Assembly (NCBI GenBank): GCA_903932145.1 | Contig: CAIZFE010000069.1 | Span: forward strand, 1-64,000 | Origin: an uncultured Rhodopila sp. | GTDB taxonomy: Bacteria > Pseudomonadota > Alphaproteobacteria > Acetobacterales > Acetobacteraceae | DNA length: 64,000 nucleotides | Direction of reading: 5' to 3' | Part shown: piece after piece, positions 1 through 64,000 of the stretch | Numbering within the stretch: position 1 is the first letter of the stretch | Layout of the letters: each line of letters starts with the position of its first letter | Made by a program: the position numbers and the translations under genes | Notes under the pieces: generated by a model | What the model saw: only the letters and a program-made list of their open reading frames with translations | Databases searched by the model: none | What the model was told of the DNA's origin: nothing

Positions 1-489
1 CTGTTCGAAGGCGGAGCGGGCGAACGCATCCGCCGCAGGCTGTTGGAGGAATTCGACTGCCACACCCTGTTGCGCCTGCCGACCGGGATATTCTACCGCC
101 AAGGCGTCAAGGCGAATGTCCTGTTCTTCCACGCTCGGCCGAGGCGCGCGGAACCCTGGACGCAAGACCTTTGGGTGTATGACCTGCGCACGAACAAGCG
201 CTTCACCCTCAAAGAGCGTCCGCTCCGCTCCGCCGACATGGCCGATTTCATCGCCTGCGCCCGGCTGGCGGAGCGTGGTGCAAGGCAGGAAAGCGAACGC
301 TTCAAACGCTACACCTATTCCGAGTTGGCCGCACGCGAACGCCTTGACTTGAATCTTTCCTGGATACGGGAGGAAGGCGCCACCGATCCCGCGACCCTGC
401 CACCGCCCGCCGAAATCGCTGCCAGCATCGCGGATGAGCTTGAGGCCGCATTGGCTCGGTTTCGAACGGTTGCGGCTAAGCTCGGGTGA
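1..489 (+). CDS. hsdM: Type I restriction-modification DNA methylase subunit (HsdM), C-terminal part only
   Basis: The open frame enters from the left edge, so only about 162 C-terminal residues are visible. The segment LRLPTGIFYRQGVKANVLFF, followed by a W-x-Y-D-L-R-T stretch and a late S-W-I-R-E-E motif, is typical of the C-terminal half of N6-adenine methylases of type I systems. Such subunits methylate host DNA and form a complex with specificity (HsdS) and restriction (HsdR) subunits. The catalytic NPPF region lies outside the window. The next genes run on the other strand, so any hsdS or hsdR partner must lie to the left. The position inside an integrated element suggests an imported defence system. 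The family call is firm; completeness cannot be judged. Confidence 0.85.
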   Translation: MFEGGAGERIRRRLLEEFDCHTLLRLPTGIFYRQGVKANVLFFHARPRRAEPWTQDLWVYDLRTNKRFTLKERPLRSADMADFIACARLAERGARQESERFKRYTYSELAARERLDLNLSWIREEGATDPATLPPPAEIAASIADELEAALARFRTVAAKLG

Positions 490-538
490 TGCCGCAAGCG
501 ACATAGGATTGTCTGCCGGGCCATGGAAGGGGCGAAGG

Positions 539-862
539 TTAGACCTCCTCCACCGTTCGCCGAGCATCGGCTGCCAAGACACGGATGCATTGCCTGAACT
601 GGCGGCTTTCCTTCGAGTAGCTACCGTGCCGCGTATTGGCCCGCCGCATCCGTTCCAGCCCGTCCGGTGTGCGCGGGCCGGTGCTCTTTCCACCGTGCAT
701 CCGACATTGACCGTTGGGCATGGCGGGCGCCTTGCAAGCTCTACCGCTCCGGGTTCGTGCGCCGCAGCGGGGGCATGACTGCGCCAGCGGGAGCGTGGTT
801 TGCCAATCCGGTAGGCGATGTATGGGGTTGTCCCTCAGTGCCGACTTCATGTCTCCCCCCAT
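539..862 (-). CDS. Small HGGxSTGP-motif protein
   Basis: A 107-residue basic protein. It has a CPRCGART-(x)7-C cysteine cluster near residues 30-43, followed by CRMHGGKSTGPRTPDGLERM. The HGGxSTGP signature is common in small proteins of alphaproteobacterial phages and integrative elements, whose function is unknown. The spaced Cys and His residues could bind zinc; this is inference. The first ATG is at 862. A second ATG at 850 overlaps the stop of the preceding gene as ATGA, so that shorter start (103 residues) is a serious alternative. The gene is probably co-transcribed with the 847-1479 gene, its usual kind of neighbour in such elements. Confidence 0.7.
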   Translation of the reverse strand: MGGDMKSALRDNPIHRLPDWQTTLPLAQSCPRCGARTRSGRACKAPAMPNGQCRMHGGKSTGPRTPDGLERMRRANTRHGSYSKESRQFRQCIRVLAADARRTVEEV

Positions 863-1479
863 ACCCCAGGTGTCACAAGTTCGGGCCGGTCAAGTATTGG
901 CACTGCCGCCGATGCCTCAAGCGCGGCCAGTGGGGGCGGGGCGCATGGACCTTGTGATACGTTCCCGACAATCGCCCGACCGCCGTCCTGAACCACCACA
1001 CGCTCGACGCGGACCACTTGCGGACGCTTGCCCCGTTTGCGGTCGAGGGCCTCCAGCATTTCCACCATGGTTCGGGCGAGATTGGCCCCATCCCGCCGCA
1101 GCTTGGATGCAGTGTCACTCGGCTGATCGATAATCATTGAGCGGCGGAAACATTCCATCGCCCCGAAATGCAGCGCGACAGTTTGGGCAGCCAACATCCC
1201 CTCAATTTCATCGGTGGGCTTGAACGCCTTCAATGCTGCCATGACCGCCTGAATTCGGTTCGTCTGGCCATCTTCCTCATTCGACGGAACCCAAATGGTA
1301 GCCAACGCCTCACGCAGCAAAACGTTGTTGAACGTTTCGACCCGAGAGCCGCCTACGCTGGCAAAAGCGTTCGGGCCTCCCCTGATAACGGGGGGACCTT
1401 GGGAGGGCTTTTCAACCGCGAACATTCCATCGGCCGGCGCCGCGAGTTTTCCTGTCTCAGCTTGAGGCGGGGTGGTCAT
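847..1479 (-). CDS. Hypothetical protein of integrative elements
   Basis: A 210-residue soluble protein. I do not recognise a characterised domain. Visible features are a disordered Pro/Gly-rich N-terminus to about residue 45, a helical middle containing MECFRRSMI near residue 110, and a basic segment ending in RVERVVVQDGGRAIVGNV near residues 155-175. Similar proteins usually sit just upstream of an HGGxSTGP protein in alphaproteobacterial elements, as here. The two frames overlap by about 16 bp or share ATGA, which argues for translational coupling. An AACC-N5-GGTT motif lies about 60 bp upstream of its start. A DNA-packaging or element-maintenance role is possible but unproven. Confidence 0.6.
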   Translation of the reverse strand: MTTPPQAETGKLAAPADGMFAVEKPSQGPPVIRGGPNAFASVGGSRVETFNNVLLREALATIWVPSNEEDGQTNRIQAVMAALKAFKPTDEIEGMLAAQTVALHFGAMECFRRSMIIDQPSDTASKLRRDGANLARTMVEMLEALDRKRGKRPQVVRVERVVVQDGGRAIVGNVSQGPCAPPPLAALEASAAVPILDRPELVTPGVWGET

Positions 1480-1537
1480 CGATTGCGCTCCGAGTTGTTC
1501 GAGAAAGTTCTTTCAATTCGCGCCGCTGGGGCGAGTA

Positions 1538-1550
1538 AACCAAATCGGTT
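1538..1550. promoter_or_regulatory. Small inverted-repeat motif AACC-N5-GGTT upstream of the 847-1479 gene
   Basis: The site AACCAAATCGGTT is preceded by AGT, giving AGTAAACCAAA. It lies about 60 bp upstream of the leftward gene starting at 1479. The same AGTAAACCAAA...GGTTG arrangement recurs at 3194-3211 inside a larger palindrome. Two copies in one element suggest a binding site for an element-encoded regulator. Inference from pattern only. Confidence 0.35.
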
Positions 1551-1704
1551 GACGGGGCGTCACTCGAAGAGCTGCCGAAACCCCAATGGCTAGATCGGGC
1601 AAACAGCGCCGACGATGCCGAACGTTGGGCGGCGCTGTCAGTTGGTGGACACAGGCATAAGCCATCGTAGAGTATCCCGCATGGTTAATTTCATGGTGTA
1701 TTTG

Positions 1705-1788
1705 TTTGGGACGCTAAACGCGGTTTTAGGGGCAAGACCGCTATTGGTTTGGGACGCTAGGCTGTTTGTGTCCCAAACCAATAGCGGT
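1705..1788. repeat. 19-bp perfect inverted repeat with a 12-bp direct repeat, overlapping a gene end
   Basis: Positions 1737-1755 and 1770-1788 are perfect reverse complements (19 bp arms, 14-nt loop). The 12-mer TTTGGGACGCTA occurs at 1705-1716 and again at 1748-1759. The right arm encodes part of the last residues of the winged-helix protein, and its stop codon (1741-1743) lies in the left arm. On the minus strand no U-tract follows the stem, so a simple intrinsic terminator is unlikely. Alternatives are an iteron-like or operator site for the adjacent DNA-binding protein. Confidence 0.6.
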
Positions 1789-2529
1789 GGTCCGGTTTGG
1801 CGTCCCACCAGAGTTGCGGGATTTTTTCATCTTGCCGGCTTTGATCCCTTTCGCCTCTGCGGCGTGCAAACGGTAGCGGGCGGGCCTCTTCCCGATGCCA
1901 TCAACCGTCCGCTCTATTTTGCCTTTGCTCATTAAGGATACAAGGACCCGCTGTAGTGTCGCTTTCGGAATGCCAGCCTGAGCCGAAGAAATCGTGCGAT
2001 CTTCATTCAGTAGCGGCGAACCGTCGGCGTTACGGTCTACCGCCTGGAAGTAGAGAAATAGCTTCATTTCGTTGGCTGATAGCTGTGCCGCTAAATGGCG
2101 CAATTTTTCGCAGTGTATTCGGTAAGCGCCACGCAGCTTTGGGTCATTGTCCCGTTTCCATCGTGGTATCGCGTCGCCGTCTCGATGGGGAAGCCTATAG
2201 ACGGCTGCACGACCCTCCGATTGTCCTCCCATTCTGCCCGGCCGGATACCGTCTCTAACCTTCTCGACGATCAAGGCAGCAGTTAGCTCGGCCAGACAGG
2301 CAGTGACGGAATTCGGAGACATTTGCAGATGATCAATTGCCATTTTATGGGGCAAGATCAGTTCGTGGTTGGGGTTGAAGTTGGCTTCTAACATTACGTG
2401 TATGCGCATCGCAGCACCGGACAAGGCCCGGTAGGTCGCACAACCGAGCAGGTCGGCTCGTATTGTGGCATAAGGATCGCGCCTTGGGCTGCTTCGACCA
2501 TGCGGCAGCACTTTCCGACCAATCGTCAT
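1741..2529 (-). CDS. Winged-helix DNA-binding protein, replication-initiator-like or regulator
   Basis: A 262-residue protein. An N-terminal winged-helix-like segment covers about residues 25-110 (HKMAIDHLQMSPNSVTACLAEL is typical of a recognition helix region), followed by a wing-like GRAAVYRLPHR. A second helical segment covers about residues 130-225 (AGIPKATLQRVLVSLMSKGKIERT), which is also helix-turn-helix-like. The C-terminus is Lys/Arg-rich. Two tandem winged-helix-like halves recall plasmid Rep proteins and element regulators, but I cannot name a family. The start at 2529 is supported by AGGGAGG eight bases upstream. The long inverted repeat at 1737-1788 overlaps its 3' end and could be its own target. 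Confidence 0.6.
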   Translation of the reverse strand: MTIGRKVLPHGRSSPRRDPYATIRADLLGCATYRALSGAAMRIHVMLEANFNPNHELILPHKMAIDHLQMSPNSVTACLAELTAALIVEKVRDGIRPGRMGGQSEGRAAVYRLPHRDGDAIPRWKRDNDPKLRGAYRIHCEKLRHLAAQLSANEMKLFLYFQAVDRNADGSPLLNEDRTISSAQAGIPKATLQRVLVSLMSKGKIERTVDGIGKRPARYRLHAAEAKGIKAGKMKKSRNSGGTPNRTTAIGLGHKQPSVPNQ

Positions 2530-2691
2530 GCGGGTTGCCTCCCTGCCAACGTGCCGCTAGCGGATTGCCGTAGTCGCATGGTATTGTCGGGACAGTCACG
2601 AGCCGAACAATCGCTACGCCGCCGGTATCCGCTAGTCGGAACCGGCGGTTACTGTGATAGCAGCAAAATCAGCGATATCGTGGCCAGCATG

Positions 2692-2709
2692 GCTAGCGTT
2701 CCCGCTAGC
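2692..2709. repeat. Short stem-loop downstream of the AlpA-like gene
   Basis: GCTAGC at 2692-2697 and again at 2704-2709 form a 6-bp stem with a 6-nt loop. It lies just after the stop of the leftward AlpA-like gene. There is no T-tract, so it is at best a weak transcription end or operator. The rest of 2530-2722 shows no gene I can support. Confidence 0.3.
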
Positions 2710-2722
2710 TCGCCGAGGGAGT

Positions 2723-2938
2723 TCACGTAGCCACCTGTTGCGCCAATTCAGCAGCCCGACTGGCGAACGTCCGCTTTTCCATCCATGTGGAAATATCAGT
2801 CTCGCGGTAGAGGATGCGGCGCTTGCCGACCCGGACGAACGGAGGGCCATCGCCCGAAACACGCCAACGCTGCGCCGTGCGGGCCGGAATGTTGAAGGTA
2901 GAGAAAAGATCGCGTTCGGTGAGAAATCGTTCAGTCAT
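2723..2938 (-). CDS. AlpA/excisionase-like helix-turn-helix protein
   Basis: A 71-residue protein made of one winged helix-turn-helix. FLTERDLFSTFNIPARTAQRWR is the helix-turn-helix, and FVRVGKRRILYRETDISTWM is the wing and C-terminal helix. This layout is typical of AlpA, excisionase and MerR-like helix_turn_helix_17 proteins. These bind element DNA to direct excision by the adjacent tyrosine recombinase or to regulate its transcription. The position between the winged-helix protein and the integrase fits a recombination directionality factor. Size and domain are clear; the exact role is inferred from context. Confidence 0.8.
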   Translation of the reverse strand: MTERFLTERDLFSTFNIPARTAQRWRVSGDGPPFVRVGKRRILYRETDISTWMEKRTFASRAAELAQQVAT

Positions 2939-3187
2939 TCAAAGCCATTCCATTTCTTTGGAGGGGCAAAGGCACGCTACGGTTAGCGCCTTCACCCCGG
3001 CCGGGCGAATAAATTTATCGTCCTCTCTCCTCCCGGCTCTAATGGCCTTTTCCGCATCGCGGTTGCGCGTTCAAACAACATATTGCGCCTGGGATTGACG
3101 TGCAAGCGTATATGTGGAGGGGGTGGGCGTTATCTGGCGGAAAGTGGCGGTTCGACGCAGAATTGCCACACTGTGTCTGGATGGACA

Positions 3188-3220
3188 CAATAAAGTAAAC
3201 CAAAATGGTTGTCTTTATTG
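3188..3220. promoter_or_regulatory. 33-bp near-perfect palindrome, candidate operator
   Basis: CAATAAAG at 3188-3195 pairs with CTTTATTG at 3213-3220. AACCA at 3198-3202 pairs with TGGTT at 3206-3210, with two mismatched positions between the arms. It lies about 250 bp upstream of the AlpA-like gene start and just beyond the decayed integrase copy. The inner core repeats the motif at 1538-1550. The AT-rich arms stand out from the GC-rich surroundings. An operator or recombination-protein site is plausible. Confidence 0.5.
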
Positions 3221-3254
3221 CCTGTGGAACGAAGAGCGTGAACGCACCAAGCTT

Positions 3255-3405
3255 CTAATGTGACATTCCGCTCCGCTTCCAGCGGGTGCTTCCGATAACC
3301 ACGAGCAACGGCAAACAGCCGAGGCTGGTGGCGAGTGACTTGTCACCACGGGATCGAATCCGGGTGGGCAAGGTTGGAAAGCCTGTCCGGTGGAAGCCTG
3401 CAACC
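3255..3405 (-). pseudogene. Decayed copy of the integrase 3' end
   Basis: Reading leftward, this stretch matches the C-terminal coding part of the adjacent integrase (about 3520-3660): the TTCCRCCGGACRGGC block, a GGATTCGATCCCGTGGT block, then CACCAGCCTC and a TTGCCG/TTCCGCC-GTTGCTCGTG block. The HxxR and Tyr-bearing segments are present at the nucleotide level but are broken by small indels, so no frame reads through. It is either a tandem duplication that decayed or the stump of an earlier related element with the same attachment site. Not functional. Confidence 0.65.
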
Positions 3406-3414
3406 ACAATCGGG

Positions 3415-4647
3415 TTAAGCGCGACGGAATGCGATGATGTTGTCGTCACGGGCCGCCTTATCGGGCGTGCAGTTCAGGACGTGCTTACTCCACTCCTTCA
3501 GCGCAGCTTGGCGTTCCGCTGCGAAGTCATGTCTCTGGTAAACACGAGCGACGGCGGAAAGAGCATGAGGCTGGTGTGCGAGCAACTTGTCAGCAACCAC
3601 GGGATCGAACCCGAGACTGGCCAGCGTGGAAACGCCCGTCCGGCGGAAATCGTGCAATCGCCATTCGCTCACGCCAGATGCCTTATCGAGTGCGATCTTG
3701 ACCTTACTGAACCCGCTAACGGCCGTCTTGCCGGTTGTGGTGAAAACGAGGTCTTGCCCTTCGATCCGAGTGACTGCCGACAATGCTTCTTGAGCGGCAT
3801 CGGTTAACGCCACGATGTGTGGTTTGCCGAGTTTCATCCGTTCGGCGGGGATCGTCCAGGTTGATAGGTCCGGCGTCAATTCCGACCACCGCATGGCGGC
3901 GACTTCCTCCCGCCGCGCCAATGTCAGCATTAGCATGCGTAGCAGCGGCCCCCATGGCTCAGGCAACGCGACTGCGGCCCGCCATATCGCGGCTATCTCC
4001 TTATCGTCCAGAACCCTTTCGCGGGCCGGGATCGCCGGGGCAATCGGGAGGCCAAGGAACGGATTGCCGTCCAGCTTGCCGCGCCGTTGCCCCCAAGTGA
4101 AGCAAGCCCGACCATAAGCCAGGGTTCGGCTTGCCATCGCGACCGCTCCGGCCTTCATCATCTTGTCCAAAGTGTCCACGACGATCTTGCGGTCCAACCG
4201 CGCGGCGGGCTTGTTTAGCTGGCTCGCGAACCCGACCCGCAAGGCGCGCTCTGCCTCCGCCTGATAGCGGGGCCGACGTTTCGCCAGATGAAGCGCGGCC
4301 CAATCCTCAATCAATCGATCAAGGGTCAAGGCCACCTCGGCTTTTGCAGCGGCGACTGCGGCCCGCTTCTCCCGACGCTCGGCAACGATGTCGATCCCGC
4401 GCGCCATAGCCCCCAGGCGGACGCGGGCGGCGTCCCGTGCCTGTTCAACCGTCAACGCACCCCAAAGCCCCAACGCCTCCCGGACTTTCCGGCCTGCTGC
4501 ATCCGTTCGCTGAATGAGAAAGGTCCGGGTGCCTTTGACGGTAACGCGCACGCCCAAGCCAGGGCACTCGCTATCGAACACCAAACGGTCTTTCTTGCCC
4601 GGCAGCGTCGCCAACGTCGCCATATACCGTTCGGTGAATTTTGGCAT
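3415..4647 (-). CDS. int: Tyrosine recombinase / phage-type integrase
   Basis: A 410-residue integrase of the class with an N-terminal DUF4102 arm-binding domain (about residues 1-85), a SAM-like core-binding domain (about 100-190) and a C-terminal catalytic domain. Catalytic residues are visible: Arg in LTLARREEVAAMRW (about 245), HDFRR (His332, Arg335), His358 in LLAHQPHAL and the Tyr370 nucleophile in ARVYQRHD. The start MPKF at 4647 fits the family; the frame is open further upstream without support. It catalyses integration and excision at the tRNA-Thr attachment site, whose fragment begins about 160 bp upstream. All catalytic residues are present, so it is probably active. Confidence 0.93.
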   Translation of the reverse strand: MPKFTERYMATLATLPGKKDRLVFDSECPGLGVRVTVKGTRTFLIQRTDAAGRKVREALGLWGALTVEQARDAARVRLGAMARGIDIVAERREKRAAVAAAKAEVALTLDRLIEDWAALHLAKRRPRYQAEAERALRVGFASQLNKPAARLDRKIVVDTLDKMMKAGAVAMASRTLAYGRACFTWGQRRGKLDGNPFLGLPIAPAIPARERVLDDKEIAAIWRAAVALPEPWGPLLRMLMLTLARREEVAAMRWSELTPDLSTWTIPAERMKLGKPHIVALTDAAQEALSAVTRIEGQDLVFTTTGKTAVSGFSKVKIALDKASGVSEWRLHDFRRTGVSTLASLGFDPVVADKLLAHQPHALSAVARVYQRHDFAAERQAALKEWSKHVLNCTPDKAARDDNIIAFRRA

Positions 4648-4807
4648 TATGTGCAATCCCGTAACATGATGCGGACCCGGAGCGGACCCAGCGGAGGGTC
4701 TTTCTTGGGTCCGCAAGGTGGTGTATGGCGGGAGTATAGTGCGGATTATCGAATGTTCCTAGCACATTAGGCGGCTTGTGGTGATATTTGGCGGTTCTAG
4801 GTTTCTT

Positions 4808-4853
4808 ATTCGTAATCAGTAGGTCCACAGTTCAATTCTGTGCGCCGGCACCA
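4808..4853 (+). repeat. 3' fragment of tRNA-Thr(CGT): probable attachment site at the element end
   Basis: The stretch carries an anticodon loop TTCGTAA (4809-4815, anticodon CGT), a T-arm with CACAG/CTGTG stem (4826-4842) and the acceptor strand CGCCGGC followed by ACCA (4843-4853). Upstream of 4808 there is no D-arm, no 5' acceptor strand and no matching anticodon stem, so this is a 3' half and not a working tRNA gene. Such fragments are left where an element integrates into a tRNA 3' end. The intact tRNA-Thr should lie at the far left end of the element. Chromosomal DNA then starts at about 4854. Confidence 0.75.
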
Positions 4854-5406
4854 TTTAAATCAATGCCTTAGCGGTTGTCACCGTTCTATGATTCTCAATT
4901 AGAATGGTTGTTGCCCATTGGTCCCTCCGGCTTCGGTCGCCGTCCTAGGTGCGTTGCGATGCAAACAAGCCAACGACTCCATCGTTTTCGGGGTCGAGGG
5001 TTCGAGCTCCATCACCCCCTCCAATCAGTTCCTTTCCAACCAATCTCCGCCCCAATTCGAACCGGCACATAGGCCGGCTTCCGGGCGGTTTTGCGTGTGA
5101 GGGTTGGGATTCCAATTCCGGAACGATGCGCGAATTCTCTCTCCCAACGGCGCATTCTCTCTAAGGCTTGGGAGTCGCCCGATTTACTCGACAAGCTTTT
5201 TCCGCAGCAATTTCAATGAAAACTGATTTGCAGGTCGCTGGAAAATTGGTGTCCCGTCCGCTCCTCCTGTCGCGACTTCGAATTGTCGCGGCGCACTCAA
5301 CCTGTCCGGTGCCTATCCATTCAGCCTGGCAAGTCCATCGTTTGAGCCGTGTGATCTCTGCAAGCGACGCTCAGTCATGAGTGACCCGGGGGGATGCCTG
5401 AAGGCG
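4854..5406. other. Non-coding stretch to the right of the attachment site
   Basis: I see no supported gene in these 550 bases. There is a small stem (CGCGAC 5271-5276 with GTCGCG 5285-5290) about 120 bp beyond the end of the next leftward gene, without a T-tract. The direct repeat ATTCTCTCT occurs twice around 5131 and 5154. A GGGTTCGAG stretch near 5008 looks weakly tRNA-like but does not fold. Confidence 0.5.
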
Positions 5407-6456
5407 CTATCCCTGGTCGGCGATCATCCCGCGCACCAATGGAATGACCCTGCTCCCGTATAGCTCGATGCTGCGCATGAGTTTTTCATGCGGCAATGGG
5501 CCGGCGCTGTATTTGAGCTGGAAGCGAGACAGCCCCAGTTCCTTCACCGTGGCGAAAATCTTGCGTGCGACGGTTTCCGGCGAGCCGACATACAGCGAGC
5601 CATGATTGGCTTCCCCGTCGAATTCAGCGCGCTGCATCGGCGGCCAGCCGCGTTCCTGTCCGATACGGTCACGCATCTGCTTGTAGTCGGGCCACATCTC
5701 CTCCCGCGCCTGAGCATCTGTGTCTGCCACATAGCCGGGCGAGTGGACGCCGAACGGCCTCACCGCGGTACCAAAACGCGCATGGGCCCGTTTGGAAAGA
5801 TCCACATAAGGCTGGAAGCGTCGAGGATCGCCGCCGATGATGGCCAGCATCAAAGGCAGATCGTATTTCGCCGCACGCACCACTGAGTCCGGACTGCCTC
5901 CAACGCCGATCCAGGTTTTCAACTGGCGGCCCTCCACCTGAGGAAACACGCGTTGCTCAACCAGCGGCGGGCGGGTTTTACCCTGCCAGGTCACCACCTC
6001 CTGCCGGATCAGGGTAGCGAACAGGTCCAGCTTGTCCTCGAACAGATCTTCGTATTGAGACAACTCATAGCCGAACAGCGGGAAGGACTCCGTGAAGGAG
6101 CCGCGGCCGAGAATGACCTCTGCCCGCCCGCTGGAGGCGGCGTCGAGCGTGGCAAATCGCTGGAACAGTCTGATCGGATCGTCCGAGCTAAGCACGGTCA
6201 CGGCGGTGCCGAGACGAATGCGTTTTGTGCGCCCGGCGATAGCGGCCAGCACGACTTCCGGCGCGGAGATAGCGAAATCAGCGCGGTGGTGCTCACCGAC
6301 GCCAAAGAAATCAACACCAACCGCTTCGGCCAGTTCGGCTTCGGCGATCACATTGCGGATGACCCGGGCATGCGGCAGCAGCGCCCCGGGGCTGATGCCC
6401 GCATCGGATGTAACGTCCCCAAACGTATCCAAACCAAATTCAAGTGGCTGCGGCAT
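5407..6456 (-). CDS. Luciferase-like (LLM class) flavin-dependent oxidoreductase
   Basis: A 349-residue cytosolic protein of the bacterial luciferase superfamily, which uses reduced FMN (or F420) to oxidise small substrates. Seen: LEFGLDTFGDV at the N-terminus, the VGVDFFGVGEHHRADFAISAPEVVLAAIAGRTKRIRLGTAVTVLSS block near residues 45-90 (the EHH and the R-x-G-T-A-V strand are family marks), and GVGGSPDSVVRAAKY near 185. Length fits the family. The substrate is not predictable. It is the first chromosomal gene right of the element and is transcribed leftward towards the attachment site. Confidence 0.85.
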   Translation of the reverse strand: MPQPLEFGLDTFGDVTSDAGISPGALLPHARVIRNVIAEAELAEAVGVDFFGVGEHHRADFAISAPEVVLAAIAGRTKRIRLGTAVTVLSSDDPIRLFQRFATLDAASSGRAEVILGRGSFTESFPLFGYELSQYEDLFEDKLDLFATLIRQEVVTWQGKTRPPLVEQRVFPQVEGRQLKTWIGVGGSPDSVVRAAKYDLPLMLAIIGGDPRRFQPYVDLSKRAHARFGTAVRPFGVHSPGYVADTDAQAREEMWPDYKQMRDRIGQERGWPPMQRAEFDGEANHGSLYVGSPETVARKIFATVKELGLSRFQLKYSAGPLPHEKLMRSIELYGSRVIPLVRGMIADQG

Positions 6457-6539
6457 GCGATCGGATCACCAGGTTATTACAGCGGGTAAGCTCACTCCGC
6501 GGTTCAAGGCAGCGTGGCAGGGTGTTTGATGCACAACAG

Positions 6540-6670
6540 GATGCGACAGCGGCGACACTGCCTTCATCAACGAAATCCGCGGCTACGTCGCGCGATGGCG
6601 CGCCCTGCGAAATCCTGCCGACCAAGGCGTCACCGGCGTAACGCAACGGCTGCTCGACCATTGGCCCTAA
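6540..6670 (+). pseudogene. C-terminal stump of a restriction/helicase-like protein
   Basis: The + frame reads DTAFINEIRGYVARWRALRN then PADQGVTGVTQRLLDHWP and a TAA at 6668-6670. This resembles the FINEIR-x-Y-V-x-x-W-R-A-L-x-N-P-x-x-x-x-V-T segment at the N-terminal side of large DEAD-box type III-like restriction helicases, where it continues into RLLQHWR. Only about 40 residues remain, with no start and an early stop. It overlaps the end of the mscS-like gene on the other strand. Recognised from memory of the family, so moderate confidence only. Confidence 0.45.
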
Positions 6671-7680
6671 ATCGCGTTGGGCACAACATCAACCGCCCGG
6701 GCCAGCGTGCCACCCTGAATGATTCGGATCGAGGTTGCCGGTGCGCCGATCGGGATGGCCAAATCCTGAAATGCCTGCGCTACGCGGAGCAACATCGCGG
6801 ACTTTGCACGTCGCGTCAGGCCAAAGTGTTGGATCGCAAAGGCCAGCTCATAAACAACGAGGGAGTCCGAAAATCCGCACGCATAGGCAACTGGGGTGGT
6901 CCCGTCGGCAATGTCGGCATTGCCGTCGGCAGCGGCCAACAGTGTATCGATGACCAGCGCGGGCTTTATCGACAGGTCCACATTGAGCCGAATAATGCAG
7001 AAATGCGGCCCTTGAGGGCGGCTGTGGTTCGTAACGATAGCCTTCGAAACGAAGCTGTTTGGTATCACGACGGTGTCGTTCGACAAGGTCCGGATGCGCG
7101 TGGCACGCCAGTTAACCTCGATAACCTGTCCCGAAATCTGCTCGGCGACAGTGATCCAGTCGCCCGCCCCCAGGGGACGTTCGATGTTGATGGCAAGACC
7201 GGCGAAGACGTCGCCGAGCGTATTCTGTAACGCGAGGCCCAGGACGATGGCCAAAACGCCGGATGTTGCCAGTAGTGCTGATATCTGTTGCTTGAAGACG
7301 GTGTCCAGGATACCTACGAACGCCAGGACATAGATGAGCGCAGATGCCAGATCGGCAAACAGGCGTCGCGCATGGGGTTCGTCGTTGTTCGGGAAGATCG
7401 TCTGGCGAAGAATTAGGTCAAGCAGGCTCTTAACGAGCCAGGCCCCAAGTATCCACCAGATAATTCCGAACAGCTCGCGTGGCGGATGCCAGCCGCTGGC
7501 TGTCGCATCGAAGAGAAATTCTCCGACCGGGTTGCCCGTTCTGGGAAACAGGGCGGTGATCAGCAGCAGCAAGCTGGCCCCCCCGAAAAGAGGGCGGTGG
7601 GGCCGCAGGCGGGGTAGCATTCCCCAGACGAGGAGGACCGCCGCGGCGGCCAGGATAGAGATCTCCGTCCAGCCAAACAT
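6667..7680 (-). CDS. MscS-family mechanosensitive channel
   Basis: A 337-residue inner-membrane protein. Four hydrophobic segments lie in the first 150 residues (about 5-20, 30-45, 68-88, 110-130). Then comes the pore helix and beta domain typical of MscS: ATSGVLAIVLGLALQNTLGD near 140-158, followed by FAGLAINIERPLGAGDWITV and VIPNSFVSKAIVTNHSRP near 208-225. It would release solutes on hypo-osmotic shock. It is the last gene of a leftward run after an alcohol dehydrogenase (48-bp gap), so it may share the transcript of the lon operon. No cyclic-nucleotide domain is present. Confidence 0.88.
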   Translation of the reverse strand: MFGWTEISILAAAAVLLVWGMLPRLRPHRPLFGGASLLLLITALFPRTGNPVGEFLFDATASGWHPPRELFGIIWWILGAWLVKSLLDLILRQTIFPNNDEPHARRLFADLASALIYVLAFVGILDTVFKQQISALLATSGVLAIVLGLALQNTLGDVFAGLAINIERPLGAGDWITVAEQISGQVIEVNWRATRIRTLSNDTVVIPNSFVSKAIVTNHSRPQGPHFCIIRLNVDLSIKPALVIDTLLAAADGNADIADGTTPVAYACGFSDSLVVYELAFAIQHFGLTRRAKSAMLLRVAQAFQDLAIPIGAPATSIRIIQGGTLARAVDVVPNAI

Positions 7681-7728
7681 CGTGCTGCAATCCTTCCGCC
7701 GATGTCCGGCTTTTTTCGATCGTTGGTT

Positions 7729-8715
7729 CTATTGCGGCTGGAGAACGGCCGCGCCTTTGAACCGTCCCGCACGAAGATCTGCCAGTGCCTGATTGGCCTG
7801 TCGGAGCGGGTATATCGTCGTTTTCGTAACGATCCGCACTTTCGGTGCCAGAGCCAGGAAATCCAGGCCGTCCTGCCGCGTCAGGTTCGCGACCGAGAGA
7901 AGTTGGCGCTCTTCCCAAAGGATCTCATAGGGAAAACCGGGGATGTCGCTCATGTGGATACCCGCACAGACGACCCGGCCGCCCTTTCGGACGGACTTTA
8001 GCGCGGTAGGGACCAGATTCCCTGCCGTCGCGAAGATGATCGCCGCATCGAGCTGTTCCGGCGGATTTTCATCCGATCCGCCCGCCCAGACAGCACCAAG
8101 TTCGCGGGCGAACGCCTGTGCGGCACCGTCGCCAGGCCGTGTAAAGGCGAACACGGATCGGCCTTGCCACCGGGCGACCTGCGCCAGGATATGTGCGGCG
8201 GCGCCAAAGCCGTACAGGCCCAGTTTTTGGCCATCTCCCGCGATCACCAGGGAGCGCCAGCCGATCAGGCCAGCGCAGAGCAGCGGGGCCAGTGACACAT
8301 CGGTGCCGGTTTCGCCCAGGGAAAATGCGAAACGGGCATCAGCGATCGCGGCGGTCGCAAAGCCGCCGTCATGTGTGAAGCCGGTGAAGCCCGGGTGGTC
8401 GCAAAGGTTCTCCCGCTGCATCTTGCAGTAAGGACACGTGCCACAGGTATGACCGAGCCATGGGATGCCGACGCGTTGGTGCATTTGCAAGCCCTGCACG
8501 CCTGGCCCGATGGCGTCGATGCGCCCCACGATTTCGTGTCCTGGAATGATGGGAAAGCACGGATTGGGCAACTCGCCATCCAAAACGTGAAGATCGGTGC
8601 GGCAGACTCCGCACGCGCCGACTTTGATCCGGATCTCGCCCGGACCCGGCTGCCGGTCGGGCAGTTCGGTCCATTCCAGGGGACCGCCGATCTTATTGAG
8701 CACCATGGCCTGCAT
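7729..8715 (-). CDS. Zinc-dependent alcohol dehydrogenase family protein
   Basis: A 328-residue medium-chain dehydrogenase. Catalytic zinc ligands are visible: CGVCRTD (Cys37 region), GHEIVGRI and a later Cys at LLCAGLIGW. The structural-zinc cysteines are CGTC-x-x-C-(x)7-C. The Rossmann segment LGLYGFGAAAHILAQVA is near residue 170, with GFGAAA replacing the usual GxGxxG. It oxidises alcohols or reduces aldehydes with NAD(P). It starts 5 bp after the lon stop, so it is in the same operon. A second enzyme of the same superfamily lies at 12686-13741; the two clearly differ in sequence. Confidence 0.9.
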   Translation of the reverse strand: MQAMVLNKIGGPLEWTELPDRQPGPGEIRIKVGACGVCRTDLHVLDGELPNPCFPIIPGHEIVGRIDAIGPGVQGLQMHQRVGIPWLGHTCGTCPYCKMQRENLCDHPGFTGFTHDGGFATAAIADARFAFSLGETGTDVSLAPLLCAGLIGWRSLVIAGDGQKLGLYGFGAAAHILAQVARWQGRSVFAFTRPGDGAAQAFARELGAVWAGGSDENPPEQLDAAIIFATAGNLVPTALKSVRKGGRVVCAGIHMSDIPGFPYEILWEERQLLSVANLTRQDGLDFLALAPKVRIVTKTTIYPLRQANQALADLRAGRFKGAAVLQPQ

Positions 8716-8720
8716 CGCGG

Positions 8721-11063
8721 TCAGCCGATTGTTGCTTCTATGGCGTCATCGACCGTTTCCAGCCAAATGAATTTCAACCGGTCACGGGCACTGGGCGGGA
8801 TGTCGTCATAGTCGCGGCGGTTGCGCGCCGGCAGCATGACCGTTTCGATGCCGGCTCTGGCCGCCGCGATGATTTTCTCGCGGATGCCGCCCACGGGAAG
8901 CACGAGGCCGCGCAGGCTGATCTCTCCCGTCATCGCGGTGGTTGGCGGTACCGGGCGACCGGTCATCAACGAGGCCAGCGAGACGAACATCGCCACCCCG
9001 GCCGATGGACCATCCTTAGGCGTGGCGCCGGCAGGTACATGCACATGGACATCGTTCTTAGCGAAAAGCTCGGCGTCTATCCCCATGCGTTCGGCCTTGG
9101 TCTTGAGCAAACTCAGCGCCGCCTGAGCACTTTCTTTCATGACGTCACCCAATTGTCCGGTCAGGATCAGCTTGCCGTTGCCTGGTGTGCGGGTTGCCTC
9201 GATGAACAGAATATCGCCCCCCATGGACGTCCAGGCGAGCCCGGTGGCGATGCCGGCGATCGACGCATGCTGCGCCACGTCCGCGTCGAACATCCTGGGT
9301 CCAAGTATTGAGGCAACCTCATCCACGTCGATACGCACACGACCTGATTTGCCCTCGGCGACGCGGACCGCGACGTTTCGAAACACCGCGCCGATTGCGC
9401 GTTCCAGGTTTCGGACCCCGGCTTCGCGCGTGTAGCCGTCGATAATCAGGTTCAGCGCGGCATCGTCCAGGTCCAGCGCGTCATCGGCCAATCCGTTCTG
9501 CCGCAACTGTCGCGGGAGCAGGTGATTGCGGGCGATCGCCACTTTTTCCTCGGCCGTGTAGCCGGACAGCCGGACCAATTCCATACGGTCGCGCAGCGGG
9601 CCGGGAATGGTGTCGAGTACATTGGCTGTGGCGATGAACAGGACGCGGCTGAGGTCGAAGGGGACGCCGAGATAGGCATCCCGGAATGTGCCGTTCTGCT
9701 CCGGGTCCAGCACTTCCAGTAATGCGGACGCCGGATCGCCCTGGAAGCCGCCCGCGCCAAGCTTGTCGATCTCGTCAAGCATCATGACGCAATTGCGCTC
9801 TCCGGCTCGCCGGATCGCCTGGATGATGTTGCCCGGCATGGCACCAACATACGTCCGGCGATGTCCGCGGATTTCAGCCTCGTCATGCACGCCGCCCAGG
9901 CTGACCCGCATGAATTTTCGGCCCACGGCGCGGGCGATGGACTGGCCCAGCGACGTCTTGCCCACGCCCGGCGGTCCGACGAAGCATAGGATGGGACCTT
10001 TGCCGTCCGGGTTCAATTTGCGCACAGCGAGGTATTCGAGGATACGGCGCTTGATCTTATCCAGGTCGAAATGATCGTCATCCAGCACGCGACGCGCTTG
10101 CGTGATGTCGATGTGCGGTTCGTCCCCGATCCGCCACGGCAGTTCGCTGAGCCATTCCAGATAAGACCGAACCATCCCGGCTTCCGCGGCACCTTCCGGC
10201 ATCTTTTCCAACCGCCGCAGTTCCCGGCTGGCCTGGGTTGCGACGTCGGCGGGCATTCCGGCCTGTTCGAGCTTTTGCTTCAGGTCTTCGAGTTCAGGTG
10301 CGCCATCTTCCGATTCACCAAGCTCCTTTTGGATCGCCTTGAGTTGTTCGCGCAGCATGAACTCCCGCTGGCGCCCCGCCATGGCCGAACGGGTCTGTTG
10401 TCCGATATCATGCGACAGCCGAAGAACCTCATGCCGATAGGCAAGCCGGGAGATCACCAGGTCCAGGCGGGGAAGCAGGTCGACGGTTTGAAGAATTTCC
10501 TGCTTTTCGGTCGATGTCAGGTCCAGCAGACCGGTAACGAAATCGGCGAGGGCACCGGGCTGATCAATCGCCCGAAGTGTTGCCGCCAATTCGGGCGGAG
10601 CTTGCTCGATCAAGGCCAGGACCTCAACGCCACGCTCGCGCAACTGGTGGAGCCGCGCATCAATCTCCGGGCTGCGTTCCAGGGGTTCGGCGATACGCAG
10701 CACGCGGACGACGGGATGCTCGCCGGTGTTTAGCACGGCCTGCAACCGCACTCGGCCCACGCCCTGGATAATGGCGTTATGGGAGCCGTCGCGGCCGGTA
10801 AAGTAGCGCAGCAGCCGAGCTTCGGTTCCGATAACCTCCAGATCGTTCAATTCCGGTGTTTCGGCGAAGGATTCGCGTTGTAGAACGAAAGCGATGTGCT
10901 GCTCCGTGCGGGCGGCTTCCTGGAGCGCGGCTGCCGCGCCCGGGTGGCCGATGACCACGGGCATCACCATTCCTGGCATCAGAACGGTGTCCATGACGGG
11001 CACAAGGATCAGAGTGTCAGCCGGATTGATCGTTTCGTCCGGCGAGAGTTCAGATGCATCCAT
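8721..11063 (-). CDS. lon: ATP-dependent Lon protease
   Basis: A 780-residue LonA. The N-terminal substrate-binding domain begins at LILVPVMDTVLMPGMVMPV. The AAA+ domain has Walker A GPPGVGKTSLGQSIARAVG and Walker B MMLDEIDK. The C-terminal protease domain has the catalytic Ser in PKDGPSAGVAMF and the Lys in GGIREKIIAA. It degrades misfolded and regulatory proteins in the cytosol. The frame is open further upstream, but the ATG at 11063 shares its A with the stop of hsp20 (TGATG), which fixes the start and implies translational coupling. Pairing with a small heat shock protein in a possibly hypoxia-controlled operon suggests a stress-specific Lon; whether a housekeeping lon exists elsewhere cannot be seen. 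Confidence 0.95.
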   Translation of the reverse strand: MDASELSPDETINPADTLILVPVMDTVLMPGMVMPVVIGHPGAAAALQEAARTEQHIAFVLQRESFAETPELNDLEVIGTEARLLRYFTGRDGSHNAIIQGVGRVRLQAVLNTGEHPVVRVLRIAEPLERSPEIDARLHQLRERGVEVLALIEQAPPELAATLRAIDQPGALADFVTGLLDLTSTEKQEILQTVDLLPRLDLVISRLAYRHEVLRLSHDIGQQTRSAMAGRQREFMLREQLKAIQKELGESEDGAPELEDLKQKLEQAGMPADVATQASRELRRLEKMPEGAAEAGMVRSYLEWLSELPWRIGDEPHIDITQARRVLDDDHFDLDKIKRRILEYLAVRKLNPDGKGPILCFVGPPGVGKTSLGQSIARAVGRKFMRVSLGGVHDEAEIRGHRRTYVGAMPGNIIQAIRRAGERNCVMMLDEIDKLGAGGFQGDPASALLEVLDPEQNGTFRDAYLGVPFDLSRVLFIATANVLDTIPGPLRDRMELVRLSGYTAEEKVAIARNHLLPRQLRQNGLADDALDLDDAALNLIIDGYTREAGVRNLERAIGAVFRNVAVRVAEGKSGRVRIDVDEVASILGPRMFDADVAQHASIAGIATGLAWTSMGGDILFIEATRTPGNGKLILTGQLGDVMKESAQAALSLLKTKAERMGIDAELFAKNDVHVHVPAGATPKDGPSAGVAMFVSLASLMTGRPVPPTTAMTGEISLRGLVLPVGGIREKIIAAARAGIETVMLPARNRRDYDDIPPSARDRLKFIWLETVDDAIEATIG

Positions 11064-11452
11064 CAATCGAGCCTTCGCAATGTCAGAAGCAGACAACCGT
11101 CTTGATGTTCCTGGCCAACAAGCTGGTAAGCCCCGGAGGGCAATGGCAACCGCCGTTCGAAACGTCCGTGCGGCAACTCGATCCGATGGACCCGGACCGG
11201 CCGTTGCCGGGTCGGCCATCGTCTGGTGCCCCGGACCATCAACTCACCGTGGCCGATGACGACTTCCATTTCGTCATGCCTGACACCGGGAAGCGCCACC
11301 ACGACGAGCAGCCCGTCTTCGGTTTCCAGCACGTCCAGCGGTGGTTCCCAGCCAGTGGCCGTTGGCCGGAAGGTTTCGCTGTGCGTTCGGTCGGCGCGCG
11401 CCAGCAACGCAAGGGCCTCCGACCACATGGCATCTCTGGCAGAACGTGGCAT
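11063..11452 (-). CDS. Hsp20/alpha-crystallin small heat shock protein
   Basis: A 129-residue chaperone. The alpha-crystallin domain spans about residues 35-128: PPLDVLETEDGLLVVVALPGVRHDEMEVVIGHGELMVRGTR is the standard P-x-x-D-(x)-E-x-(x)-L-(x)-ALPG-(x)-I/V start, and RVHRIELPHGRFERRLPLP is the conserved LPxGxFxRxxxLP box. It would bind unfolded proteins as an oligomer in the cytosol. The frame is open upstream, but ATG 11452 has GAGGT in place and lies 5 bp after the kinase-like gene. Its stop overlaps the lon start. Confidence 0.92.
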   Translation of the reverse strand: MPRSARDAMWSEALALLARADRTHSETFRPTATGWEPPLDVLETEDGLLVVVALPGVRHDEMEVVIGHGELMVRGTRRWPTRQRPVRVHRIELPHGRFERRLPLPSGAYQLVGQEHQDGCLLLTLRRLD

Positions 11453-11457
11453 GGCAG

Positions 11458-12354
11458 CTACCTCTCGGTCCTTGAATGGCTGAATTTTGTATTGGTCTGA
11501 TCTGGCACAGGAAAGATAATCTCCGCCGTGGTGCCCCCACCTTTTCGCTCGGAGTAGTTCACCACTGAGCCGAGAACGCTGGCAAGATCGAATCCGGCAC
11601 CGCATGTTTCAGGATGTCGATCGTTGCCCATTCTTCGGCCGTCATTGGACACGTGCAAGCATGCTCGCGCGGGCCCTTCGAGATGCAGCGACACCGAAAT
11701 GTCCCCCGATCCGCGCCCGGCAAATCCGTGAACGAGCGCTTCGATCACCAGGCTCCAGGTAGCCAGTACGAGGGCTTTGCGCCGTAATGCCGGCAACGCA
11801 AGTGGTTCGATATCGAGATGTGGAACGACCTGGCCGATTGCCGGTCCGAACAGCGAGATCATGCAGCAAACCGTGGTGTTGAGGACGTCGGAACATGTCA
11901 GGAGCCGTTCGTCATCAACGGCGTCCAGGGATCGTTGCGCGGCGGCCAGTTCCATGGCGCCCCTGTATTCAGCGCCGGCACGGTGCCAATCCTGTTCTCT
12001 GAACGGTACACGGTGCTCGAGCTCGGCGATCAGGGTGATCATGGAGTCTGCGCGCTGCATCGCTTGATAGGCCCAAAGTTTCGAATGGGGGGCACTCCCG
12101 GCGGTCTCGCGCGGCACAATGCCGTGAAGGAGCGCGCCGATCAGCGCCTGGCGCGGCAGCGAGACGCTGGCGGCCGTCGCGGCCATGCGGTCCAGTTGTG
12201 ACACATGCGCCCTGTCCGTGTGATGGTTCGGGCGAAAATCGATATAGGCCGTCACCTCAGCGTCTGCATTGCTGGCGATCCATCCAGAGCGTGCGGCATC
12301 GACGGTCGCGGCTGCGCGGGATCGAGGGATAGGGGCTGATTGGGTCACCGACAT
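11458..12354 (-). CDS. Degenerate histidine-kinase-like ATPase protein
   Basis: A 298-residue soluble protein. The C-terminal 110 residues look like a HisKA_2/HWE-type ATPase domain: LVIEALVHGFAGRGSGDISVSL in place of the N-box, VSNDGRRMG in place of the D-x-G box, and GAGFDLASVLGSVVNYSERK near the end. The N-box has lost the N-A residues that coordinate Mg-ATP, and the G-x-G box is poor, so ATP use is doubtful. The middle (residues about 55-190) could be a dimerisation region; SLPRQALIGALLHGIV may replace the phospho-acceptor helix. ATG 12354 has GGAG upstream and is preferred over the longer open frame. It is first in an operon with hsp20 and lon. Confidence 0.6.
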   Translation of the reverse strand: MSVTQSAPIPRSRAAATVDAARSGWIASNADAEVTAYIDFRPNHHTDRAHVSQLDRMAATAASVSLPRQALIGALLHGIVPRETAGSAPHSKLWAYQAMQRADSMITLIAELEHRVPFREQDWHRAGAEYRGAMELAAAQRSLDAVDDERLLTCSDVLNTTVCCMISLFGPAIGQVVPHLDIEPLALPALRRKALVLATWSLVIEALVHGFAGRGSGDISVSLHLEGPARACLHVSNDGRRMGNDRHPETCGAGFDLASVLGSVVNYSERKGGGTTAEIIFPVPDQTNTKFSHSRTER

Positions 12355-12510
12355 GGCAGTGTTCTCCGTTGCTAGGCTCTGGCAGTCAGGCACTTGTGTC
12401 AGGCGGAATGCCGTGAATGAAAGAAGGCGGTCCTGGCCTTCGAGGGCCAGGACCTCAGGTTGGGATTGAGGAAACACGTTCATTGAAACAAACGGCCATT
12501 CGGAAGGACA

Positions 12511-12530
12511 GACTCGGAAACTACTCAGAT
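12511..12530 (-). promoter_or_regulatory. FixJ-like site A, upstream of the kinase-like/hsp20/lon operon
   Basis: Read on the minus strand, the site is TCTGAGTAGTTTCCGAGTC, about 160 bp upstream of the start at 12354. It shares the core GAGTA-N-TTTCCGA with sites at 18264, 21177 and 39929. FixJ-class regulators of Rhizobia are known to bind AGTA/GTAG sequences running into TTTCC, so a NarL/FixJ-family activator is the likely ligand. Pattern is seen; ligand is inferred. Confidence 0.6.
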
Positions 12531-12620
12531 TGTGGGGTCTTTTTGTTCCCGGCTTGGCCGTCGCCGCGATCAGACCGGCACTGCGGCGCCTGATGCCGCA
12601 GACGCCGCCCGGCCAGAATG

Positions 12621-12644
12621 CCGGGCCCCGAAATGGGCCCCCGG
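12621..12644 (-). terminator. GC-rich stem-loop after the AdhP-type gene
   Basis: Downstream of the stop at 12686 on the minus strand, CCGGGGGCCC and GGGCCCGG form a strong stem around a 6-nt loop. No U-run follows, so it may act as a partial or factor-dependent terminator separating the dehydrogenase from the next operon. Confidence 0.4.
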
Positions 12645-12685
12645 ACATCAACGATTCCCAAAATGCAATTGCGGCCTGCGGGCTT

Positions 12686-13741
12686 TTAACGCTTGGACCC
12701 CACCGGAGCCGCGCCTGAAAAATCGAGGACTACCCGTGAAGGAACATCGCCATGCGCGAGGCGTTGGAACACCTCGTTGATGGCCGATAGCGGTTGCAGT
12801 TCAATATCGGCTTTAACCTTACCCTGGGCTGCGAAGCTGAGCGCCTCCGCCATGTCCTCGCGGTTGCCGACGAATGATCCGCGGACGGTGATGCAGTTGG
12901 CGACAACATCGAACAGCGGCAAGGGGAAGTCGCCGGGCGGCAGTCCGACCAGCACGCACGTGCCGCGCTTGCGGGTCATCCCGACACCCTGTTTGAACGC
13001 GCCCAAAGAGGGGGCGGTGATCAGCACCCCATGGGCGCCGCCATCAGTGCCTTTCTTCACGGCCTCGATCGGGTCGCCGTTCTTCGCATTGACCACCATG
13101 TCAGCCCCCAGCTTTGTGGCGTGGGCGAGTTTGCCGTCATCGATATCAACCGCACAGACACGCAGCCCCATGGCTTTGGCATATTGAATGCCCAAATGGC
13201 CAAGGCCGCCGGCACCGGAGATAACAATCCATTCGCCCGCGCGGGCCTCGGTTTGCTTGATGCCCTTGTATGTGGTGATACCGGCGCAAATCAGCGGCGC
13301 CGCTTCCTTGGCGCCCAGGCCCTTGGGGATGTGCGCCACATAGTCCGGATCAGCAATGATATAGTCCGCGAAGCCGCCGTTCTTTGTGTAACCGCCGAAC
13401 TCTGCCTTCGCGCACACGGTTTCCCATGCCTGTAGGCAGTATTCGCAATGTCCGCACGCCGAATATAACCACGGCACGCCGACGCGGTCTCCTTCCTTCA
13501 CGGTCCTGACTCCTGCCCCGATGGCGGCGACCAGACCGATGCCCTCGTGGCCAGGGGTGAACGGTGGGTTCGGCTTCACGGGCCAGTCACCATTCGCGGC
13601 ATGGAGGTCGGTGTGGCAGACTCCGCATGCCTCGGTCTTGACCAGGATCTGTCCGGGGCCCGGCGTCGGAACATCATACTCCCGAAATTCCAGGGGCTTA
13701 CCGAACGCGACGACGACGGCAGCATGCATTTTGCGTGTCAT
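12686..13741 (-). CDS. adhP: Zinc alcohol dehydrogenase, AdhP (ethanol-active) type
   Basis: A 351-residue enzyme interconverting ethanol and acetaldehyde with NAD. Catalytic zinc ligands: Cys and Asp in ACGVCHTDLH, GHEGIG, and the later Cys in PLICAGITTYKG. The structural zinc site is CGHCEYC-(x)7-C. The Rossmann fold has ISGAGGLGHLGIQYAKAMG. Sequence and length fit AdhP. The frame is open upstream, but the start at 13741 (MTRKMHAAVV) fits the family N-terminus. It lies 41 bp after pntB and near an aldehyde dehydrogenase, so alcohol, aldehyde and transhydrogenase steps appear co-transcribed. Confidence 0.93.
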   Translation of the reverse strand: MTRKMHAAVVVAFGKPLEFREYDVPTPGPGQILVKTEACGVCHTDLHAANGDWPVKPNPPFTPGHEGIGLVAAIGAGVRTVKEGDRVGVPWLYSACGHCEYCLQAWETVCAKAEFGGYTKNGGFADYIIADPDYVAHIPKGLGAKEAAPLICAGITTYKGIKQTEARAGEWIVISGAGGLGHLGIQYAKAMGLRVCAVDIDDGKLAHATKLGADMVVNAKNGDPIEAVKKGTDGGAHGVLITAPSLGAFKQGVGMTRKRGTCVLVGLPPGDFPLPLFDVVANCITVRGSFVGNREDMAEALSFAAQGKVKADIELQPLSAINEVFQRLAHGDVPSRVVLDFSGAAPVGSKR

Positions 13742-13782
13742 GGTTGGCTGTTCCGTTCTTTGAATGAAATATATTGTTCCGG

Positions 13783-15228
13783 TCAAGCGGCGGCGGACAG
13801 ACCGAGGCCCCGGACGGCCTCGATCATTTTGACCAGAACGGCTTCGGCATCGCCGTAAACCATATCGCAATTGTCCGCGTAGAACAGCGCGTTGACGATG
13901 CCGGCATAGCCTTTGCCCTCGCCACGTTTGACGACATAGACCTGCTTTGCCTTGTCGGCATTCAGGATCGGCATGCCGAAGATCGGCGAGGACTTGTCGG
14001 TTCGCGCGGCCGGGTTCACCACGTCGTTGGCGCCGATCACCAGGGCCACATCCGTAGTGGCGAATGCATCGTTGATGTCTTCCAGTTGGAAGATCATGTC
14101 GTACGGCACGCCGGCTTCGGCCAGCAGCACGTCCATCTGCCCGGGCATACGACCGGCCACCGGATGGATCGCAAATTTCACCGAGACACCGGATCCTTGC
14201 AGCAGCTTTACGAATTCATAAAGCTTCTGCTGGCCCTGCGCGACCGCGAGGCCATAACCCGGCACGATGATGACAGAGCCTGCGTAGCGCATGAAGATAC
14301 CGGCGTCAGCGGCCTCGGTCGGTTTCAGGCTGCCTTTGATGGCGCCCCGGGTGTGCTTCGGGGCTTCACCGAAGTTGGTGAACAGCACGTTGCTGACCGA
14401 TCGGTTCATCGCCCGTGCCATCAGCAGCGTCAGCAGCAGACCGGCAGCCCCCACCACCATGCCGGCGATCATCAGTGCCGGATTTTGCAGCGTGAAGCCC
14501 TCCAGGCCCACCGCCAGGCCGGTAAAGGCGTTGTAGATGGAGATCACGACCGGCATATCCGCGCCACCGATCGGCAGCGTCATCAGGATGCCGACGATCA
14601 GGGCGCAGGCGAAGAATACGCAAATCAGCACAGGTTCGGATGGGGTGCCGGCGGTGAGGCTGATGGCCACCAGGTATCCACCAACCGCAAGAGTCGCCAG
14701 CATCGCGACGCCGTTGAAGATCTGCTGTCCCGGGAACCGCATGGGCCGCTTGAGTTCCCCATCCAGTTTAGCCCAGGCGATGATCGACCCCGACATCGAT
14801 ACGGCGCCAATCAAGGCACCGAGCAGGGTGACGACCAGTTGGGTTGCTCCGTGCGTCTTGTTGCCGAACAGTTCCACTGCCGCGATCGCACCGGCCGCAC
14901 CGCCGCCCATTCCGTTGTAGATGGCGACCATTTGCGGCATGGCGGTCATGGCCACGCGTTTTCCGGCCAACCAGGCAGCGCCACCACCGATGCCAAGCGC
15001 AATCACGGCCAATCCGATGTTCTGGACAAGGAACGGCCGGGCGGCGGCATCGACGTCGAACGCATAGAGGAAGCTGGCGAGGACCGCGACCAACATGCCG
15101 ATTCCAGCGACGAATATCCCCGAGGGGGCCGTCACGGGGGACGACATTCGTTTCAGCCCGTACATAAACAGGAACGCGGCGGCGAGATCGGCGGTGCCGA
15201 TCGTGAGTTGCGGAAGCATGGTCAGCAT
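13783..15228 (-). CDS. pntB: Proton-translocating NAD(P) transhydrogenase subunit beta
   Basis: A 481-residue inner-membrane protein. About nine hydrophobic segments occupy the first 270 residues, then the NADP(H)-binding domain III: IVPGYGLAVAQGQQKLYEFV, HPVAGRMPGQMDVLLAEAGV and VIGANDVVNPAARTDKSSPIFGMPIL are signature strings. Together with PntAA and PntAB it couples hydride transfer between NADH and NADP+ to proton movement. ATG 15228 has GAGGAAACC upstream and follows the PntAB stop by 10 bp; the longer frame is not needed. Confidence 0.95.
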   Translation of the reverse strand: MLTMLPQLTIGTADLAAAFLFMYGLKRMSSPVTAPSGIFVAGIGMLVAVLASFLYAFDVDAAARPFLVQNIGLAVIALGIGGGAAWLAGKRVAMTAMPQMVAIYNGMGGGAAGAIAAVELFGNKTHGATQLVVTLLGALIGAVSMSGSIIAWAKLDGELKRPMRFPGQQIFNGVAMLATLAVGGYLVAISLTAGTPSEPVLICVFFACALIVGILMTLPIGGADMPVVISIYNAFTGLAVGLEGFTLQNPALMIAGMVVGAAGLLLTLLMARAMNRSVSNVLFTNFGEAPKHTRGAIKGSLKPTEAADAGIFMRYAGSVIIVPGYGLAVAQGQQKLYEFVKLLQGSGVSVKFAIHPVAGRMPGQMDVLLAEAGVPYDMIFQLEDINDAFATTDVALVIGANDVVNPAARTDKSSPIFGMPILNADKAKQVYVVKRGEGKGYAGIVNALFYADNCDMVYGDAEAVLVKMIEAVRGLGLSAAA

Positions 15229-15238
15229 GTTGGTTTCC

Positions 15239-15562
15239 TCAATGCTTCTTTGCGTGTTTGGCATATTTGGTGTGGACGGCGACGCTGGGTTGGAACATCG
15301 CGAGCATGCGGTGCGTTACAGCATAACCGCCGGCTGCGTTGCCGGCTCCCAGCAGGACGGCAAAGAACCCGATCGCCTGTTCCAGGGTATTACTTGCGTT
15401 TAACAACGCGAACAGCCCGCCTACAACGACGATGCCATGGACGAAGTTTGACCCCGACATCAGCGGCGTATGCAGGATCGCCGGCACGCGGCCGATGATG
15501 ACCCAGCCGGTAAACGCGGCGAGCATGAAGATGGTGATGGCAACGAAACCGGTGATTTCCAT
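15239..15562 (-). CDS. pntAB: NAD(P) transhydrogenase subunit alpha 2 (membrane part)
   Basis: A 107-residue protein with three hydrophobic segments (about residues 4-24, 32-54, 60-85), containing GRVPAILHTPLMSGSNFVHGI, which is typical of the membrane part of the alpha subunit. In this organism the alpha chain is split into a soluble PntAA and a membrane PntAB, as in Rhodospirillum-type enzymes. It lies 12 bp after pntAA and 10 bp before pntB. Confidence 0.93.
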   Translation of the reverse strand: MEITGFVAITIFMLAAFTGWVIIGRVPAILHTPLMSGSNFVHGIVVVGGLFALLNASNTLEQAIGFFAVLLGAGNAAGGYAVTHRMLAMFQPSVAVHTKYAKHAKKH

Positions 15563-15574
15563 GGGCGAGACTCC

Positions 15575-16696
15575 CTACGCGGCCTTGGCGGCGGCGACGT
15601 CGTTGCAAAGCTTGCCAGCATGGGTAAGGGCCGTCTTGGCAAGGATTTCATCCTTCCAGTCGATCTCGATGATGTTGTCTTTCAGCATCAGAATGAGCAG
15701 GTTGTATTGATTCTTCGCATAGAGTTCGCTGGCATCCTGACCCAGCAGCGAGGGCACGTTCAGCGGCGCAACGATCGTTACGTGACCGACCTGCGTGGTC
15801 TCCCCGGGTTGCGTGTCCTCACAGTTGCCGCCGCCTTCGGCTGACAGATCGACGATAACCGCGCCAGCCTTCATGCCGGCGACCTGGGCTTTGCTGATCA
15901 GCTTCGGTGAGGGGCGGCCGGGAATGGCGGCGGTTGTGATGATCAGGTCGGACTGCTGAATGTGCGCGGTCAATGCAGCGCTGACCTTGGCTTTCTCCTC
16001 GGGCGTCAGTTCGCGGGCGTAGCCGCCCTTGCCGCGGGCATCGACCCCGGTCTCAACAAAGGTGGCGCCCAGCGACAGCGCCTGTTCCCGGGTTTCCGGA
16101 CGTACATCGTATCCTTCAACGACGGCGCCCAGGCGGTGGGCCGTGGCGATGGCTTCCAGGCCCGCGACCCCCAGGCCCATGACCAAAACCTTGGCGGGAC
16201 CGATGGCGCCGGCCGCGGTGGTAATCTTGGGCAGCACGCGACCTAAATGCGTCGCCCCAAGCTGAACGGCATAATACCCCGCCAGCGCCGACTGACTCGA
16301 CAATGCATCCATCGACTGCGCTCGGGTAATGCGCGGCAACGTCTCCATCGCGAAGCAGGTGATTTTCCTGTCGAGCAGACGCTGGACCAGCGGCTTATGC
16401 AGTCCGGCGTCAATGAAGGAAATCAGGATCGCGCCTTCTTTCATGGCGTCGATCGCCTCCAACGCCGGTGGCTGCACGGCCAGCACCACGTCCGCGTCCG
16501 CCAGCATCGCGCGGCGGTCGGACATGAAGGCAACGTCCCTGAATGCACTGTCGGGTAGCTTGCTGGCGTCGCCGGCGCCAGTTTGCATATGCAGACGGGC
16601 ACCCAACTTAACCAACTTCGGCACCACGGACGGGACCAGCGCCACCCGCCGTTCATGCGGCTGGGTTTCCTTCAGAACAGCGACATTCACAAACAT
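15575..16696 (-). CDS. pntAA: NAD(P) transhydrogenase subunit alpha 1 (NAD-binding)
   Basis: A 373-residue soluble subunit, domain I of transhydrogenase, related to alanine dehydrogenase. Seen: KETQPHERRVALVPSVVPKLVKLGA at the N-terminus, AKVLVMGLGVAGLEAIATAHRLGA as the NAD-binding GxGxxG, a mobile-loop-like GKGGYARELTPEE and SAEGGGNCEDTQPG near 285. It binds NAD(H) and passes hydride to the NADP(H) domain of PntB. First of the three pnt genes, 78 bp after the aldehyde dehydrogenase gene, so possibly on that transcript. Confidence 0.94.
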   Translation of the reverse strand: MFVNVAVLKETQPHERRVALVPSVVPKLVKLGARLHMQTGAGDASKLPDSAFRDVAFMSDRRAMLADADVVLAVQPPALEAIDAMKEGAILISFIDAGLHKPLVQRLLDRKITCFAMETLPRITRAQSMDALSSQSALAGYYAVQLGATHLGRVLPKITTAAGAIGPAKVLVMGLGVAGLEAIATAHRLGAVVEGYDVRPETREQALSLGATFVETGVDARGKGGYARELTPEEKAKVSAALTAHIQQSDLIITTAAIPGRPSPKLISKAQVAGMKAGAVIVDLSAEGGGNCEDTQPGETTQVGHVTIVAPLNVPSLLGQDASELYAKNQYNLLILMLKDNIIEIDWKDEILAKTALTHAGKLCNDVAAAKAA

Positions 16697-16774
16697 GGAG
16701 GGCTCCGGCTTATGTCCAGGGGCGCGGGACGTGACGGCTGCGGCGAGGAGATCCCGATGCCGCAGCCGCGTGCA

Positions 16775-18157
16775 TCAGACCGGCGCTTCGGCCACCAAGG
16801 TGCGAACCAGTTTCTTGTTCACGAACTGCTGGATTCCCATGTCGCCCAGTTCGCGCCCATAGCCAGAGTCCTTGATGCCGCCAAACGGCAGTTCGGCGTC
16901 GGACCAGGAGATGTTGTTGATGAACATCATACCGGTTTCGACACGGCTTGCCACGCGCCTGCCGCGGACGGTGTCCTTAGTGAAGACCGACCCGCCCAGG
17001 CCGAAATCGGAGTCGTTGGCCAGCGCAATCGCCGCGTCCTCATCCTTGACACGGAAGAACATCGCGACCGGGCCAAAAAATTCGTCACGAAAGGCGGGAT
17101 TTTCCGGTTTCACGTCAGTCATGATCGTCGGTTGCATGAACGCCCCCGGACGATCGATCCGTTTGCCGCCCATAATGATCTTCGCACCGTGCGAGACCGC
17201 TGAGTCGACTTGCGCAAGAAGCTGAACCAGGGCCGATTCCGTGGACAACGGGCCCAACGTCGTGTTTTCGTCCATCGGATCGCCGGCCTTTAGCGCGCTC
17301 AGCGCCGCCTGGAATTTCTGCAGAAATTTGTCGGCTATCGACTCAACAACGATAAAGCGCTTGGCGGCACAGCAGGTTTGGCCGGCATTGTACATCCGTC
17401 CCCAAACCGCCCATTTGATGGTGTGTTCCAGGTCGGCGTCTTCAAGCACGATGAACGCGTCGCTGCCACCGAGTTCCATGGAGGACGGTTTCAGGTTCTG
17501 CCCGGCCCTTGCGGCGATGCTGCGGCCGGCCGCCACGCTACCGGTCAGGGCGACACCCTTGACGCGCGGATCGTCGATGACCTGGTTCGATTGGTCATGT
17601 GAGATCAACAGGTTGGTATAAAGACCGGCCGGTGCGCCGGCATCGAGCCAGAGCTTTTCGAAGGCGATGGCGCATTGCGGGACGCAGCCGGCGTGTTTCA
17701 CCACCAGGACGTTGCCTGCCATCAGGTGCGGGCCGGCGACGCGGGCCAACTGATAGAACGGGAAGTTCCACGGCTCCACACCGAAGATCACGCCGATCGG
17801 GCTGCTCTCCATGTGGGCTTCGCCCAATGTCGGATGCAGTTCCAAATTCTTCAGGAAGCGTTCGGCGTTTTCGGCGTAATAGGCGAGAATCTGCGAACTG
17901 AACTCGACCTCGCCGCGCGCCTCGCTGATCCGCTTGCCCATTTCCCGGGTTTCGATCTGGGCGAAATTCTCCGCTTCATCGTGCAGAAGCGCGGCCGCCT
18001 TGGCGACGATGGCGCGCCGGTGGGCGTAGCTGGTGTGCTTCCAGGTTTCGTAGCAGGAACTGGCGATGACCATCTTCGCCTCAAGCTGTTTGTCGGTGAT
18101 GGTTTCGAATGATTTGTCACGCTTGTTATCGAATGGGTTCACGCTCTCGTAGGCCAT
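16775..18157 (-). CDS. NAD(P)-dependent aldehyde dehydrogenase, succinate-semialdehyde dehydrogenase-like
   Basis: A 460-residue cytosolic enzyme oxidising an aldehyde to the acid. Catalytic residues: Glu in SSMELGGSDAFIVLEDAD (near 235) and Cys in MYNAGQTCCAAKRFIVVE (near 270). NAD binding: VEPWNFPFYQLAR and the GVALTGSVAAGR turn. The closest familiar relatives are GabD/Sad-like semialdehyde dehydrogenases of 455-460 residues, but the substrate is not certain. It is first of an apparent operon with the pnt genes and adhP. An 8-bp inverted repeat and a FixJ-like site lie within 110 bp upstream. Confidence 0.9.
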   Translation of the reverse strand: MAYESVNPFDNKRDKSFETITDKQLEAKMVIASSCYETWKHTSYAHRRAIVAKAAALLHDEAENFAQIETREMGKRISEARGEVEFSSQILAYYAENAERFLKNLELHPTLGEAHMESSPIGVIFGVEPWNFPFYQLARVAGPHLMAGNVLVVKHAGCVPQCAIAFEKLWLDAGAPAGLYTNLLISHDQSNQVIDDPRVKGVALTGSVAAGRSIAARAGQNLKPSSMELGGSDAFIVLEDADLEHTIKWAVWGRMYNAGQTCCAAKRFIVVESIADKFLQKFQAALSALKAGDPMDENTTLGPLSTESALVQLLAQVDSAVSHGAKIIMGGKRIDRPGAFMQPTIMTDVKPENPAFRDEFFGPVAMFFRVKDEDAAIALANDSDFGLGGSVFTKDTVRGRRVASRVETGMMFINNISWSDAELPFGGIKDSGYGRELGDMGIQQFVNKKLVRTLVAEAPV

Positions 18158-18202
18158 GATTTGTCCTTTTATTTCGTAGATGCATGAAAAATTATGCCTT
18201 AC

Positions 18203-18225
18203 TGAAATAATTTCTGATTATTTCA
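18203..18225. promoter_or_regulatory. Perfect 8-bp inverted repeat upstream of the aldehyde dehydrogenase
   Basis: TGAAATAA at 18203-18210 and TTATTTCA at 18218-18225 flank 7 bases, 46-68 bp upstream of the start at 18157. AT-rich in a GC-rich region. It overlaps where the core promoter should be and could be an operator. Confidence 0.45.
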
Positions 18226-18263
18226 ATGGACTTTACAATATAGGGATCGCGATTAGCGGATAG

Positions 18264-18284
18264 GGTCGGAATCTACTCAAAGGG
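18264..18284 (-). promoter_or_regulatory. FixJ-like site D, upstream of the aldehyde dehydrogenase/pnt/adhP run
   Basis: On the minus strand: CTTTGAGTAGATTCCGACC, 106 bp upstream of the start at 18157. One base differs from the TTTCCGA core of sites A, B and C. Same orientation relative to the downstream gene as those sites. Confidence 0.55.
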
Positions 18285-18465
18285 TCGTTTTAACACATTC
18301 GGGGAAGTTGCTCGCCCGCGAGCCGGCCGACGATACGGCCGCCGCCAAATGATATCGTAAAAAAACGAAATATTGTTTGTGCTGAATGGCCCGTCCGATC
18401 AATGCCGCATCACGGCCTAAGGGATGGGCACGCATGGCGGCCAGGGTGGCGTTCCGGACTTGCCA

Positions 18466-21084
18466 TCAGGCGCGTCCCGATCGTCGTCCGGTCATGTATC
18501 GGTAAAACAAGACCTTGGTGACTTCGACAAGCCCAAGATACGCTGTTGTCGCGCCAACCAGGAAAACGAAGAACAATGGCGGGGGCGCCACAAACCCGAA
18601 CCAGCGCCCCGCGGGGACAAGCGGCAGAACGATCGCGAGAGCAACCGCGCCAAGATTCATCGCGATCAGGAACCAGCACGGGTTGCTGCGGTAAAACCGG
18701 CGCCGTGTCCGGATGCAGAAGACCACGAGCGTTTGCGTTGTCATCGATTCGATAAACCACCCTGTCTGGAACAGAGCCTCTCCCGCGCCAAAGAAAACCA
18801 GCATAGCGTAAAACGTGACGAAGTCGAAGATGGAGCTGACCGGGCCGAATACCAGCATGAAGCGCTCAATCAGCTTGATGTCCCATTTGACGGGACCAAG
18901 GACAACCTCGGGGTCGACGTCATCGAACGGGATCGCGATTTCCGAAACATTGTAGATCAGGTTGTTCAGCAGGATCTGAATCGGTAGCATCGGCAGAAAG
19001 GGCAGGATCAGCGTGGCACCCGCCATGCTGAACATGTTGCCGAAGTTGGAACTGGCACCCATCAGCACGTATTTTGAAACGTTCTGGACCGTGGCACGGC
19101 CGGCGACCACCGCGTCCCGCACCACTGACAGATCGTGCTCCAGCAATATCAAATCGGCCGCCGCCCGGGCCACATCGGCGGCGCCATCAACCGAAATCCC
19201 AACGTCGGCGGCGTGCAGCGCGGGTGCGTCGTTGATCCCGTCCCCCATGAATCCGACGACATGGCCAAGCCGCTTCAGCGCCAGCAGGACCCGATGTTTC
19301 TGCTGCGGATTGACCCGGCAGAACAGGTTGACGCTGGACAACTGCCCGATCAGCGCCTCTTCCGATAGGGTTTCCATCGCGTCGCCGGTCAGTACGCCGG
19401 TTACCGGCACGCCGATTTCCGTAAAGACGTGCCGGGATACCAGTTCGTTGTCGCCAGTCAGCACCTTCACCGTGATACCGGCCGCAGCCATCGCCCGGAT
19501 CGTTTCACCGGCGCTGGCTTTCGGCGGATCCAGGAATACCGCGAAGCCGGCAAACACCAGATCGGTTTCATCGGTGATCACGGCGGTATCATAATGCGCC
19601 GTTTCGGGTGTCAAATCAGCCAGCCGGCTGGCAATCCCCAACGCTCGGAATCCCTGCGCCCCCAGTCCGTCGAGCGTCGCCTGAAACACCGCACGCGTAG
19701 TCGGATCGAGTCCCTTCACCGCACCATCGGCGTCCTGATATTGCTTCGACAGCCGCAGCAGATCCTCTGGCGCCCCCTTGACGAACAACCCGCGTTTCGT
19801 TCCGTGTTCAACCAGAACCGAAACCCGGCGGCGCCCGAAGTCGAAGGGTGCTTCATCGATTTTCGTAAAGCCGGTCATATCAAACGGCTGGGCGGCCAAG
19901 ATTGCCTCGTCCAGCGGGCTTTTCATCCCCGTTTCGAACTTGCTGTTGACGTAAGCATAGGAAAACGCGTTCGCGCTGTCGGCGCCATGGCCATCGATCG
20001 TGCGCAACAGCTTGATTTTCGCTTCCGTCAATGTGCCGGTCTTGTCGGTGCACAACACGTCCATGGCGCCCAGATCGTGGATCGCGGACAGACGCTTTAC
20101 GATCACCTTGCGTTTCGCCATCTGCATCGCCGACCGAGCTAACGTTACCGTAACGATCATCGGTAGCAATTCAGGTGTCAGACCGACCGCGAGTGCGACC
20201 GCGAACATCAGCGATTGAAGCATCGGGCGAGCGAAGAATATGTTCACGACCAGAACGAAAAGTACCATGAGAATGGTGAAGCGCATGATCAGCATGCCGA
20301 AGCGGCGAATGCCGACGGTGAAGGCGGTGGCCGGCGGCTTTTCGGACAGGCTGGTGGCGAGGTGGCCGAGGGCCGTTCTGTTTCCGGTTCGGCAGATCAG
20401 GATGGTAGCGGTGCCGCTGATAACGGACGTGCCGGCGAACACCGCGTTGGACGCCCCCGCTGGGTTTTCCGCGCCGGATGCGGCATCACTGACCTGCTTT
20501 TCGGCGGGATACGGCTCCCCCGTCAACAGCGCCTGGTTGACGTAGAGATCCCGGCTTTCCAGCAGCCGAGCGTCGGCGGGGACAAGATCGCCTGCAATCA
20601 GTTCGACAATATCGCCCGGAACCAGTGCGTGGAGGGGCACCGAAACACGGGTGCCATCGCGTCTGACGGTCGCCTGTACGGCCACCGACTGGCGTAGCGC
20701 CTCCACCGCGTTCTGCGCCCGCACTTCCTGGACGAAGTCGAAGATAATGCTGAGCAAAACGATGCAAACGATAATGACAAAGCTTGCCACGTCGCCTGTC
20801 GCCGCGGACACCGCGCTCGCGATCAGAAGGATTATGATCAAGGGGTTGCCGAACCGCGTAAGGAACTGAAGCCAAAGCGGCGAATGCTTCACGGTCGCAG
20901 CGTCGTTGGCACCATACCGCGCCAGCCGCGACCGCACCTCCGCCGTTCCAAGCCCGGTGATTTTCGCGTTCAACATCACGAGCAACTGGTCAACCGGTTC
21001 CTGCCAGACCTGTTCCCGCTCCGGTTCGCCTGTCGAAAGACGTGCCGCAATGTGAGTATGCACGAAGCCGGAATTGTCATTCAT
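18466..21084 (-). CDS. mgtA: P-type ATPase of the MgtA (magnesium-import) type
   Basis: An 872-residue inner-membrane ATPase. Actuator motif LLTGEPYPAEK (TGEP for the usual TGES), phosphorylation motif CTDKTGTLTEAKI, hinge MGDGINDAPALHAADVGISV, and the membrane segment AVALAVGLTPELLPMIVTVTLARSAM, which is typical of MgtA/MgtB. It would import Mg2+ against its own expected gradient; transport direction is from family knowledge. The frame is open to 21171, but ATG 21084 gives the family-like N-terminus MNDNSGFVHTH. A FixJ-like site lies about 95 bp upstream. I see no MgtA-type riboswitch leader in the short gap. Confidence 0.88.
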   Translation of the reverse strand: MNDNSGFVHTHIAARLSTGEPEREQVWQEPVDQLLVMLNAKITGLGTAEVRSRLARYGANDAATVKHSPLWLQFLTRFGNPLIIILLIASAVSAATGDVASFVIIVCIVLLSIIFDFVQEVRAQNAVEALRQSVAVQATVRRDGTRVSVPLHALVPGDIVELIAGDLVPADARLLESRDLYVNQALLTGEPYPAEKQVSDAASGAENPAGASNAVFAGTSVISGTATILICRTGNRTALGHLATSLSEKPPATAFTVGIRRFGMLIMRFTILMVLFVLVVNIFFARPMLQSLMFAVALAVGLTPELLPMIVTVTLARSAMQMAKRKVIVKRLSAIHDLGAMDVLCTDKTGTLTEAKIKLLRTIDGHGADSANAFSYAYVNSKFETGMKSPLDEAILAAQPFDMTGFTKIDEAPFDFGRRRVSVLVEHGTKRGLFVKGAPEDLLRLSKQYQDADGAVKGLDPTTRAVFQATLDGLGAQGFRALGIASRLADLTPETAHYDTAVITDETDLVFAGFAVFLDPPKASAGETIRAMAAAGITVKVLTGDNELVSRHVFTEIGVPVTGVLTGDAMETLSEEALIGQLSSVNLFCRVNPQQKHRVLLALKRLGHVVGFMGDGINDAPALHAADVGISVDGAADVARAAADLILLEHDLSVVRDAVVAGRATVQNVSKYVLMGASSNFGNMFSMAGATLILPFLPMLPIQILLNNLIYNVSEIAIPFDDVDPEVVLGPVKWDIKLIERFMLVFGPVSSIFDFVTFYAMLVFFGAGEALFQTGWFIESMTTQTLVVFCIRTRRRFYRSNPCWFLIAMNLGAVALAIVLPLVPAGRWFGFVAPPPLFFVFLVGATTAYLGLVEVTKVLFYRYMTGRRSGRA

Positions 21085-21176
21085 CGCGGAAGGCCCCATT
21101 TGCGGAAGCTCGGCTTCAATTCCTGCCGACGTGCGGGAGGATGGGCGACCTAAATCGCTTAAGGCCGGCACAATAG

Positions 21177-21195
21177 CCTCGGAAATTACTCAGAC
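21177..21195 (-). promoter_or_regulatory. FixJ-like site B, upstream of mgtA
   Basis: On the minus strand: GTCTGAGTAATTTCCGAGG, about 95 bp upstream of the mgtA start at 21084 and overlapping the last codons of hypF. It matches site A at nearly every position of the core. Confidence 0.6.
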
Positions 21196-23478
21196 CTCAG
21201 CGAGAGCCGCGGCTTCGATCACCTGACCGAAACTCAATCCGGCGTCGTTGCAGGGCACACTGATGGGTAGGTAGGCCCGAAACCCAGCTTCCTGTAGTGC
21301 CGTCAATGCCAATTCACTCAGACAACGATTCTGGAACACGCCGCCGGTCAGGCCGACGGCGAAATCCCCATGTGCTTCCCGGACGGTGATCGCCTGGCTG
21401 ACCAGCGTCAATGCCAAACTGGCATGAAACGCGGCGGCTCGCCGTGTCACTGACCACGCCCCATTCAAGAGCAATGAAACCAACGGGCCCCAATCCGCCT
21501 GCCATACACCGTCGGCGCGGGACAATAGCGGCAGCGCGATGGCGTCCTCCATCCCGGCGGAAGAACCCGCAATCGCTTCGATGGCCATCGGTCCCTCGCC
21601 TTCATAGGACGCCTGCTGAACCAGCCCAAGAAATGCTGACGCCGCATCGAACATGCGTCCGACCGAGGATGTGGCCGGGCAATTCAAACGTGCCCGCCAG
21701 GCGTCATGCGCCAGAGCCACATCCAACCCGGGCGGCCCCCAGTCCAAGCCAAGGTCCCATGCCAGGGCGGCGGCGGACCGCCAGGGTGCGCGCGAGGCCG
21801 CGTCACCCCCCGGTGGTGCGAACGGACGAAACGTTGCGACGCGCTTCCAGGTGCCGGGTTGGCCGATCAAGGCCTCACCGCCCCAAAGCGTGCCGTCTCC
21901 ACCCAGCCCGACGCGATCCCAGGTGAAGCAAAGCCAGCGTGGCTCCATAGGGAACTCGCCGGCAACCGCGGCTGCGTGGGCATGATGGTGCGGAACGCGA
22001 ATAACCCTCATATCGCTCCGCCGCTCGGCCCAGCGGACACTGGTGTAGCCGTCATGAGCGTCGCAGATGAGGGTCCGAACCCGGACGTTGTGCAGACGCT
22101 GCAGGGTATCGGCTGTCGCTTCCAGCAGTTCCATGCCGCGGGGACTGCCCATGTCGCCCAGATGCGGGGAAATCACTACCCGGGTTCCAAAACCCAGCGC
22201 CAGCGTCGTCTTCATCTGGCCACCAAGCGCCAGGACCGGGGCGGAAAGTGGACGCAACAATGCGCGTTCCAGCGGGGCGCTGCCGCGCCCCAAACGCAGG
22301 TTGCGCGGCGTTCCGGCGATAACCCGGACAACGCCATCGTCCGCCGGCTGCAGAATGACCCGATCATGATGCAGAAAAGCGTCGGCGATTGGTTGCAAAT
22401 GCTGCTCTGCGTCGGCGGGCGCGGTCAGGACCGGCTCACCGCTGATATTGCCGGACGTTGCCACCAGCGGGCCGTCGAACATCCGGGCAAGCGAATCATG
22501 CAGCGGGCTGTATGGCAGCATCGCTCCGACTTCAGTCAGACCGGGCGCAAGCGCCGGCGAAAGCCGGTTTCCGGAACGCAACCGGACGAGGACGATTGGC
22601 CGTTCGGATGAACCCAGGGCGCGGGCTTCGGCTTCCCCGGGGGCGCAGTCGAGGCGCAGCCGATCCAGTCCGTCGGCGCCGTCCCGGGGAAACAGGACCG
22701 CGAGCGGTTTCGCCGGCCGCCGCTTGCGGGCGCGCAGATCGCGGATCAACGCATCGTTGCGTGCGTCGCACAGCAGATGATAGCCGCCGATGCCCTTAAC
22801 CGCGACGATCGCGCCATCGCGCAGGGCGGAAACAGCAAGGGCAAGCGCGGGTTCGTTGCCCCGGATTGTGGACGAACCACTGCGATAGGAGAGGGTTGGA
22901 CCGCAATTCGGACACGCCATCACCTGAGCATGGAAACGCCGATCCAACGGTTGATCATATTCCGCTCTGCACTCCGCACAGAGGGGGAATTCAGACATGC
23001 TGGTTGCTTCGCGATCGAACGGACTGTCCCGCATGATGGTGTATCGCGGGCCGCACTGCGTGCACGTAATGAATGGATAGCGATAGCGACGCGCGGCCGG
23101 CGTCAACATCTCTTTCAGGCAGGCGTCGCACATGGACTGATCGGGCAACAGCACTGCATCGCTGCCCTCCAGGCTCGGCAGGATGCGGAATCCGGGCTCC
23201 ACGGGCGGCAGGCAGGTTTCAGCGGAGATCAGTTTGGGACGGGCGATCGATGGATGCTCTGACAGCAGCCGATGCAGGAACAAATCTATTTGGACTAAGG
23301 CGGATTGAGCAACGATTTCGACACAGCCGCCGCGGTTGCGCACGAACCCGCGTATCCCAAGCTCGTTTGCCAGGACACAGATAAACGGTCGGAAACCGAC
23401 GCCTTGAACGCGGCCGCCGACCAGGAAGTGTTTGGCGTTATTCTCCAGCGGCATAGGCAGCACCCGCACGCTGTCCAT
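21190..23478 (-). CDS. hypF: [NiFe]-hydrogenase maturation carbamoyltransferase HypF
   Basis: A 762-residue enzyme that turns carbamoyl phosphate into the CN ligand precursor for the hydrogenase NiFe site. Domains in order: acylphosphatase-like (GGRVQGVGFRPF), two zinc-finger-like CxxC pairs (CDACLKEML...CTQCGPR and CAECRAEY...CPNCGP), the YrdC-like domain (IVAVKGIGGYHLLCDA, KRRPAKPLAV), and the Kae1-like domain (HHHAHAAAV, GLTGGVFQNR). All look intact. ATG 23478 was chosen (GGTGGG upstream); ATG 23454 is an alternative. It overlaps the upstream small gene. No other hyp or hydrogenase gene is in the window. Confidence 0.93.
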   Translation of the reverse strand: MDSVRVLPMPLENNAKHFLVGGRVQGVGFRPFICVLANELGIRGFVRNRGGCVEIVAQSALVQIDLFLHRLLSEHPSIARPKLISAETCLPPVEPGFRILPSLEGSDAVLLPDQSMCDACLKEMLTPAARRYRYPFITCTQCGPRYTIMRDSPFDREATSMSEFPLCAECRAEYDQPLDRRFHAQVMACPNCGPTLSYRSGSSTIRGNEPALALAVSALRDGAIVAVKGIGGYHLLCDARNDALIRDLRARKRRPAKPLAVLFPRDGADGLDRLRLDCAPGEAEARALGSSERPIVLVRLRSGNRLSPALAPGLTEVGAMLPYSPLHDSLARMFDGPLVATSGNISGEPVLTAPADAEQHLQPIADAFLHHDRVILQPADDGVVRVIAGTPRNLRLGRGSAPLERALLRPLSAPVLALGGQMKTTLALGFGTRVVISPHLGDMGSPRGMELLEATADTLQRLHNVRVRTLICDAHDGYTSVRWAERRSDMRVIRVPHHHAHAAAVAGEFPMEPRWLCFTWDRVGLGGDGTLWGGEALIGQPGTWKRVATFRPFAPPGGDAASRAPWRSAAALAWDLGLDWGPPGLDVALAHDAWRARLNCPATSSVGRMFDAASAFLGLVQQASYEGEGPMAIEAIAGSSAGMEDAIALPLLSRADGVWQADWGPLVSLLLNGAWSVTRRAAAFHASLALTLVSQAITVREAHGDFAVGLTGGVFQNRCLSELALTALQEAGFRAYLPISVPCNDAGLSFGQVIEAAALAEV

Positions 23479-23821
23479 TGGCCCACCCGATGTGCCACGC
23501 CCCTTCATGAGAGACCATGTACGGCTCGACGGGCACAATTCGCCCCATCACGACGCAGGCGCCATCGCAGCCGGATGACATCTTCCCCATGTGGCGTTGC
23601 ACGTCTTCAATGTGGTTGGAAAACCGTACGCGGGCGTCACCTGCTGCCCAATGTGCCTTCAAAGCGAACCCCGAGGTCGGGATGGTTCCGATGCCATGCC
23701 AAGCTGCGTCGATGTGCACGAACTGGTCGCGGAGGTAAGCTTGCGCCTGCTGGTTGTCGGCGGGCCGCACAAATGGCGGATAGCTGTCGTCGAGGAACGG
23801 CGACTCAGGTCGAACTGACAT
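23438..23821 (-). CDS. Hypothetical protein overlapping hypF
   Basis: A 127-residue protein if it starts at ATG 23821 (MSVRPESPFLDDSYPPF); the frame is open to 23899. No domain recognised. It has a SGCDGACVV segment with two cysteines, followed by GRIVPVEPY and several His and Trp residues (AWHGIG, EGAWHIGW), which might bind metal. It overlaps the start of hypF by 17-41 bp, so translation is probably coupled. That could mean a helper role with HypF, but this is inference. A weak FixJ-like site lies 105 bp upstream. Confidence 0.5.
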   Translation of the reverse strand: MSVRPESPFLDDSYPPFVRPADNQQAQAYLRDQFVHIDAAWHGIGTIPTSGFALKAHWAAGDARVRFSNHIEDVQRHMGKMSSGCDGACVVMGRIVPVEPYMVSHEGAWHIGWANGQRAGAAYAAGE

Positions 23822-23926
23822 CTCGATGCACACCTTTGGCTTGGCAACCATTGAGGAGAGGCCTGTCACACTGGCGACGCGCATCGGATAAGCGAGCAAT
23901 ATGCATCCGTCAGCAATATTATCGAT

Positions 23927-23944
23927 GGGAAATTACGCTTGAGA
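23927..23944 (-). promoter_or_regulatory. Weak FixJ-like site E, upstream of the small gene and hypF
   Basis: On the minus strand: TCTCAAGCGTAATTTCCC, 105 bp upstream of 23821. It keeps GTAATTTCC but not the GAGTA...CGA of the stronger sites. Included because of position and orientation. Confidence 0.35.
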
Positions 23945-24044
23945 GGTGGTCGGGTTTCTCGGAACAGCGTTTCGCTTTCGATAAGTGGAACCGCTGCTGG
24001 TTCCGTTACGGTGATGTCTCCTCGCTGATGGGTCCTGGCGTCGG

Positions 24045-26369
24045 TCATGCATCCTCGCCCATGTTCAGCCGTTTGAAAATCGCCACCTTCACGACATCCA
24101 AAGCAAAGGCAAAAACGGCCGCCGCGGCCAGAACAGCGACGATGACGGGGAAGGCAAGCGGCTCCATCAGAATACCGTATGTCGCCAGCGTTCCGATGAT
24201 GCCGATATCGACAACGGATGAGGCCATCATCCAGGCGCTGGGGCGCGAACTCCACACCCGCCGGCGTTCCCGGACAACGTAGAGAACGGCCTGGCCGCTG
24301 AACACCAGGACAATGGCCGCCAGTGTTCGGAGCGTGCCGATATCGAGGCCAAGGCGGAATTTCCCGATGGCCAGGACACTGCTGCAAAACATCAGATTGA
24401 AGGCGGCCATGACGATGCCCGCGATCGTGAGGTTATCGATCCGCCAGGCATTGGGTTTTGCTGAAGCCTGGACATTGTCGGTCGTCGCAGACATTGCCAG
24501 GAAGTCGCCCGTCGTCATCAGGACAACCATCAGCATCGGGGTCAGGATGGCGTGGCCCGTCATGACCAGGCCGATTGTCAGAAACAGAAGCTGATCGATC
24601 TTCCGGGTCACGGATCGCAGTGTGTAGGTCAGAATCCGCTGGAAGGTGATCCGGCCCTCCCTGACCGCCGTCACGATGCCGCCCAGACCGGGTTCGGTCA
24701 GCACAATGCCCGCGGCTGATTTGGCAACGTCTGTCGCGGTGAACACGGCAATGCCCATCTGCGCCTGGCGCAGCGCCGGCGCGTCGTTGGCGCCATCGCC
24801 GCACATGCCAACGACGTGGCCGGCGGCCTGAAATGCCTTTACGATGTGATATTTGTCCTCCGGCAGGATGCCCGCGAACACCGAGAACTGGTCGGGCAGC
24901 ACACGCTCCGGAACCGGCCCCGGCGGGCAGATCGCGCCGGACAGTCCGACGGCGCGTGCCACCACGCCAGCGGTGACCGGTGCGTCGCCAGTCACCATGA
25001 CCGTATGCACGCCCATCTTATGCAATTCCGCGATCAGTTCGGCCGAGTCGGATCGGGGCGGATCACTCAGTGCGATCAATCCGGCGAGCCGCATGTCCCC
25101 GGACGGTCCCACCGCGACCGCCAGAACCCGAAAACCCTGAGCCCCGAGTTCGGCAACAGAGGCGGTGGCCTCCGGCGATGGTGGCGCAAGATCGCTCACC
25201 TTCGCGAACGCACCTTTTGCGATATGTAATGCTTGGCCGTCTTTCGTTGTTGCAATCGCCTCTGACATCTTGTTCGCCGGATCGAATGGCACGAACCGTT
25301 GCAATACCGGCAGATTATCGGGCGGCACGGACGGCGCAGCGGCGCGAATGGCGGCATCAACTGGATCTTGCCCCCCTTCGGAACTCGCCATCGCGGCCAA
25401 GGCCAGCACCCGCTGTTCGTCGAATCCCGGCATCGGCCGTATCGCGGTGACCGCCAGTTCGTTCTGCGTCAGGGTCCCGGTCTTATCGACACACAGGACG
25501 CTCATTGATGCCGCTTCGTCGACCGCGGACAGGCGCGTCGGCAGGACTCCACGTCTGGCGAGCGCACGGGCACCGAGCGTGCTGGCGAGGGTAAAGGTGG
25601 CCGGTAGTGCAACGGGAATGGCGGCCAGGATCGCTGTCAGCATCAAAGGAATGATCTCGGCGACGGACATGCCAAGAACGGCCGCGTAGCCAACCTGAAT
25701 AATAACGATCGTGCCGTTGAAGATCGCCAGGTTACGCACAACGCGGAGCACGGCTTGTTGCTGCGAACTGGGCACCCGGGCGGTGCGGATAAGCTCCGCC
25801 GTGCGGCCGAACTTGGTCCGAATGCCGGTCGCCGTGACCTCCGCGACCGCTTCGCCCCGCCGAACCAGCGCGCCTGCATAGGTGTTGCTGTTTGGCCCGG
25901 CCTCGGTCGGCAGGGATTCCCCGGTCAGCGTGGACTGGTCGAGCAGGACGTCCCCGTCGATGAGGCGAACGTCGGCGCCGACGATGCCGCCCAGAGATAG
26001 CTTGATGACGTCGCCCGGCACTAAGGCGGCGACCGGAACCGTAGTCCATCTTCCGTCGCGCCGAACCGATGCGGACAGCGCGAGGCGCGATTTCAGGGCG
26101 TCCAGGGTTGCCTGCGCTCTCACTTCCTGGAACAGGCCGAGCCCGGCGTTGAATACCAGAAGGGTGGCGATGACGGCGGCCTCGATGGTTTCGCCTAAAA
26201 CGATCTGTAGGACGATGGCGGCTTCGAGCATGCAAGGAATCGGCGCGATGAATTTGCCGAGCGCCAGGCGCCATAGATCCGGCGTGGCGTCGGGCGTGGC
26301 GTTGGGGCCGCATTCATCCAGTCGCCGTCTGGCCTCATCGGTGGAAAGGCCGTTCGGTAATAGGGACAG
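24045..26369 (-). CDS. Proton-type (plasma-membrane class) P-type ATPase, start codon unclear
   Basis: A cation pump of about 774 residues. Actuator motif STLTGESLPTEAG, phosphorylation motif CVDKTGTLTQNELAV, hinge MCGDGANDAPALRQAQMGIAV, and membrane segments such as MLTAILAAIPVALPATFTLAS, which match the H+-exporting class. The first ATG in frame (26231) would cut off the conserved N-terminal GLSTDEARRRLDECGPNA and the first membrane helix. These are encoded in the same frame up to a stop at 26436, but with no ATG, GTG or TTG. I placed the left limit at a CTG (26369) preceded by AAGGTG; a frameshift from the GTG at 26380 is the alternative. It would extrude protons or another cation. Confidence 0.82.
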   Translation of the reverse strand: MSLLPNGLSTDEARRRLDECGPNATPDATPDLWRLALGKFIAPIPCMLEAAIVLQIVLGETIEAAVIATLLVFNAGLGLFQEVRAQATLDALKSRLALSASVRRDGRWTTVPVAALVPGDVIKLSLGGIVGADVRLIDGDVLLDQSTLTGESLPTEAGPNSNTYAGALVRRGEAVAEVTATGIRTKFGRTAELIRTARVPSSQQQAVLRVVRNLAIFNGTIVIIQVGYAAVLGMSVAEIIPLMLTAILAAIPVALPATFTLASTLGARALARRGVLPTRLSAVDEAASMSVLCVDKTGTLTQNELAVTAIRPMPGFDEQRVLALAAMASSEGGQDPVDAAIRAAAPSVPPDNLPVLQRFVPFDPANKMSEAIATTKDGQALHIAKGAFAKVSDLAPPSPEATASVAELGAQGFRVLAVAVGPSGDMRLAGLIALSDPPRSDSAELIAELHKMGVHTVMVTGDAPVTAGVVARAVGLSGAICPPGPVPERVLPDQFSVFAGILPEDKYHIVKAFQAAGHVVGMCGDGANDAPALRQAQMGIAVFTATDVAKSAAGIVLTEPGLGGIVTAVREGRITFQRILTYTLRSVTRKIDQLLFLTIGLVMTGHAILTPMLMVVLMTTGDFLAMSATTDNVQASAKPNAWRIDNLTIAGIVMAAFNLMFCSSVLAIGKFRLGLDIGTLRTLAAIVLVFSGQAVLYVVRERRRVWSSRPSAWMMASSVVDIGIIGTLATYGILMEPLAFPVIVAVLAAAAVFAFALDVVKVAIFKRLNMGEDA

Positions 26370-26438
26370 GATGATGGCACCTTGTTGCGAAAGCAGTTTT
26401 TTGCTCGGTGGGCAGTTCAGCCGAGAGCACGGGCGTCA

Positions 26439-26986
26439 ATGCGAGATGGGGAGACTTCTATGGATTGGAAAGAACTGAATTGGTCGCCAGCGCCCGAAGC
26501 ATGGAGCGCAACCAACCATGCTGGCAATCCGACCACCAGGTTGAGGAGCCAGGCCCGGCGGCAGCGTCGTCAATGTGGTCGGCGGCGCAACCACCGTGGC
26601 GAGCAAAATGACGATGATCGGCAGGAAAAGCCGCACGCCGGGACAGTTCCTTGCCGGGTCCTGATCGAGGTTCGGACCCACTCTCGGGACGCTGCTCTCG
26701 TCGCCGGTTTACGTGACCAGATCGGGGCCGCATTGCGGCGCAGCGCGGAGTTTGAAGCGTCACACATCCCGGCCAAAGTCAGCGGTGGAGCGGCCGCGCT
26801 TGAGGGCAGGGCGAAAAGCTGGTGGGAGTATAGGATCCGAGGTCGCCAATCACCTGATTGTCGGCGGCTGACCAACACAACGAACCGCAGGCGCGAGGTG
26901 CCTGCAAACCAGAACCGGGGATCGCTTTTCCCGGAGCAGACCGAGCGCGGCGGCCGGGCGGCACATCCGGGTCCGCTTCATCCGGC
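26439..26986. other. About 550 bases without a supported gene
   Basis: Several open frames cross this gap on both strands but none resembles a known protein. One short minus-strand frame (26436-26681) has a hydrophobic stretch LFLPIIVILLATVV and ends just before the ATPase N-terminal region, in the same frame; I could not decide whether it is real. The promoter of the ATPase gene should lie here. No FixJ-like site was found in it. Confidence 0.4.
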
Positions 26987-27658
26987 TCAGGAAAGGTCGT
27001 CGACGATCAGGTGCGGATGGCGTTGCGCCAACGTTCCGGCGATGCGCAACACCTCGCGCATATGCGTTCGGATCGCGTCCTCCGCCCGCCCGGGGTCGCG
27101 GGCGACGACCGCGGCCAGGATCGCTTCGTGTTGTTCGATCAGCACGTCCACCGGGGTCACCGCCGGCAGGCTGAGGAACCGTATGCGATCGAACTGTGCC
27201 TTCTCCCGCTCGATGATGGCCCAGACCCCCACCAGCGCCGCCCCCTCGGCAAATCCGCGATGAAATGCGTCGTCCAGATGGGTGAAGGCCTCGGGATCGT
27301 CGCGTGCGGCGGCCTGTCCGGCCAAAGATGCCTGCAACGCGGCGCGGACCCCTTCGGGAATCCCCCGTTCGGCGGCGCGTCGGACGATCGCCAACTCCAG
27401 CGCCTCGCGCACCAGCCGCGCTTCGTCCATCGCCCGCAACGAAATGCGCGTAACGAAGCTGCCGCGCTGCGGCCGCACCTCAATCAGGCCGTCGTTCACC
27501 AGGCGGATCAGCGCCTCCCGCACCGGCGCACGGCTGGTGCCGAATTGGTGTGCGAGTTCGTTCTCGGACAGTTTCGTGCCCGGCATCAATCGCAGCGCGA
27601 CGATGTCCTGGCGAAGCCGCGCGTAGATCGGACGAAGAATCGGGGCTTCAAACGGCAT
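26987..27658 (-). CDS. GntR-family regulator with FCD domain, probably of hexuronate genes
   Basis: A 223-residue repressor. The N-terminal winged helix (about residues 8-75) contains KLSENELAHQFGTSRAPVREALIRLVNDGLIEVRPQRGSFV, the full GntR signature. The C-terminal all-helical FCD domain (about 90-215) has the usual metal and ligand residues: D-x-x-F-H (DDAFH) and H-x-x-I (EQHEAIL), then RTHMREV. It starts 1 bp after the TRAP transporter stop, so it belongs to that operon. By analogy with UxuR/ExuR it should answer to a hexuronate and bind the palindrome at 30611-30622. Confidence 0.88.
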   Translation of the reverse strand: MPFEAPILRPIYARLRQDIVALRLMPGTKLSENELAHQFGTSRAPVREALIRLVNDGLIEVRPQRGSFVTRISLRAMDEARLVREALELAIVRRAAERGIPEGVRAALQASLAGQAAARDDPEAFTHLDDAFHRGFAEGAALVGVWAIIEREKAQFDRIRFLSLPAVTPVDVLIEQHEAILAAVVARDPGRAEDAIRTHMREVLRIAGTLAQRHPHLIVDDLS

Positions 27659-27659
27659 C

Positions 27660-29510
27660 CTAAAGAAAGCCCGTCGAGATCCAGGGGATCAGCGCGATCA
27701 ACAGCAGCGCGACGAACAACGCCCCAAGGTGCGGCCACACCGAACGGATCGCCACGTCGGGGGATACCCGGCCGATGGCGCACGCCAGGTAGAACCCCAC
27801 ACCAAACGGCGGCGTGAACAAGCCGAACCCCATCGCGAACACCGCCACCATCGCGTAGTGCACCGGATTGACCCCCATTTGGGCGGCGATCGGAAACAGC
27901 AGCGGTCCGAACAGCACGATGGCCGGCACGCCTTCCAGCACGCTGCCCAGAACGATAAAGGCCAGTGCCGAAACAAGCAGGAAGCCCGTCTTGCCGCCCG
28001 GCACCACCGCCATCAGCTCGACCAGCTGGTGCGAGAAACCCGACTGCGTCAACGCCCAGGCCATCGCGGTCGCCGCACCGACCACCAACAGGATCGCCCC
28101 GGACAGCGAGGCGGTCTCCACCAGGATCGGATAGATGCGGCGCCAGTCAAACTGGCGATAAATGAAGACCCCAACCGCGACCGTGTAGAGCACACCGATG
28201 GTGGACACCTCGGTCGCCGTCGCGACCCCATCCACAACGGCGGAGCGGATGACGACCGGCAGCCCCAGTCCGGGAATCGCGATCACCAGCAACCGGCCCA
28301 CCTGTCGCCAGGTAAAGCGCGGCGCCTGCGAGACGTCCTCGGTCCGCGTCTGCCAGAACACCACGACCGCCAGCGCGATCATGCCCACCACGGCCGGCAA
28401 CAGGCCGCCGGTGAACAACGCGGCAATCGACACGCCCGTCACCGACCCGACCGTGATCAGCACGATGCTGGGCGGGATCGTCTCCGACATCACCGCCGAG
28501 GCTGACAGCAGGGAGGTCAGGTTTCCCGCTTTGTTGCCGCGCTTGAGCATGGCCGGAAACAGCGCCGGCGCGACGGCGGCCATATCGGCGGCCTTGGCGC
28601 CGGAAATGCCGGACACGAGATACATCGCCCCGAGCAGCACATATTGCAGGCCGCCGCGCTTGTGTCCGATCAGCGAGACCAGGAACGCGATCATCCGCGT
28701 CGCCAAACCCGCGACCTCGATCAGCGCGCCCAGGAGCACGAACATCGGCACGGCCAGCAGGATCAGGTGCGACATGCCCTCATCCATCCGGCTGGGCACG
28801 ATCGACACCGGGATGGAGGTGGCGAAGGCGATGAAACCGGTGGTGCCGAGCATGAAAGCGAAGGCGATCGGGACGCCGATCATCATCGCGGCGGCCACGA
28901 ACACCACGAAGAACAGCAACAGATTGGCGTTGCCCATGTCCTCCAGGTCGTCGGCGAACCACAACAGCACGGCCACGACGGCACTGACCACGGCCACCGC
29001 GGCCAGGATCTGCCGCCAGTTGGTCAGCAGCAGCATATTGCGCAGTGCTGTCAGCAGCATCAGCACCATGCCAACGCCGATCGCCGCGCCGCGATACCCC
29101 TCGGAGATTTCCAGCACCGGACTCAACCCGGCGCGCAGTTCGTCATAATGCTCGTAGCAGGGCGAGATCAGCGCCAGCAGCACCGCGCAGATCAGCATCA
29201 GCGCCACCGCATCCAGCCAGGCTCGGCGTTCCGGGTCCATGCCGCGCACGAAGGCGGTCAGGCGCATGTGCTCGCCACGCCGTAATGCGACCACCGCGCC
29301 CAGCGACGCCAGCCAGATGAACAGCAGCGAGCCAAGCTCATCCGACCAGGGAAACGGGCTGTCGAAGACATAGCGCGCGGTGGTGCCACCGCCGAGCAGC
29401 ACCACCTCGGCAACGACCAGGCAGGCGGCAATCGCCTCCACGGTGGAGAAGATCGCCCGGTCGGCCGCACGCAGCCAACCGCGGGTGAATTCCGGCGCCT
29501 TGGTGTTCAT
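27660..29510 (-). CDS. TRAP transporter, fused small (DctQ) and large (DctM) permease
   Basis: A 616-residue inner-membrane protein. The first four helices (about residues 15-165) are DctQ-like: GTTARYVFDSPFPWSDELGSLLFIWLASLGAVVAL is a typical Q-domain core. The rest is DctM-like with about twelve helices, including GVPIAFAFMLGTTGFI, PMFVLLGALIEVAGLATRMI, SGAKAADMAAVAPALFPAM and the C-terminal TPPFGVGFYLACAIGRV. With the DctP protein next to it, it imports an organic acid using an ion gradient. ATG 29510 has AGGCAGGCGG upstream. Context with uxuA and uxuB points to a hexuronate. Confidence 0.92.
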   Translation of the reverse strand: MNTKAPEFTRGWLRAADRAIFSTVEAIAACLVVAEVVLLGGGTTARYVFDSPFPWSDELGSLLFIWLASLGAVVALRRGEHMRLTAFVRGMDPERRAWLDAVALMLICAVLLALISPCYEHYDELRAGLSPVLEISEGYRGAAIGVGMVLMLLTALRNMLLLTNWRQILAAVAVVSAVVAVLLWFADDLEDMGNANLLLFFVVFVAAAMMIGVPIAFAFMLGTTGFIAFATSIPVSIVPSRMDEGMSHLILLAVPMFVLLGALIEVAGLATRMIAFLVSLIGHKRGGLQYVLLGAMYLVSGISGAKAADMAAVAPALFPAMLKRGNKAGNLTSLLSASAVMSETIPPSIVLITVGSVTGVSIAALFTGGLLPAVVGMIALAVVVFWQTRTEDVSQAPRFTWRQVGRLLVIAIPGLGLPVVIRSAVVDGVATATEVSTIGVLYTVAVGVFIYRQFDWRRIYPILVETASLSGAILLVVGAATAMAWALTQSGFSHQLVELMAVVPGGKTGFLLVSALAFIVLGSVLEGVPAIVLFGPLLFPIAAQMGVNPVHYAMVAVFAMGFGLFTPPFGVGFYLACAIGRVSPDVAIRSVWPHLGALFVALLLIALIPWISTGFL

Positions 29511-29527
29511 CCGCCTGCCTCTTGCGA

Positions 29528-30532
29528 TCAGAGCGAGCCGGTGTACTGCTCCATCAGCCCCCAGGCCTGATCGCCGAACTTGCCGCGCCATTCAGTATAG
29601 AAACCGGCGGCCTTCAGCGCCTCACGGAACGGAGCCTTGTCGGGGTTGTTGATGATGACGCCGGCCTTGGTCAGCGAGGCGGCCAGATCGACGTTCAGTT
29701 GCGCGATGTCGGCGCGCTGGCTTGTGGCGGCCTCACCCAACCGCTTCGTCATGACGTCGCGGATGTCTTCCGGTATCGACAGCCATTTCTTCTGGTTGGC
29801 GAAGATGTGGTGGCCGTCCCAGATATGGCCGGTCAGGGCGATGTATTTCTGCACTTCGTACAGCTTTGCGCTGTTGATCAGGGCGAGGGGGTTCTCCTGC
29901 CCATCGACCACATGGGTCTGCAGCGCGGCGTAAAGTTCGCCGAAATTGATCGCGGTGGGGGCGGCGCCCAGCGCCTTGAAAGCGGTGACCCAAAGCTGGT
30001 TGCCGGGGACGCGGATCTTGAAGCCCTTCAGATCGTCTGGCCCATTGATCGGCTTGGCGCCGGAGGTAATGTTGCGATAGCCATTATCGAGCATCTTCGG
30101 CATCACGACCAGACCGACATCCGGGAACCGCGCGCGGACATGGTCGCCGAGTGAGCCGTCCATGGCGGCCCAGACTTTGTCGTAGCTGGCGAAGGCGAAG
30201 GCCACGCAGTTGATGCTGGCGACCGGCACGACGGTCTGGTTGGCGCCCGAGGTGGACATGAAATCCAGCGCGCCGCTGCGGGTCTGGTTGAACATGTCGG
30301 GCTCGCTACCAAGCTGGCTGGCGGGATAGACCTGTAGGTCCACGGCGCCGCTGGTGTCGGCCGCAATGGCCTTGGCCGCGTCGGTGATGCGCGTCACGCC
30401 GGGGTGATCGGCCGGGAACGCGGTGCCGTAGCGCAGCTTGAATTTGGCGCCGGCCGCGAGGGCAGGGCGGGCGAGCAGGGCGGTCGCGGTGAGTCCGGCG
30501 GTGAAGCCGCGCCTGGTTGTGACGTTGGTCAT
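29528..30532 (-). CDS. TRAP transporter periplasmic binding protein (DctP family)
   Basis: A 334-residue secreted protein. The N-terminus MTNVTTRRGFTAGLTATALLARPALA has a twin-arginine-like RRGF and a cleavage site near residue 27. The mature part shows the DctP fold: KFKLRYGTAFPADHPGV, LKGFKIRVPGNQLWVTAFKALGAAPTAINFGELYAALQTHVVDGQENPL (the conserved Arg that binds the substrate carboxylate, near 170, and the E/Y region), and GHIWDGHHIFANQKKW. First gene of the leftward operon binding protein, permease, GntR. Ligand inferred to be glucuronate, galacturonate or a related acid. Confidence 0.92.
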   Translation of the reverse strand: MTNVTTRRGFTAGLTATALLARPALAAGAKFKLRYGTAFPADHPGVTRITDAAKAIAADTSGAVDLQVYPASQLGSEPDMFNQTRSGALDFMSTSGANQTVVPVASINCVAFAFASYDKVWAAMDGSLGDHVRARFPDVGLVVMPKMLDNGYRNITSGAKPINGPDDLKGFKIRVPGNQLWVTAFKALGAAPTAINFGELYAALQTHVVDGQENPLALINSAKLYEVQKYIALTGHIWDGHHIFANQKKWLSIPEDIRDVMTKRLGEAATSQRADIAQLNVDLAASLTKAGVIINNPDKAPFREALKAAGFYTEWRGKFGDQAWGLMEQYTGSL

Positions 30533-30610
30533 GATGTTTCCTCCGATCCGATATGGTCTCGCCGGCCTGCGTTTGGCTTGCGACCGGATGGGCCGGCGTG
30601 TTACCGGTTT

Positions 30611-30622
30611 CTAGTCGACTAG
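30611..30622. promoter_or_regulatory. Perfect 12-bp palindrome in the divergent uxu/TRAP promoter
   Basis: CTAGTCGACTAG, with the heptamer TAGTCGA repeated directly at 30612 and 30619. It lies between the divergent binding-protein gene (start 30532) and uxuB (start 30666). The GT...AC centre fits GntR-family sites. Likely operator of the GntR protein at 26987-27658. Confidence 0.6.
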
Positions 30623-30665
30623 TCGATCAGTTTGTGCGGGGAAAATTCAAAATGGGACTCTTGGC

Positions 30666-32126
30666 ATGACACTGCGCCGCCTTTCGTCGGCGACGCTGTC
30701 CGCGGTTCGCCCCGGGGTTGTGCAGCCCGGGTATGAGCGCGATCGCGTCGGCGTTGGCATCGTCCATCTCGGACTCGGTGCCTTTGTGCGCGCCCATCTG
30801 GCAACCTACACCGATGATGTCCTGGCGCTGGAGCCCGGGGATTGGGGCATCGCCGGCGTTAGCCTGCGCCACCCGGATCAGCGCGATCGGTTGGCCCCGC
30901 AGAGCGGACTTTACACCGCCTTGCAGCGGGACAGCGGCGGTATCAGTGCCCGCATCGTCGGCTGTCTGCGTGAGCAGTTGGTCGCGCCGGAGGACCCGGA
31001 GGCCGTCGTGGCGCGCATGGCCGACGCGGCCACGCGCATCGTCAGCCTGACGGTCACCGAGAAGGGCTATGGCCACGATCCCGCAACCGGTCGCCTTGAT
31101 GTCGTGCATCCGGACATCGCCGATGATGTGCGGAACCCTGCCGCGCCCCGTTCCGCCGTCGGGTTCCTGGTCGCGGCGCTGGCGCGGCGACGCCACGCCG
31201 GGTTGGCGCCGTTCACCGTGCTATGCTGCGACAATCTGCCGCATAACGGTCGCCTGCTGGCGGGATTGGTGCGCGACTTTGCCGCATTGCGCGACGACCG
31301 CCTGTCCGCCTGGATCGACGCGAACGGCGCGTTCCCCTGTACCATGGTGGACCGGATCGTCCCGGCAACCACGGACGCCGACCTGGCCGCCGCCGCGGAT
31401 GCGATCGGCCTGACCGACGCCGCACCCTTGGTGCATGAACCATTTCGTCAGTTCGTCATTGAGGACTCGTTCGTGGACGGCGCGCGCCCGGCCTGGGAGC
31501 GCGTTGGCGCCGAACCCGTCAGCGATGTCGCGCCATACGAACACATGAAACTGCGGCTTTTGAACGGGGCGCATTCGGCGCTGGCCTATCTCGGCTACCT
31601 CGCCGGGCACGAGACGATCGCCGACACCATGGCCGACCCGGTGCTGGCGGCGTATGTGGCCGCATTGTGGGAGCATGAGATCATTCCGGTCGTGCCCGCC
31701 CCGCCCGGCGCCGATTTGCGCGACTACGCCGCCAGCCTGTCGGCCCGGTTCCGTAACACCGCCATCCGGCACCGAACGTGGCAGATCGCGATGGACGGCT
31801 CGCAGAAGCTGCCGCAGCGGCTGTTGTCCACCATCCGCGAACGGCTGAGCCGAGGTTTACCGATCCCGCGTCTGGCCATGGCCGTCGCCGCCTGGATGGT
31901 TTACGTCGGCGGTGTTGATGAGGCTGGCCGGCCGATCGACGTGCGCGATCCGCTCGCCGCGCAGCTTCGCAAGGCGGCCGAGGACAACCGTATCCTTGAT
32001 ATGGAGGCCGTCTTCGGCACCGACCTGCCACGCTCCGATACATTCATTGCCGCGGTGACGCACGCATACGGTCTGCTGCGAGCCGTCGGCGCACGCCGGG
32101 CACTCGCCAGCATGGGAGAATCGTAA
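30666..32126 (+). CDS. uxuB: Mannitol dehydrogenase family oxidoreductase, probably fructuronate reductase
   Basis: A 486-residue polyol/hexuronate dehydrogenase. N-terminal Rossmann start GVGIVHLGLGAFVRAHLATYTDD, the middle CCDNLPHNGR, then MVDRIVP, and the catalytic helix KLRLLNGAHSALAYLG with the Lys-x(4)-Asn-x-x-His pattern. Fructuronate reductase makes mannonate with NADH; the next gene, uxuA, dehydrates mannonate, which supports this substrate. Its TAA overlaps the uxuA start (TAATG). Transcribed divergently from the TRAP operon. A mannitol dehydrogenase role is less likely given the neighbours. Confidence 0.85.
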   Translation: MTLRRLSSATLSAVRPGVVQPGYERDRVGVGIVHLGLGAFVRAHLATYTDDVLALEPGDWGIAGVSLRHPDQRDRLAPQSGLYTALQRDSGGISARIVGCLREQLVAPEDPEAVVARMADAATRIVSLTVTEKGYGHDPATGRLDVVHPDIADDVRNPAAPRSAVGFLVAALARRRHAGLAPFTVLCCDNLPHNGRLLAGLVRDFAALRDDRLSAWIDANGAFPCTMVDRIVPATTDADLAAAADAIGLTDAAPLVHEPFRQFVIEDSFVDGARPAWERVGAEPVSDVAPYEHMKLRLLNGAHSALAYLGYLAGHETIADTMADPVLAAYVAALWEHEIIPVVPAPPGADLRDYAASLSARFRNTAIRHRTWQIAMDGSQKLPQRLLSTIRERLSRGLPIPRLAMAVAAWMVYVGGVDEAGRPIDVRDPLAAQLRKAAEDNRILDMEAVFGTDLPRSDTFIAAVTHAYGLLRAVGARRALASMGES

Positions 32127-33322
32127 TGGAACAAAGTTGGCGCTGGTTCGGTCCTGACGACGTCGTGCCGTTGCGCGCGATTCGGCAAGCGGGCGCGCAA
32201 GGCGTCGTCACCGCCCTGCATCAAATCCCCTACGGCGTGGTCTGGCCCGTCGAAGACATCCGCGTCCGGCAAGCCCAGATTGAGGCCGATCCCTCGCTCG
32301 CCCTGCACTGGAATGTCGTCGAAAGCCTGCCGATCCACGAGCGGATCAAACTCGGCGAGGGCGACCTGACCGAATTGTTCGATAACTACCGGCAGTCGAT
32401 GCGGAACCTCGCCGCATGCGGCGTTCGGACGATCTGCTACAACTTCATGCCGGTGGTGGATTGGACCCGCACCGAACTGTATCACCCCTTGCCGGGCGGC
32501 GGCACGGCGCTGCGCTTCAATGCGCACCAATACGCCGCGTTTGACTGCTTCATGCTGCAACGCCAAGGTGCCGAAGACGACCATCCAGCCGATGTCGTCG
32601 CGCATGCCCGTGTCTGGTTCGATGCCGCCTCGGACTCCGACAAGGCGATCTTGCTGTCGAGCATCATGGCCGGCCTGCCCGGAGCGTTCGACCGTTACGA
32701 TATCCCGGCGCTGCGCGGCATGCTCGCGCGCTACAAGGACATCGACGGCACCGCCGTGCGCAAGAATCTCGCTCGGTTCCTGCGAGAAATCGTCCCGACC
32801 GCGGAAGAGTGCGGCATCCGCATGGCGATCCATCCCGACGATCCGCCGCGTCCGCTGATGGGCCTGCCGCGGATCGTTTCATGCGCCGATGACCTGACGT
32901 TTATCGTGAACGCGGCACGCTCGCCTTCGAACGGCATTACGCTGTGCACCGGCTCGCTCGGTGCCGGCGTGCAGAACGACGTGCCGGCGATCACGCGCCA
33001 ATTCGCCGCCGACATTCATTTCGTGCATCTGCGCAACGTCGCCAAGGAACCGGACGGATCGTTCATGGAAGCCGAACACCTGTCGGGCGACACCGATTTG
33101 GTGGCGGTGATTGCGGCTGTGCTTGAGGAACAGCAGCGCCGTAAAGAGGCGAACCCGATGGACTGGCGCATCCCGTTCCGCCCGGATCACGGGCACGAGC
33201 TGCTGGACGACGCCGGTAAACGCAGTTTCCCGGGCTATTCGGCGATCGGACGGCTGAAGGGATTGGCGGAAATTCGCGGCGTGATGACGGCCATAGCGTC
33301 GCTGCGCGGACTGCCGGTCTGA
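32126..33322 (+). CDS. uxuA: Mannonate dehydratase
   Basis: A 398-residue enzyme converting D-mannonate to 2-keto-3-deoxygluconate. Family strings: RWFGPDDVVPLRAIRQAGAQGVVTALHQIPYGVVW at the N-terminus, CGVRTICYNFMPVVDWTRT, GIRMAIHPDDPPRPLMGLPRIVS, GITLCTGSLGAGVQND, IHFVHLRNV and PFRPDHGHELLDD. The His and Asp residues in these are the metal ligands. TIM-barrel, cytosolic. Start at 32126 overlaps the uxuB stop, so the two are translationally coupled. No uxaC or kdgK is next to it; those steps must be encoded elsewhere. Confidence 0.95.
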   Translation: MEQSWRWFGPDDVVPLRAIRQAGAQGVVTALHQIPYGVVWPVEDIRVRQAQIEADPSLALHWNVVESLPIHERIKLGEGDLTELFDNYRQSMRNLAACGVRTICYNFMPVVDWTRTELYHPLPGGGTALRFNAHQYAAFDCFMLQRQGAEDDHPADVVAHARVWFDAASDSDKAILLSSIMAGLPGAFDRYDIPALRGMLARYKDIDGTAVRKNLARFLREIVPTAEECGIRMAIHPDDPPRPLMGLPRIVSCADDLTFIVNAARSPSNGITLCTGSLGAGVQNDVPAITRQFAADIHFVHLRNVAKEPDGSFMEAEHLSGDTDLVAVIAAVLEEQQRRKEANPMDWRIPFRPDHGHELLDDAGKRSFPGYSAIGRLKGLAEIRGVMTAIASLRGLPV

Positions 33323-33403
33323 CGGCAGCCGCATGATAAAATTGTCCTGACCGCTTCAGCGCCAGTCCCGGTTATTGGGCGGTAAGCGGCCGGTCTCCTC
33401 TCC

Positions 33404-36400
33404 TTAGGCCGGGTGAAACCGGCTGCCGTCCCGGCTGGCCAGTTCCTCATATTGCCGATACTTTTCCGTAACGACATCTTGTGCCATGGTCAGAAGCGTT
33501 TCCGCCTCCTCCGGCCGCGTGCTTGCCAGGGAACTGTAGCGCAACTCGTTATAGGCATAGCTCTTCAGGGGAATACGCGGACGTGGGGAGTCGAGCCGGA
33601 ATGGGTTTTCGCCGACCGTGCGCATCATCGGATTGAAACGGAACAGCGGCCAGTAGCCGCTGGCGGTCGCCAAATCCTGCTGCTTCATCCCGAAGCGCAT
33701 GTCGATACCATGGGCGATACAATGGCTGTATGCCAGGATCAGCGAGGGGCCGTTATACGCCTCGGCCTCACGAAATGCCTGTAAGGTATGTTGCGGGTTT
33801 GCGCCCATTGCGACCTGTGCCACATAGACGTTGCCATAGGCGATCGCCTGCATAGCCAGATCCTTCCGCGCGGTCCGCTTTCCAGACGCGGCGAACTTGG
33901 CCACGGCGCCCAGTGGCGTTGCCTTGGACGCCTGGCCGCCGGTGTTCGAATAAACCTCTGTATCGAGCACCAACACATTCACATCGTGCGCGGTCGCAAG
34001 CACATGATCCAAGCCGCCGAAGCCGATATCGTAGGCCCAGCCGTCACCACCAACGATCCAGATGCTACGGCGAACCAGGTGATCGACAACCGACAACAGA
34101 TCCAGCGCCAGCGGTTCCCGCATTCCCAGCAGCCTTGTCTTCAACTGCGCCACGCGTATCCGTTGCGCGCGAATATCAGACTCCTTGATCTGCGGCGCCT
34201 TGGCAATGGAATCGGCCAAATCAGCCCCGACCTTGTCCGCCAGGCGGGAGAGCAACGACAATGCCAGCGAAAGATGCTTGTCGGCGGCCAGCCGAAAGCC
34301 GAGACCGAACTCCGCATTGTCCTCGAACAGCGAATTTGACCAGGCGGGCCCTCGGCCTTCGGCGTTCTTGGTCCAGGGCGTGACGGGCAGGTTGCCGCCG
34401 TAGATCGACGAACAACCCGTGGCGTTGGCCACCTGCAACCGATCCCCGAACAACTGGCTCAACAGCTTAAGGTACGGCGTTTCGCCGCAGCCGCCGCATG
34501 CGCCGGAGAACTCAAACAACGGCTCCAGAAACTGCACACCGCGAACATCGGCGAAGTCCACGCGGGCGCGATCGTTGACCGGCAGGGTTTCGAAGAACGC
34601 GATGTTAGCGCGTTCGTCCGCCAGGATCGGCGCCTTGTCTTCCATGTTGAGGGCTTTGACCTCGTGTTCCCTGGGGCTGATCGCCGGGCAGGCTTCGATG
34701 CACAAGCCGCATCCGGTGCAATCCTCGACGTAGAACTGCAGGGTGAAGCGCGCTTCGGGGTAGCCCCGCGCATTGACCGGAGCGGATTTGAAGGTTGCCG
34801 GGGCGCCCGTCAGTTTGTCTTCGTTGTAGTATTTGGCACGAATGACACTGTGCGGACAAACGAAGCTGCATTGCCCGCATTGGATGCAGAGGTCTTCCCG
34901 CCACACCGGCACGATATCGGAGATGTTGCGCTTTTCAAACGCTGACGTGCCGGATGGAAATGTGCCGTCGGCCGGGATCAGGCTGACGGGCAACTCGTCC
35001 CCGAGCCCGGCGAAAATCCGAGCGGTCACGTCACGGACAAACGCGGGCGCATTGTCTGGAACCAACATCTGCATATCGATCCGGCTGGTGACAGCCACCG
35101 GGACCGGTATTTCGTTCAACCGAGCCAGCGTGCCATCGACCGCCGCAAAATTCTTATCGACGACCTCCTGGCCCTTGCGCTCGTAGGACTTGCGGATGGC
35201 CTCCTTGATGTGACCGATCGCTTTCTCGCGCGGCAACACGCCGGATATCGCGAAGAAGCAGGTTTGCAACACGGTGTTTGTCCGTGAACCCAGACCAACC
35301 TCACGGGCCACCGAACCGGCGTCGATGACGAACAGACGCAGCTTCTTGTCGATAATCGTCTGCTGCACAGGACGCGGCAGACGATCCCACACCTCGGCTG
35401 TGGGATAGGGCGCGTTCAACAGCACCGTGGCCCCAACGGCGGCCACACGCAGCAAATCCTGCCGTTCCAACGCGACAAACTGATGACATGCCACGAAACT
35501 CGCCCGGGCGATCAGATATGGTGCATGGATCGGTTCCGGACCAAACCGCAAATGCGAAATCGTTTGCGCGCCGGATTTGTGCGAGTCATAAACGAAATAA
35601 CCTTGCGCGTATAGACCCGCGTCCTCGGCGATGATCTTAACGCTATTCTTGTTCGCACCAACGGTCCCGTCGGCACCCAGTCCGTAGAAAACAGCGCGCG
35701 TGACCTCGTCTTTCTCGATCATGAAGGTTTCATCGATCGGCAGACTGGTGTGGGTGACGTCGTCGTTGATCCCAAGCGTGAAGCTGCTGCGCGGTTTATC
35801 CGCCTTCAGTTCGTCGAATGCCGCCTTCGCCATCGCGGGGGTAAAGTCCTTTGACGACAGGCCGTACCGGCCGCCGATCACTCTCGGCATCGTTGCACGC
35901 TCGCCATTCGCGACAGCGCCGGCCAGGGCGGTCACGACGTCCTGGAACAGCGGTTCTCCGGTCGAACCAACCTCCTTGGTGCGGTCAAGAACGGCAATAC
36001 CGCGTACCGAATCGGGCAATGCCGCCAGCAAATGCGATACGGAAAATGGCCGATACAGGCGGACCTGCAAGACGCCGACCCTTTCGCCCTTCGCCGCCAA
36101 AACCGCCGCGGCGGATCTGGCGGTTTCGGCACCCGATCCCATCAAGATCACAACGCGTTGGGCATCCGGAGCGCCTTCGTAGTCGAACAAATGATACTGC
36201 CGCCCCGTCAGCGCCGCGAAACGGTTCATCGCACCTTCAACGATACCAGGGACTTTGGCGTAATACGGATTAACCGCTTCCCGCGCCTGAAAGAATGTAT
36301 CCGGATTCTGCGCAGTGCCTCGGATGAACGGATGTTCCGGGTTCAGCGCACGGCCACGATGGGCGCGCACCAGATCGTCGTCGATCATCGCGCGAATTTC

Positions 36401-36964
36401 GGCATCGCTCAGCAAATCCAATGTGTTCAATTCGTGCGATGTGCGAAAACCATCGAAGAAATGCACGAACGGAACACGCGCCTCCAGCGTCGCCATCTGG
36501 GCGATCAGCGCGGAGTCATGCGCATCCTGCACCGACGATGAACTGAACAGCGCGAATCCTGTGGGGCGCACTGTCATGACATCCGCATGGTCGCCAAAAA
36601 TCGACAGCGCGGAGGTTGCCAGGGATCGCGACGCCACATGAAAGACAGTGGAGGACAATTCGCCGGCGATCTTGAACATGTTGGGCAGCATCAGCATCAG
36701 GCCCTGCGACGCCGTGAATGTCGTGGTCAGCGCCCCCGATTGCAGCGCGCCATGGACCGCGCCTGCCGCCCCGCCCTCGGCCTGCATCTCTTGCACGACC
36801 GGAACGTTGCCCCAGATGTTTTGCAGACCCTGCGACATCCATTCATCGGCTGAATCGGCCATGCCGGAGGACGGGGTGATCGGGAAGATCGCGCAGACCT
36901 CATTGACGCGATACGCGACGTGCACAACGGCCGTGTTGCCGTCCATCGTGGTCCGCGTGCTCAT
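33404..36964 (-). CDS. nifJ: Pyruvate:ferredoxin (flavodoxin) oxidoreductase
   Basis: A 1186-residue fused PFOR. Domain order: pyrimidine-binding domain (MDGNTAVVHVAYRVNEVCAIFPITPSS), transketolase C-like and gamma domains, a two-cluster ferredoxin domain (CIQCGQCSFVCPHS and CTGCGLCIEACPA), then the TPP domain (FSGACGGCGETPYLK, ATGCSSIYGG, GGDGWAYDIGFGGLDH, VLDTEVYSNTGGQASKATPLG). It oxidises pyruvate to acetyl-CoA and CO2, reducing ferredoxin. ATG 36964 shares ATGA with the upstream gene's stop. Oxygen-sensitive enzyme, so expression under low oxygen is expected; a FixJ-like site precedes the operon. Confidence 0.96.
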   Translation of the reverse strand: MSTRTTMDGNTAVVHVAYRVNEVCAIFPITPSSGMADSADEWMSQGLQNIWGNVPVVQEMQAEGGAAGAVHGALQSGALTTTFTASQGLMLMLPNMFKIAGELSSTVFHVASRSLATSALSIFGDHADVMTVRPTGFALFSSSSVQDAHDSALIAQMATLEARVPFVHFFDGFRTSHELNTLDLLSDAEIRAMIDDDLVRAHRGRALNPEHPFIRGTAQNPDTFFQAREAVNPYYAKVPGIVEGAMNRFAALTGRQYHLFDYEGAPDAQRVVILMGSGAETARSAAAVLAAKGERVGVLQVRLYRPFSVSHLLAALPDSVRGIAVLDRTKEVGSTGEPLFQDVVTALAGAVANGERATMPRVIGGRYGLSSKDFTPAMAKAAFDELKADKPRSSFTLGINDDVTHTSLPIDETFMIEKDEVTRAVFYGLGADGTVGANKNSVKIIAEDAGLYAQGYFVYDSHKSGAQTISHLRFGPEPIHAPYLIARASFVACHQFVALERQDLLRVAAVGATVLLNAPYPTAEVWDRLPRPVQQTIIDKKLRLFVIDAGSVAREVGLGSRTNTVLQTCFFAISGVLPREKAIGHIKEAIRKSYERKGQEVVDKNFAAVDGTLARLNEIPVPVAVTSRIDMQMLVPDNAPAFVRDVTARIFAGLGDELPVSLIPADGTFPSGTSAFEKRNISDIVPVWREDLCIQCGQCSFVCPHSVIRAKYYNEDKLTGAPATFKSAPVNARGYPEARFTLQFYVEDCTGCGLCIEACPAISPREHEVKALNMEDKAPILADERANIAFFETLPVNDRARVDFADVRGVQFLEPLFEFSGACGGCGETPYLKLLSQLFGDRLQVANATGCSSIYGGNLPVTPWTKNAEGRGPAWSNSLFEDNAEFGLGFRLAADKHLSLALSLLSRLADKVGADLADSIAKAPQIKESDIRAQRIRVAQLKTRLLGMREPLALDLLSVVDHLVRRSIWIVGGDGWAYDIGFGGLDHVLATAHDVNVLVLDTEVYSNTGGQASKATPLGAVAKFAASGKRTARKDLAMQAIAYGNVYVAQVAMGANPQHTLQAFREAEAYNGPSLILAYSHCIAHGIDMRFGMKQQDLATASGYWPLFRFNPMMRTVGENPFRLDSPRPRIPLKSYAYNELRYSSLASTRPEEAETLLTMAQDVVTEKYRQYEELASRDGSRFHPA

Positions 36965-38592
36965 AGCGAGGCTCCCAAAGGTTCTGGTATCATTTCCATT
37001 GCGTGGCAGGGGCATTGGTCCACGCACACGGCGCAGCCGGTGCAAAGGTCCATTGCCACCCGGTAACCATGTGTCGGTCCAAGTTTGACGATGGCTGTTT
37101 CCGGGCAGGCGGCGAAGCAGTTGTCGCACTCGAAGCAATTGCCGCAGGACAGGCAGCGCTGAGCCTCAAAGCGAGCCTCCTTCGTATTGAGGCCGCTCAC
37201 AACCTCCTCGAATCCGCTTATCCGTTCGGCCGCCGCAAGTGATCGTTGCTGACGCGGATCGGCGTCGCTGTAAACCGGAAGGTGGAGCATGTCGAAGGAC
37301 ACAATTGTTGACTTCTTTGGCGCCTCATACAGCGTGCCATGCAGCCAGGCGTTGATATGCCGAGCCGCATGCTTGCCGTGGCCGACGGAAATCGTAACGG
37401 ATCGTTCGCCGGCCGTCGCGTCCCCGCCAGCGAAAATGCCCGGATGGCCGGTCATCATGTCAGGGCCGACGGTCAGCATGCCGTCGGGGCCGAAAGCAAT
37501 CCCCGGCACATGATGCAGAAAGCCGCTGTCTGTGCTCTGACCAAGCGCCAGGATGATGGCATCGGCGGTCAGAGTCTCAAACCGTCCTGTCGGTTCGGGC
37601 CGGCCGTCGGCGTTCAGTTCCATCACCTCGACAGTGAGTTCAGGCCCGACGATCTCCTTGATGGTGGTGAGCCACTTGATCTTGATGCCTTCTTCAAGCG
37701 CCTTATCGGCTTCGAACGCGCGCGCCGGCATATGTCCACGGTCGCGCCGATACACGATCAATGCCTCTTCGGCACCGAGTCGTTTCGCAGTCCTGGCGGC
37801 GTCCATGGCCGTATTGCCGCCGCCATAGATAATCACCCGGCGGCCCAGGCGCGGTGCGTCGCCGGTTTCAACGTCATGCAGCAGCGAGACCGCGTCGAGC
37901 ACGCGAACAGCATCGCGCGCCGGGATTTCGACGTGCTTGCCGACGTCCGCGCCGATTGCAACGAATGTCGCGTCGAACCTACCGGCTGTCATTTCCGCGA
38001 GCACGTCGGCGACTTTGTGATTGAGGACGATCTTCACGCCCATCGCCTCAATCCGGTGGATTTCACGCATGAGATCCTCCCGGGGCAGACGGTAGGCAGG
38101 AATGCCGAAATGCATCATGCCGCCGGCCAGCGGCCCTGCTTCGTGGATTTCCACCGCGTGCCCCATGCGGCACAGGTGATAGGCGGCCGACAGGCCCGCA
38201 GGCCCGGCACCGATCACGAGAACCCGTTTGCCGGTCGGTGCGGCTTCTATTACGAAACACCAATCTTCCTTGACAGCGAGATCGCCCAGAAAACGCTCAA
38301 CGGCGTGTACGCTGACCGAGGCGTCGAGATCGCCGCGATTGCAGGCGGTTTCGCAGGGATGATAGCAAACCCGCCCATGCACCGCCGGCATCGGATTGTC
38401 ACGGACCAAGGTCTCCCACGCTTTCCGGTAGTTGCCAGCTTGGGCGAAACCGAGCCATGCCTGGATATCCTCACCGGCCGGGCAGGCGTTATTGCACGGT
38501 GGCAACAGGTTTCGATAGATCGGCCGCTGTGTGCGGATCGACCCCGCTTCATGAAGGCGGGTCATATCCACGAGGGGACTCATGTCTTTCAT
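36961..38592 (-). CDS. FAD/NAD(P) oxidoreductase with Fe-S domains (GltD-like), probable PFOR partner
   Basis: A 543-residue protein. The N-terminal Fe-S helical domain has CNNACPAGEDIQAWL and the CYHPCETAC group, as in GltD. Then FAD binding (VLVIGAGPAGLSAAYHLCRMGH) and NAD(P) binding (RVIIYGGGNTAMDAARTAKRLG). The C-terminus adds two ferredoxin-like clusters: CLSCGNCFECDNCFAACPE and CTGCAVCVDQCPCHAME. The extra clusters separate it from ordinary glutamate synthase small subunits. Placed between an MFS gene and nifJ with ATGA overlaps on both sides, it probably moves electrons between PFOR-reduced ferredoxin and NAD(P). That role is inferred. Confidence 0.85.
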   Translation of the reverse strand: MKDMSPLVDMTRLHEAGSIRTQRPIYRNLLPPCNNACPAGEDIQAWLGFAQAGNYRKAWETLVRDNPMPAVHGRVCYHPCETACNRGDLDASVSVHAVERFLGDLAVKEDWCFVIEAAPTGKRVLVIGAGPAGLSAAYHLCRMGHAVEIHEAGPLAGGMMHFGIPAYRLPREDLMREIHRIEAMGVKIVLNHKVADVLAEMTAGRFDATFVAIGADVGKHVEIPARDAVRVLDAVSLLHDVETGDAPRLGRRVIIYGGGNTAMDAARTAKRLGAEEALIVYRRDRGHMPARAFEADKALEEGIKIKWLTTIKEIVGPELTVEVMELNADGRPEPTGRFETLTADAIILALGQSTDSGFLHHVPGIAFGPDGMLTVGPDMMTGHPGIFAGGDATAGERSVTISVGHGKHAARHINAWLHGTLYEAPKKSTIVSFDMLHLPVYSDADPRQQRSLAAAERISGFEEVVSGLNTKEARFEAQRCLSCGNCFECDNCFAACPETAIVKLGPTHGYRVAMDLCTGCAVCVDQCPCHAMEMIPEPLGASL

Positions 38593-39872
38593 GACAGTGC
38601 CTTTGCCAACAGAATGGGTCGAACAGCGGGTCGCGCCGCGGTGCCGGTTTCGCGCAGGAAACAAGCAAGAATGATCGCCAGCACGATCCCGGCGATGCCG
38701 ACCGAACTGGCATTCTGGAACACGACCAGCGTTAGTTTGCCGCCACCGGACAGACGGGTCAGCAACCAGCCATATGCAGGCGCCAACAACGCGCTGAGGG
38801 TGAAGACGAGGAAGTTGATCGCGCCTGTGGCGCTGCCTTTGACTTCGTCCGGGTTAACTTCCTTGATGATCGAATAGGGGATCATCGCCGCACCTGAACC
38901 AATGCCCAACAGCAATCCGAGCACGTAAGGAGGCATGACGCCGGGCAGGTAAACGAACGTTACGGTCGCAACCAGCATCAGCAATGACCCGCCGATCAAC
39001 ACCGGCTTGCGGCGGCCGATCCGGTCGGCAAGGTAGCCCAGCAGCGGACATCCAATCACCCAACCCAGCGGCACCATCGTCGCTCTGTTCACGGCGTCCG
39101 CGTAATCCACGCCCATGCCGTCGCGCAGGAACGGGACACCCCAGATCATGTCGCCGATCGTTGTGGGCAGGAACAAAAGGCCGGCGGAGAAGCCGCACAA
39201 CCAGGATTGCGGGTTGCTCAGCACCACGCCGTACGGTTTGAACATCGACAGCAGCGACCCACTGCTGCCGGCCGGACGTGCATCGTGACCCGACGGCGTT
39301 GCGATCAGGACCACGACCGCGACAACAGCCAATGCGATTCCCGCGAAAATCCAGAATTGTTGCCAGGTGATCAGTCCGTGGATCATGGGTCCGACGGCGA
39401 ACTGGCCGGCCGAACCGCCCAACATGCCGAAACACTGGGTGAAGCCGACGGCCGTGGCGAGCCAGGCGGACGAAAATCCGTGGCTGGCGAGGTAAACCGC
39501 ACCAGTGAACGCGAACGCGGCGCCTGCGCCTTGTAGCAGACGGCCAGCCTCGGCCCCCTCGGCGGACCCGAGGCCGAACATGACCGTGCCGATCGCGGTA
39601 ACCAGGATGCCGGTTGGTATCACGTATTTGGGACCAAGACGGTCGAGGGCGGCGCCGGCGACGATCGCGAAGGTGGAGTATGTATAGTAGTACAGGCCGA
39701 GCAGGGAGCTGACACCGAGGGTGGTCAGTCCAAAGGCGGTCGTCAGTTCGGGAACCATCACGCCCGGCGCGGAGCGGATTGCGTACTGGCCGAAATAGAA
39801 CAACAGACAGAAACCCCAGGCGATCACGTAACCTGTTTTCGCGCTCCGGGCGGCCAGGCTGCTTGCCGACAT
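38589..39872 (-). CDS. MFS transporter, first gene of the PFOR operon
   Basis: A 427-residue protein with twelve predicted helices. Signature-like loop DRLGPKYVIPTGILVTAIGTV after helix 2 and ADRIGRRKPVLIGGSLLM after helix 8. It resembles the anion:cation / OPA-like branches of the superfamily that import organic acids. Its stop TGA overlaps the next start as ATGA. Being first in an operon with PFOR suggests it brings in pyruvate or a pyruvate precursor; this is inference and untested. GGGGGA lies upstream of ATG 39872. A palindrome CGGTCGACCG (39894-39903) and a FixJ-like site precede it. Confidence 0.82.
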   Translation of the reverse strand: MSASSLAARSAKTGYVIAWGFCLLFYFGQYAIRSAPGVMVPELTTAFGLTTLGVSSLLGLYYYTYSTFAIVAGAALDRLGPKYVIPTGILVTAIGTVMFGLGSAEGAEAGRLLQGAGAAFAFTGAVYLASHGFSSAWLATAVGFTQCFGMLGGSAGQFAVGPMIHGLITWQQFWIFAGIALAVVAVVVLIATPSGHDARPAGSSGSLLSMFKPYGVVLSNPQSWLCGFSAGLLFLPTTIGDMIWGVPFLRDGMGVDYADAVNRATMVPLGWVIGCPLLGYLADRIGRRKPVLIGGSLLMLVATVTFVYLPGVMPPYVLGLLLGIGSGAAMIPYSIIKEVNPDEVKGSATGAINFLVFTLSALLAPAYGWLLTRLSGGGKLTLVVFQNASSVGIAGIVLAIILACFLRETGTAARPAVRPILLAKALS

Positions 39873-39928
39873 CGACGATTTCCCCCTTTATGTCGGTCGA
39901 CCGTAATCGACCACGTATCGCCAAGGGC

Positions 39929-39950
39929 AGACTCGGAAAATACTTAGAGG
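39929..39950 (-). promoter_or_regulatory. FixJ-like site C, upstream of the MFS/PFOR operon
   Basis: On the minus strand: CTCTAAGTATTTTCCGAGTC, 57 bp upstream of the start at 39872. The TTTCCGAGTCTG half is identical to site A at 12511. Nearest of the sites to its gene, in a position fitting a class II activator. Confidence 0.6.
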
Positions 39951-39969
39951 CTGACCTGGAACGTATCCG

Positions 39970-40152
39970 GAATAATGCTTTGACTCCTGTCACCATGTTG
40001 CTGCCCCGCCGCCGGGTAGTTGAACGGGCCTTCGCTTGGCTCAACGCAACCGCCGCCTGGCCATGGGTATCGAAGCGACAATCGCGCGTGCGACCACTTG
40101 GCTCTATATTGCCAGCGTCAAGCTCATGGCGCGCCGTCTGGCGACCGCCTGA
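39970..40152 (+). pseudogene. Frameshifted C-terminal remnant of an IS5-family transposase
   Basis: One frame reads LLPRRRVVERAFAWLN; a second, shifted by a lost base near 40043, continues RNRRLAMGIEATIARATTWL then YIASVKLMARRLATA and TGA at 40150-40152. This is the LPRRWVVERTFAWLGRNRRL...A-T-A-W-x-x-I-A-S end of IS5-type DDE transposases. No N-terminal DDE part and no clear terminal repeats remain. A dead fragment sitting between site C and the next gene. Confidence 0.75.
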
Positions 40153-40223
40153 GCACCGTAACCCGCTGGATATTTATGGAAATCAGCGGAATGTGCGTTG
40201 CACGGGCGATTCGAGTCAGACTC

Positions 40224-41486
40224 TTAGGGGCGGAGTCGGTCGCCCGGAGAGGGATCGGGACGCACGACCCGTAACTCGCGCCGGTGCCAAACGATGCCGA
40301 CGATACATACGGAAACGAATCCGGTCACCGCAACGATATCGATGGCCAGCATTGGCCCCACGACAGCCGCGATGCCGCCCACCAGCAAGATGCCCAACGG
40401 TCCCATACCGATACACACCGTCAGCAATCCCATCAGGCGCGACCGTATATGGATCGGCGTGTTCAGGACGATAAGCGAGGTCTGCATGTTGGCGAAGGCG
40501 GCCGATCCAAACCCGCCGACCGCCAGCGACAGGCAGGCGAGCCAGAACCAGGGCGCCAGCGGCATGGCGGCAACGCAGGCCAGGAACAGCATCGATCCGC
40601 CAACCATCAAGACGCGTCCGCTGATCCCGGGTTCCCGGCTGGTTAACAGGGCGCCGCCGAGGAAGGCGCCGAATGCCTCGGAGGCGGCCAGCACGCCCAC
40701 CAGGGTCGGAGACACCTGGAAAACCAGACGCCCGATCGGTGCGACGAGTGCGGCGTAGGGAAACCCCAGCAGGTTCATCGCGATCGTCACCGCCAACACG
40801 CCGCCGATCACCAGGTCGCCACGCACGAACCGCAACCCCTCGGCCAGTTCGCGCGGCACGTTGCCGAGAACGAGGCGCCGTGTTGTCTGCTGGTAATCCA
40901 GGCCGTAAGCGAGTACGGCGGCAAAGCCATAGACACAGGCGGAAACCCCGAATGCTCCGGCCAGCCCCATCCGCTGATAGATCATACCGGCGAACACCGG
41001 GCCCAGCAGGCGGGTAAACGAATTCGACATCGTATCCAGCGCCAGGGCGCGGGACACCAGCCGTCCCTCAACGCACTCCCCCACCATGCGCCGGCGGGTC
41101 GCCATCTCGGTTGACCACACAACCCCGGCGACCAGGGCCGCGACTGCGACGTGCCAGGGTCGTGCCACCCCACCCCAGGCCAACAGGGCGACCGAAGCCG
41201 AGGCCACGCAAGTGACCAGTTGTCCGAAAAACAAAACCTGTTTGCGGTTCACCGATTCCGTCACCACACCGGAAAACGCGCCCAGCAGGAACATCGGCAT
41301 CGTGCGGGCGGCCGAAACGATCGCCACGTCCAGGCCCGATCCGGTGATGTCCAGCGTGAACAACGCGGCGGCCAGAACCTCAAACCACCGCATCATGTTG
41401 ACGCAGCCGCCGATCGACCAAAGACGCAGAAATACGCGGGACGACGCCAATGCCCGCAATCCTGTGGAAGACGCGAGAACAGTCAC
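40224..41486 (-). CDS. MFS exporter (EntS/MFS_3-like)
   Basis: A 420-residue protein with about eleven or twelve helices. Early segment RVFLRLWSIGGCVNMMRWFEVLAAALFTLDITGSGLDVAIVSAARTMPMFLLGAFSGVV is typical of MFS_3 multidrug or siderophore exporters. The open frame reaches 41633, but only from a TTG and across an unlikely N-terminus. GTG 41486 gives a start just before helix 1. That GTG overlaps the stop of a 14-codon frame with a good ribosome site (see the next entry), so translation may be coupled. Substrate unknown. Confidence 0.75.
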   Translation of the reverse strand: MTVLASSTGLRALASSRVFLRLWSIGGCVNMMRWFEVLAAALFTLDITGSGLDVAIVSAARTMPMFLLGAFSGVVTESVNRKQVLFFGQLVTCVASASVALLAWGGVARPWHVAVAALVAGVVWSTEMATRRRMVGECVEGRLVSRALALDTMSNSFTRLLGPVFAGMIYQRMGLAGAFGVSACVYGFAAVLAYGLDYQQTTRRLVLGNVPRELAEGLRFVRGDLVIGGVLAVTIAMNLLGFPYAALVAPIGRLVFQVSPTLVGVLAASEAFGAFLGGALLTSREPGISGRVLMVGGSMLFLACVAAMPLAPWFWLACLSLAVGGFGSAAFANMQTSLIVLNTPIHIRSRLMGLLTVCIGMGPLGILLVGGIAAVVGPMLAIDIVAVTGFVSVCIVGIVWHRRELRVVRPDPSPGDRLRP

Positions 41487-41527
41487 GGCGCCGCGATGAC
41501 CCGCGCCGTTTGAAGTGCCGATTGCAT
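41483..41527 (-). CDS. Possible 14-residue leader peptide overlapping the MFS start
   Basis: ATG 41527 is preceded by AAGGAAAC and reads MQSALQTARVIAAP, then TGA that overlaps the GTG of the exporter (GTGA). Either a short coupled leader or the true N-terminus of the exporter followed by a frameshift. Only the sequence pattern supports it. Confidence 0.3.
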   Translation of the reverse strand: MQSALQTARVIAAP

Positions 41528-41650
41528 GACGTTTCCTTGTTATCGTGCTTGGCCCGGATACAAGCACTCCGCGCCGGGATGGACCAGAGAAGAAGCCAGG
41601 GCTAGGATGCGCGTCAGCGTTGAACGCAGCCAATTAGGGAGAACAATCAG

Positions 41651-42541
41651 ATGGATACCGCCGTTATGACCCCGGTCTTCGACCGCACCGCCGAGGATCT
41701 TGGCAATATCGTCGAACTCGGCCACGTGAACGTCCGGGTGCCCGATCAGAGCAAGGCCGTTGCATTTTATCTGATGGGTCTGGGCCTGACGCGCGACCCG
41801 TATCTGATGGCTGGCCTCGACAACATGTGGGTGAACGTTGGCCGCGGCCAGTTCCATTTGCCGACCCGTGGAACCGACGTGCTGCGCGGAACCACCGCCC
41901 TGGTGATGCCGGACCTGGAAGCGCTGCTGAAGCGTTTGGATGGCGCGAAGAAATATCTGGAAGGCACGAAGTTCAGCTTCCGCGAGGCTGGCGACACGGT
42001 CGAGGCCGTGTGCCCCTGGGGCAACCGCATTCGTGTGCATGCGCCCAACCCCGAGTTGTTCGGACCGATGCGCGTCGGTATGCCGTATGTTGAGTTCGAC
42101 GTCCCGGCTGGAACGGATTTGGCCGGAATTGCCCGCTTCTACGTCGAAATCCTGGGCGGCATCGCCGGCGTTTCCAGCGATGCGCGCGGCGCATACGCCT
42201 GGGCCAACACCTCCGCCGAGAGCCGCGTCACATTCCGCGAAACCTCCTTGCCGCTGCCCGAGTATGACGCCCACCACATCCAGATCACGCTGGCGGATTT
42301 CTCCGGCCCGCATAAGAAGCTGCTGGAGCGTGGGCTGATCAGCGAGGAAAGCGACCAGCACCAGTATCGCTTCCTCGACATCGTCGATGTGGACACCAAC
42401 AAGCCGATCTTCCGCATCGAGCACGAAACCCGCAGCATGCGTCATCCGATGTTCGGCCGCACGTTCATCAACCGCAATCCGGACATGAATAATCGCAACT
42501 TCGTTCCGGGTTATGAAGTGGGCCTTTGGGCGCTGAACTGA
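41651..42541 (+). CDS. VOC-family (glyoxalase / extradiol dioxygenase fold) protein
   Basis: A 296-residue protein made of two VOC modules. The first starts at ELGHVNVRVPDQSKAVAFYLMGLGLTRDPY (about residues 22-55) and has a metal-like His in GQFHLPT. The second begins at PYVEFDVPAGTDLAGIARFYVEILGG (about 140) and ends in HHIQITLADFSGPHKKLLERG. These folds bind a divalent metal and act on vicinal oxygen substrates; which reaction is not clear here. Transcribed divergently from the MFS exporter and followed by a palindromic repeat and a hotdog-fold gene. Confidence 0.75.
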   Translation: MDTAVMTPVFDRTAEDLGNIVELGHVNVRVPDQSKAVAFYLMGLGLTRDPYLMAGLDNMWVNVGRGQFHLPTRGTDVLRGTTALVMPDLEALLKRLDGAKKYLEGTKFSFREAGDTVEAVCPWGNRIRVHAPNPELFGPMRVGMPYVEFDVPAGTDLAGIARFYVEILGGIAGVSSDARGAYAWANTSAESRVTFRETSLPLPEYDAHHIQITLADFSGPHKKLLERGLISEESDQHQYRFLDIVDVDTNKPIFRIEHETRSMRHPMFGRTFINRNPDMNNRNFVPGYEVGLWALN

Positions 42542-42554
42542 GTCTTCTCTCTAC

Positions 42555-42590
42555 CGTCATGGCCGGGCTTGGCCCGGCCACCCGAGACTT
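42555..42590. repeat. Palindromic repeat, family A (single copy)
   Basis: CGTCATGGCCGGGCTTGGCC followed by CGGCCACCCGAGACTT. The GCCGGGC/GCCCGGC core is self-complementary. The same unit occurs at 48885-48986, 55979-56352 and, inside a gene, 61914-61965. It sits 13 bp after the VOC gene and may act as a transcript end. Confidence 0.75.
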
Positions 42591-42665
42591 GCTGTTTTGG
42601 ACCCGGCGAGGCTCGGCAACGACCGGGCCGGGTTCGGTCAAGGCGGCAGAGGTGGGCAAGTTTCT

Positions 42666-43487
42666 ATGACATATCGGAGAATTTCAGTGCCCATCTCGCC
42701 GTATCACGTCTCCGCCTACAACACCGCCAAAGCGTCCGAGAATAAGATCCACGACGACGCCACCGCGCAGCGGTTCGGCTTCAAGGGCGGCTTCGTCGGT
42801 GGGGTGAACGTCTATGCCTACATGTCGCATCAGCCGGTGCGGCTTTGGGGCCGGGAATGGCTGGAACGCGGCACGGGCGAGGCGAAATTCGGCAAGCCGG
42901 TCTATGAAAACGACATCGCCGAAGTCTCCGCGGTTGAAGACGCCGACGGGATGGAATTGACCGTCCACAGTCAGGGCATCCTCTGCGCGACGGGCCGGGC
43001 CGCGTTGCCGGGGGATTTGCCGCCGCCACCGGCGTTGAGCGATTTCAAATCCGTCGCGCCGCGTTCGGAGCGCGTCAATGCGGACGAATCATCCCTCCAG
43101 ATCGGCGATTGGTTGGGGATGACTCCTTTGCCGATCACCGAAGCGTTTCACGCGCAGGATCTCGCCGACATTCGCGAAACCGATCCCATTTACGCTCGGG
43201 AGCGTATCGTTCACACAGGAACGATTATTCGCTGCTGCAACTGGGCGCTGACCCACAACGTGATCTTGCCGGCATGGATCCACATGGGAAGCGCGGTGCG
43301 CAATCTCGGCCTTGCCCGTGTGGGTGACACGCTGAACATAAGGGCGCGGGTTACCAAGAACTACGAGCACAAGGGCCACAAATGGGTGGAACTTGATGCG
43401 ATGGTGGTTGCCAACGAAACAACCCCGATCATCCACGCGACGCACATCGCGATCTATCGGCCTCGGCAATTGGCCGAGGCGGCGTAA
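42666..43487 (+). CDS. MaoC-like / double-hotdog protein
   Basis: A 273-residue protein with two hotdog-like halves. The first (about residues 12-110) has the HDDATAQRFGFKGGFVGGVNVYAYMSHQPV stretch, resembling the MaoC motif where an Asp and a His would face the acyl-CoA. The second (about 150-268) contains IHTGTIIRCCNWALTHN-like and HMGSAVRNLGLARVGDTLNIRARV strings. Hydratase or thioester-binding function is likely; substrate unknown. The frame is open to 42597 but MTYRRISVP at 42666 fits best. Follows the VOC gene across a repeat. Confidence 0.65.
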   Translation: MTYRRISVPISPYHVSAYNTAKASENKIHDDATAQRFGFKGGFVGGVNVYAYMSHQPVRLWGREWLERGTGEAKFGKPVYENDIAEVSAVEDADGMELTVHSQGILCATGRAALPGDLPPPPALSDFKSVAPRSERVNADESSLQIGDWLGMTPLPITEAFHAQDLADIRETDPIYARERIVHTGTIIRCCNWALTHNVILPAWIHMGSAVRNLGLARVGDTLNIRARVTKNYEHKGHKWVELDAMVVANETTPIIHATHIAIYRPRQLAEAA

Positions 43488-43666
43488 CGGCGACGGACAT
43501 ACCGTAACAAATATCGGACAATCCCGGGGCGCTGCCTAAACATTAGGCGGTGCCGTTTTGCGTTTTTCCCTCTAAATGCCGGTCATATGCTTGTCACAAG
43601 CGCAACCGGCGCTGCCCATTAATGAGGCGATCAGCCTTTTCCGCGAGCCCCCATCGCCGCTGATTC

Positions 43667-43682
43667 TGGCACGTTTCTTGAT
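43667..43682 (+). promoter_or_regulatory. Sigma-54 promoter of the ammonium channel gene
   Basis: TGGCACGTTTCTTGAT matches the -24/-12 consensus TGGCACGNNNNTTGCW with exact spacing and one change (A for C in TTGC). It ends 30 bp before the ATG at 43712, leaving a leader of about 20 nt. NtrC-type control by nitrogen limitation is expected for such genes. Confidence 0.8.
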
Positions 43683-43711
43683 ATGTCCGGAACGATGCCG
43701 GGAGCTTAACG

Positions 43712-44974
43712 ATGCAAAATGTGGAACCGGGCGATGTCGCCTGGGTGCTTGTCAGTACCGTCCTGGTGCTGCTGATGACCGTGCCGGGGCTGGCTCTGTT
43801 TTATGCCGGGATGGTTCGTAAGAAGAACGTGCTCGCCATCATGATGCAGTCGTTCTTTCTGTGTGCGGCGATGACCGTCGTTTGGATGGTGGCCGGCTAT
43901 TCCCTGGCATTTGGCAACGGCAACGCCTGGATCGGCGATTTCTCCCGGTTGTTCCTGAATGGTCTGGCTGACGGATGGGATAAGCCGTTTACCCTCGGCG
44001 CCGGGACCACGAACGCTCTGCCGACGACCATACCGGAGAGCGTCTTCGTGATGTTCCAGATGGCGTTCGCGATCATTACTCCGGCCGTGGTGACCGGAAG
44101 CTGTGCCGATCGCATGAAGTTCTCCGCATTGATGATGTTTTTCACGATGTGGTCTCTGGTGGTTTACGCCCCGCTCGCGCATTGGGTCTGGAGCCCGAAT
44201 GGCTGGCTGGCGGTCATGGGCGTCGCCGACTTCGCCGGTGGCACCGTGGTTGAGATCAACTGCGGCGTCTCCGGCCTGGTCTGCGCCCTGATGCTCGGCC
44301 GCCGCCTGGGCTATGGACAAGAAAACATGGCGCCCTGGAATCTGAGCTATGCCGTGATCGGTGCGTCCTTGCTCTGGGTGGGCTGGATGGGCTTCAACTC
44401 CGGTGGTGCGCTCGGGGCCAACGGCCGAGCCGGTATGGCGGTGCTGGTGACGCAGATCGCGGCGGCGGGGGCGACGTTATCGTGGACGTTCGCGGAGTGG
44501 TTCCTGCGTGGAAAACCATCAGTGTTGGGCGCGATTTCGGGTGCGGTGGCGGGCCTGGTAGCGATTACACCGGCTTCCGGGTTCGTCTTGCCGGGGCCGG
44601 CCCTGGCGCTCGGCCTCGTCGCCGGCGCCGCATGCTTCTGGACGGCAACCACAATGAAGGCGGCGTTCAAGTATGACGACAGTCTGGACGCGTTCGGCGT
44701 GCATGGCATCGGCGGAATGCTCGGGATGCTGGCGACGGGTTGGTTCGCTTTCGGTCCGTTGTCGGCGACGAAGGATGCACCGGCGGGCGTGTATTTTGGT
44801 GGATCGTCTCTGCTGGCGGTCCAGGCGGTCGCCGTCCTGGCAACGATCGCCTATTGCGCTTCTGCCAGTTGGGTCTTGCTGAAGATCACCGACGCTGTCG
44901 TGGGGCTGCGGGTTACTTCAGAGGAGGAGCGGGAAGGGCTGGATATCGTGCTGCACGGTGAACAGGTGTTTTGA
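43712..44974 (+). CDS. amtB: Ammonium channel (Amt/Mep family) with Glu in place of the first pore His
   Basis: A 420-residue inner-membrane channel with eleven helices. Family strings: VLVLLMTVPGLALFYAGMVRKKN, ITPAVVTGSCADRMKF, WVGWMGFNSGGALGANG and DAFGVHGIGGMLGMLATG. The second pore histidine is present (His331 in FGVHGIGG). The first of the twin histidines is Glu181 (DFAGGTVVEINCG instead of ...VHIN). Yeast Mep1/Mep3 carry Glu at this position, so the channel may still conduct but with different properties. No glnK is next to it. GGGAG lies upstream of the ATG; sigma-54 promoter at 43667. Confidence 0.93.
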   Translation: MQNVEPGDVAWVLVSTVLVLLMTVPGLALFYAGMVRKKNVLAIMMQSFFLCAAMTVVWMVAGYSLAFGNGNAWIGDFSRLFLNGLADGWDKPFTLGAGTTNALPTTIPESVFVMFQMAFAIITPAVVTGSCADRMKFSALMMFFTMWSLVVYAPLAHWVWSPNGWLAVMGVADFAGGTVVEINCGVSGLVCALMLGRRLGYGQENMAPWNLSYAVIGASLLWVGWMGFNSGGALGANGRAGMAVLVTQIAAAGATLSWTFAEWFLRGKPSVLGAISGAVAGLVAITPASGFVLPGPALALGLVAGAACFWTATTMKAAFKYDDSLDAFGVHGIGGMLGMLATGWFAFGPLSATKDAPAGVYFGGSSLLAVQAVAVLATIAYCASASWVLLKITDAVVGLRVTSEEEREGLDIVLHGEQVF

Positions 44975-45158
44975 ATACGACCGGTTCACCGCGGATTGCG
45001 GTGAAGGCCATGGTTTGACATTTTAGCGCCGATGAGTTCGGGGTGCAGGCGGAATATCGGATCAGCCGCCCGTGCCGGACCGCTATGGAGTTACGGCCCT
45101 CGCAACCATGGCATGGGTGCATCTGTGCGGGTCAATGTGCGATTGTCACATCACTTAC

Positions 45159-45488
45159 ATGGATGCATCTCGCGTGCACGAACGCTCTCCCCCGTCGGCT
45201 GAACAGGTGATCGCGGCCCTGCGTGCCCATAACCGAGAACTGCGCGAGGCCGGCATTCGCCATTTGTCGGTTTTCGGTTCGGTTGCACGTGGTGACGCCC
45301 GGGACGAAAGCGATGTGGATCTCGCAGTGGACCTTGATTCAGCGGCCGGGGGCGGGCTCTTCCGATTGATAGGGCTCCAGCGGCGGCTAAGCGAGATCCT
45401 TCAGCGCGCCATGGACATTCTGCCCGAGCCTGTGGAAAACCCGCGCCTACAGCAGCGGATCGACCGGGACCGCCGCCGTGCCTTCTAA
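45159..45488 (+). CDS. MntA-type minimal nucleotidyltransferase
   Basis: A 109-residue protein. The nucleotidyltransferase signature LSVFGSVARGDARDESDVDLAVDL (GSxxRG...SDxDL) spans residues about 38-62, with both metal-binding Asp residues. Such proteins are the antitoxin half of MntA-HepT modules and AMPylate the HepT RNase. Here no hepT follows: the next gene is on the other strand 57 bp away. So it is either orphaned or works with a distant partner. ATG 45159 is preferred to the longer open frame. Confidence 0.8.
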   Translation: MDASRVHERSPPSAEQVIAALRAHNRELREAGIRHLSVFGSVARGDARDESDVDLAVDLDSAAGGGLFRLIGLQRRLSEILQRAMDILPEPVENPRLQQRIDRDRRRAF

Positions 45489-45545
45489 GCACGATCCGAT
45501 CGATTGCCCCCGAACATTGACCGCGCGGACTGATCTGGGAGTGCC

Positions 45546-46937
45546 TTAAACCGCCTGCGTCCCCGTCAGCCGCAGGAAGCTGATCACGCACGCAAAGCCG
45601 GAAAACACCGCTCCCGCTGTCAGCGCGAAGCTCACCCCGGCAGCGATGTCCCCGTGCGTCAGCGCAAAGATCACCGCAACCATAACACCGCCAATCGTCT
45701 GCCCGGTCAGCCTCGCCGTGGATACCACCCCGCTCGCCACCCCGCTGCGAGACCGAGGCGCCGCCGAGATCAGCGCTCGGTTGTTCGGCGACTGGAAGAA
45801 CCCGAAGCCGATGCCACACACCATCATGCGCCACACCACATCGAGGAACGGTGGGTCGGCCGGCAACGCCAGCATCAACAGCAAGCCGACGGTCAATACC
45901 GCCAAGCCGATCCCGCCCAACAGTCCGGCCGGATACTTGTCCGACAGCCGCCCGGCGATCGGCGCCACGACCACCACAACCGCCGGCCACGGTGTAATCA
46001 GCAGCCCGATCCGCGACTGCGACATCCCGCCCGCCACGGCGAAGTAGAACGGCAGCGCCAGGAAGGCGACCGTCTGTGCGCTGTAAGAACAAACCGACGT
46101 CGCCACCGACAATGCGAACACCGGTTTGCGAAACAAATCCACCGGCAGCATCGGCGCCGCCATCCGGTTCTGCCGGCGAATGAACACCACGCACGCTATG
46201 GATCCCCCGATCAACTCGACCGAGACCCACACAGGGTCCTGGCCGTGGCCGATACCATCCAGCCCCACCAGCAGCAGCCCGAACGTCGCCGCATTCAGCA
46301 CCGCGCTGATCCAATCGAACCGATGCCCCGATTGCGGTGTGTCCGGCAACGACCGCAGGGCGAGCCAGACCGCAAGCACACCGAATGGCACGTTAATGGT
46401 GAACAGCCAGTGCCAGGATGCGACCGACAGGATCGCCGCCGCCAGCGACGGGCCGGCGGCGGAACAGGTGGCCACGATCAGCGCGACGGTCGCGATACCG
46501 CTGCCGAGTTGCGACCGCGGCACGATGTAGCGCACCAGGGCGGTGTTGACGCTCATGATGCCTGCCGCGCCGAAGCCCTGTAGCACGCGCGCCGCCACCA
46601 GCATGGGCAGTGTGTCAGCCAGCCCGCAGGCCAGGGACGCGACGGTGAACACGCCAAGTCCCCACATATACACGCGGCGATAGCCGGAGATGTCGCCCAG
46701 TGCCGACAGCGGCAGCAGGCTGACGGTCACCGCCAACTGATAGGCGTTCACCACCCAGATCGTTTCCGCCGGCGTCGCGCGCAGTTCGTGCGCCATCGCG
46801 GGCAGGGCGATGTTGGCGATCGCCACGCTCAGCACCGAAATCGCGATGGCGATGGCAACGGTCAGCATCGCCGCCCGGCGTTCGCGTGGCGGCAGGCCGT
46901 CGGCGTCCTCGGTCTGTCGCGTGATCGTTGTGTTCAT
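45546..46937 (-). CDS. MFS drug exporter, DHA2 (14-helix) type
   Basis: A 463-residue membrane protein. Motif D1 LPAMAHELRATPAETIWVVNAYQL and motif A LSALGDISGYRRVYMWGLGVFTVAS are present. Motif C-like segment AAGPSLAAAILSVASWHWLFTINVPFGVL is characteristic of the EmrB/QacA branch. It would expel drugs or metabolites in exchange for protons. Divergent from the thioesterase gene at 46985 with a 47-bp gap, so the promoters must be compact. Confidence 0.88.
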   Translation of the reverse strand: MNTTITRQTEDADGLPPRERRAAMLTVAIAIAISVLSVAIANIALPAMAHELRATPAETIWVVNAYQLAVTVSLLPLSALGDISGYRRVYMWGLGVFTVASLACGLADTLPMLVAARVLQGFGAAGIMSVNTALVRYIVPRSQLGSGIATVALIVATCSAAGPSLAAAILSVASWHWLFTINVPFGVLAVWLALRSLPDTPQSGHRFDWISAVLNAATFGLLLVGLDGIGHGQDPVWVSVELIGGSIACVVFIRRQNRMAAPMLPVDLFRKPVFALSVATSVCSYSAQTVAFLALPFYFAVAGGMSQSRIGLLITPWPAVVVVVAPIAGRLSDKYPAGLLGGIGLAVLTVGLLLMLALPADPPFLDVVWRMMVCGIGFGFFQSPNNRALISAAPRSRSGVASGVVSTARLTGQTIGGVMVAVIFALTHGDIAAGVSFALTAGAVFSGFACVISFLRLTGTQAV

Positions 46938-46984
46938 GTGGACAACTTGACCGACGACGGCTTCCCCAACAAGGTGCGCCCATC

Positions 46985-47458
46985 ATGAGCAAACCTGTCA
47001 TCGAATATCACGACGTTGTCCGGCCGGAGTGGATCGACTCCAACGGGCACCTGAACCTCGCCTATTACTGCGTCGTGTTCGATTACGCGACTGACGCGCT
47101 GTACACGGCCCTGAACATCGGCGATGCGTATCGGGAGGTGTCGGGGAACTCCTGTTTCACCGCCGAAACGCACACGCTTTACGAACGCGAGGTGCATCTC
47201 GGCGACAAATTGCTGGTGAAGGCGTGGCTGCTCGGGGCCGACAGTAAGCGGCTGCATTATTTCCACGAGATGTTTCACGTCGAAAGCGGCGAACGATCGG
47301 CGGTGCAGGAGTTGATGGCGCTGCACATCGACATGAGCGTCCGCCGTGTGGCACCGTATCCGCCAGAGCAATACGCGGCCTTGCAACAGGCGGTGGCGGA
47401 ATACGCTCCGGTGGAATTGCCCAAGGGCGCCGGGCGGAGGATCGCGCTACCGGGGTAG
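46985..47458 (+). CDS. Thioesterase family protein (hotdog fold)
   Basis: A 157-residue protein of the 4-hydroxybenzoyl-CoA thioesterase class. Seen: RPEWIDSNGHLNLAYYCVVFDYATDAL, where D-x-N-G-H-x-N is the usual active-site stretch, and ERSAVQELMALHIDM. It resembles the thioesterases of carnitine/betaine-type degradation clusters (betainyl-CoA thioesterase-like), but no carnitine genes are near. Starts at 46985 and is followed 20 bp later by a luciferase-like gene, probably one operon. Confidence 0.75.
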   Translation: MSKPVIEYHDVVRPEWIDSNGHLNLAYYCVVFDYATDALYTALNIGDAYREVSGNSCFTAETHTLYEREVHLGDKLLVKAWLLGADSKRLHYFHEMFHVESGERSAVQELMALHIDMSVRRVAPYPPEQYAALQQAVAEYAPVELPKGAGRRIALPG

Positions 47459-47478
47459 TTCAAAGGGGGGAAAAGACC

Positions 47479-48732
47479 ATGAAACTCATGTGGTTCCATC
47501 TGATGCCTTACACCGAGCTGCCGGAGAATTTCCGGGGCAAGCATCCCTCGGTTTGGGTGGATATCCATTCGTCTCTGTTCGATCCCAAACGCGCCCATCT
47601 TATGTACAACGATTTCATGGACGAGCTGGAATACGCCGCCGAGTGCGGCTTCGATGCGGTCTGCGTCAATGAGCATCATTCCAACGGTTACGGACTGATG
47701 CCGTCTCCCAACCTGATCGCATCGTCTCTCGCTCGGCGGACCAGCGATACGGCGCTGTGCGTGATGGGGAACTCGCTGGCGCTGTACAACCCGCCGACGC
47801 GGGTGGCGGAAGAATTCGCGATGATCGATTGTATTTCCGGCGGCCGGTTGATCGCCGGATTCCCGGTCGGTTCGCCGATGGACACCTGTTACGCATATGG
47901 TCAGAACCCGTCGATGCTGCGCGAACGCTATCTCGAGGCGCACGACCTGATCGTTCGCGCCTGGACGGACAAAGACACCTTCACCTTCAACGGCCGCTAC
48001 AACCAGCAGCGCTATGTGAATGTCTGGCCGCGCCCGGTGCAGAATTCTCCGCACCCGCCGATCTGGGTGCCCGGCGGCGGGTCGGTTGAGACATGGCGGT
48101 GGTGCGCTGAGAAAGACTACGTTTACTGTTATCTGTCCTACTACGGCTACAAGATCGGGCAGGCGACGATGAACGGTTTTTGGAACGAGATGTCTCGTTT
48201 GGGCAAGGATCGGAACCCAAACCGAGCGGGTTTCCTGCAATTCGTCGGTGTGGGGGAAAGCCGGCAGCACGCCATGGACCTGTATGGCGCGGCGGCCGAA
48301 TATTTCTACGGCAACTGCCTGCACATCGATCCAAGGTTCGCGACGCCTCCAGGCTATACGACCGAGGCAACGCAAAGGATGGGTCTGGAAAGCCAGGTTG
48401 CGAAAGCGGCGACCTACACCGAAAAATTCAATACGCTGGCGCGGGAGATGGATGCGATCGTGGACAACGGTTACGTCATCATCGGGTCACCGGATGAGGT
48501 CGCGGAACAGCTTCGGGAAGTCGCGACGCAACTGAACGTTGGCAACCTGATGTTGCTATTGCAGTTCGGGAACATGAATAAGGAACTGACCCGCTACAAT
48601 ACAGGATTGTTTGCGGACAAGGTGCAGCCGAAACTGGCGCCATTGTTCAGCGAGTGGGAACACCGTTGGTGGCCGCGCCCGATGGGGACGGCCCAAAGGG
48701 CGGCGGTGCCGGCCTATTTGGCGGCGGAGTAA
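47479..48732 (+). CDS. Luciferase-like (LLM class) flavin-dependent oxidoreductase
   Basis: A 417-residue flavin enzyme, longer than the one at 5407 and only distantly similar. Strings: ECGFDAVCVNEHHSNGYGLMPSPNLIASSLARRTSDTALCVMGNSLALYNPPTRVAEEFAMIDCISGGRLIAGFPVG is the classic luciferase block (EHH, D-x-x-S-x-G-R). Also PRPVQNSPHPPIWVPGGGS near 190. A reduced-FMN monooxygenase with unknown substrate. AAAGGGGGGAAAAG precedes the ATG, a strong ribosome site. Confidence 0.87.
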   Translation: MKLMWFHLMPYTELPENFRGKHPSVWVDIHSSLFDPKRAHLMYNDFMDELEYAAECGFDAVCVNEHHSNGYGLMPSPNLIASSLARRTSDTALCVMGNSLALYNPPTRVAEEFAMIDCISGGRLIAGFPVGSPMDTCYAYGQNPSMLRERYLEAHDLIVRAWTDKDTFTFNGRYNQQRYVNVWPRPVQNSPHPPIWVPGGGSVETWRWCAEKDYVYCYLSYYGYKIGQATMNGFWNEMSRLGKDRNPNRAGFLQFVGVGESRQHAMDLYGAAAEYFYGNCLHIDPRFATPPGYTTEATQRMGLESQVAKAATYTEKFNTLAREMDAIVDNGYVIIGSPDEVAEQLREVATQLNVGNLMLLLQFGNMNKELTRYNTGLFADKVQPKLAPLFSEWEHRWWPRPMGTAQRAAVPAYLAAE

Positions 48733-48848
48733 TGGCGGTCTGCATCAAGGCGAGATGATCCCGACAAGCCGCATAGGCGTCAATATAAACGGTCGGAAGC
48801 GAATATTGTTCTCCGGACGAGGCTTCGTTCTCTCCGTCTTGCCTCCCT

Positions 48849-48986
48849 AGGCATCAAGATAAGCCGTCGGGTGGGGAGGATTTACCCATTCGTCATGACC
48901 GGGCTTGGCCCGGTCACCCACGACTTTGCTTGGCGCGGCGCAGGAAGTCCCGGGTGGCCGGGCCAAGCCCGGCCATGACGAATGGG
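48849..48986. repeat. Palindromic repeat, family A (inverted pair)
   Basis: Two arms in opposite orientation, 48885-48925 and 48947-48986, each with the CCGGGCTTGGCCCGG core. The left arm is preceded by TAGGCATCAAGATAAGCCGT (48849 onwards), also seen in the cluster at 56 kb. The pair lies between convergent genes (48732 and 49026) and could form a long cruciform or bidirectional transcript end. The rest of the gap holds no gene. Confidence 0.8.
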
Positions 48987-49025
48987 GAAGCGGTTTCCAC
49001 CTGACGCGGTTGTTTCGGGGCCGCC

Positions 49026-49442
49026 TTACGTCACCGGCGCGGGCACCGCGTTGTAATCAGCATCGGAAACATGCTGGAACCAGGCGGTGCCCTCGCCCTT
49101 GTCGTTCAGTTCCGACATCGCAAGGTGCGAAAACAGCTTGCCGGGAGCCGAACCGTGCCAATGGCGAACATCCGGCGGGATGATCACGGTATCGCCCGCG
49201 CGGATTTCCTGCACCTGTTCGCCCTCCCGTTGCACCCGCCCGGCGCCGGACAGGCAGAACAACGTCTGGCCGACCGGATGGCTGTGCCACGCGGTGCGCG
49301 CACCCGGCGTGAACGACACGACCGACCCGCGCATGCGGGACGGGGCCACGCCGACAACAACCTCATCCGAGAACACCGTGCCGGTGAAATTCGACGCAGG
49401 CGCGATATTGGTTTTCCGGGCCGAGGACCGAAGGATTTTCAT
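49026..49442 (-). CDS. Cupin-domain protein
   Basis: A 138-residue single cupin barrel. Motif 1: PGARTAWHSHPVGQTLFCLSGAGRVQREG (HxH present; Gln where Glu is usual). Motif 2: AGDTVIIPPDVRHWHGSAPG with its His. It probably binds one metal ion; close relatives include hydroxynitrile-lyase-like and carboxymuconolactone-associated cupins. Function unknown. ATG 49442 is preferred to the ORF start nine codons upstream. Confidence 0.8.
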   Translation of the reverse strand: MKILRSSARKTNIAPASNFTGTVFSDEVVVGVAPSRMRGSVVSFTPGARTAWHSHPVGQTLFCLSGAGRVQREGEQVQEIRAGDTVIIPPDVRHWHGSAPGKLFSHLAMSELNDKGEGTAWFQHVSDADYNAVPAPVT

Positions 49443-49616
49443 GGACAGTCTCCCTGATTGCCGAAACATCGGCGGTTTATCGCCGCCATGATAGGGCGCC
49501 CGGGGAAATCGACAAGCTTCGCACCAGGGAATGCTTTAACGGCGCCGCTGGCTATGATACGGAGCCGTGATGGTTCCGATCGGGCCATCGTAGCGACCGC
49601 AGGGGCCTTTCCGACC

Positions 49617-50972
49617 GTGAACGCAATTCCGCCGACCGCACCGACCGCGACGATTCACGATCGGGTCCACCCGGGCGGATGGGGTGTGGATCAGCGGAAG
49701 ACGATCTATCTGTGCGCTCTGGCCCTTGGCGCCTGCGTGTTCTTCGCCACGATCTATGGCCAGATCATCTGGGCCTCTTACAGGGAGCAGACGCCGGGGC
49801 ACTTGCCGCTTTATGGCGATTTCTTCGCGCTCTGGTCTTACGCGAAAGTCATTGCGACGCATCCCGTGGCCGAACTGTACGACTTCGCGGTCCTGCATGC
49901 ACGACAGATCGATCTCGGCATGGATCCCGCGCAAATCTTTCCATTTCCCTATCCGCCCATTTTCATATTCCTCGTTTCTCCCCTCAGTCTCTTTCAGTAC
50001 GAGGTGGATTATCTGATTTGGACATTTGGCACCCTGGCGTTGCTGGTCTGGGTGGTCTGGAAAACCTGTTCCCGTTTGCCACTGTGTTTGTTCGGTCTGA
50101 TCGTCGCGCCCGTCACCACAGCAACAATTTTTGCCGGGCAAGGTGGTTTTCTCGCGGCCTCACTGATGACGGCCGGCATCCGGATTACGTCGTCGAGGCC
50201 CATCGTTGCGGGAATCCTGCTCGGCCTTCTGAGTTACAAACCACAGCTTGGATTGCTGATACCGGTGGCCCTCGCCGCCGCCGGACTTTGGACCGTTTTT
50301 GCCGCGGCCTGTATCACGGTGATCGGGATGGCAGCCGCGGCGACGCTTGCCTTCGGTTCGGACATCTGGGCCACCTGGTTGGCGATGCTGCCAGCCTATG
50401 CAGACCTGTTCGACAATGTTACGACTCCGCTGAAATCCAGACCGACCATCATGGCGAACCTACAGTTGCTGGGTGTCCCGCTGATATGGGCGCGGGCGGT
50501 GCAGGCGACGGTTTCCGCAGCCGTGGCGATTGTGGTTTGGCGATGCTTTCGTCGGAATACGGCGCCAACAGGTCTCGATGTGGCAAAGCGGCGCTTGCGT
50601 GTCCTGTCGTCATTGCCTTCGCGCACCATGACGAGGAAGGTGATTGCGGTCGGGAACACCAAAACGAGAACTGCTGATACGGGACGTTTGGCCGCCGCGG
50701 CGCTTTTGGTCGGCACGGTGCTGACTACACCGCATGCCTTTGTCTACGATTTGCCTATGGTCACCGTGGCCATGGTTCTGTTCATCGACGACCGGGTGAA
50801 GACGAGTGCGATCTTTAGTTCAATGGAAGTCCTGATTCTGGTCCTGGCGATGCTGTTCCCGGTCGTCATGATGTTAAAAGACATTGCAGTGCCGATCAGC
50901 GCGGTATCCTTGCTACTCCTGTTCGGCGTGATCGTCAGAGCCCCAAGCCGCGCTGGCGGCGAAACGGCTTAA
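49617..50972 (+). CDS. GT87-like membrane glycosyltransferase carrying an in-frame repeat insertion
   Basis: About 451 residues with ten or more helices. GDFFALWSYAKVIATHPVAELYD near residue 65, PFPYPPIFIFLVSPLSL and LLSYKPQLGLLIPVALAAAG are typical of DUF2029/GT87 polyprenyl-phosphate mannosyl-type transferases. Near residues 325-360 the stretch LRVLSSLPSRTMTRKVIAVGN is encoded by a family-B repeat and has no counterpart in the fold; the helix resumes at GRLAAAALLVGTVLTTPHAFVYDLP. GTG 49617 with AGGGG upstream was chosen; ATG 49554 is an alternative. The stop overlaps the stop of the convergent MaoC gene in a TTAA. Confidence 0.7.
   Translation: MNAIPPTAPTATIHDRVHPGGWGVDQRKTIYLCALALGACVFFATIYGQIIWASYREQTPGHLPLYGDFFALWSYAKVIATHPVAELYDFAVLHARQIDLGMDPAQIFPFPYPPIFIFLVSPLSLFQYEVDYLIWTFGTLALLVWVVWKTCSRLPLCLFGLIVAPVTTATIFAGQGGFLAASLMTAGIRITSSRPIVAGILLGLLSYKPQLGLLIPVALAAAGLWTVFAAACITVIGMAAAATLAFGSDIWATWLAMLPAYADLFDNVTTPLKSRPTIMANLQLLGVPLIWARAVQATVSAAVAIVVWRCFRRNTAPTGLDVAKRRLRVLSSLPSRTMTRKVIAVGNTKTRTADTGRLAAAALLVGTVLTTPHAFVYDLPMVTVAMVLFIDDRVKTSAIFSSMEVLILVLAMLFPVVMMLKDIAVPISAVSLLLLFGVIVRAPSRAGGETA
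50597..50683. repeat. Family-B repeat inside the GT87-like gene
   Basis: TTCGCGCACCATGACGAGGA (50619-50638), then a GCGGTCGGGAACACCAAAAC run to about 50666. It matches, with about three quarters identity, the right part of the repeat in the gene at 56393 (reverse strand there). The open frame continues through it. Confidence 0.65.
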
Positions 50973-51451
50973 TCCGTGGCCTCTGGATAGCGAGTCCGGA
51001 CCAGATTGACCGGCTTCAGGCTCATGACCACGTCGCCGTCCTGGTTCAGCACTTCCAGCAGGATATGCAGCAATCCGCGATCCGGCTTGGTGCGCGACCG
51101 GCGCGCCTGCTGGATCGTTGCATGCACCGTCAGCAGATCGCCTGGACGAACCGGACGCGGCCATCGCAGTTCGTCAATGCCCGGCGCGGCCAGGCCGTTA
51201 TGCGGCAGGAACTTATCCACCACCAGTCGCATGGTCAGGCCTACGGTATGCCAGCCGCTGGCAATGAGTTCTCCGAACGGTCCCTTCGCCGCCAGATCGC
51301 GATCGATGTGCATCATCTGCGGGTCGTACTGGCGGGCGAACGCGATGATGTCATCGTCAGTCACCGAGAATGTGCCCAGCACGTAGGTGCCGCCGACCGT
51401 ATAGTCCTCGAAAAACCGGTCGCTCGCCGGGGTGGAAAACACTTCGAACAT
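50969..51451 (-). CDS. MaoC-family dehydratase
   Basis: A 160-residue hotdog protein. RFFEDYTVGGTYVLGTFSVTDDDIIAFARQYDPQMMHIDRDLAAKGPFGELIASGWHTVGL holds the MaoC/R-hydratase motif (D-P-x-x-x-H-x-D, then F-G-x-x-I-A-x-G). It would hydrate an enoyl-CoA or act on a related thioester. ATG 51451 fits the family; the frame is open to 51556. Divergent from the Liv-type operon, convergent with the GT87-like gene; the two stops share TTAA at 50969-50972. Confidence 0.85.
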   Translation of the reverse strand: MFEVFSTPASDRFFEDYTVGGTYVLGTFSVTDDDIIAFARQYDPQMMHIDRDLAAKGPFGELIASGWHTVGLTMRLVVDKFLPHNGLAAPGIDELRWPRPVRPGDLLTVHATIQQARRSRTKPDRGLLHILLEVLNQDGDVVMSLKPVNLVRTRYPEATD

Positions 51452-51547
51452 GAATCGTGCCGCTCTGTTGCCGATGCGCGGGGTAACATGCGATATAGTG
51501 CATGACAATGAATAGCCGCCGTTCGGCGGATAATCGGGGGGATCACG

Positions 51548-52726
51548 ATGCGTCATGTTTCACGACGGGCCATGCTGGCCGGAGCGGCATTGACCGCGGG
51601 CCTTTGCCGGCCGGCCATCGCCCAGGGCGCGCCCCTGAAAGTCGGCATGATGCTGCCATTCTCCGGCACCTATGCGGCGCTGGGTGAGAACATCGCCGCC
51701 GGATTTGAACTGCTGATCGCCGAAAATGACGGGAAACTGGGCGGACGGGCGGTGACCCTGATCCGGCTGGACGATGAGTCCGATCCGGCCAAGGCTCCCG
51801 CCAACGTCAATCGCCTGACGGAACGCGACAACGTCGATGTCTTGCTGGGCACCGTCCATTCGGGAGTCGTGATGGCCCTGGTACAGGCGGCGCGGGAGAA
51901 GGAAATTCCGCTGTTCATCCCGAACGCCGGCAACGTCGCCGCCACCCGTGATTTGTGCTCGCCGCATGTGTTTCGCTCGTCGTTCAGCAACTGGCAGCCG
52001 GCTTATGGCATGGGCCGGGCGCTGGCGGCGCGTGGTGTGAAGAAGGCGGCCTGGGTGACCTGGGATTACGCCGCGGGCAAGGAGTCGGGCGAAGGATTTC
52101 GGGATGGATTGCGCGACGGGGGCGCCGAAATGACGCACCTGCTGACAGTGCCGTTTCCGGAAACCAATTTTCAACCGGTCCTGGCTCAAATCAGCGGTCT
52201 GGGCGTCGAAGCGGTTGGATCGTTCTTTGCCGGTGGCGGTGCTATTCAGTTCGTCAAGGACTACGCGGCGTCCGGCCTGCGCGCGACGATACCGCTGTGC
52301 GGTTCGGGGTTCCTGACAGAGGGCGTGCTGAAGCCGCAAGGGGCCGCGGCAGAGGGTATCCAGACGGCGCTGCACTACGGCGACGGACTGGATAATGCGA
52401 AGAACGTCGCATTCCGCACCGCGTTCAAAGCCAAAACCACTCGCGACGCCGATGTCTATGCGGTGCAGGGCTACGATGCCGGGCAGATGCTGGCGGCCGG
52501 CCTGACCGCGACGAAAGGCGACGCGGCTGCCGCCATGGCGTTTGCGGCGGCAATCCGAGCGGCTCGGATTGATAGCCCGCGAGGGGCGTTTACGCTGTCG
52601 GCGTCACATAATCCGATCCAGACGATCTGGCTGCGGGAAGCGCGGGACGGCCAGAACAAGGTGATCGGGATCGCCGCGAAGGATCTCGCGGACCCCGGAA
52701 CGGGCTGCAAGATGGCGGGCGCCTGA
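51548..52726 (+). CDS. ABC transporter periplasmic binding protein, branched-chain amino acid type
   Basis: A 392-residue secreted protein. N-terminus MRHVSRRAMLAGAALTAGLCRPAIAQG has a twin-arginine-like RR and cleavage after AIAQ. Mature fold of Peripla_BP_6: PLKVGMMLPFSGTYAALGENIAAGFELLI, VDVLLGTVHSGVVMALVQ, KKAAWVTWDYAAGKESGEGF and VYAVQGYDAGQML. Related proteins bind amino acids, amides or aromatic acids, so the ligand is open. First of five co-directional, overlapping genes. The next gene begins immediately after its stop. Confidence 0.9.
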   Translation: MRHVSRRAMLAGAALTAGLCRPAIAQGAPLKVGMMLPFSGTYAALGENIAAGFELLIAENDGKLGGRAVTLIRLDDESDPAKAPANVNRLTERDNVDVLLGTVHSGVVMALVQAAREKEIPLFIPNAGNVAATRDLCSPHVFRSSFSNWQPAYGMGRALAARGVKKAAWVTWDYAAGKESGEGFRDGLRDGGAEMTHLLTVPFPETNFQPVLAQISGLGVEAVGSFFAGGGAIQFVKDYAASGLRATIPLCGSGFLTEGVLKPQGAAAEGIQTALHYGDGLDNAKNVAFRTAFKAKTTRDADVYAVQGYDAGQMLAAGLTATKGDAAAAMAFAAAIRAARIDSPRGAFTLSASHNPIQTIWLREARDGQNKVIGIAAKDLADPGTGCKMAGA

Positions 52727-53590
52727 TTGCTGACGGGTCTGATCGCGCAGCTTCTGAACGGGGTGCAATACGGGCTGCTGCTGTTTCTGATCAGCAGTGG
52801 CCTGACGCTGATTTTCGGCGTGATGGGCGTGATCAACCTCGCGCACGGCAGCCTGTTCATGATCGGCGCCTATCTGGCGTTCGGCGTGGCCAGCCTGACG
52901 GGCAGCCTGTGGCTGGCATTGCCGGTGGCCGTGCTAGGCGGGGCTGTTTTCGGAGCGGTCCTGGAACGCCTGCTGTTCCGCCGCTTTCGCACCCGGGCGC
53001 ATCTCGATCAGGTGCTTCTGACGTTCGCGCTGATCTTGCTGTTCGAAGAGGGCCGCTCGGCGCTGGCCGGCAATCAGTTTCACAGCGTGCCTGTGCCAGC
53101 GGTCCTGGACTTCTCCGTCCCCGTAATCGGCGGCTTCGGCTATTCCGCGTATCGGCTGGCGGTGTTGGCGATCTGTCTGCTCGTCGCCGCCGGGCTGGTC
53201 TGGCTGATCGAGCGCACCCGCATAGGCTCTGCCATCCGCGCTGCAGCCGAGAATACCGAAATGCTCAATTTGCTCGGTTTTGACGCCGGGCGTGTCCATA
53301 CGTTGGTGTTTGCCGGCGGGACGGCCCTGGCGATGCTGGCCGGCGCTTTGGCGGCGCCGTTGCAGTCGGTGTATCCCGGCATGGGCGACGGGTTCCTGAT
53401 TCTGTCCTTCATCGTCGTGGTGATCGGCGGTCTCGGTTCGGTGGCCGGAGCTTTTTGGGCCGCGCTTCTGGTCGGTCTGATCGATACACTCGGAAAAGCT
53501 TATTTGCCTCAGGCCGCTGGCATAGCGGTGTGTGCGATGATGGCGGTGGTACTGCTGTGGCGCCCAACGGGGCTGTTCAGCCGCACATGA
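52727..53590 (+). CDS. Branched-chain amino acid type ABC permease (LivH-like)
   Basis: A 287-residue inner-membrane permease, about eight helices. LIAQLLNGVQYGLLLFLISSGLTLIFGVMGVINLAHGSLFMIGAYLAFG is the LivH start, and SFIVVVIGGLGSVAGAFWAALLVGLIDTLG is the EAA-like loop region. The start is TTG at 52727, directly after the TGA of the binding-protein gene. Its stop overlaps the LivM start (ATGA). Forms the channel with the LivM-like protein. Confidence 0.9.
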   Translation: MLTGLIAQLLNGVQYGLLLFLISSGLTLIFGVMGVINLAHGSLFMIGAYLAFGVASLTGSLWLALPVAVLGGAVFGAVLERLLFRRFRTRAHLDQVLLTFALILLFEEGRSALAGNQFHSVPVPAVLDFSVPVIGGFGYSAYRLAVLAICLLVAAGLVWLIERTRIGSAIRAAAENTEMLNLLGFDAGRVHTLVFAGGTALAMLAGALAAPLQSVYPGMGDGFLILSFIVVVIGGLGSVAGAFWAALLVGLIDTLGKAYLPQAAGIAVCAMMAVVLLWRPTGLFSRT

Positions 53591-54516
53591 TCGTCGCGTC
53601 CCGACCCGGTCAGTGTGTGCTCGGCGCCGCGGCGCTGGGGATCGCCACGATGCCGCTATGGGCGTCGGCGTGGCACATGCAGTTGGTGTCCGCGGCACTG
53701 GTGGCGGCGCTGTTCGCCCTCAGCCTCCAGGTGCTGGTGGGGGCGACGGGTCTGGTCAGCCTGGCTCAGGCGGGATTTTTCGGACTTGGCGCTTACACCG
53801 TGCATTTGCTCGGGTCGCCTCCGGTGTGGATCACGTTGCCCGCCGCGATGCTGGCGGCCGGTGTGGCGGCCTTGCTGATCGGACCGTTGGCGCTACGGAC
53901 GAAGGGCTTTTTTTTCCTGATGACCACCCTGGCGTTCGGCCAGATGCTGTTCTTCGCCTTCCACGACACGCCGCTGGGCGGCGGCACCGACGGCTTGTTC
54001 ATCGTTCGGCCGTCTCTCGGCTTTACCGTGTCCAGGGCAGGGCGGCCGGCGGTGTTCCTGCTGCTGAACCTTGGCGTATTGGCGATCGTCTATGGCGGCC
54101 TGTGCTGGCTGATGAGCACGATGCTCGGCCACGCCCTGCAAGGCATCCGGTCCAACGAGAACCGCATGGCCGCGCTTGGTCACAACGTGCAGCGGCTGAA
54201 ATTGATCGCCTTCGTTCTGGCTGGCGCGCTGGCCGGGTTGGCCGGGCACATGTCCGCCTTGACCGACGCGTTCGTCAGTCCCGATCTGCTGGGATGGCAC
54301 CGCTCCGCCGAGGCTTTGTTGATGATCCTGCTCGGCGGCATCGGCGCTCTACACGGCCCGATTTTGGGGGCGTTCGCGCTGGTCGCCATCCAGGAGGCCG
54401 GCAGTCTGCTCAGCGACCGGCCCCGTCTGGTCGAGGGCGTGGTGTTCCTGGCCGCTGTGCTGTTCCTGCGCCAGGGCATCGCGGGTTGGCGGCTACCGTG
54501 GCGAACCCGCCCATGA
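53587..54516 (+). CDS. Branched-chain amino acid type ABC permease (LivM-like)
   Basis: A 309-residue inner-membrane permease. ALSLQVLVGATGLVSLAQAGFFGLGAYTVHLL and TKGFFFLMTTLAFGQMLFF match LivM, as does LLMILLGGIGALHGPILGAFALVAIQE. ATG 53587 lies in ATGA with the LivH stop, which fixes the start although the frame is open upstream. Slightly short at the N-terminus compared with E. coli LivM but normal for this subfamily. Confidence 0.9.
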   Translation: MIVASRPGQCVLGAAALGIATMPLWASAWHMQLVSAALVAALFALSLQVLVGATGLVSLAQAGFFGLGAYTVHLLGSPPVWITLPAAMLAAGVAALLIGPLALRTKGFFFLMTTLAFGQMLFFAFHDTPLGGGTDGLFIVRPSLGFTVSRAGRPAVFLLLNLGVLAIVYGGLCWLMSTMLGHALQGIRSNENRMAALGHNVQRLKLIAFVLAGALAGLAGHMSALTDAFVSPDLLGWHRSAEALLMILLGGIGALHGPILGAFALVAIQEAGSLLSDRPRLVEGVVFLAAVLFLRQGIAGWRLPWRTRP

Positions 54517-55241
54517 TGCGGGCTGAGAGTCTGATCAAGCGATACGGCGGCCTGTTGGCGGTTGATCAGGTATCGCTGTCTTTGGACCGAGGTACGCTGC
54601 ATGCGGTAATCGGGCCCAATGGCGCCGGCAAGAGCACGTTGATCAATCTATTGTCGGGGGAGACGTCGCTGTCCTCCGGGTGGGTTCACTTCAAGGACCA
54701 CGACATCTCCGCGTGGCCGGCCTGGCGGCGCGGGCAAGCGGGTATCGGCCGGACCTTTCAGCGAACCAACGTCATGCGCGACATGACGGTGCTGGAGAAC
54801 GCACGCCTTGCGGCACAGGCTCGTGCGCAATTTGGTCTTCTGCAAACCGCCGCGAATGCGAAGGTCGTGCAAACTGCTTTGGCAGCACTTCATCGCGCCG
54901 GCCTGGCTGAGGCGGCCGGAGCGATAGCAAGTACTCTCAGCCACGGTCAGGCGCGACTGCTGGAGATCGCCATGGCGCTGGCCGGCTTGCCGGACGTTCT
55001 GCTGCTGGACGAACCGCTCGCCGGCCTGGGACCGGAGGAAACCGCACCGGTCGCTAACCTGCTGCGAGACCTGGCCCGCGACCACGCGGTGCTGCTGGTT
55101 GAGCACGACATGGACGTCGTTTTTGCCGTCGCCGATGTCATCACCGTCATGGTGGACGGCCGCGTCCTCGCAACGGGCGCGCCGAACGAGATCCGAACCT
55201 CCGCCATCGTTCGCGATGCCTATCTGGGCCACAGCGTATGA
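54513..55241 (+). CDS. Branched-chain amino acid type ABC ATPase (LivG-like)
   Basis: A 242-residue ATPase. Walker A IGPNGAGKSTLINLLSG, Q-loop in FQRTNV, signature LSHGQARLLEIAMAL (Ala where Gln is common), Walker B VLLLDEPLAGLGPEE and H-loop LLVEHDMD. It starts in the ATGA overlap with LivM. Powers transport together with LivF. The longer open frame running from 53613 is only an overlap with livM in another frame. Confidence 0.92.
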   Translation: MMRAESLIKRYGGLLAVDQVSLSLDRGTLHAVIGPNGAGKSTLINLLSGETSLSSGWVHFKDHDISAWPAWRRGQAGIGRTFQRTNVMRDMTVLENARLAAQARAQFGLLQTAANAKVVQTALAALHRAGLAEAAGAIASTLSHGQARLLEIAMALAGLPDVLLLDEPLAGLGPEETAPVANLLRDLARDHAVLLVEHDMDVVFAVADVITVMVDGRVLATGAPNEIRTSAIVRDAYLGHSV

Positions 55242-55939
55242 CCGCGATCCTGTCCGCCCGCGACCTGTCCGCCGGTTACGGCGAAAGCCGTGTCCTGCGG
55301 GGGATCGACCTCGACATCCTGCCGGGTGAAACGATCGGGCTGATGGGCCGGAACGGCATGGGCAAGACCACCCTGATCCGAACCCTGATCGGCCTGTTGC
55401 CCGCGTTGCAAGGCCAGGTCCTGCTGGATGGCGCCGATGCCGCCGGGCTGCCGGCATTCGCGCGCGCACGCAAAGGGATCGCCGTGGTGCCGGAAGGCCG
55501 AGGTGTGTTCGCCAGCCTGACGGTGATGGAGAACCTGCGTCTCGCCGCCACAACCGGTGAATGGACCGAAGCACGTGTGCTGGACCTGTTTCCTCGATTG
55601 GGCCAACGCGCGTCCCACCGGGGCAACCATCTGTCCGGCGGTGAGCAGCAGATGCTGGCGATCGGCCGCGCCCTGATGACCAACCCGAGGCTGCTGATTC
55701 TGGACGAAGCGACCGAGGGGCTGGCCCCGCTGATCCGAGACGAAATCTGGCGGGTGATCCGCATTGTCAGGGAGGCGGGTGTGGCGGTCGTTGTGGTGGA
55801 CAAGACAGTCTCCGCCGTCCTGTCGGTGGTGGATCGCGTCGTGATCCTGGTCAAGGGACAGATCGCCTGGTCCGGTCCTCCGGAAATTTTGCGCGCTGAC
55901 CCTGGACTGATGCATCGTCACCTTGGGGTGGACGCATGA
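55238..55939 (+). CDS. Branched-chain amino acid type ABC ATPase (LivF-like)
   Basis: A 233-residue ATPase. Walker A LMGRNGMGKTTLIRTLIG, signature LSGGEQQMLAIGRAL, Walker B LLILDEATEGLAP. In place of the usual VEQN H-loop it reads VVVVDKTVSAVL, so the catalytic switch His is missing. LivF proteins usually have V-E-Q-N here, so this is a modest departure. Last gene of the operon; a repeat cluster follows and may end the transcript. Confidence 0.9.
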   Translation: MTAILSARDLSAGYGESRVLRGIDLDILPGETIGLMGRNGMGKTTLIRTLIGLLPALQGQVLLDGADAAGLPAFARARKGIAVVPEGRGVFASLTVMENLRLAATTGEWTEARVLDLFPRLGQRASHRGNHLSGGEQQMLAIGRALMTNPRLLILDEATEGLAPLIRDEIWRVIRIVREAGVAVVVVDKTVSAVLSVVDRVVILVKGQIAWSGPPEILRADPGLMHRHLGVDA

Positions 55940-55978
55940 CCCGGTCCGAGGACGCCCAAAAATAAGCGAATTCAATCC

Positions 55979-56352
55979 CGTCGTCATGGCCGGCCTTGGC
56001 CCCATAGGCATCAGGACAAGGTCTCCGATGAGGAGGATTTGCCCTATCGTCATGACCGGCCTTGGCCCCATAGGCATCAGGATAAGCCGTCGGGTGGCAG
56101 GGATTCGCCCATTCGTCATGACCGGGCTTGGCCCGGTCACCCACGACTTTGCTCGGCGGCGGCACAGGAAGTCGTGGGTGGCCGGGCCAAGCCCGGCCAT
56201 GACGGAGGGTGGAAAGCCCCGTCCGCAGCATAAACCTTCTCCCCCACTCGCTTATCCTGATGCCTATGGGGCTTGGCCCGGCCACCCGGGATTTCCGGTG
56301 TCGTGCCAGGCAAAGTCCCGCGTGACCGAGCCAAGCCCGGTCATGACGATAG
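55979..56352. repeat. Cluster of family-A palindromic repeats
   Basis: At least six units in both orientations: three direct (from 55982, 56048 and 56117, each beginning CGTCATG[AG]CCGG) and inverted ones around 56180, 56265 and 56340. Several carry the extension TAGGCATCAGGATAAGCCGT. The array fills the gap between livF and the convergent glycosyltransferase gene and can fold into several long hairpins. No gene is present. Confidence 0.85.
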
Positions 56353-56392
56353 GAACGGCGTCCACCTTGCGCGGTGGTTTTTGGTCGTCGCC

Positions 56393-57409
56393 TTAGCTCG
56401 CCAAACCAAGGAACCGGCCGGCTGCCCGCGTAACCTGCTCAACCGAGATCGCATCCATCGACTGCGCCACAACGGCGGTGGCGAGCCGTCCGGTCGGCGC
56501 GTAGGTCGCGGCGTCGGTGGGGCCGAATAATCCGATGGTCGGCGTACCGGCGGCGGCGGCCAAATGCATCAGCCCGGAATCGTTGCCAACGAACAGGTCG
56601 CACCGTTCGAGACAGGCCACGACTTCGGGTAGCGTCAGGCGGCCAACCAGATCGATGGCGCCCGGCAGCGCCGCAAACAGGGGCGCCGCCATCGCCTGTT
56701 CCGTCTCACCGGGTCCGCCGAGTACGATCGCCACAGCGTCCGCATAGCGGTTGTCATTTTGGTGTTCGCGGCCGCGATCTTGGTCCTCGTCATGGTGCGC
56801 GGAGGCGCGCCATCCACGTTTTTGCTGATCCGAGACGCCATAAGACATGGATGGCGCGCCTTCGCGCACCATGACGGTGGCATCCCCGCCGGCGATATGA
56901 CGAAACACCGCGGCAAAGCGATCGGCCGGCCAGACCTTAGGCTCCCAATTCGCTGTCGGCGCCAATGCAATGAAACGCCGATCCGGCGGCAGCAACGCCA
57001 ACACACGTTGGCGATCCGTATCGCTGGTCCAGGCAACTGGAGACGGCGGCGGCGACAGGCCCAGCATCGCCCCCAACTGAGCGATCTTCGGTCCATCGAC
57101 CCGTCGGAACACCGCTCGCCGGCGGGTTGGCACGATCCAGGACAACGCCGATCCCCGGATATCGATGACCAGATCCCAGACATGCACCACGGCTTCGGCC
57201 CACAAAGGCAGCCAGTGCAAGCCCCATTTTTTCTTTCGCAGCACGATCGTGCGCTCGCGGTTGGGCATGCACGCGAACAGGCCCTCGGCCACGGCTCCGC
57301 AGACCACCGTAATACGGGCCTCGGGATGGTGCCTGATCAAGTGGTCGAGCAGACCGGTGGACAGCACCGCGTCGCCTAACCGGTTGGATGTCACAAATAA
57401 AATTCTCAT
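56393..57409 (-). CDS. GT9-family glycosyltransferase (heptosyltransferase-like) with an in-frame repeat insertion
   Basis: A 338-residue enzyme. MRILFVTSNRLGDAVLSTGLLDHLIRHHPEARITVV is the GT9 start, and LPEVVACLERCDLFVGNDSGLMHLAAAAGTPTIGLFGPTD the donor-binding part (D-S-G-x-x-H). It adds heptose or another sugar to a surface polysaccharide at the inner membrane. Between GGDA and AVAIVLGGPGE about 45 extra residues, SYGVSDQQKRGWRASAHHDE and flanks, are encoded by a palindromic repeat at 56758-56876. The frame stays open. They would form a loop next to a core strand, so activity is uncertain. Confidence 0.8.
   Translation of the reverse strand: MRILFVTSNRLGDAVLSTGLLDHLIRHHPEARITVVCGAVAEGLFACMPNRERTIVLRKKKWGLHWLPLWAEAVVHVWDLVIDIRGSALSWIVPTRRRAVFRRVDGPKIAQLGAMLGLSPPPSPVAWTSDTDRQRVLALLPPDRRFIALAPTANWEPKVWPADRFAAVFRHIAGGDATVMVREGAPSMSYGVSDQQKRGWRASAHHDEDQDRGREHQNDNRYADAVAIVLGGPGETEQAMAAPLFAALPGAIDLVGRLTLPEVVACLERCDLFVGNDSGLMHLAAAAGTPTIGLFGPTDAATYAPTGRLATAVVAQSMDAISVEQVTRAAGRFLGLAS
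56788..56876. repeat. Family-B palindrome inside the GT9 gene
   Basis: Arms 56788-56818 and 56846-56876 are inverted copies, 31 bp with two mismatches, around a 27-nt loop. The left flank 56750-56787 also matches the repeat in the GT87-like gene (GTGTTCGCGGCCGCGATC and its relative). The whole insert is a multiple of three and has no stop in the gene's frame. Confidence 0.85.
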
Positions 57410-57517
57410 ACGTGACCGTAATTAGACCATCGGCGCGCCGAAAGCGAGATCGTCCGGTTTGACCCGGCGCCCCGCGTTGGGCAGCGTGCGCACCAGATTA
57501 ACCAAAGGAGACACCCC

Positions 57518-58696
57518 ATGTCCGAGGAAACGTTTGTCGAGCTGGGCGAAGACTACCCGGAACTGCGCGAATCGGTGCGCCGGATCTGCGCCAAATACCC
57601 TGGCACGTATTGGAGTGGTCTGGAGGACCAGGAAGCCTATCCCACCGAATTCGTGAACGAACTGACGCAGGCTGGCTTCCTGGCCTCGCTGATCCCCGAG
57701 GAATATGGCGGGTCCGGCCTGCCGCTGCGTGCTGCCGCGGTGATCCTGGAGGAAATCAACGCCTCCGGCTGCGTCGCCAGCCAGGGCCACGCCCAGATGT
57801 ACATCATGGGCACGCTGCTGCGGCATGGCAGCGAGGCGCAGAAGCGCAAATATCTGCCGGAGATCGCCGCCGGGCGGCTGCGTTTGCAGGCGTTCGGGGT
57901 GACCGAACCGACGACCGGATCGGACACGACGCAGTTGAAGACACGCGCCGTGCGCGACGGCGATTCGTACCTGATCACCGGTCAGAAGGTGTGGACCTCG
58001 CGCGCCATGCACTCTGACATGATGCTGTTGCTCGCCCGCACCACATCCGCCGATCAGGTCAAAAAGCGCAGCGACGGCCTGTCGGTCTTCCTGATCGACA
58101 TGACCGCGAAAAACACCGGCACCGGCTTGGAAGTCCGGCCGATCAAGGCCATGATCAACCACAACACGACAGAAATCTTCTTCGACAATTTCCGCATTCC
58201 GGCCGACAGCCTGATCGGCGAGGAAGGCAAGGGGTTCCGCTATATCCTGGATGGCATGAACGCCGAACGCATCCTGGTCGCCAGCGAGGCGGTCGGCGAC
58301 GGCCGCTGGTTCGTCAAAAAAGCGACTCAGTACGCCAAGGACCGGGTCGTCTTCGGTGCCCCGATCGGCAAGAATCAGGCGGTCCAATTCCCGATCGCGC
58401 GGGCCTGGGCGGAACTGGAGGCCGCCGACATGGTCTGCCGCCGTGCCGCCGCATTGTTCGATAATGGGAAAGAGTGCGGTGCGGATGCCAACATCGCCAA
58501 ACTGCTGGCCTCGGAATCCGCCTGGAAGGCGGCCGATACCGCGATGCAGACCTTCGGCGGTTTCGCCTATGCCCGCGAATACGAAATCGAACGAAAATGG
58601 CGTGAAGTGAGGCTTTACCAAATCGCACCGATTTCCACCAACCTGATCCTGGGCTATGTGGGTCAGCATGTCCTCGGGATGCCGCGATCGTACTAA
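57518..58696 (+). CDS. Acyl-CoA dehydrogenase
   Basis: A 392-residue FAD enzyme. FLASLIPEEYGGSGLPLRAAAVILEEI, FGVTEPTTGSDTTQLKTRAV, YLITGQKVWTSRA and VVFGAPIGKNQAVQFPIA are family strings; MQTFGGFAYAREYEIERKWREVRLYQIAPIS is the C-terminal helix. The YEG catalytic Glu of medium-chain enzymes is replaced (YQIAPIS). A Glu in MNAERILVASE could serve instead, as in isovaleryl- and long-chain-type enzymes. It oxidises an acyl-CoA at C2-C3. AAAGGAGAC lies before the ATG. Confidence 0.9.
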   Translation: MSEETFVELGEDYPELRESVRRICAKYPGTYWSGLEDQEAYPTEFVNELTQAGFLASLIPEEYGGSGLPLRAAAVILEEINASGCVASQGHAQMYIMGTLLRHGSEAQKRKYLPEIAAGRLRLQAFGVTEPTTGSDTTQLKTRAVRDGDSYLITGQKVWTSRAMHSDMMLLLARTTSADQVKKRSDGLSVFLIDMTAKNTGTGLEVRPIKAMINHNTTEIFFDNFRIPADSLIGEEGKGFRYILDGMNAERILVASEAVGDGRWFVKKATQYAKDRVVFGAPIGKNQAVQFPIARAWAELEAADMVCRRAAALFDNGKECGADANIAKLLASESAWKAADTAMQTFGGFAYAREYEIERKWREVRLYQIAPISTNLILGYVGQHVLGMPRSY

Positions 58697-58724
58697 GGCG
58701 TCAGGGCACCAGGACGCCTCGACC

Positions 58725-61230
58725 ATGCCCGACACCATTCCATTCACCGATCCCGTTCCTGCATCGGACGCAAACGTTCTGCAGGAAGCCCTGGAGTACC
58801 TGGGCGCCGTCAACGACATCCTGAAGGTCATCGGCCGGTCTGCATTCGACCTGACCGCGGTCCTGCAGACCGTCGTGACGCGCGCCGCTAGTCTCTCGCG
58901 GGCAAACCGGGCGAGTCGGTACCAATACCGCGACGGCACCTGTCATTTTGATGTTGGCATCAACGTCTCACCGGAGGACGAGGTTCGGGCACGGACATCC
59001 GGGTCTGATCCGGACTCCTTGATCGGCCAAACAATCCAGCAACGTCGGGCGGTGCAGATTGTCGTGGGGACTGAGGAGGGTTTGGGTGACAGCGGCGGCA
59101 TGCGTGCCATTCTGGGCGTTCCGCTGCTGCGCGACGGTGTGCCCATCGGTGTGATCACGCTGGAACGAACGTCCGCCACGCCGTTCACCGGCCGGCAGAT
59201 CGAGGTGGTGACAACGTTTGCCGATGAGGCGGCCCTGGCGATCGAGAATGCCAGACTGTTGCGCGAATTGCGGGAGGAACGCGAGACAGCGGATCGGGAA
59301 CGTGCCGAGATGCAGACAATCTTCGACAATATGACCGACGGTGTCGTGTTGGCGGAGGAGGACAAGCGCTGGGTCCTGGTCAACAAACCATTGTACCGGA
59401 TCAACGGCTGGCCCGAAGGCGTGGCGTCGGAGCGCCCCTCCATCGACGAGGTGCGTGCCATGCTGACCAAGGGATACCTGCCGCGCCGGCACGCCACTGT
59501 GGATGCGGATATCGACTGGGTCAGGCAACGCTTCATTGATGCTGACGGAACGCCGGTCTCGTCGCAACGAACCAACGGCAACCATGTGGAGGTGCGGTGG
59601 ATCAAACTCGGCGACGGGAAGCGTAGGCTGGGCATGTATCGGGACATCACCCTGCTGAAGCAGCAGGAAGATCGGCTGACACAGGAACGCGATGCCGCCC
59701 GGATCGCCCGGGCCGAAGCCGAGGCGGCGAATCAGTCTAAATCCACCTTCCTCGCTACCATGAGCCACGAAATCCGCACCCCGATGAACGGCGTGCTGGG
59801 CATGTTGGAGGTGCTGGAGCATCAGGGGCTCGGGCGCGAACAGGAGGAAACCCTGGGCATAATCCGCGAATCCGCCGCGGCCCTGCTGCACATCGTTGAT
59901 GACGTGCTGGATTTCTCAAAGATCGAGGCCGGCCGGCTGGATTTGGAAGAAACCGTGTTCTCCCTCTCCGAAATCGTCTCCAGCGTGGTGCGAGGGTTCC
60001 ATTCTCAGGCTGAGGCAAAGCATTTGCGCCTTGGCGGCACGATCGATCCCGGGGCGGCCGACACGTTGCTGGGCGATGTCACCCGGGTGCGTCAGATTCT
60101 GTTTAATCTCCTCGGCAATGCGGTGAAATTCACCGAACGCGGCAGTGTCCATGTCCGGGCGGGAACGGACTTGCTGGACGACGGGAGGACCCGGCTGATC
60201 CTGGCCGTGTCCGATAGCGGCATCGGTATCGACACCGAACGGCAGGTGCATCTGTTTCAACCGTTCGCGCAGGCCGATAACTCGACCACACGGCGGTTCG
60301 GGTTTGGGGCTTTCGATCGTCCGCCGGCTGGCGCAACTGATGGGCGGCGACATCACCGTCGAAAGCGCCGCCGGTGAAGGGTCGGTATTCACCGTCCATC
60401 TGATACTGAACGCCGCGACGGAGGCTGCCCAAACGCCGGTTCCGCACGAGGCCGATGCCGCGGGCGCCGGGTCCGGACATGTGCTGATCGTTGATGATCA
60501 TCCGGTAAACCGAGCCGTGCTGCTGCGCCAACTCGGGCTGTTGTCGATCACCGCCGATGCGGCGGCCGATGGACGGGAGGCGATGGAGTTCTGGCGCCCC
60601 GGCCGCTATGCGGCGGTTCTGGCCGACATGCACATGCCGTTCCTGGACGGCTACGGGCTGACGGCCGAGATCCGAACGCATGAGGCCGCCAGCGGCGCCC
60701 CACGGACGCCGATCATCGCGGTCACCGCCAACGCCATGCGCGGTGAGGAGGAGCGTTGCCTGAGCGCCGGCATGGATGCGTATCTCGCCAAGCCGCTCTC
60801 CCTGGCGCGCTTGCGGCAGACGTTGCAGCGTTGGATGACGGTGACGATGCCGGTCCGGAAGCCGAAACCGTCCTTACTGATCGATCGAACGGTTCTGGCT
60901 GAATGGCTGGGCGACGATCAGGCGGCGATCGACGCGTCCCTGACACGGTTTCTGACCAGCGCCCTGCAATCGGCGCAGGATATCGAAGCCGCATTGCTCG
61001 TGCCCGATATGCACGAGGTCGAATCCATCGCGCACCGGCTGACCGGTTCGGCGCTTACGCTCGGTATGAACGGACTGGGCGAGGCGGCCGGACGGATCGA
61101 AACCGCCGCGCGCGGCGGCGACGGGCCAGCGTGCGATGTGGCGCTGGTGTCGCTGCGGCAAACCATGCGCGACACCGAAGTGGAGATCACCGGAGGCCAC
61201 CGGAGGCGGCACGACGATCTGCCTGTGTGA
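58725..61230 (+). pseudogene. Hybrid histidine kinase (GAF-PAS-HisKA-HATPase-REC-HPt), frameshifted in the ATP-binding domain
   Basis: The first frame (58725-60377) encodes GAF (about residues 35-175), PAS (about 195-310), HisKA with FLATMSHEIRTPMNGVLGML (His348), the N-box ILFNLLGNAVKF and the G1 box SDSGIGID. At about 60300 the text reads TTCGGGTTTGGGG where TTCGG-(GGCACC-like)-GGTTTGGGG is expected: some 8 bases are missing from the G2 box. A second frame (from about 60304) continues [20 protein letters not shown], then REC ([12 protein letters not shown] with its Asp) and HPt ([16 protein letters not shown]). The single chain is broken, so kinase function is probably lost unless frameshifting or a sequencing error explains it. 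Confidence 0.85.
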
Positions 61231-61250
61231 TATCAATCCGGGTTGATATT

Positions 61251-61459
61251 GACACACGCGGATCGTCCTCACATCGTCATGGTGCGCGAAGCATTCCAGC
61301 CCGTCATGCCGACGAAGGTCGGCATCCACGTCTTTGATGAGTTAAATCAAATACGTGGATGGTGCGCCTTCGCGCACCATGACGATGTGAGGACGATCCG
61401 CGTGCGTCAGTGTCAATACGGCTTGGTATTAAATCAAATACGTGGATGGTGCGCCTTCG
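61251..61459. repeat. Family-B palindrome with 41-bp arms and a tandem 31-bp repeat
   Basis: Arms 61251-61291 and 61368-61408 are inverted copies with one mismatch. A 31-bp direct repeat beginning TTAAATCAAATACGTGGATG occurs at 61342-61372 and 61429-61459. The GCGCACCATGACGA core links it to the repeats in the GT9 and GT87-like genes. The gap 61231-61518 has no gene. Confidence 0.85.
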
Positions 61460-61518
61460 AGCCGCGCGCAAGCGCCCCCGGAATCAGAGGGTGCGATGCA
61501 AGCCTGGACGGATCAGAG

Positions 61519-62349
61519 TCAGGGAGGAGCGGTGGCAAGCAGCGGACCGAACGGGTCCGAAATCACCGCCTCGCCGATCATGTACCCCAGCACCTGGCGA
61601 ACTATCTCCGGCGGCGGGAATTTCCAGGCGAAGCCCCAGGTGTCCGGCTTCTTGTCCCGCTCTTTCTGAAACGATGTCTCGCGGTATTGCCGTATTTTAA
61701 ACAGCGTCGTGAAACTGCCGCCGTAATTCATGAGCGAGTCGGAGATCTGATTCCAGAATGGGCCGGTACAGAAACTCGGAATGACGGCCAGGTCCATGCA
61801 GATCGAGAGGATCGTCCGTCCGAGCGGGCGGCGGCGCACCTCGGCGTCGAGTTCCTCGGGTGTCGGGATGCGCAGATCGTCCGGATCGAACGCGGGGCGC
61901 TTGGGCATCCTCTCGTCATCGCCCGGCTCGCCCGGTTCGGCTCGGCCACCCGGGACTTTGCGTGCCGACTCAGCGCCATTCTCCCCCTCGGACGGTTCCG
62001 CTGCCGGCTTGGCCGGCGTGCGCTCGCGCGCATACACAAACCCGATCTCCCGGCCCTTTGCGGCGCGGGACAGCAGGTAACGCTCCAAAGCCATCGCGCG
62101 CAGGATGCCGCGCTGCAGCCGGGCAAGGATGGTCGGCATTGTGTACGTGCCGCAAACCCCGGCCAGGGCGGCAAATTCCAACCTGGCGGCGCGCTCCGGC
62201 ACGATCTCAACGAGGCGGCGGCCGTGACCGAGCAGGACGCGGACGACATGCAGCAGAGCGGCGAGGCGTTGTGGCAGGCTGCGGCCGGGCCGGTCCTTTG
62301 CAGGATCGGGCGGGGCAGGCTGGTTCGTGGTTAGCGCCGTGTGCTCCAT
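61519..62349 (-). CDS. Conserved hypothetical protein with a repeat-encoded segment
   Basis: A 276-residue protein. I recognise no named domain. The N-terminal 110 residues are Arg-rich and helical (LPQRLAALLHVVRVLLGHGRR, LARLQRGILRAMALERYLL). The C-terminal part has PTPEELDAEVRRRPLGRTI, then aromatic-rich FCTGPFWNQISDSLMNYGGS. Between them, AESARKVPGGRAEPGEPGDD is encoded by a family-A repeat (61914-61965). The flanking Pro/Glu-rich linker suggests a tolerant region. ATG 62349; an imperfect palindrome lies just upstream at 62360. Confidence 0.65.
   Translation of the reverse strand: MEHTALTTNQPAPPDPAKDRPGRSLPQRLAALLHVVRVLLGHGRRLVEIVPERAARLEFAALAGVCGTYTMPTILARLQRGILRAMALERYLLSRAAKGREIGFVYARERTPAKPAAEPSEGENGAESARKVPGGRAEPGEPGDDERMPKRPAFDPDDLRIPTPEELDAEVRRRPLGRTILSICMDLAVIPSFCTGPFWNQISDSLMNYGGSFTTLFKIRQYRETSFQKERDKKPDTWGFAWKFPPPEIVRQVLGYMIGEAVISDPFGPLLATAPP
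61914..61965. repeat. Family-A repeat inside the hypothetical gene
   Basis: Carries CGTCAT, then GCCCGGTTCGGCTCGGCCAC, CCGGGACTTTGCGTGCC, which matches the CGTCATG...GGTCACCC...GACTTTGC units at 48891 and 56117. Translated on the minus strand it gives the RKVPGGRAEPGEPGDDE segment. Confidence 0.6.
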
Positions 62350-62359
62350 GTCTTTATAA

Positions 62360-62375
62360 CTAACATTAACGTTAG
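62360..62375. promoter_or_regulatory. 16-bp near-perfect palindrome upstream of the hypothetical gene
   Basis: CTAACATTAACGTTAG, symmetric except for one pair (A at 62365 and C at 62370). AT-rich, 11 bp before the start at 62349, overlapping the expected ribosome-site/promoter zone. The form TAAC-N-TTAA-N-GTTA is like operators of TetR-family repressors; no such regulator is in the window. Confidence 0.45.
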
Positions 62376-62590
62376 ATCTGTGTCAACCTTTCCGTGCATG
62401 GCGCGGGCAGGGCGTTCCATGCTCATACGATTGGCCCTGAGTTTCGACCGGTTGGCCCAGATCCGTCATGGCAGGCCTTCGTCGGCCATGAGTGCGAGGA
62501 GTCGTCACTTAGGGCTTCTGGTATCATTCCCATGTCCTTGATCGTTCGCTATGGTGCCCCCGGTTGGAAAATCCCGAAGGGAAACGTCGA

Positions 62591-64000
62591 ATGATGCGGT
62601 CTCGCCTATGGCTGGCGGTTGCCTGCCTGCTCGCCACGATGGGCTCCGCTGTCGCCCAGAAGCAGGGCGGCACGCTGCGCGTCACGCATCGCGACAACCC
62701 GCCCAGCGCTTCGGTGCTGGAGGAAGCGACGATTTCGACGCTGATGCCGTTCATGGCGGTGTTCAACAATCTGGTGGTGTTCGATCCGGCCACCCGCGAG
62801 AACCGGCTGGACCGCGTGGTTCCGGACCTCGCCACGTCATGGGCGTTGACCGACGACGACCGCACGCTGACGTTTCAGTTGCGTGACGGTGTCAAATGGC
62901 ATGACGGCAAGCCGTTCACCAGTGCCGACGTCAAATGCACGTTCGACATGCTGTCCGGCAAAGTAGCCAGCAAAATGCGGAAGAACCCGCACAAGACCTG
63001 GTGGTTCAACGTCAAGGACATCGCGACCGACGGGGACGACAAGGTGGTATTTCACCTGAACGACCCGCAACCGTCGATCATGGCGCTGTTCGCGGCCGGT
63101 TTCTCTCCCATCTATCCTTGCCATGTCCCGGCGGCGGAGATGCGGACACATCCAATCGGCACCGGACCGTTCAAATTCGTCGAATTCAAACAGAACGAGT
63201 CGATCAAACTGGTGCGCAATCCGGATTACTGGAAACCGGGCCGACCGTATCTTGATGCCATCGAATACACCATCATCCCGAACCGGGCGACCATGTTGCT
63301 GGCGATGGCCACCGGCAAGTTCGATCTGACCTTCACCAGCGACCTGACGCCGGAACTGATGAAAAGCCTGCAGGAACAGGCGCCCGAGACCCAGTGCGTC
63401 CTGCAACCTACCGGCACCCAGGGCAACCTGCTGGTCAACCGCGAACGGCCGCCGTTTGACAACGAGCAAATCCGTCGGGCGATGGTGTTGTCGATCGATC
63501 GCAAGGCGTTTTCCGACATTCTCAGCCGTGGCATTTTCGATGTCGGCGGCGTCGATCTGCCGCCGCCGGAAGGCCGCTGGGGCTGGTCGAAGGAGTTCAT
63601 GGAAACCGTGCCGGGTTATGGCGCCGACGTGGAGAAAAGCCGCGACGAAGGCCGCCGCATCATGAAGTCGCTCGGCTACGGCCCGGACAACATGCTGCCG
63701 CTGAAGGTTTCCACGCGGAACATTCCGGATTATCGCGATGCGGCGGTGATCCTGATCGACCATCTGAAGTCAGTCTATATCCAGGCCGAGTTGGAACCGT
63801 TGGATTCGTCCGTCTGGTATGCCCGGCTTGCCCGCAAGGATTTCTCCGTCGGCATGAACATTCAGGGGATCAGCATCGACGATCCCGATGCGACGTTCTT
63901 CGAGAATTACCTGTGCGGGTCGGAACGTAACTACACGTCGTATTGCAACGCCGACCTGGAAAAGAAATTCCACGAACAGAGCCAGATGAAAGACCTTGAT
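62591..64000 (+). CDS. ABC transporter peptide-type binding protein (SBP_bac_5), 5' part
   Basis: 470 codons are visible and the gene runs off the right edge. Signal peptide MMRSRLWLAVACLLATMGSAVAQ, then KQGGTLRVTHRDNPPSASVLEEATISTLMPFM. The DppA/OppA-like features are LRDGVKWHDGKPFTSADVKCTFDML, HPIGTGPFKFVEFKQNESIKLVRNPDYW, and RRAMVLSIDRKAFSDIL. It would be a periplasmic receptor for peptides, nickel or another solute. ATG 62591 (AAGGGAAA upstream) precedes a second ATG. Permease and ATPase genes should follow outside the window. Confidence 0.9.
   Translation, partial: MMRSRLWLAVACLLATMGSAVAQKQGGTLRVTHRDNPPSASVLEEATISTLMPFMAVFNNLVVFDPATRENRLDRVVPDLATSWALTDDDRTLTFQLRDGVKWHDGKPFTSADVKCTFDMLSGKVASKMRKNPHKTWWFNVKDIATDGDDKVVFHLNDPQPSIMALFAAGFSPIYPCHVPAAEMRTHPIGTGPFKFVEFKQNESIKLVRNPDYWKPGRPYLDAIEYTIIPNRATMLLAMATGKFDLTFTSDLTPELMKSLQEQAPETQCVLQPTGTQGNLLVNRERPPFDNEQIRRAMVLSIDRKAFSDILSRGIFDVGGVDLPPPEGRWGWSKEFMETVPGYGADVEKSRDEGRRIMKSLGYGPDNMLPLKVSTRNIPDYRDAAVILIDHLKSVYIQAELEPLDSSVWYARLARKDFSVGMNIQGISIDDPDATFFENYLCGSERNYTSYCNADLEKKFHEQSQMKDLD

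Follow-up and report, generated by a model that had tools for sequence, protein, structure and literature searches.

The 64,000-nucleotide stretch of DNA analyzed here (the window), from an uncultured Rhodopila sp., carries a short repeated motif upstream of several stress and fermentation operons, which raises the question of whether these repeats are operators and, if so, which regulator reads them. The initial annotation had listed five such sites, all in one orientation and 57–160 bp upstream of operon starts. Our scan of the window bears out four of the five, within a few bases of where they had been placed and on the minus strand throughout: 12510–12525 (AGTAGTTTCCGAGTCT), 18262–18277 (AGTAGATTCCGACCCT), 21175–21190 (AGTAATTTCCGAGGCT), and 39929–39944 (AGTATTTTCCGAGTCT). 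They lie 156, 105, 91, and 57 bp, respectively, upstream of starts predicted by a simple in-house gene caller, in keeping with the proposed range. All four match the refined form RGTANWTTCCGANNCT exactly (the site at 18262 in its W-form), a form derived partly from these same sites, vs. no match in 100 shuffles. The core GAGTANTTTCCGA with at most one mismatch recovers the same four sites (100 shuffles: mean 0.08, max 1), and at three mismatches it is not above chance in the window (24 found vs. 30 expected). We rejected the fifth site (23926–23938, minus strand; GCGTAATTTCCCATCGAT) because it has four mismatches to the refined consensus, counted by eye, and because the ‘small gene’ downstream of it is a HypD fragment, matching only positions 233–319 of the 351 in HypD.

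The genes behind the four sites, all on the minus strand, were assigned by Pfam/NCBIfam. The site at 12510 precedes an operon encoding a 298-aa protein (11458–12354), Hsp20 (11063–11452), Lon protease (8721–11063), a zinc-type alcohol dehydrogenase (7729–8715), and an MscS-type channel (6667–7680), together with a luciferase-like monooxygenase; the first gene had been called kinase-like, of which there remains a weak HATPase_c match in its C-terminus (E 0.0022; 18.9 bits vs. a cut-off of 26.4). The site at 18262 precedes genes for an aldehyde dehydrogenase (16775–18157), a three-gene pyridine nucleotide transhydrogenase (PntA, Pnt-4TM, and PntB; 13783–16696), and an alcohol dehydrogenase (ADH; 12686–13741), and the site at 39929 those for an MFS transporter (38589–39872), a GltD-like Fe-S flavoprotein oxidoreductase (Pyr_redox with 4Fe-4S; 36961–38592), and pyruvate:ferredoxin oxidoreductase (NifJ, PFOR; 33404–36964). 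The site at 21175 lies before the gene of an MgtA-like magnesium-translocating P-type ATPase (18466–21084; TIGR01524, 865.6 bits vs. a cut-off of 610.75). HypF was likewise identified in the window, and this last operator starts on the final base of the hypF stop codon.

Across the genome, the 18-bp motif (refined consensus TRRGTANWTTCCGANNCT) is found as the exact form RGTANTTTCCGANNCT 23 times vs. 0 for the reversed control, as expected if it marks a genome-wide regulon. Placement agrees: 21 of 26 sites lie at most 200 bp upstream of a gene on the same strand (binomial p = 6e-18, such position–strand pairs making up 9.1%), two fall within long genes, and a further three are in predicted ORFs that are short. 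Some two dozen operons of stress and low-oxygen genes have the motif in front of them. Downstream of it, TAnnnT recurs at motif offset 37–40 in 10/26 own sites and 47/70 other sites (means over 49 other four-offset windows, 0.45 and 1.53, respectively), with 16/26 own sites having no strict TAnnnT there, and this fixed spacing puts the motif center near −42. Class II activators bind near −42, and, if the −10 box is right, an operator so centered at a fixed distance from it would have class II geometry. Within the window, candidate −10-like boxes are TATTGT (18235–18240, offset 37–42) and TACGGT (39900–39905, offset 39–44), both counted by eye, and TTCAAT (12482–12487, offset 38–43), which does not have the A of TAnnnT and stands outside the counted matches; all three are on the minus strand.

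What, then, reads the motif? The regulator had been expected to lie outside the window, and indeed none of the six GerE proteins found in this genome is on the window’s contig. The likely reader is an 802-aa fusion, PAS-HisKA-HATPase-REC-REC-GerE, encoded on another contig (C86:212062–214467) within the densest cluster of sites (5 exact sites in 7.3 kb). Its C-terminus resembles FixJ (PDB 5xso, E 3e-39), with REC and GerE present and a FixJ-like recognition helix, and it scores below the cut-offs of both the FixJ equivalog (225.1 vs. 255 bits; NCBIfam) and NF041832 (NahK/ErcS; 358.4 and 354.1 vs. 400 bits). His225, Asp513, and Asp647 are kept in 27/27 rows, own included, and are conserved putative phosphorylation residues; with HisKA, HATPase, REC, and a DNA-binding domain in one polypeptide, the protein has the make-up of a hybrid two-component system, and its domain content suggests that it is cytosolic. 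In the two relatives scanned at full length, CheB-CheR precedes PAS, whereas our 802-aa protein is without it. No His or Cys of its own in the PAS stretch (88–193) is kept in at least 25 of the 27 orthologue rows, so nothing points to a FixL-like heme sensor, and the kinase lies within the same protein rather than in a separate heme-PAS FixL partner. We do not claim autoregulation, since no exact or one-mismatch site is directed at the fusion gene itself. The Pseudomonas copy has no HATPase_c match, and the copy in genome G112 has an in-frame stop.

Among 150 related genomes of one family, on one of which the pattern was built, the motif occurs in 11/12 genomes with the full fusion vs. 8/138 without it (p = 6e-11); these eight hold one or two sites each, nine in total, against 23 matches of the reversed control there. 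The motif follows the fusion and not FixJ: it is present in 0/17 genomes with a close FixJ and no fusion, and in 6/7 genomes with the fusion and no close FixJ, which may hold more distant FixJ-like proteins. Genome G148 has the fusion and no exact site, with a single one-mismatch site by the gene. Farther afield, exact sites lie near the fusion gene in 16/17 distant relatives (reversed control, 0), and the regulator seems to have moved together with its motif between distant bacteria; exact sites are absent throughout a Rhizobiaceae MAG (L128/G161), and Parvibaculum sedimenti has three sites and three reversed-control matches. The group without the fusion includes G092 (36% identity) and G109 (38%), and also G059, G080, and G126, in which no exact site occurs genome-wide. 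The kinase-only paralogues (G059, G080, G126, and a second copy in G065) have no site with at most one mismatch in the four stretches surrounding them. A seemingly ‘split’ fusion in G132, with separate kinase and regulator genes, was dropped as evidence because both pieces stop at contig ends. Our tree (8 starred of 38 inner branches, bootstrap unsettled) was used only to separate fusion and FixJ loosely.

By sequence, the initial annotation was right that these are FixJ-class operators: the first half of the motif agrees with GTAGTTTCCC and TAAGTAATTTCCCTTA, published sites of FixJ, which, as excerpted from PMC4999443, share GTAnTTTCC. That the canonical FixL–FixJ pair itself binds the sites and controls a wide low-oxygen regulon, a reading implied by the initial annotation, is nonetheless improbable. 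This genome does encode a FixJ on contig C95 (296.8 bits vs. the equivalog cut-off of 255), adjoining a gene that reads as a PAS histidine kinase, and this FixJ could bind the shared GTAnTTTCC half; however, a mismatch-free copy of the classical palindrome TACGTAGTTTCCCGTA turns up at one place only, 77 bp upstream of a FixK-like gene, and its 3′ half is different, and the tracking of the fusion by the motif, with none in the 17 FixJ-only genomes, speaks against FixJ as the controller. Equally doubtful is that FixJ and the fusion both bind, joining oxygen and stress inputs in one regulon: their recognition helices are nearly identical (ISQRTVENHRA in the fusion, ISARTVEVHRA in FixJ) and the site halves overlap, but the 3′ halves differ cleanly within one genome, own sites ending in CCGANNCT and not in the classical CCC(G/T)TA, and one helix position differs as well (Asn768 in 22/28 fusion rows; Val in 5/6 and Ile in 1/6 FixJ rows). 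Very unlikely is that an alternative sigma factor uses the motif as a promoter element, or that the motif belongs to another regulator to which the fusion gene is linked by neighborhood only. Although constant spacing from the −10 box would also suit a −35-like element, the motif is 18 bp, is centered near −42 if that box is right, resembles known FixJ sites, and lies on contigs other than the fusion’s at 18/23 own and 11/26 Telmatospirillum sites.

We therefore return to the fusion: one large protein, at once sensor and FixJ-like DNA-binding protein, probably reads the motif, and the sequence data make it highly likely that the repeats serve as operators for a FixJ-type response regulator, itself the C-terminal end of a hybrid sensor kinase, (CheB-CheR-)PAS-HisKA-HATPase-REC-REC-GerE, here the 802-aa protein. 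A signal would reach the PAS domain (in relatives also CheB/CheR), His225 would be phosphorylated, and phosphate would pass to Asp513 and Asp647 in an order that we infer. The GerE domain would bind TRRGTANWTTCCGANNCT, presumably directly, centered at about −42, and RNA polymerase would be recruited to the promoter with its −10 box, which would mean activation rather than repression. Stress-tolerance and fermentative/hydrogenase operons, including the four of the window, would then be induced coordinately.

General and envelope stress genes stand among the predicted targets beside those for fermentation, hydrogenase, and biofilm. The proposal of a hypoxia regulon fits part of this set, namely PFOR, ADH, hydrogenase/hyp, and, in Telmatospirillum, acetate kinase, but not the many general and envelope stress targets (BON, CsbD, PRC, DUF3309, YflT, OmpA, and LTXXQ), nor the PAS domain without kept His/Cys. 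With moderate confidence, we favor a horizontally spread module in which one protein (CheB-CheR-PAS-HK-REC-REC-GerE) serves as sensor, phosphorelay, and transcription factor, and which has an operator code of its own, differing from that of FixJ in the 3′ half-site and at a single position of the recognition helix. It would run, in a Pseudomonas as well as in many Alphaproteobacteria, a general/envelope stress regulon parallel to the EcfG-PhyR response, adding lineage-specific anaerobic operons (PFOR, hydrogenase, and fermentation), with the CheB/CheR input lost in this lineage. If so, the fused CheB/CheR would link a gene-expression switch to protein methylation. The regulator–operator pair predicts jointly switched operons across a broad set of bacteria, and the predicted regulon takes in many families without assigned function (DUF3309, DUF3141, DUF3775, BON, CsbD, PRC, and YflT). 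Two FixJ-type operator codes stand side by side in one genome, which makes the binding specificity of the family testable.

Among the matches listed, our literature search, outside which most subscription journals lay, returned no description of the fusion with the motif, and none of those listed for the motif letters had a title or opening of the abstract that dealt with FixJ-type regulation in bacteria. Among the closest known systems is FixJ (FixLJ) of rhizobia, with its REC-GerE output and GTAnTTTCC half site (PMC4999443, excerpted; PDB 5xso), from which the fusion differs in its joined kinase, its score under the equivalog cut-off, its GANNCT where FixJ sites have a CCCTTA end, and its 26 sites here, where that excerpt names four genes as FixJ targets in Rhizobiales and a single one in Caulobacterales. 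NahK/ErcS-type hybrid kinases share the HisKA-HATPase-REC core (358 bits), whereas the fusion stays under their cut-off of 400 and appends a second REC and GerE, with CheB-CheR in relatives. Bacteroides hybrid two-component systems with a fused AraC output likewise unite a kinase, a receiver, and a DNA-binding domain in a single chain; the fusion differs in its LuxR/FixJ-type output, its PAS and CheB-CheR input, and its probably cytosolic location. In gene content alone, a further likeness is to the low-oxygen-activated (lxa) locus of Burkholderia cenocepacia, reportedly described by Sass in 2013, in which stress, chaperone, and fermentation genes are said to be clustered and co-induced. Finally, the second, kinase-only copy in G065 adjoins a FixJ-like regulator, and the one site of G092 adjoins its copy.

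The initial annotation had proposed a FixJ/NarL-like site shared by several stress and fermentation operons of the window, and its four minus-strand repeats (near 12511, 18264, 21177 and 39929) proved real and exceeded chance: GAGTANTTTCCGA, with one mismatch allowed, was found four times in the window versus an average of 0.08 over 100 shuffles, and the refined consensus RGTANWTTCCGANNCT four times versus 0 in 100 shuffles. With three mismatches allowed, the count of the core in the window was not above chance, and a proposed fifth site at 23927 was rejected, as its sequence does not fit the motif. The four sites stand 57 to 156 bp before starts predicted by a simple purpose-made gene caller, in agreement with the distances first described, and the operon contents were confirmed by Pfam and NCBIfam.

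A genome-wide scan had also been suggested, and across the 6.66 Mb and 115 contigs of the same genome, in which the window is C69:1-64000, the motif was indeed enriched, mostly upstream of genes. We found 23 exact copies of RGTANTTTCCGANNCT versus 0 of the reversed pattern (36 vs. 8 at one mismatch), and 3 further sites, including window 18262, match the W form, which has A for T at one place. In this set (n=26, in 15 stretches chosen because they hold sites), 21 sites are followed by a same-strand gene within 200 bp, a placement that 9.1% of position-strand pairs share (p=6e-18). The other five comprise two inside long genes, one in a 55-aa ORF without a family, and two that precede the next gene by 241 bp and 352 bp; counted separately, overlap with predicted genes also affects 5/26 sites: the two in long genes, the one in the 55-aa ORF, and a pair that share a low-scoring ORF of 117 aa.

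The genome encodes six GerE proteins, one of which, on contig C95, is FixJ above the equivalog cut-off; its gene adjoins one that reads, from sequence alone, as a PAS histidine kinase. Our candidate reader is an 802-aa fusion with the domain order PAS_10-HisKA-HATPase-REC-REC-GerE (C86:212062-214467, corresponding to L028:9060-11468 of the fetched stretch), whose gene sits amid five exact sites spread over kb 210.3-217.5 of C86, and whose REC2-GerE part has FixJ as its closest PDB entry (5xso, E 3e-39). An exact site at L028:11487-11530, with a two-mismatch copy ~28 bp before it, precedes a small ORF and the gene of a single-domain response regulator. His225, Asp513 and Asp647 are conserved in 27/27 long rows, our own included, which supports a functional kinase and two receivers. 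Direct REC1-to-REC2 phosphotransfer would be unusual; a PAS hybrid kinase with an Hpt domain is found behind a motif site on C55 (L069:5117-7933), and we speculate that it could be a relay partner. None of the fusion's own His or Cys residues in the PAS stretch 88-193 is conserved in at least 25 of the 27 rows, and haem sensing of oxygen is therefore not supported. Two relatives' copies scanned at full length, from a Rhodopila MAG (1463 aa) and Telmatospirillum (1472 aa), carry CheB and CheR in front; these are absent from our fusion and from the Pseudomonas abietaniphila copy (723 aa, without a HATPase_c match).

Co-occurrence of fusion and motif was assessed across 150 genomes of one family, our own included. 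A full fusion (above 200 bits, with the GerE part) was called in 12/150, among them G132, where contig ends split it in two, and G112, where it has one in-frame stop. Exact sites were present in 11/12 of these genomes (55 sites vs. 0 reversed) and, counting by eye, in 8/138 of those without a full fusion (9 sites vs. 23 reversed; Fisher p=6e-11, indicative, the genomes being related). With our own genome left out, the motif remained in 10/11. Within genus g20, both full-fusion genomes have one site each and the other 10 genomes have 0; against the association, genera g4 and g5 each include one fusion-less genome with a single site. FixJ at 190 bits or more was called in 22 genomes; motif sites occurred in 0/17 of those with such a FixJ but no fusion, and in 6/7 fusion genomes without one. 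A 1223-aa kinase-only paralogue (L189:7846-12442) adjoins a separate FixJ-like regulator, and the motif is absent nearby.

Scanning named genomes yielded 20 loci; 17 were taken as relatives (40-73% identity over the best segment), and the other three reached 27-35%. The relatives come from Rhodopila, Acetobacteraceae, Rhodospirillales, Parvibaculum, Telmatospirillum, Rhizobium, Rhizobiaceae, Novosphingobium, Caulobacteraceae, Xanthobacteraceae, Azospirillaceae and Pseudomonas. Exact sites lie within 8 kb of the fusion gene in 16/17 (reversed control 0/17), and the seventeenth has two one-mismatch sites. Their whole genomes hold 110 exact sites vs. 5 controls, including 26 in Telmatospirillum (15 on the fusion's contig), 3 vs. 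3 controls in Parvibaculum sedimenti, and, as the lowest count, 0 in the genome of locus L128; the genomes of the three low-identity loci total one site and one control.

Our genome has a single mismatch-free copy of the classical FixJ palindrome, TACGTAGTTTCCCGTA, which stands 77 bp ahead of a FixK-like gene (NCBIfam FixK is the best match of its product, yet below cut-off); at two mismatches there are six more versus 7 in the control. GTAnTTTCC is common to both codes, and the sequence diverges after that half. Between fusions and FixJ the recognition helix differs at one position: residue 768 is Asn in 22/28 fusion rows, Ser in three, and Thr, Val or Ala in a single row apiece, and the matching FixJ residue is Val (5/6) or Ile (1/6). 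The genomes with the Ala and Val fusions (G148 and G067) have 0 and 1 exact site, and those with Ser or Thr have between 1 and 3; a count of just 1 is also seen in some Asn genomes. We infer that residue 768 is tied to operator specificity. FixJ sites and a small FixJ regulon are covered in an excerpt of PMC4999443, PMC5234846 deals with Burkholderia FixLJ, the main text of PMC4603805 contains neither FixJ nor GTAA, and among the literature matches listed there was no description of the fusion paired with the motif.

T is near-constant at motif position -2 (91/96 aligned sites). TAnnnT begins at offset 37-40 in 10/26 of our sites and in 47/70 sites of other genomes, including one site in an unrelated planctomycete, versus means of 0.45 and 1.53, and largest values of 2 and 7, over 49 other four-offset windows; by eye, 2/4 window sites have it in strict form. 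If TAnnnT is the -10 box, the motif centre would lie near -42, the position of class II activators.

First genes or operons behind our sites include those for the NiFe-hydrogenase maturation proteins HycI and HypC (the latter followed by hypA, B, D, F and E); MgtA, Aldedh, MFS-PFOR, an HlyD/ABC exporter and PgaA; an Hsp20-Lon operon, DUF3141, Band-7, BON, CsbD, PRC, DUF3309, YflT, LTXXQ, OmpA and WXXGXW; and, in signalling, a response regulator of a single domain, 352 bp from its site, and the PAS hybrid kinase with Hpt. Three first genes (L034:5600-5890, L069:4680-4886 and L072:6382-6516) gave no family above cut-off. Telmatospirillum targets include YflT, OEP, BON, MFS, CsbD, acetate kinase, PRC, GGDEF-EAL, OmpA, a cation P-ATPase, cupin, LemA, PPK2, DUF3775, EncFtn, HAD, transketolase, MlaC, Ysc84, LTXXQ and DUF3309, 2 of twenty first genes searched for families having none. 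The families shared by both genomes point to general and envelope stress as the common core of the regulon, to which the anaerobic operons look like an addition. A HypD fragment (window 23438-23821) adjoins a second full hypF, the full hypCABDFE set being on C114, and a phage-type integrase (window 3415-4647), possibly an island edge, lies just past the hsp20/lon/adh/mscS/luciferase-like run.
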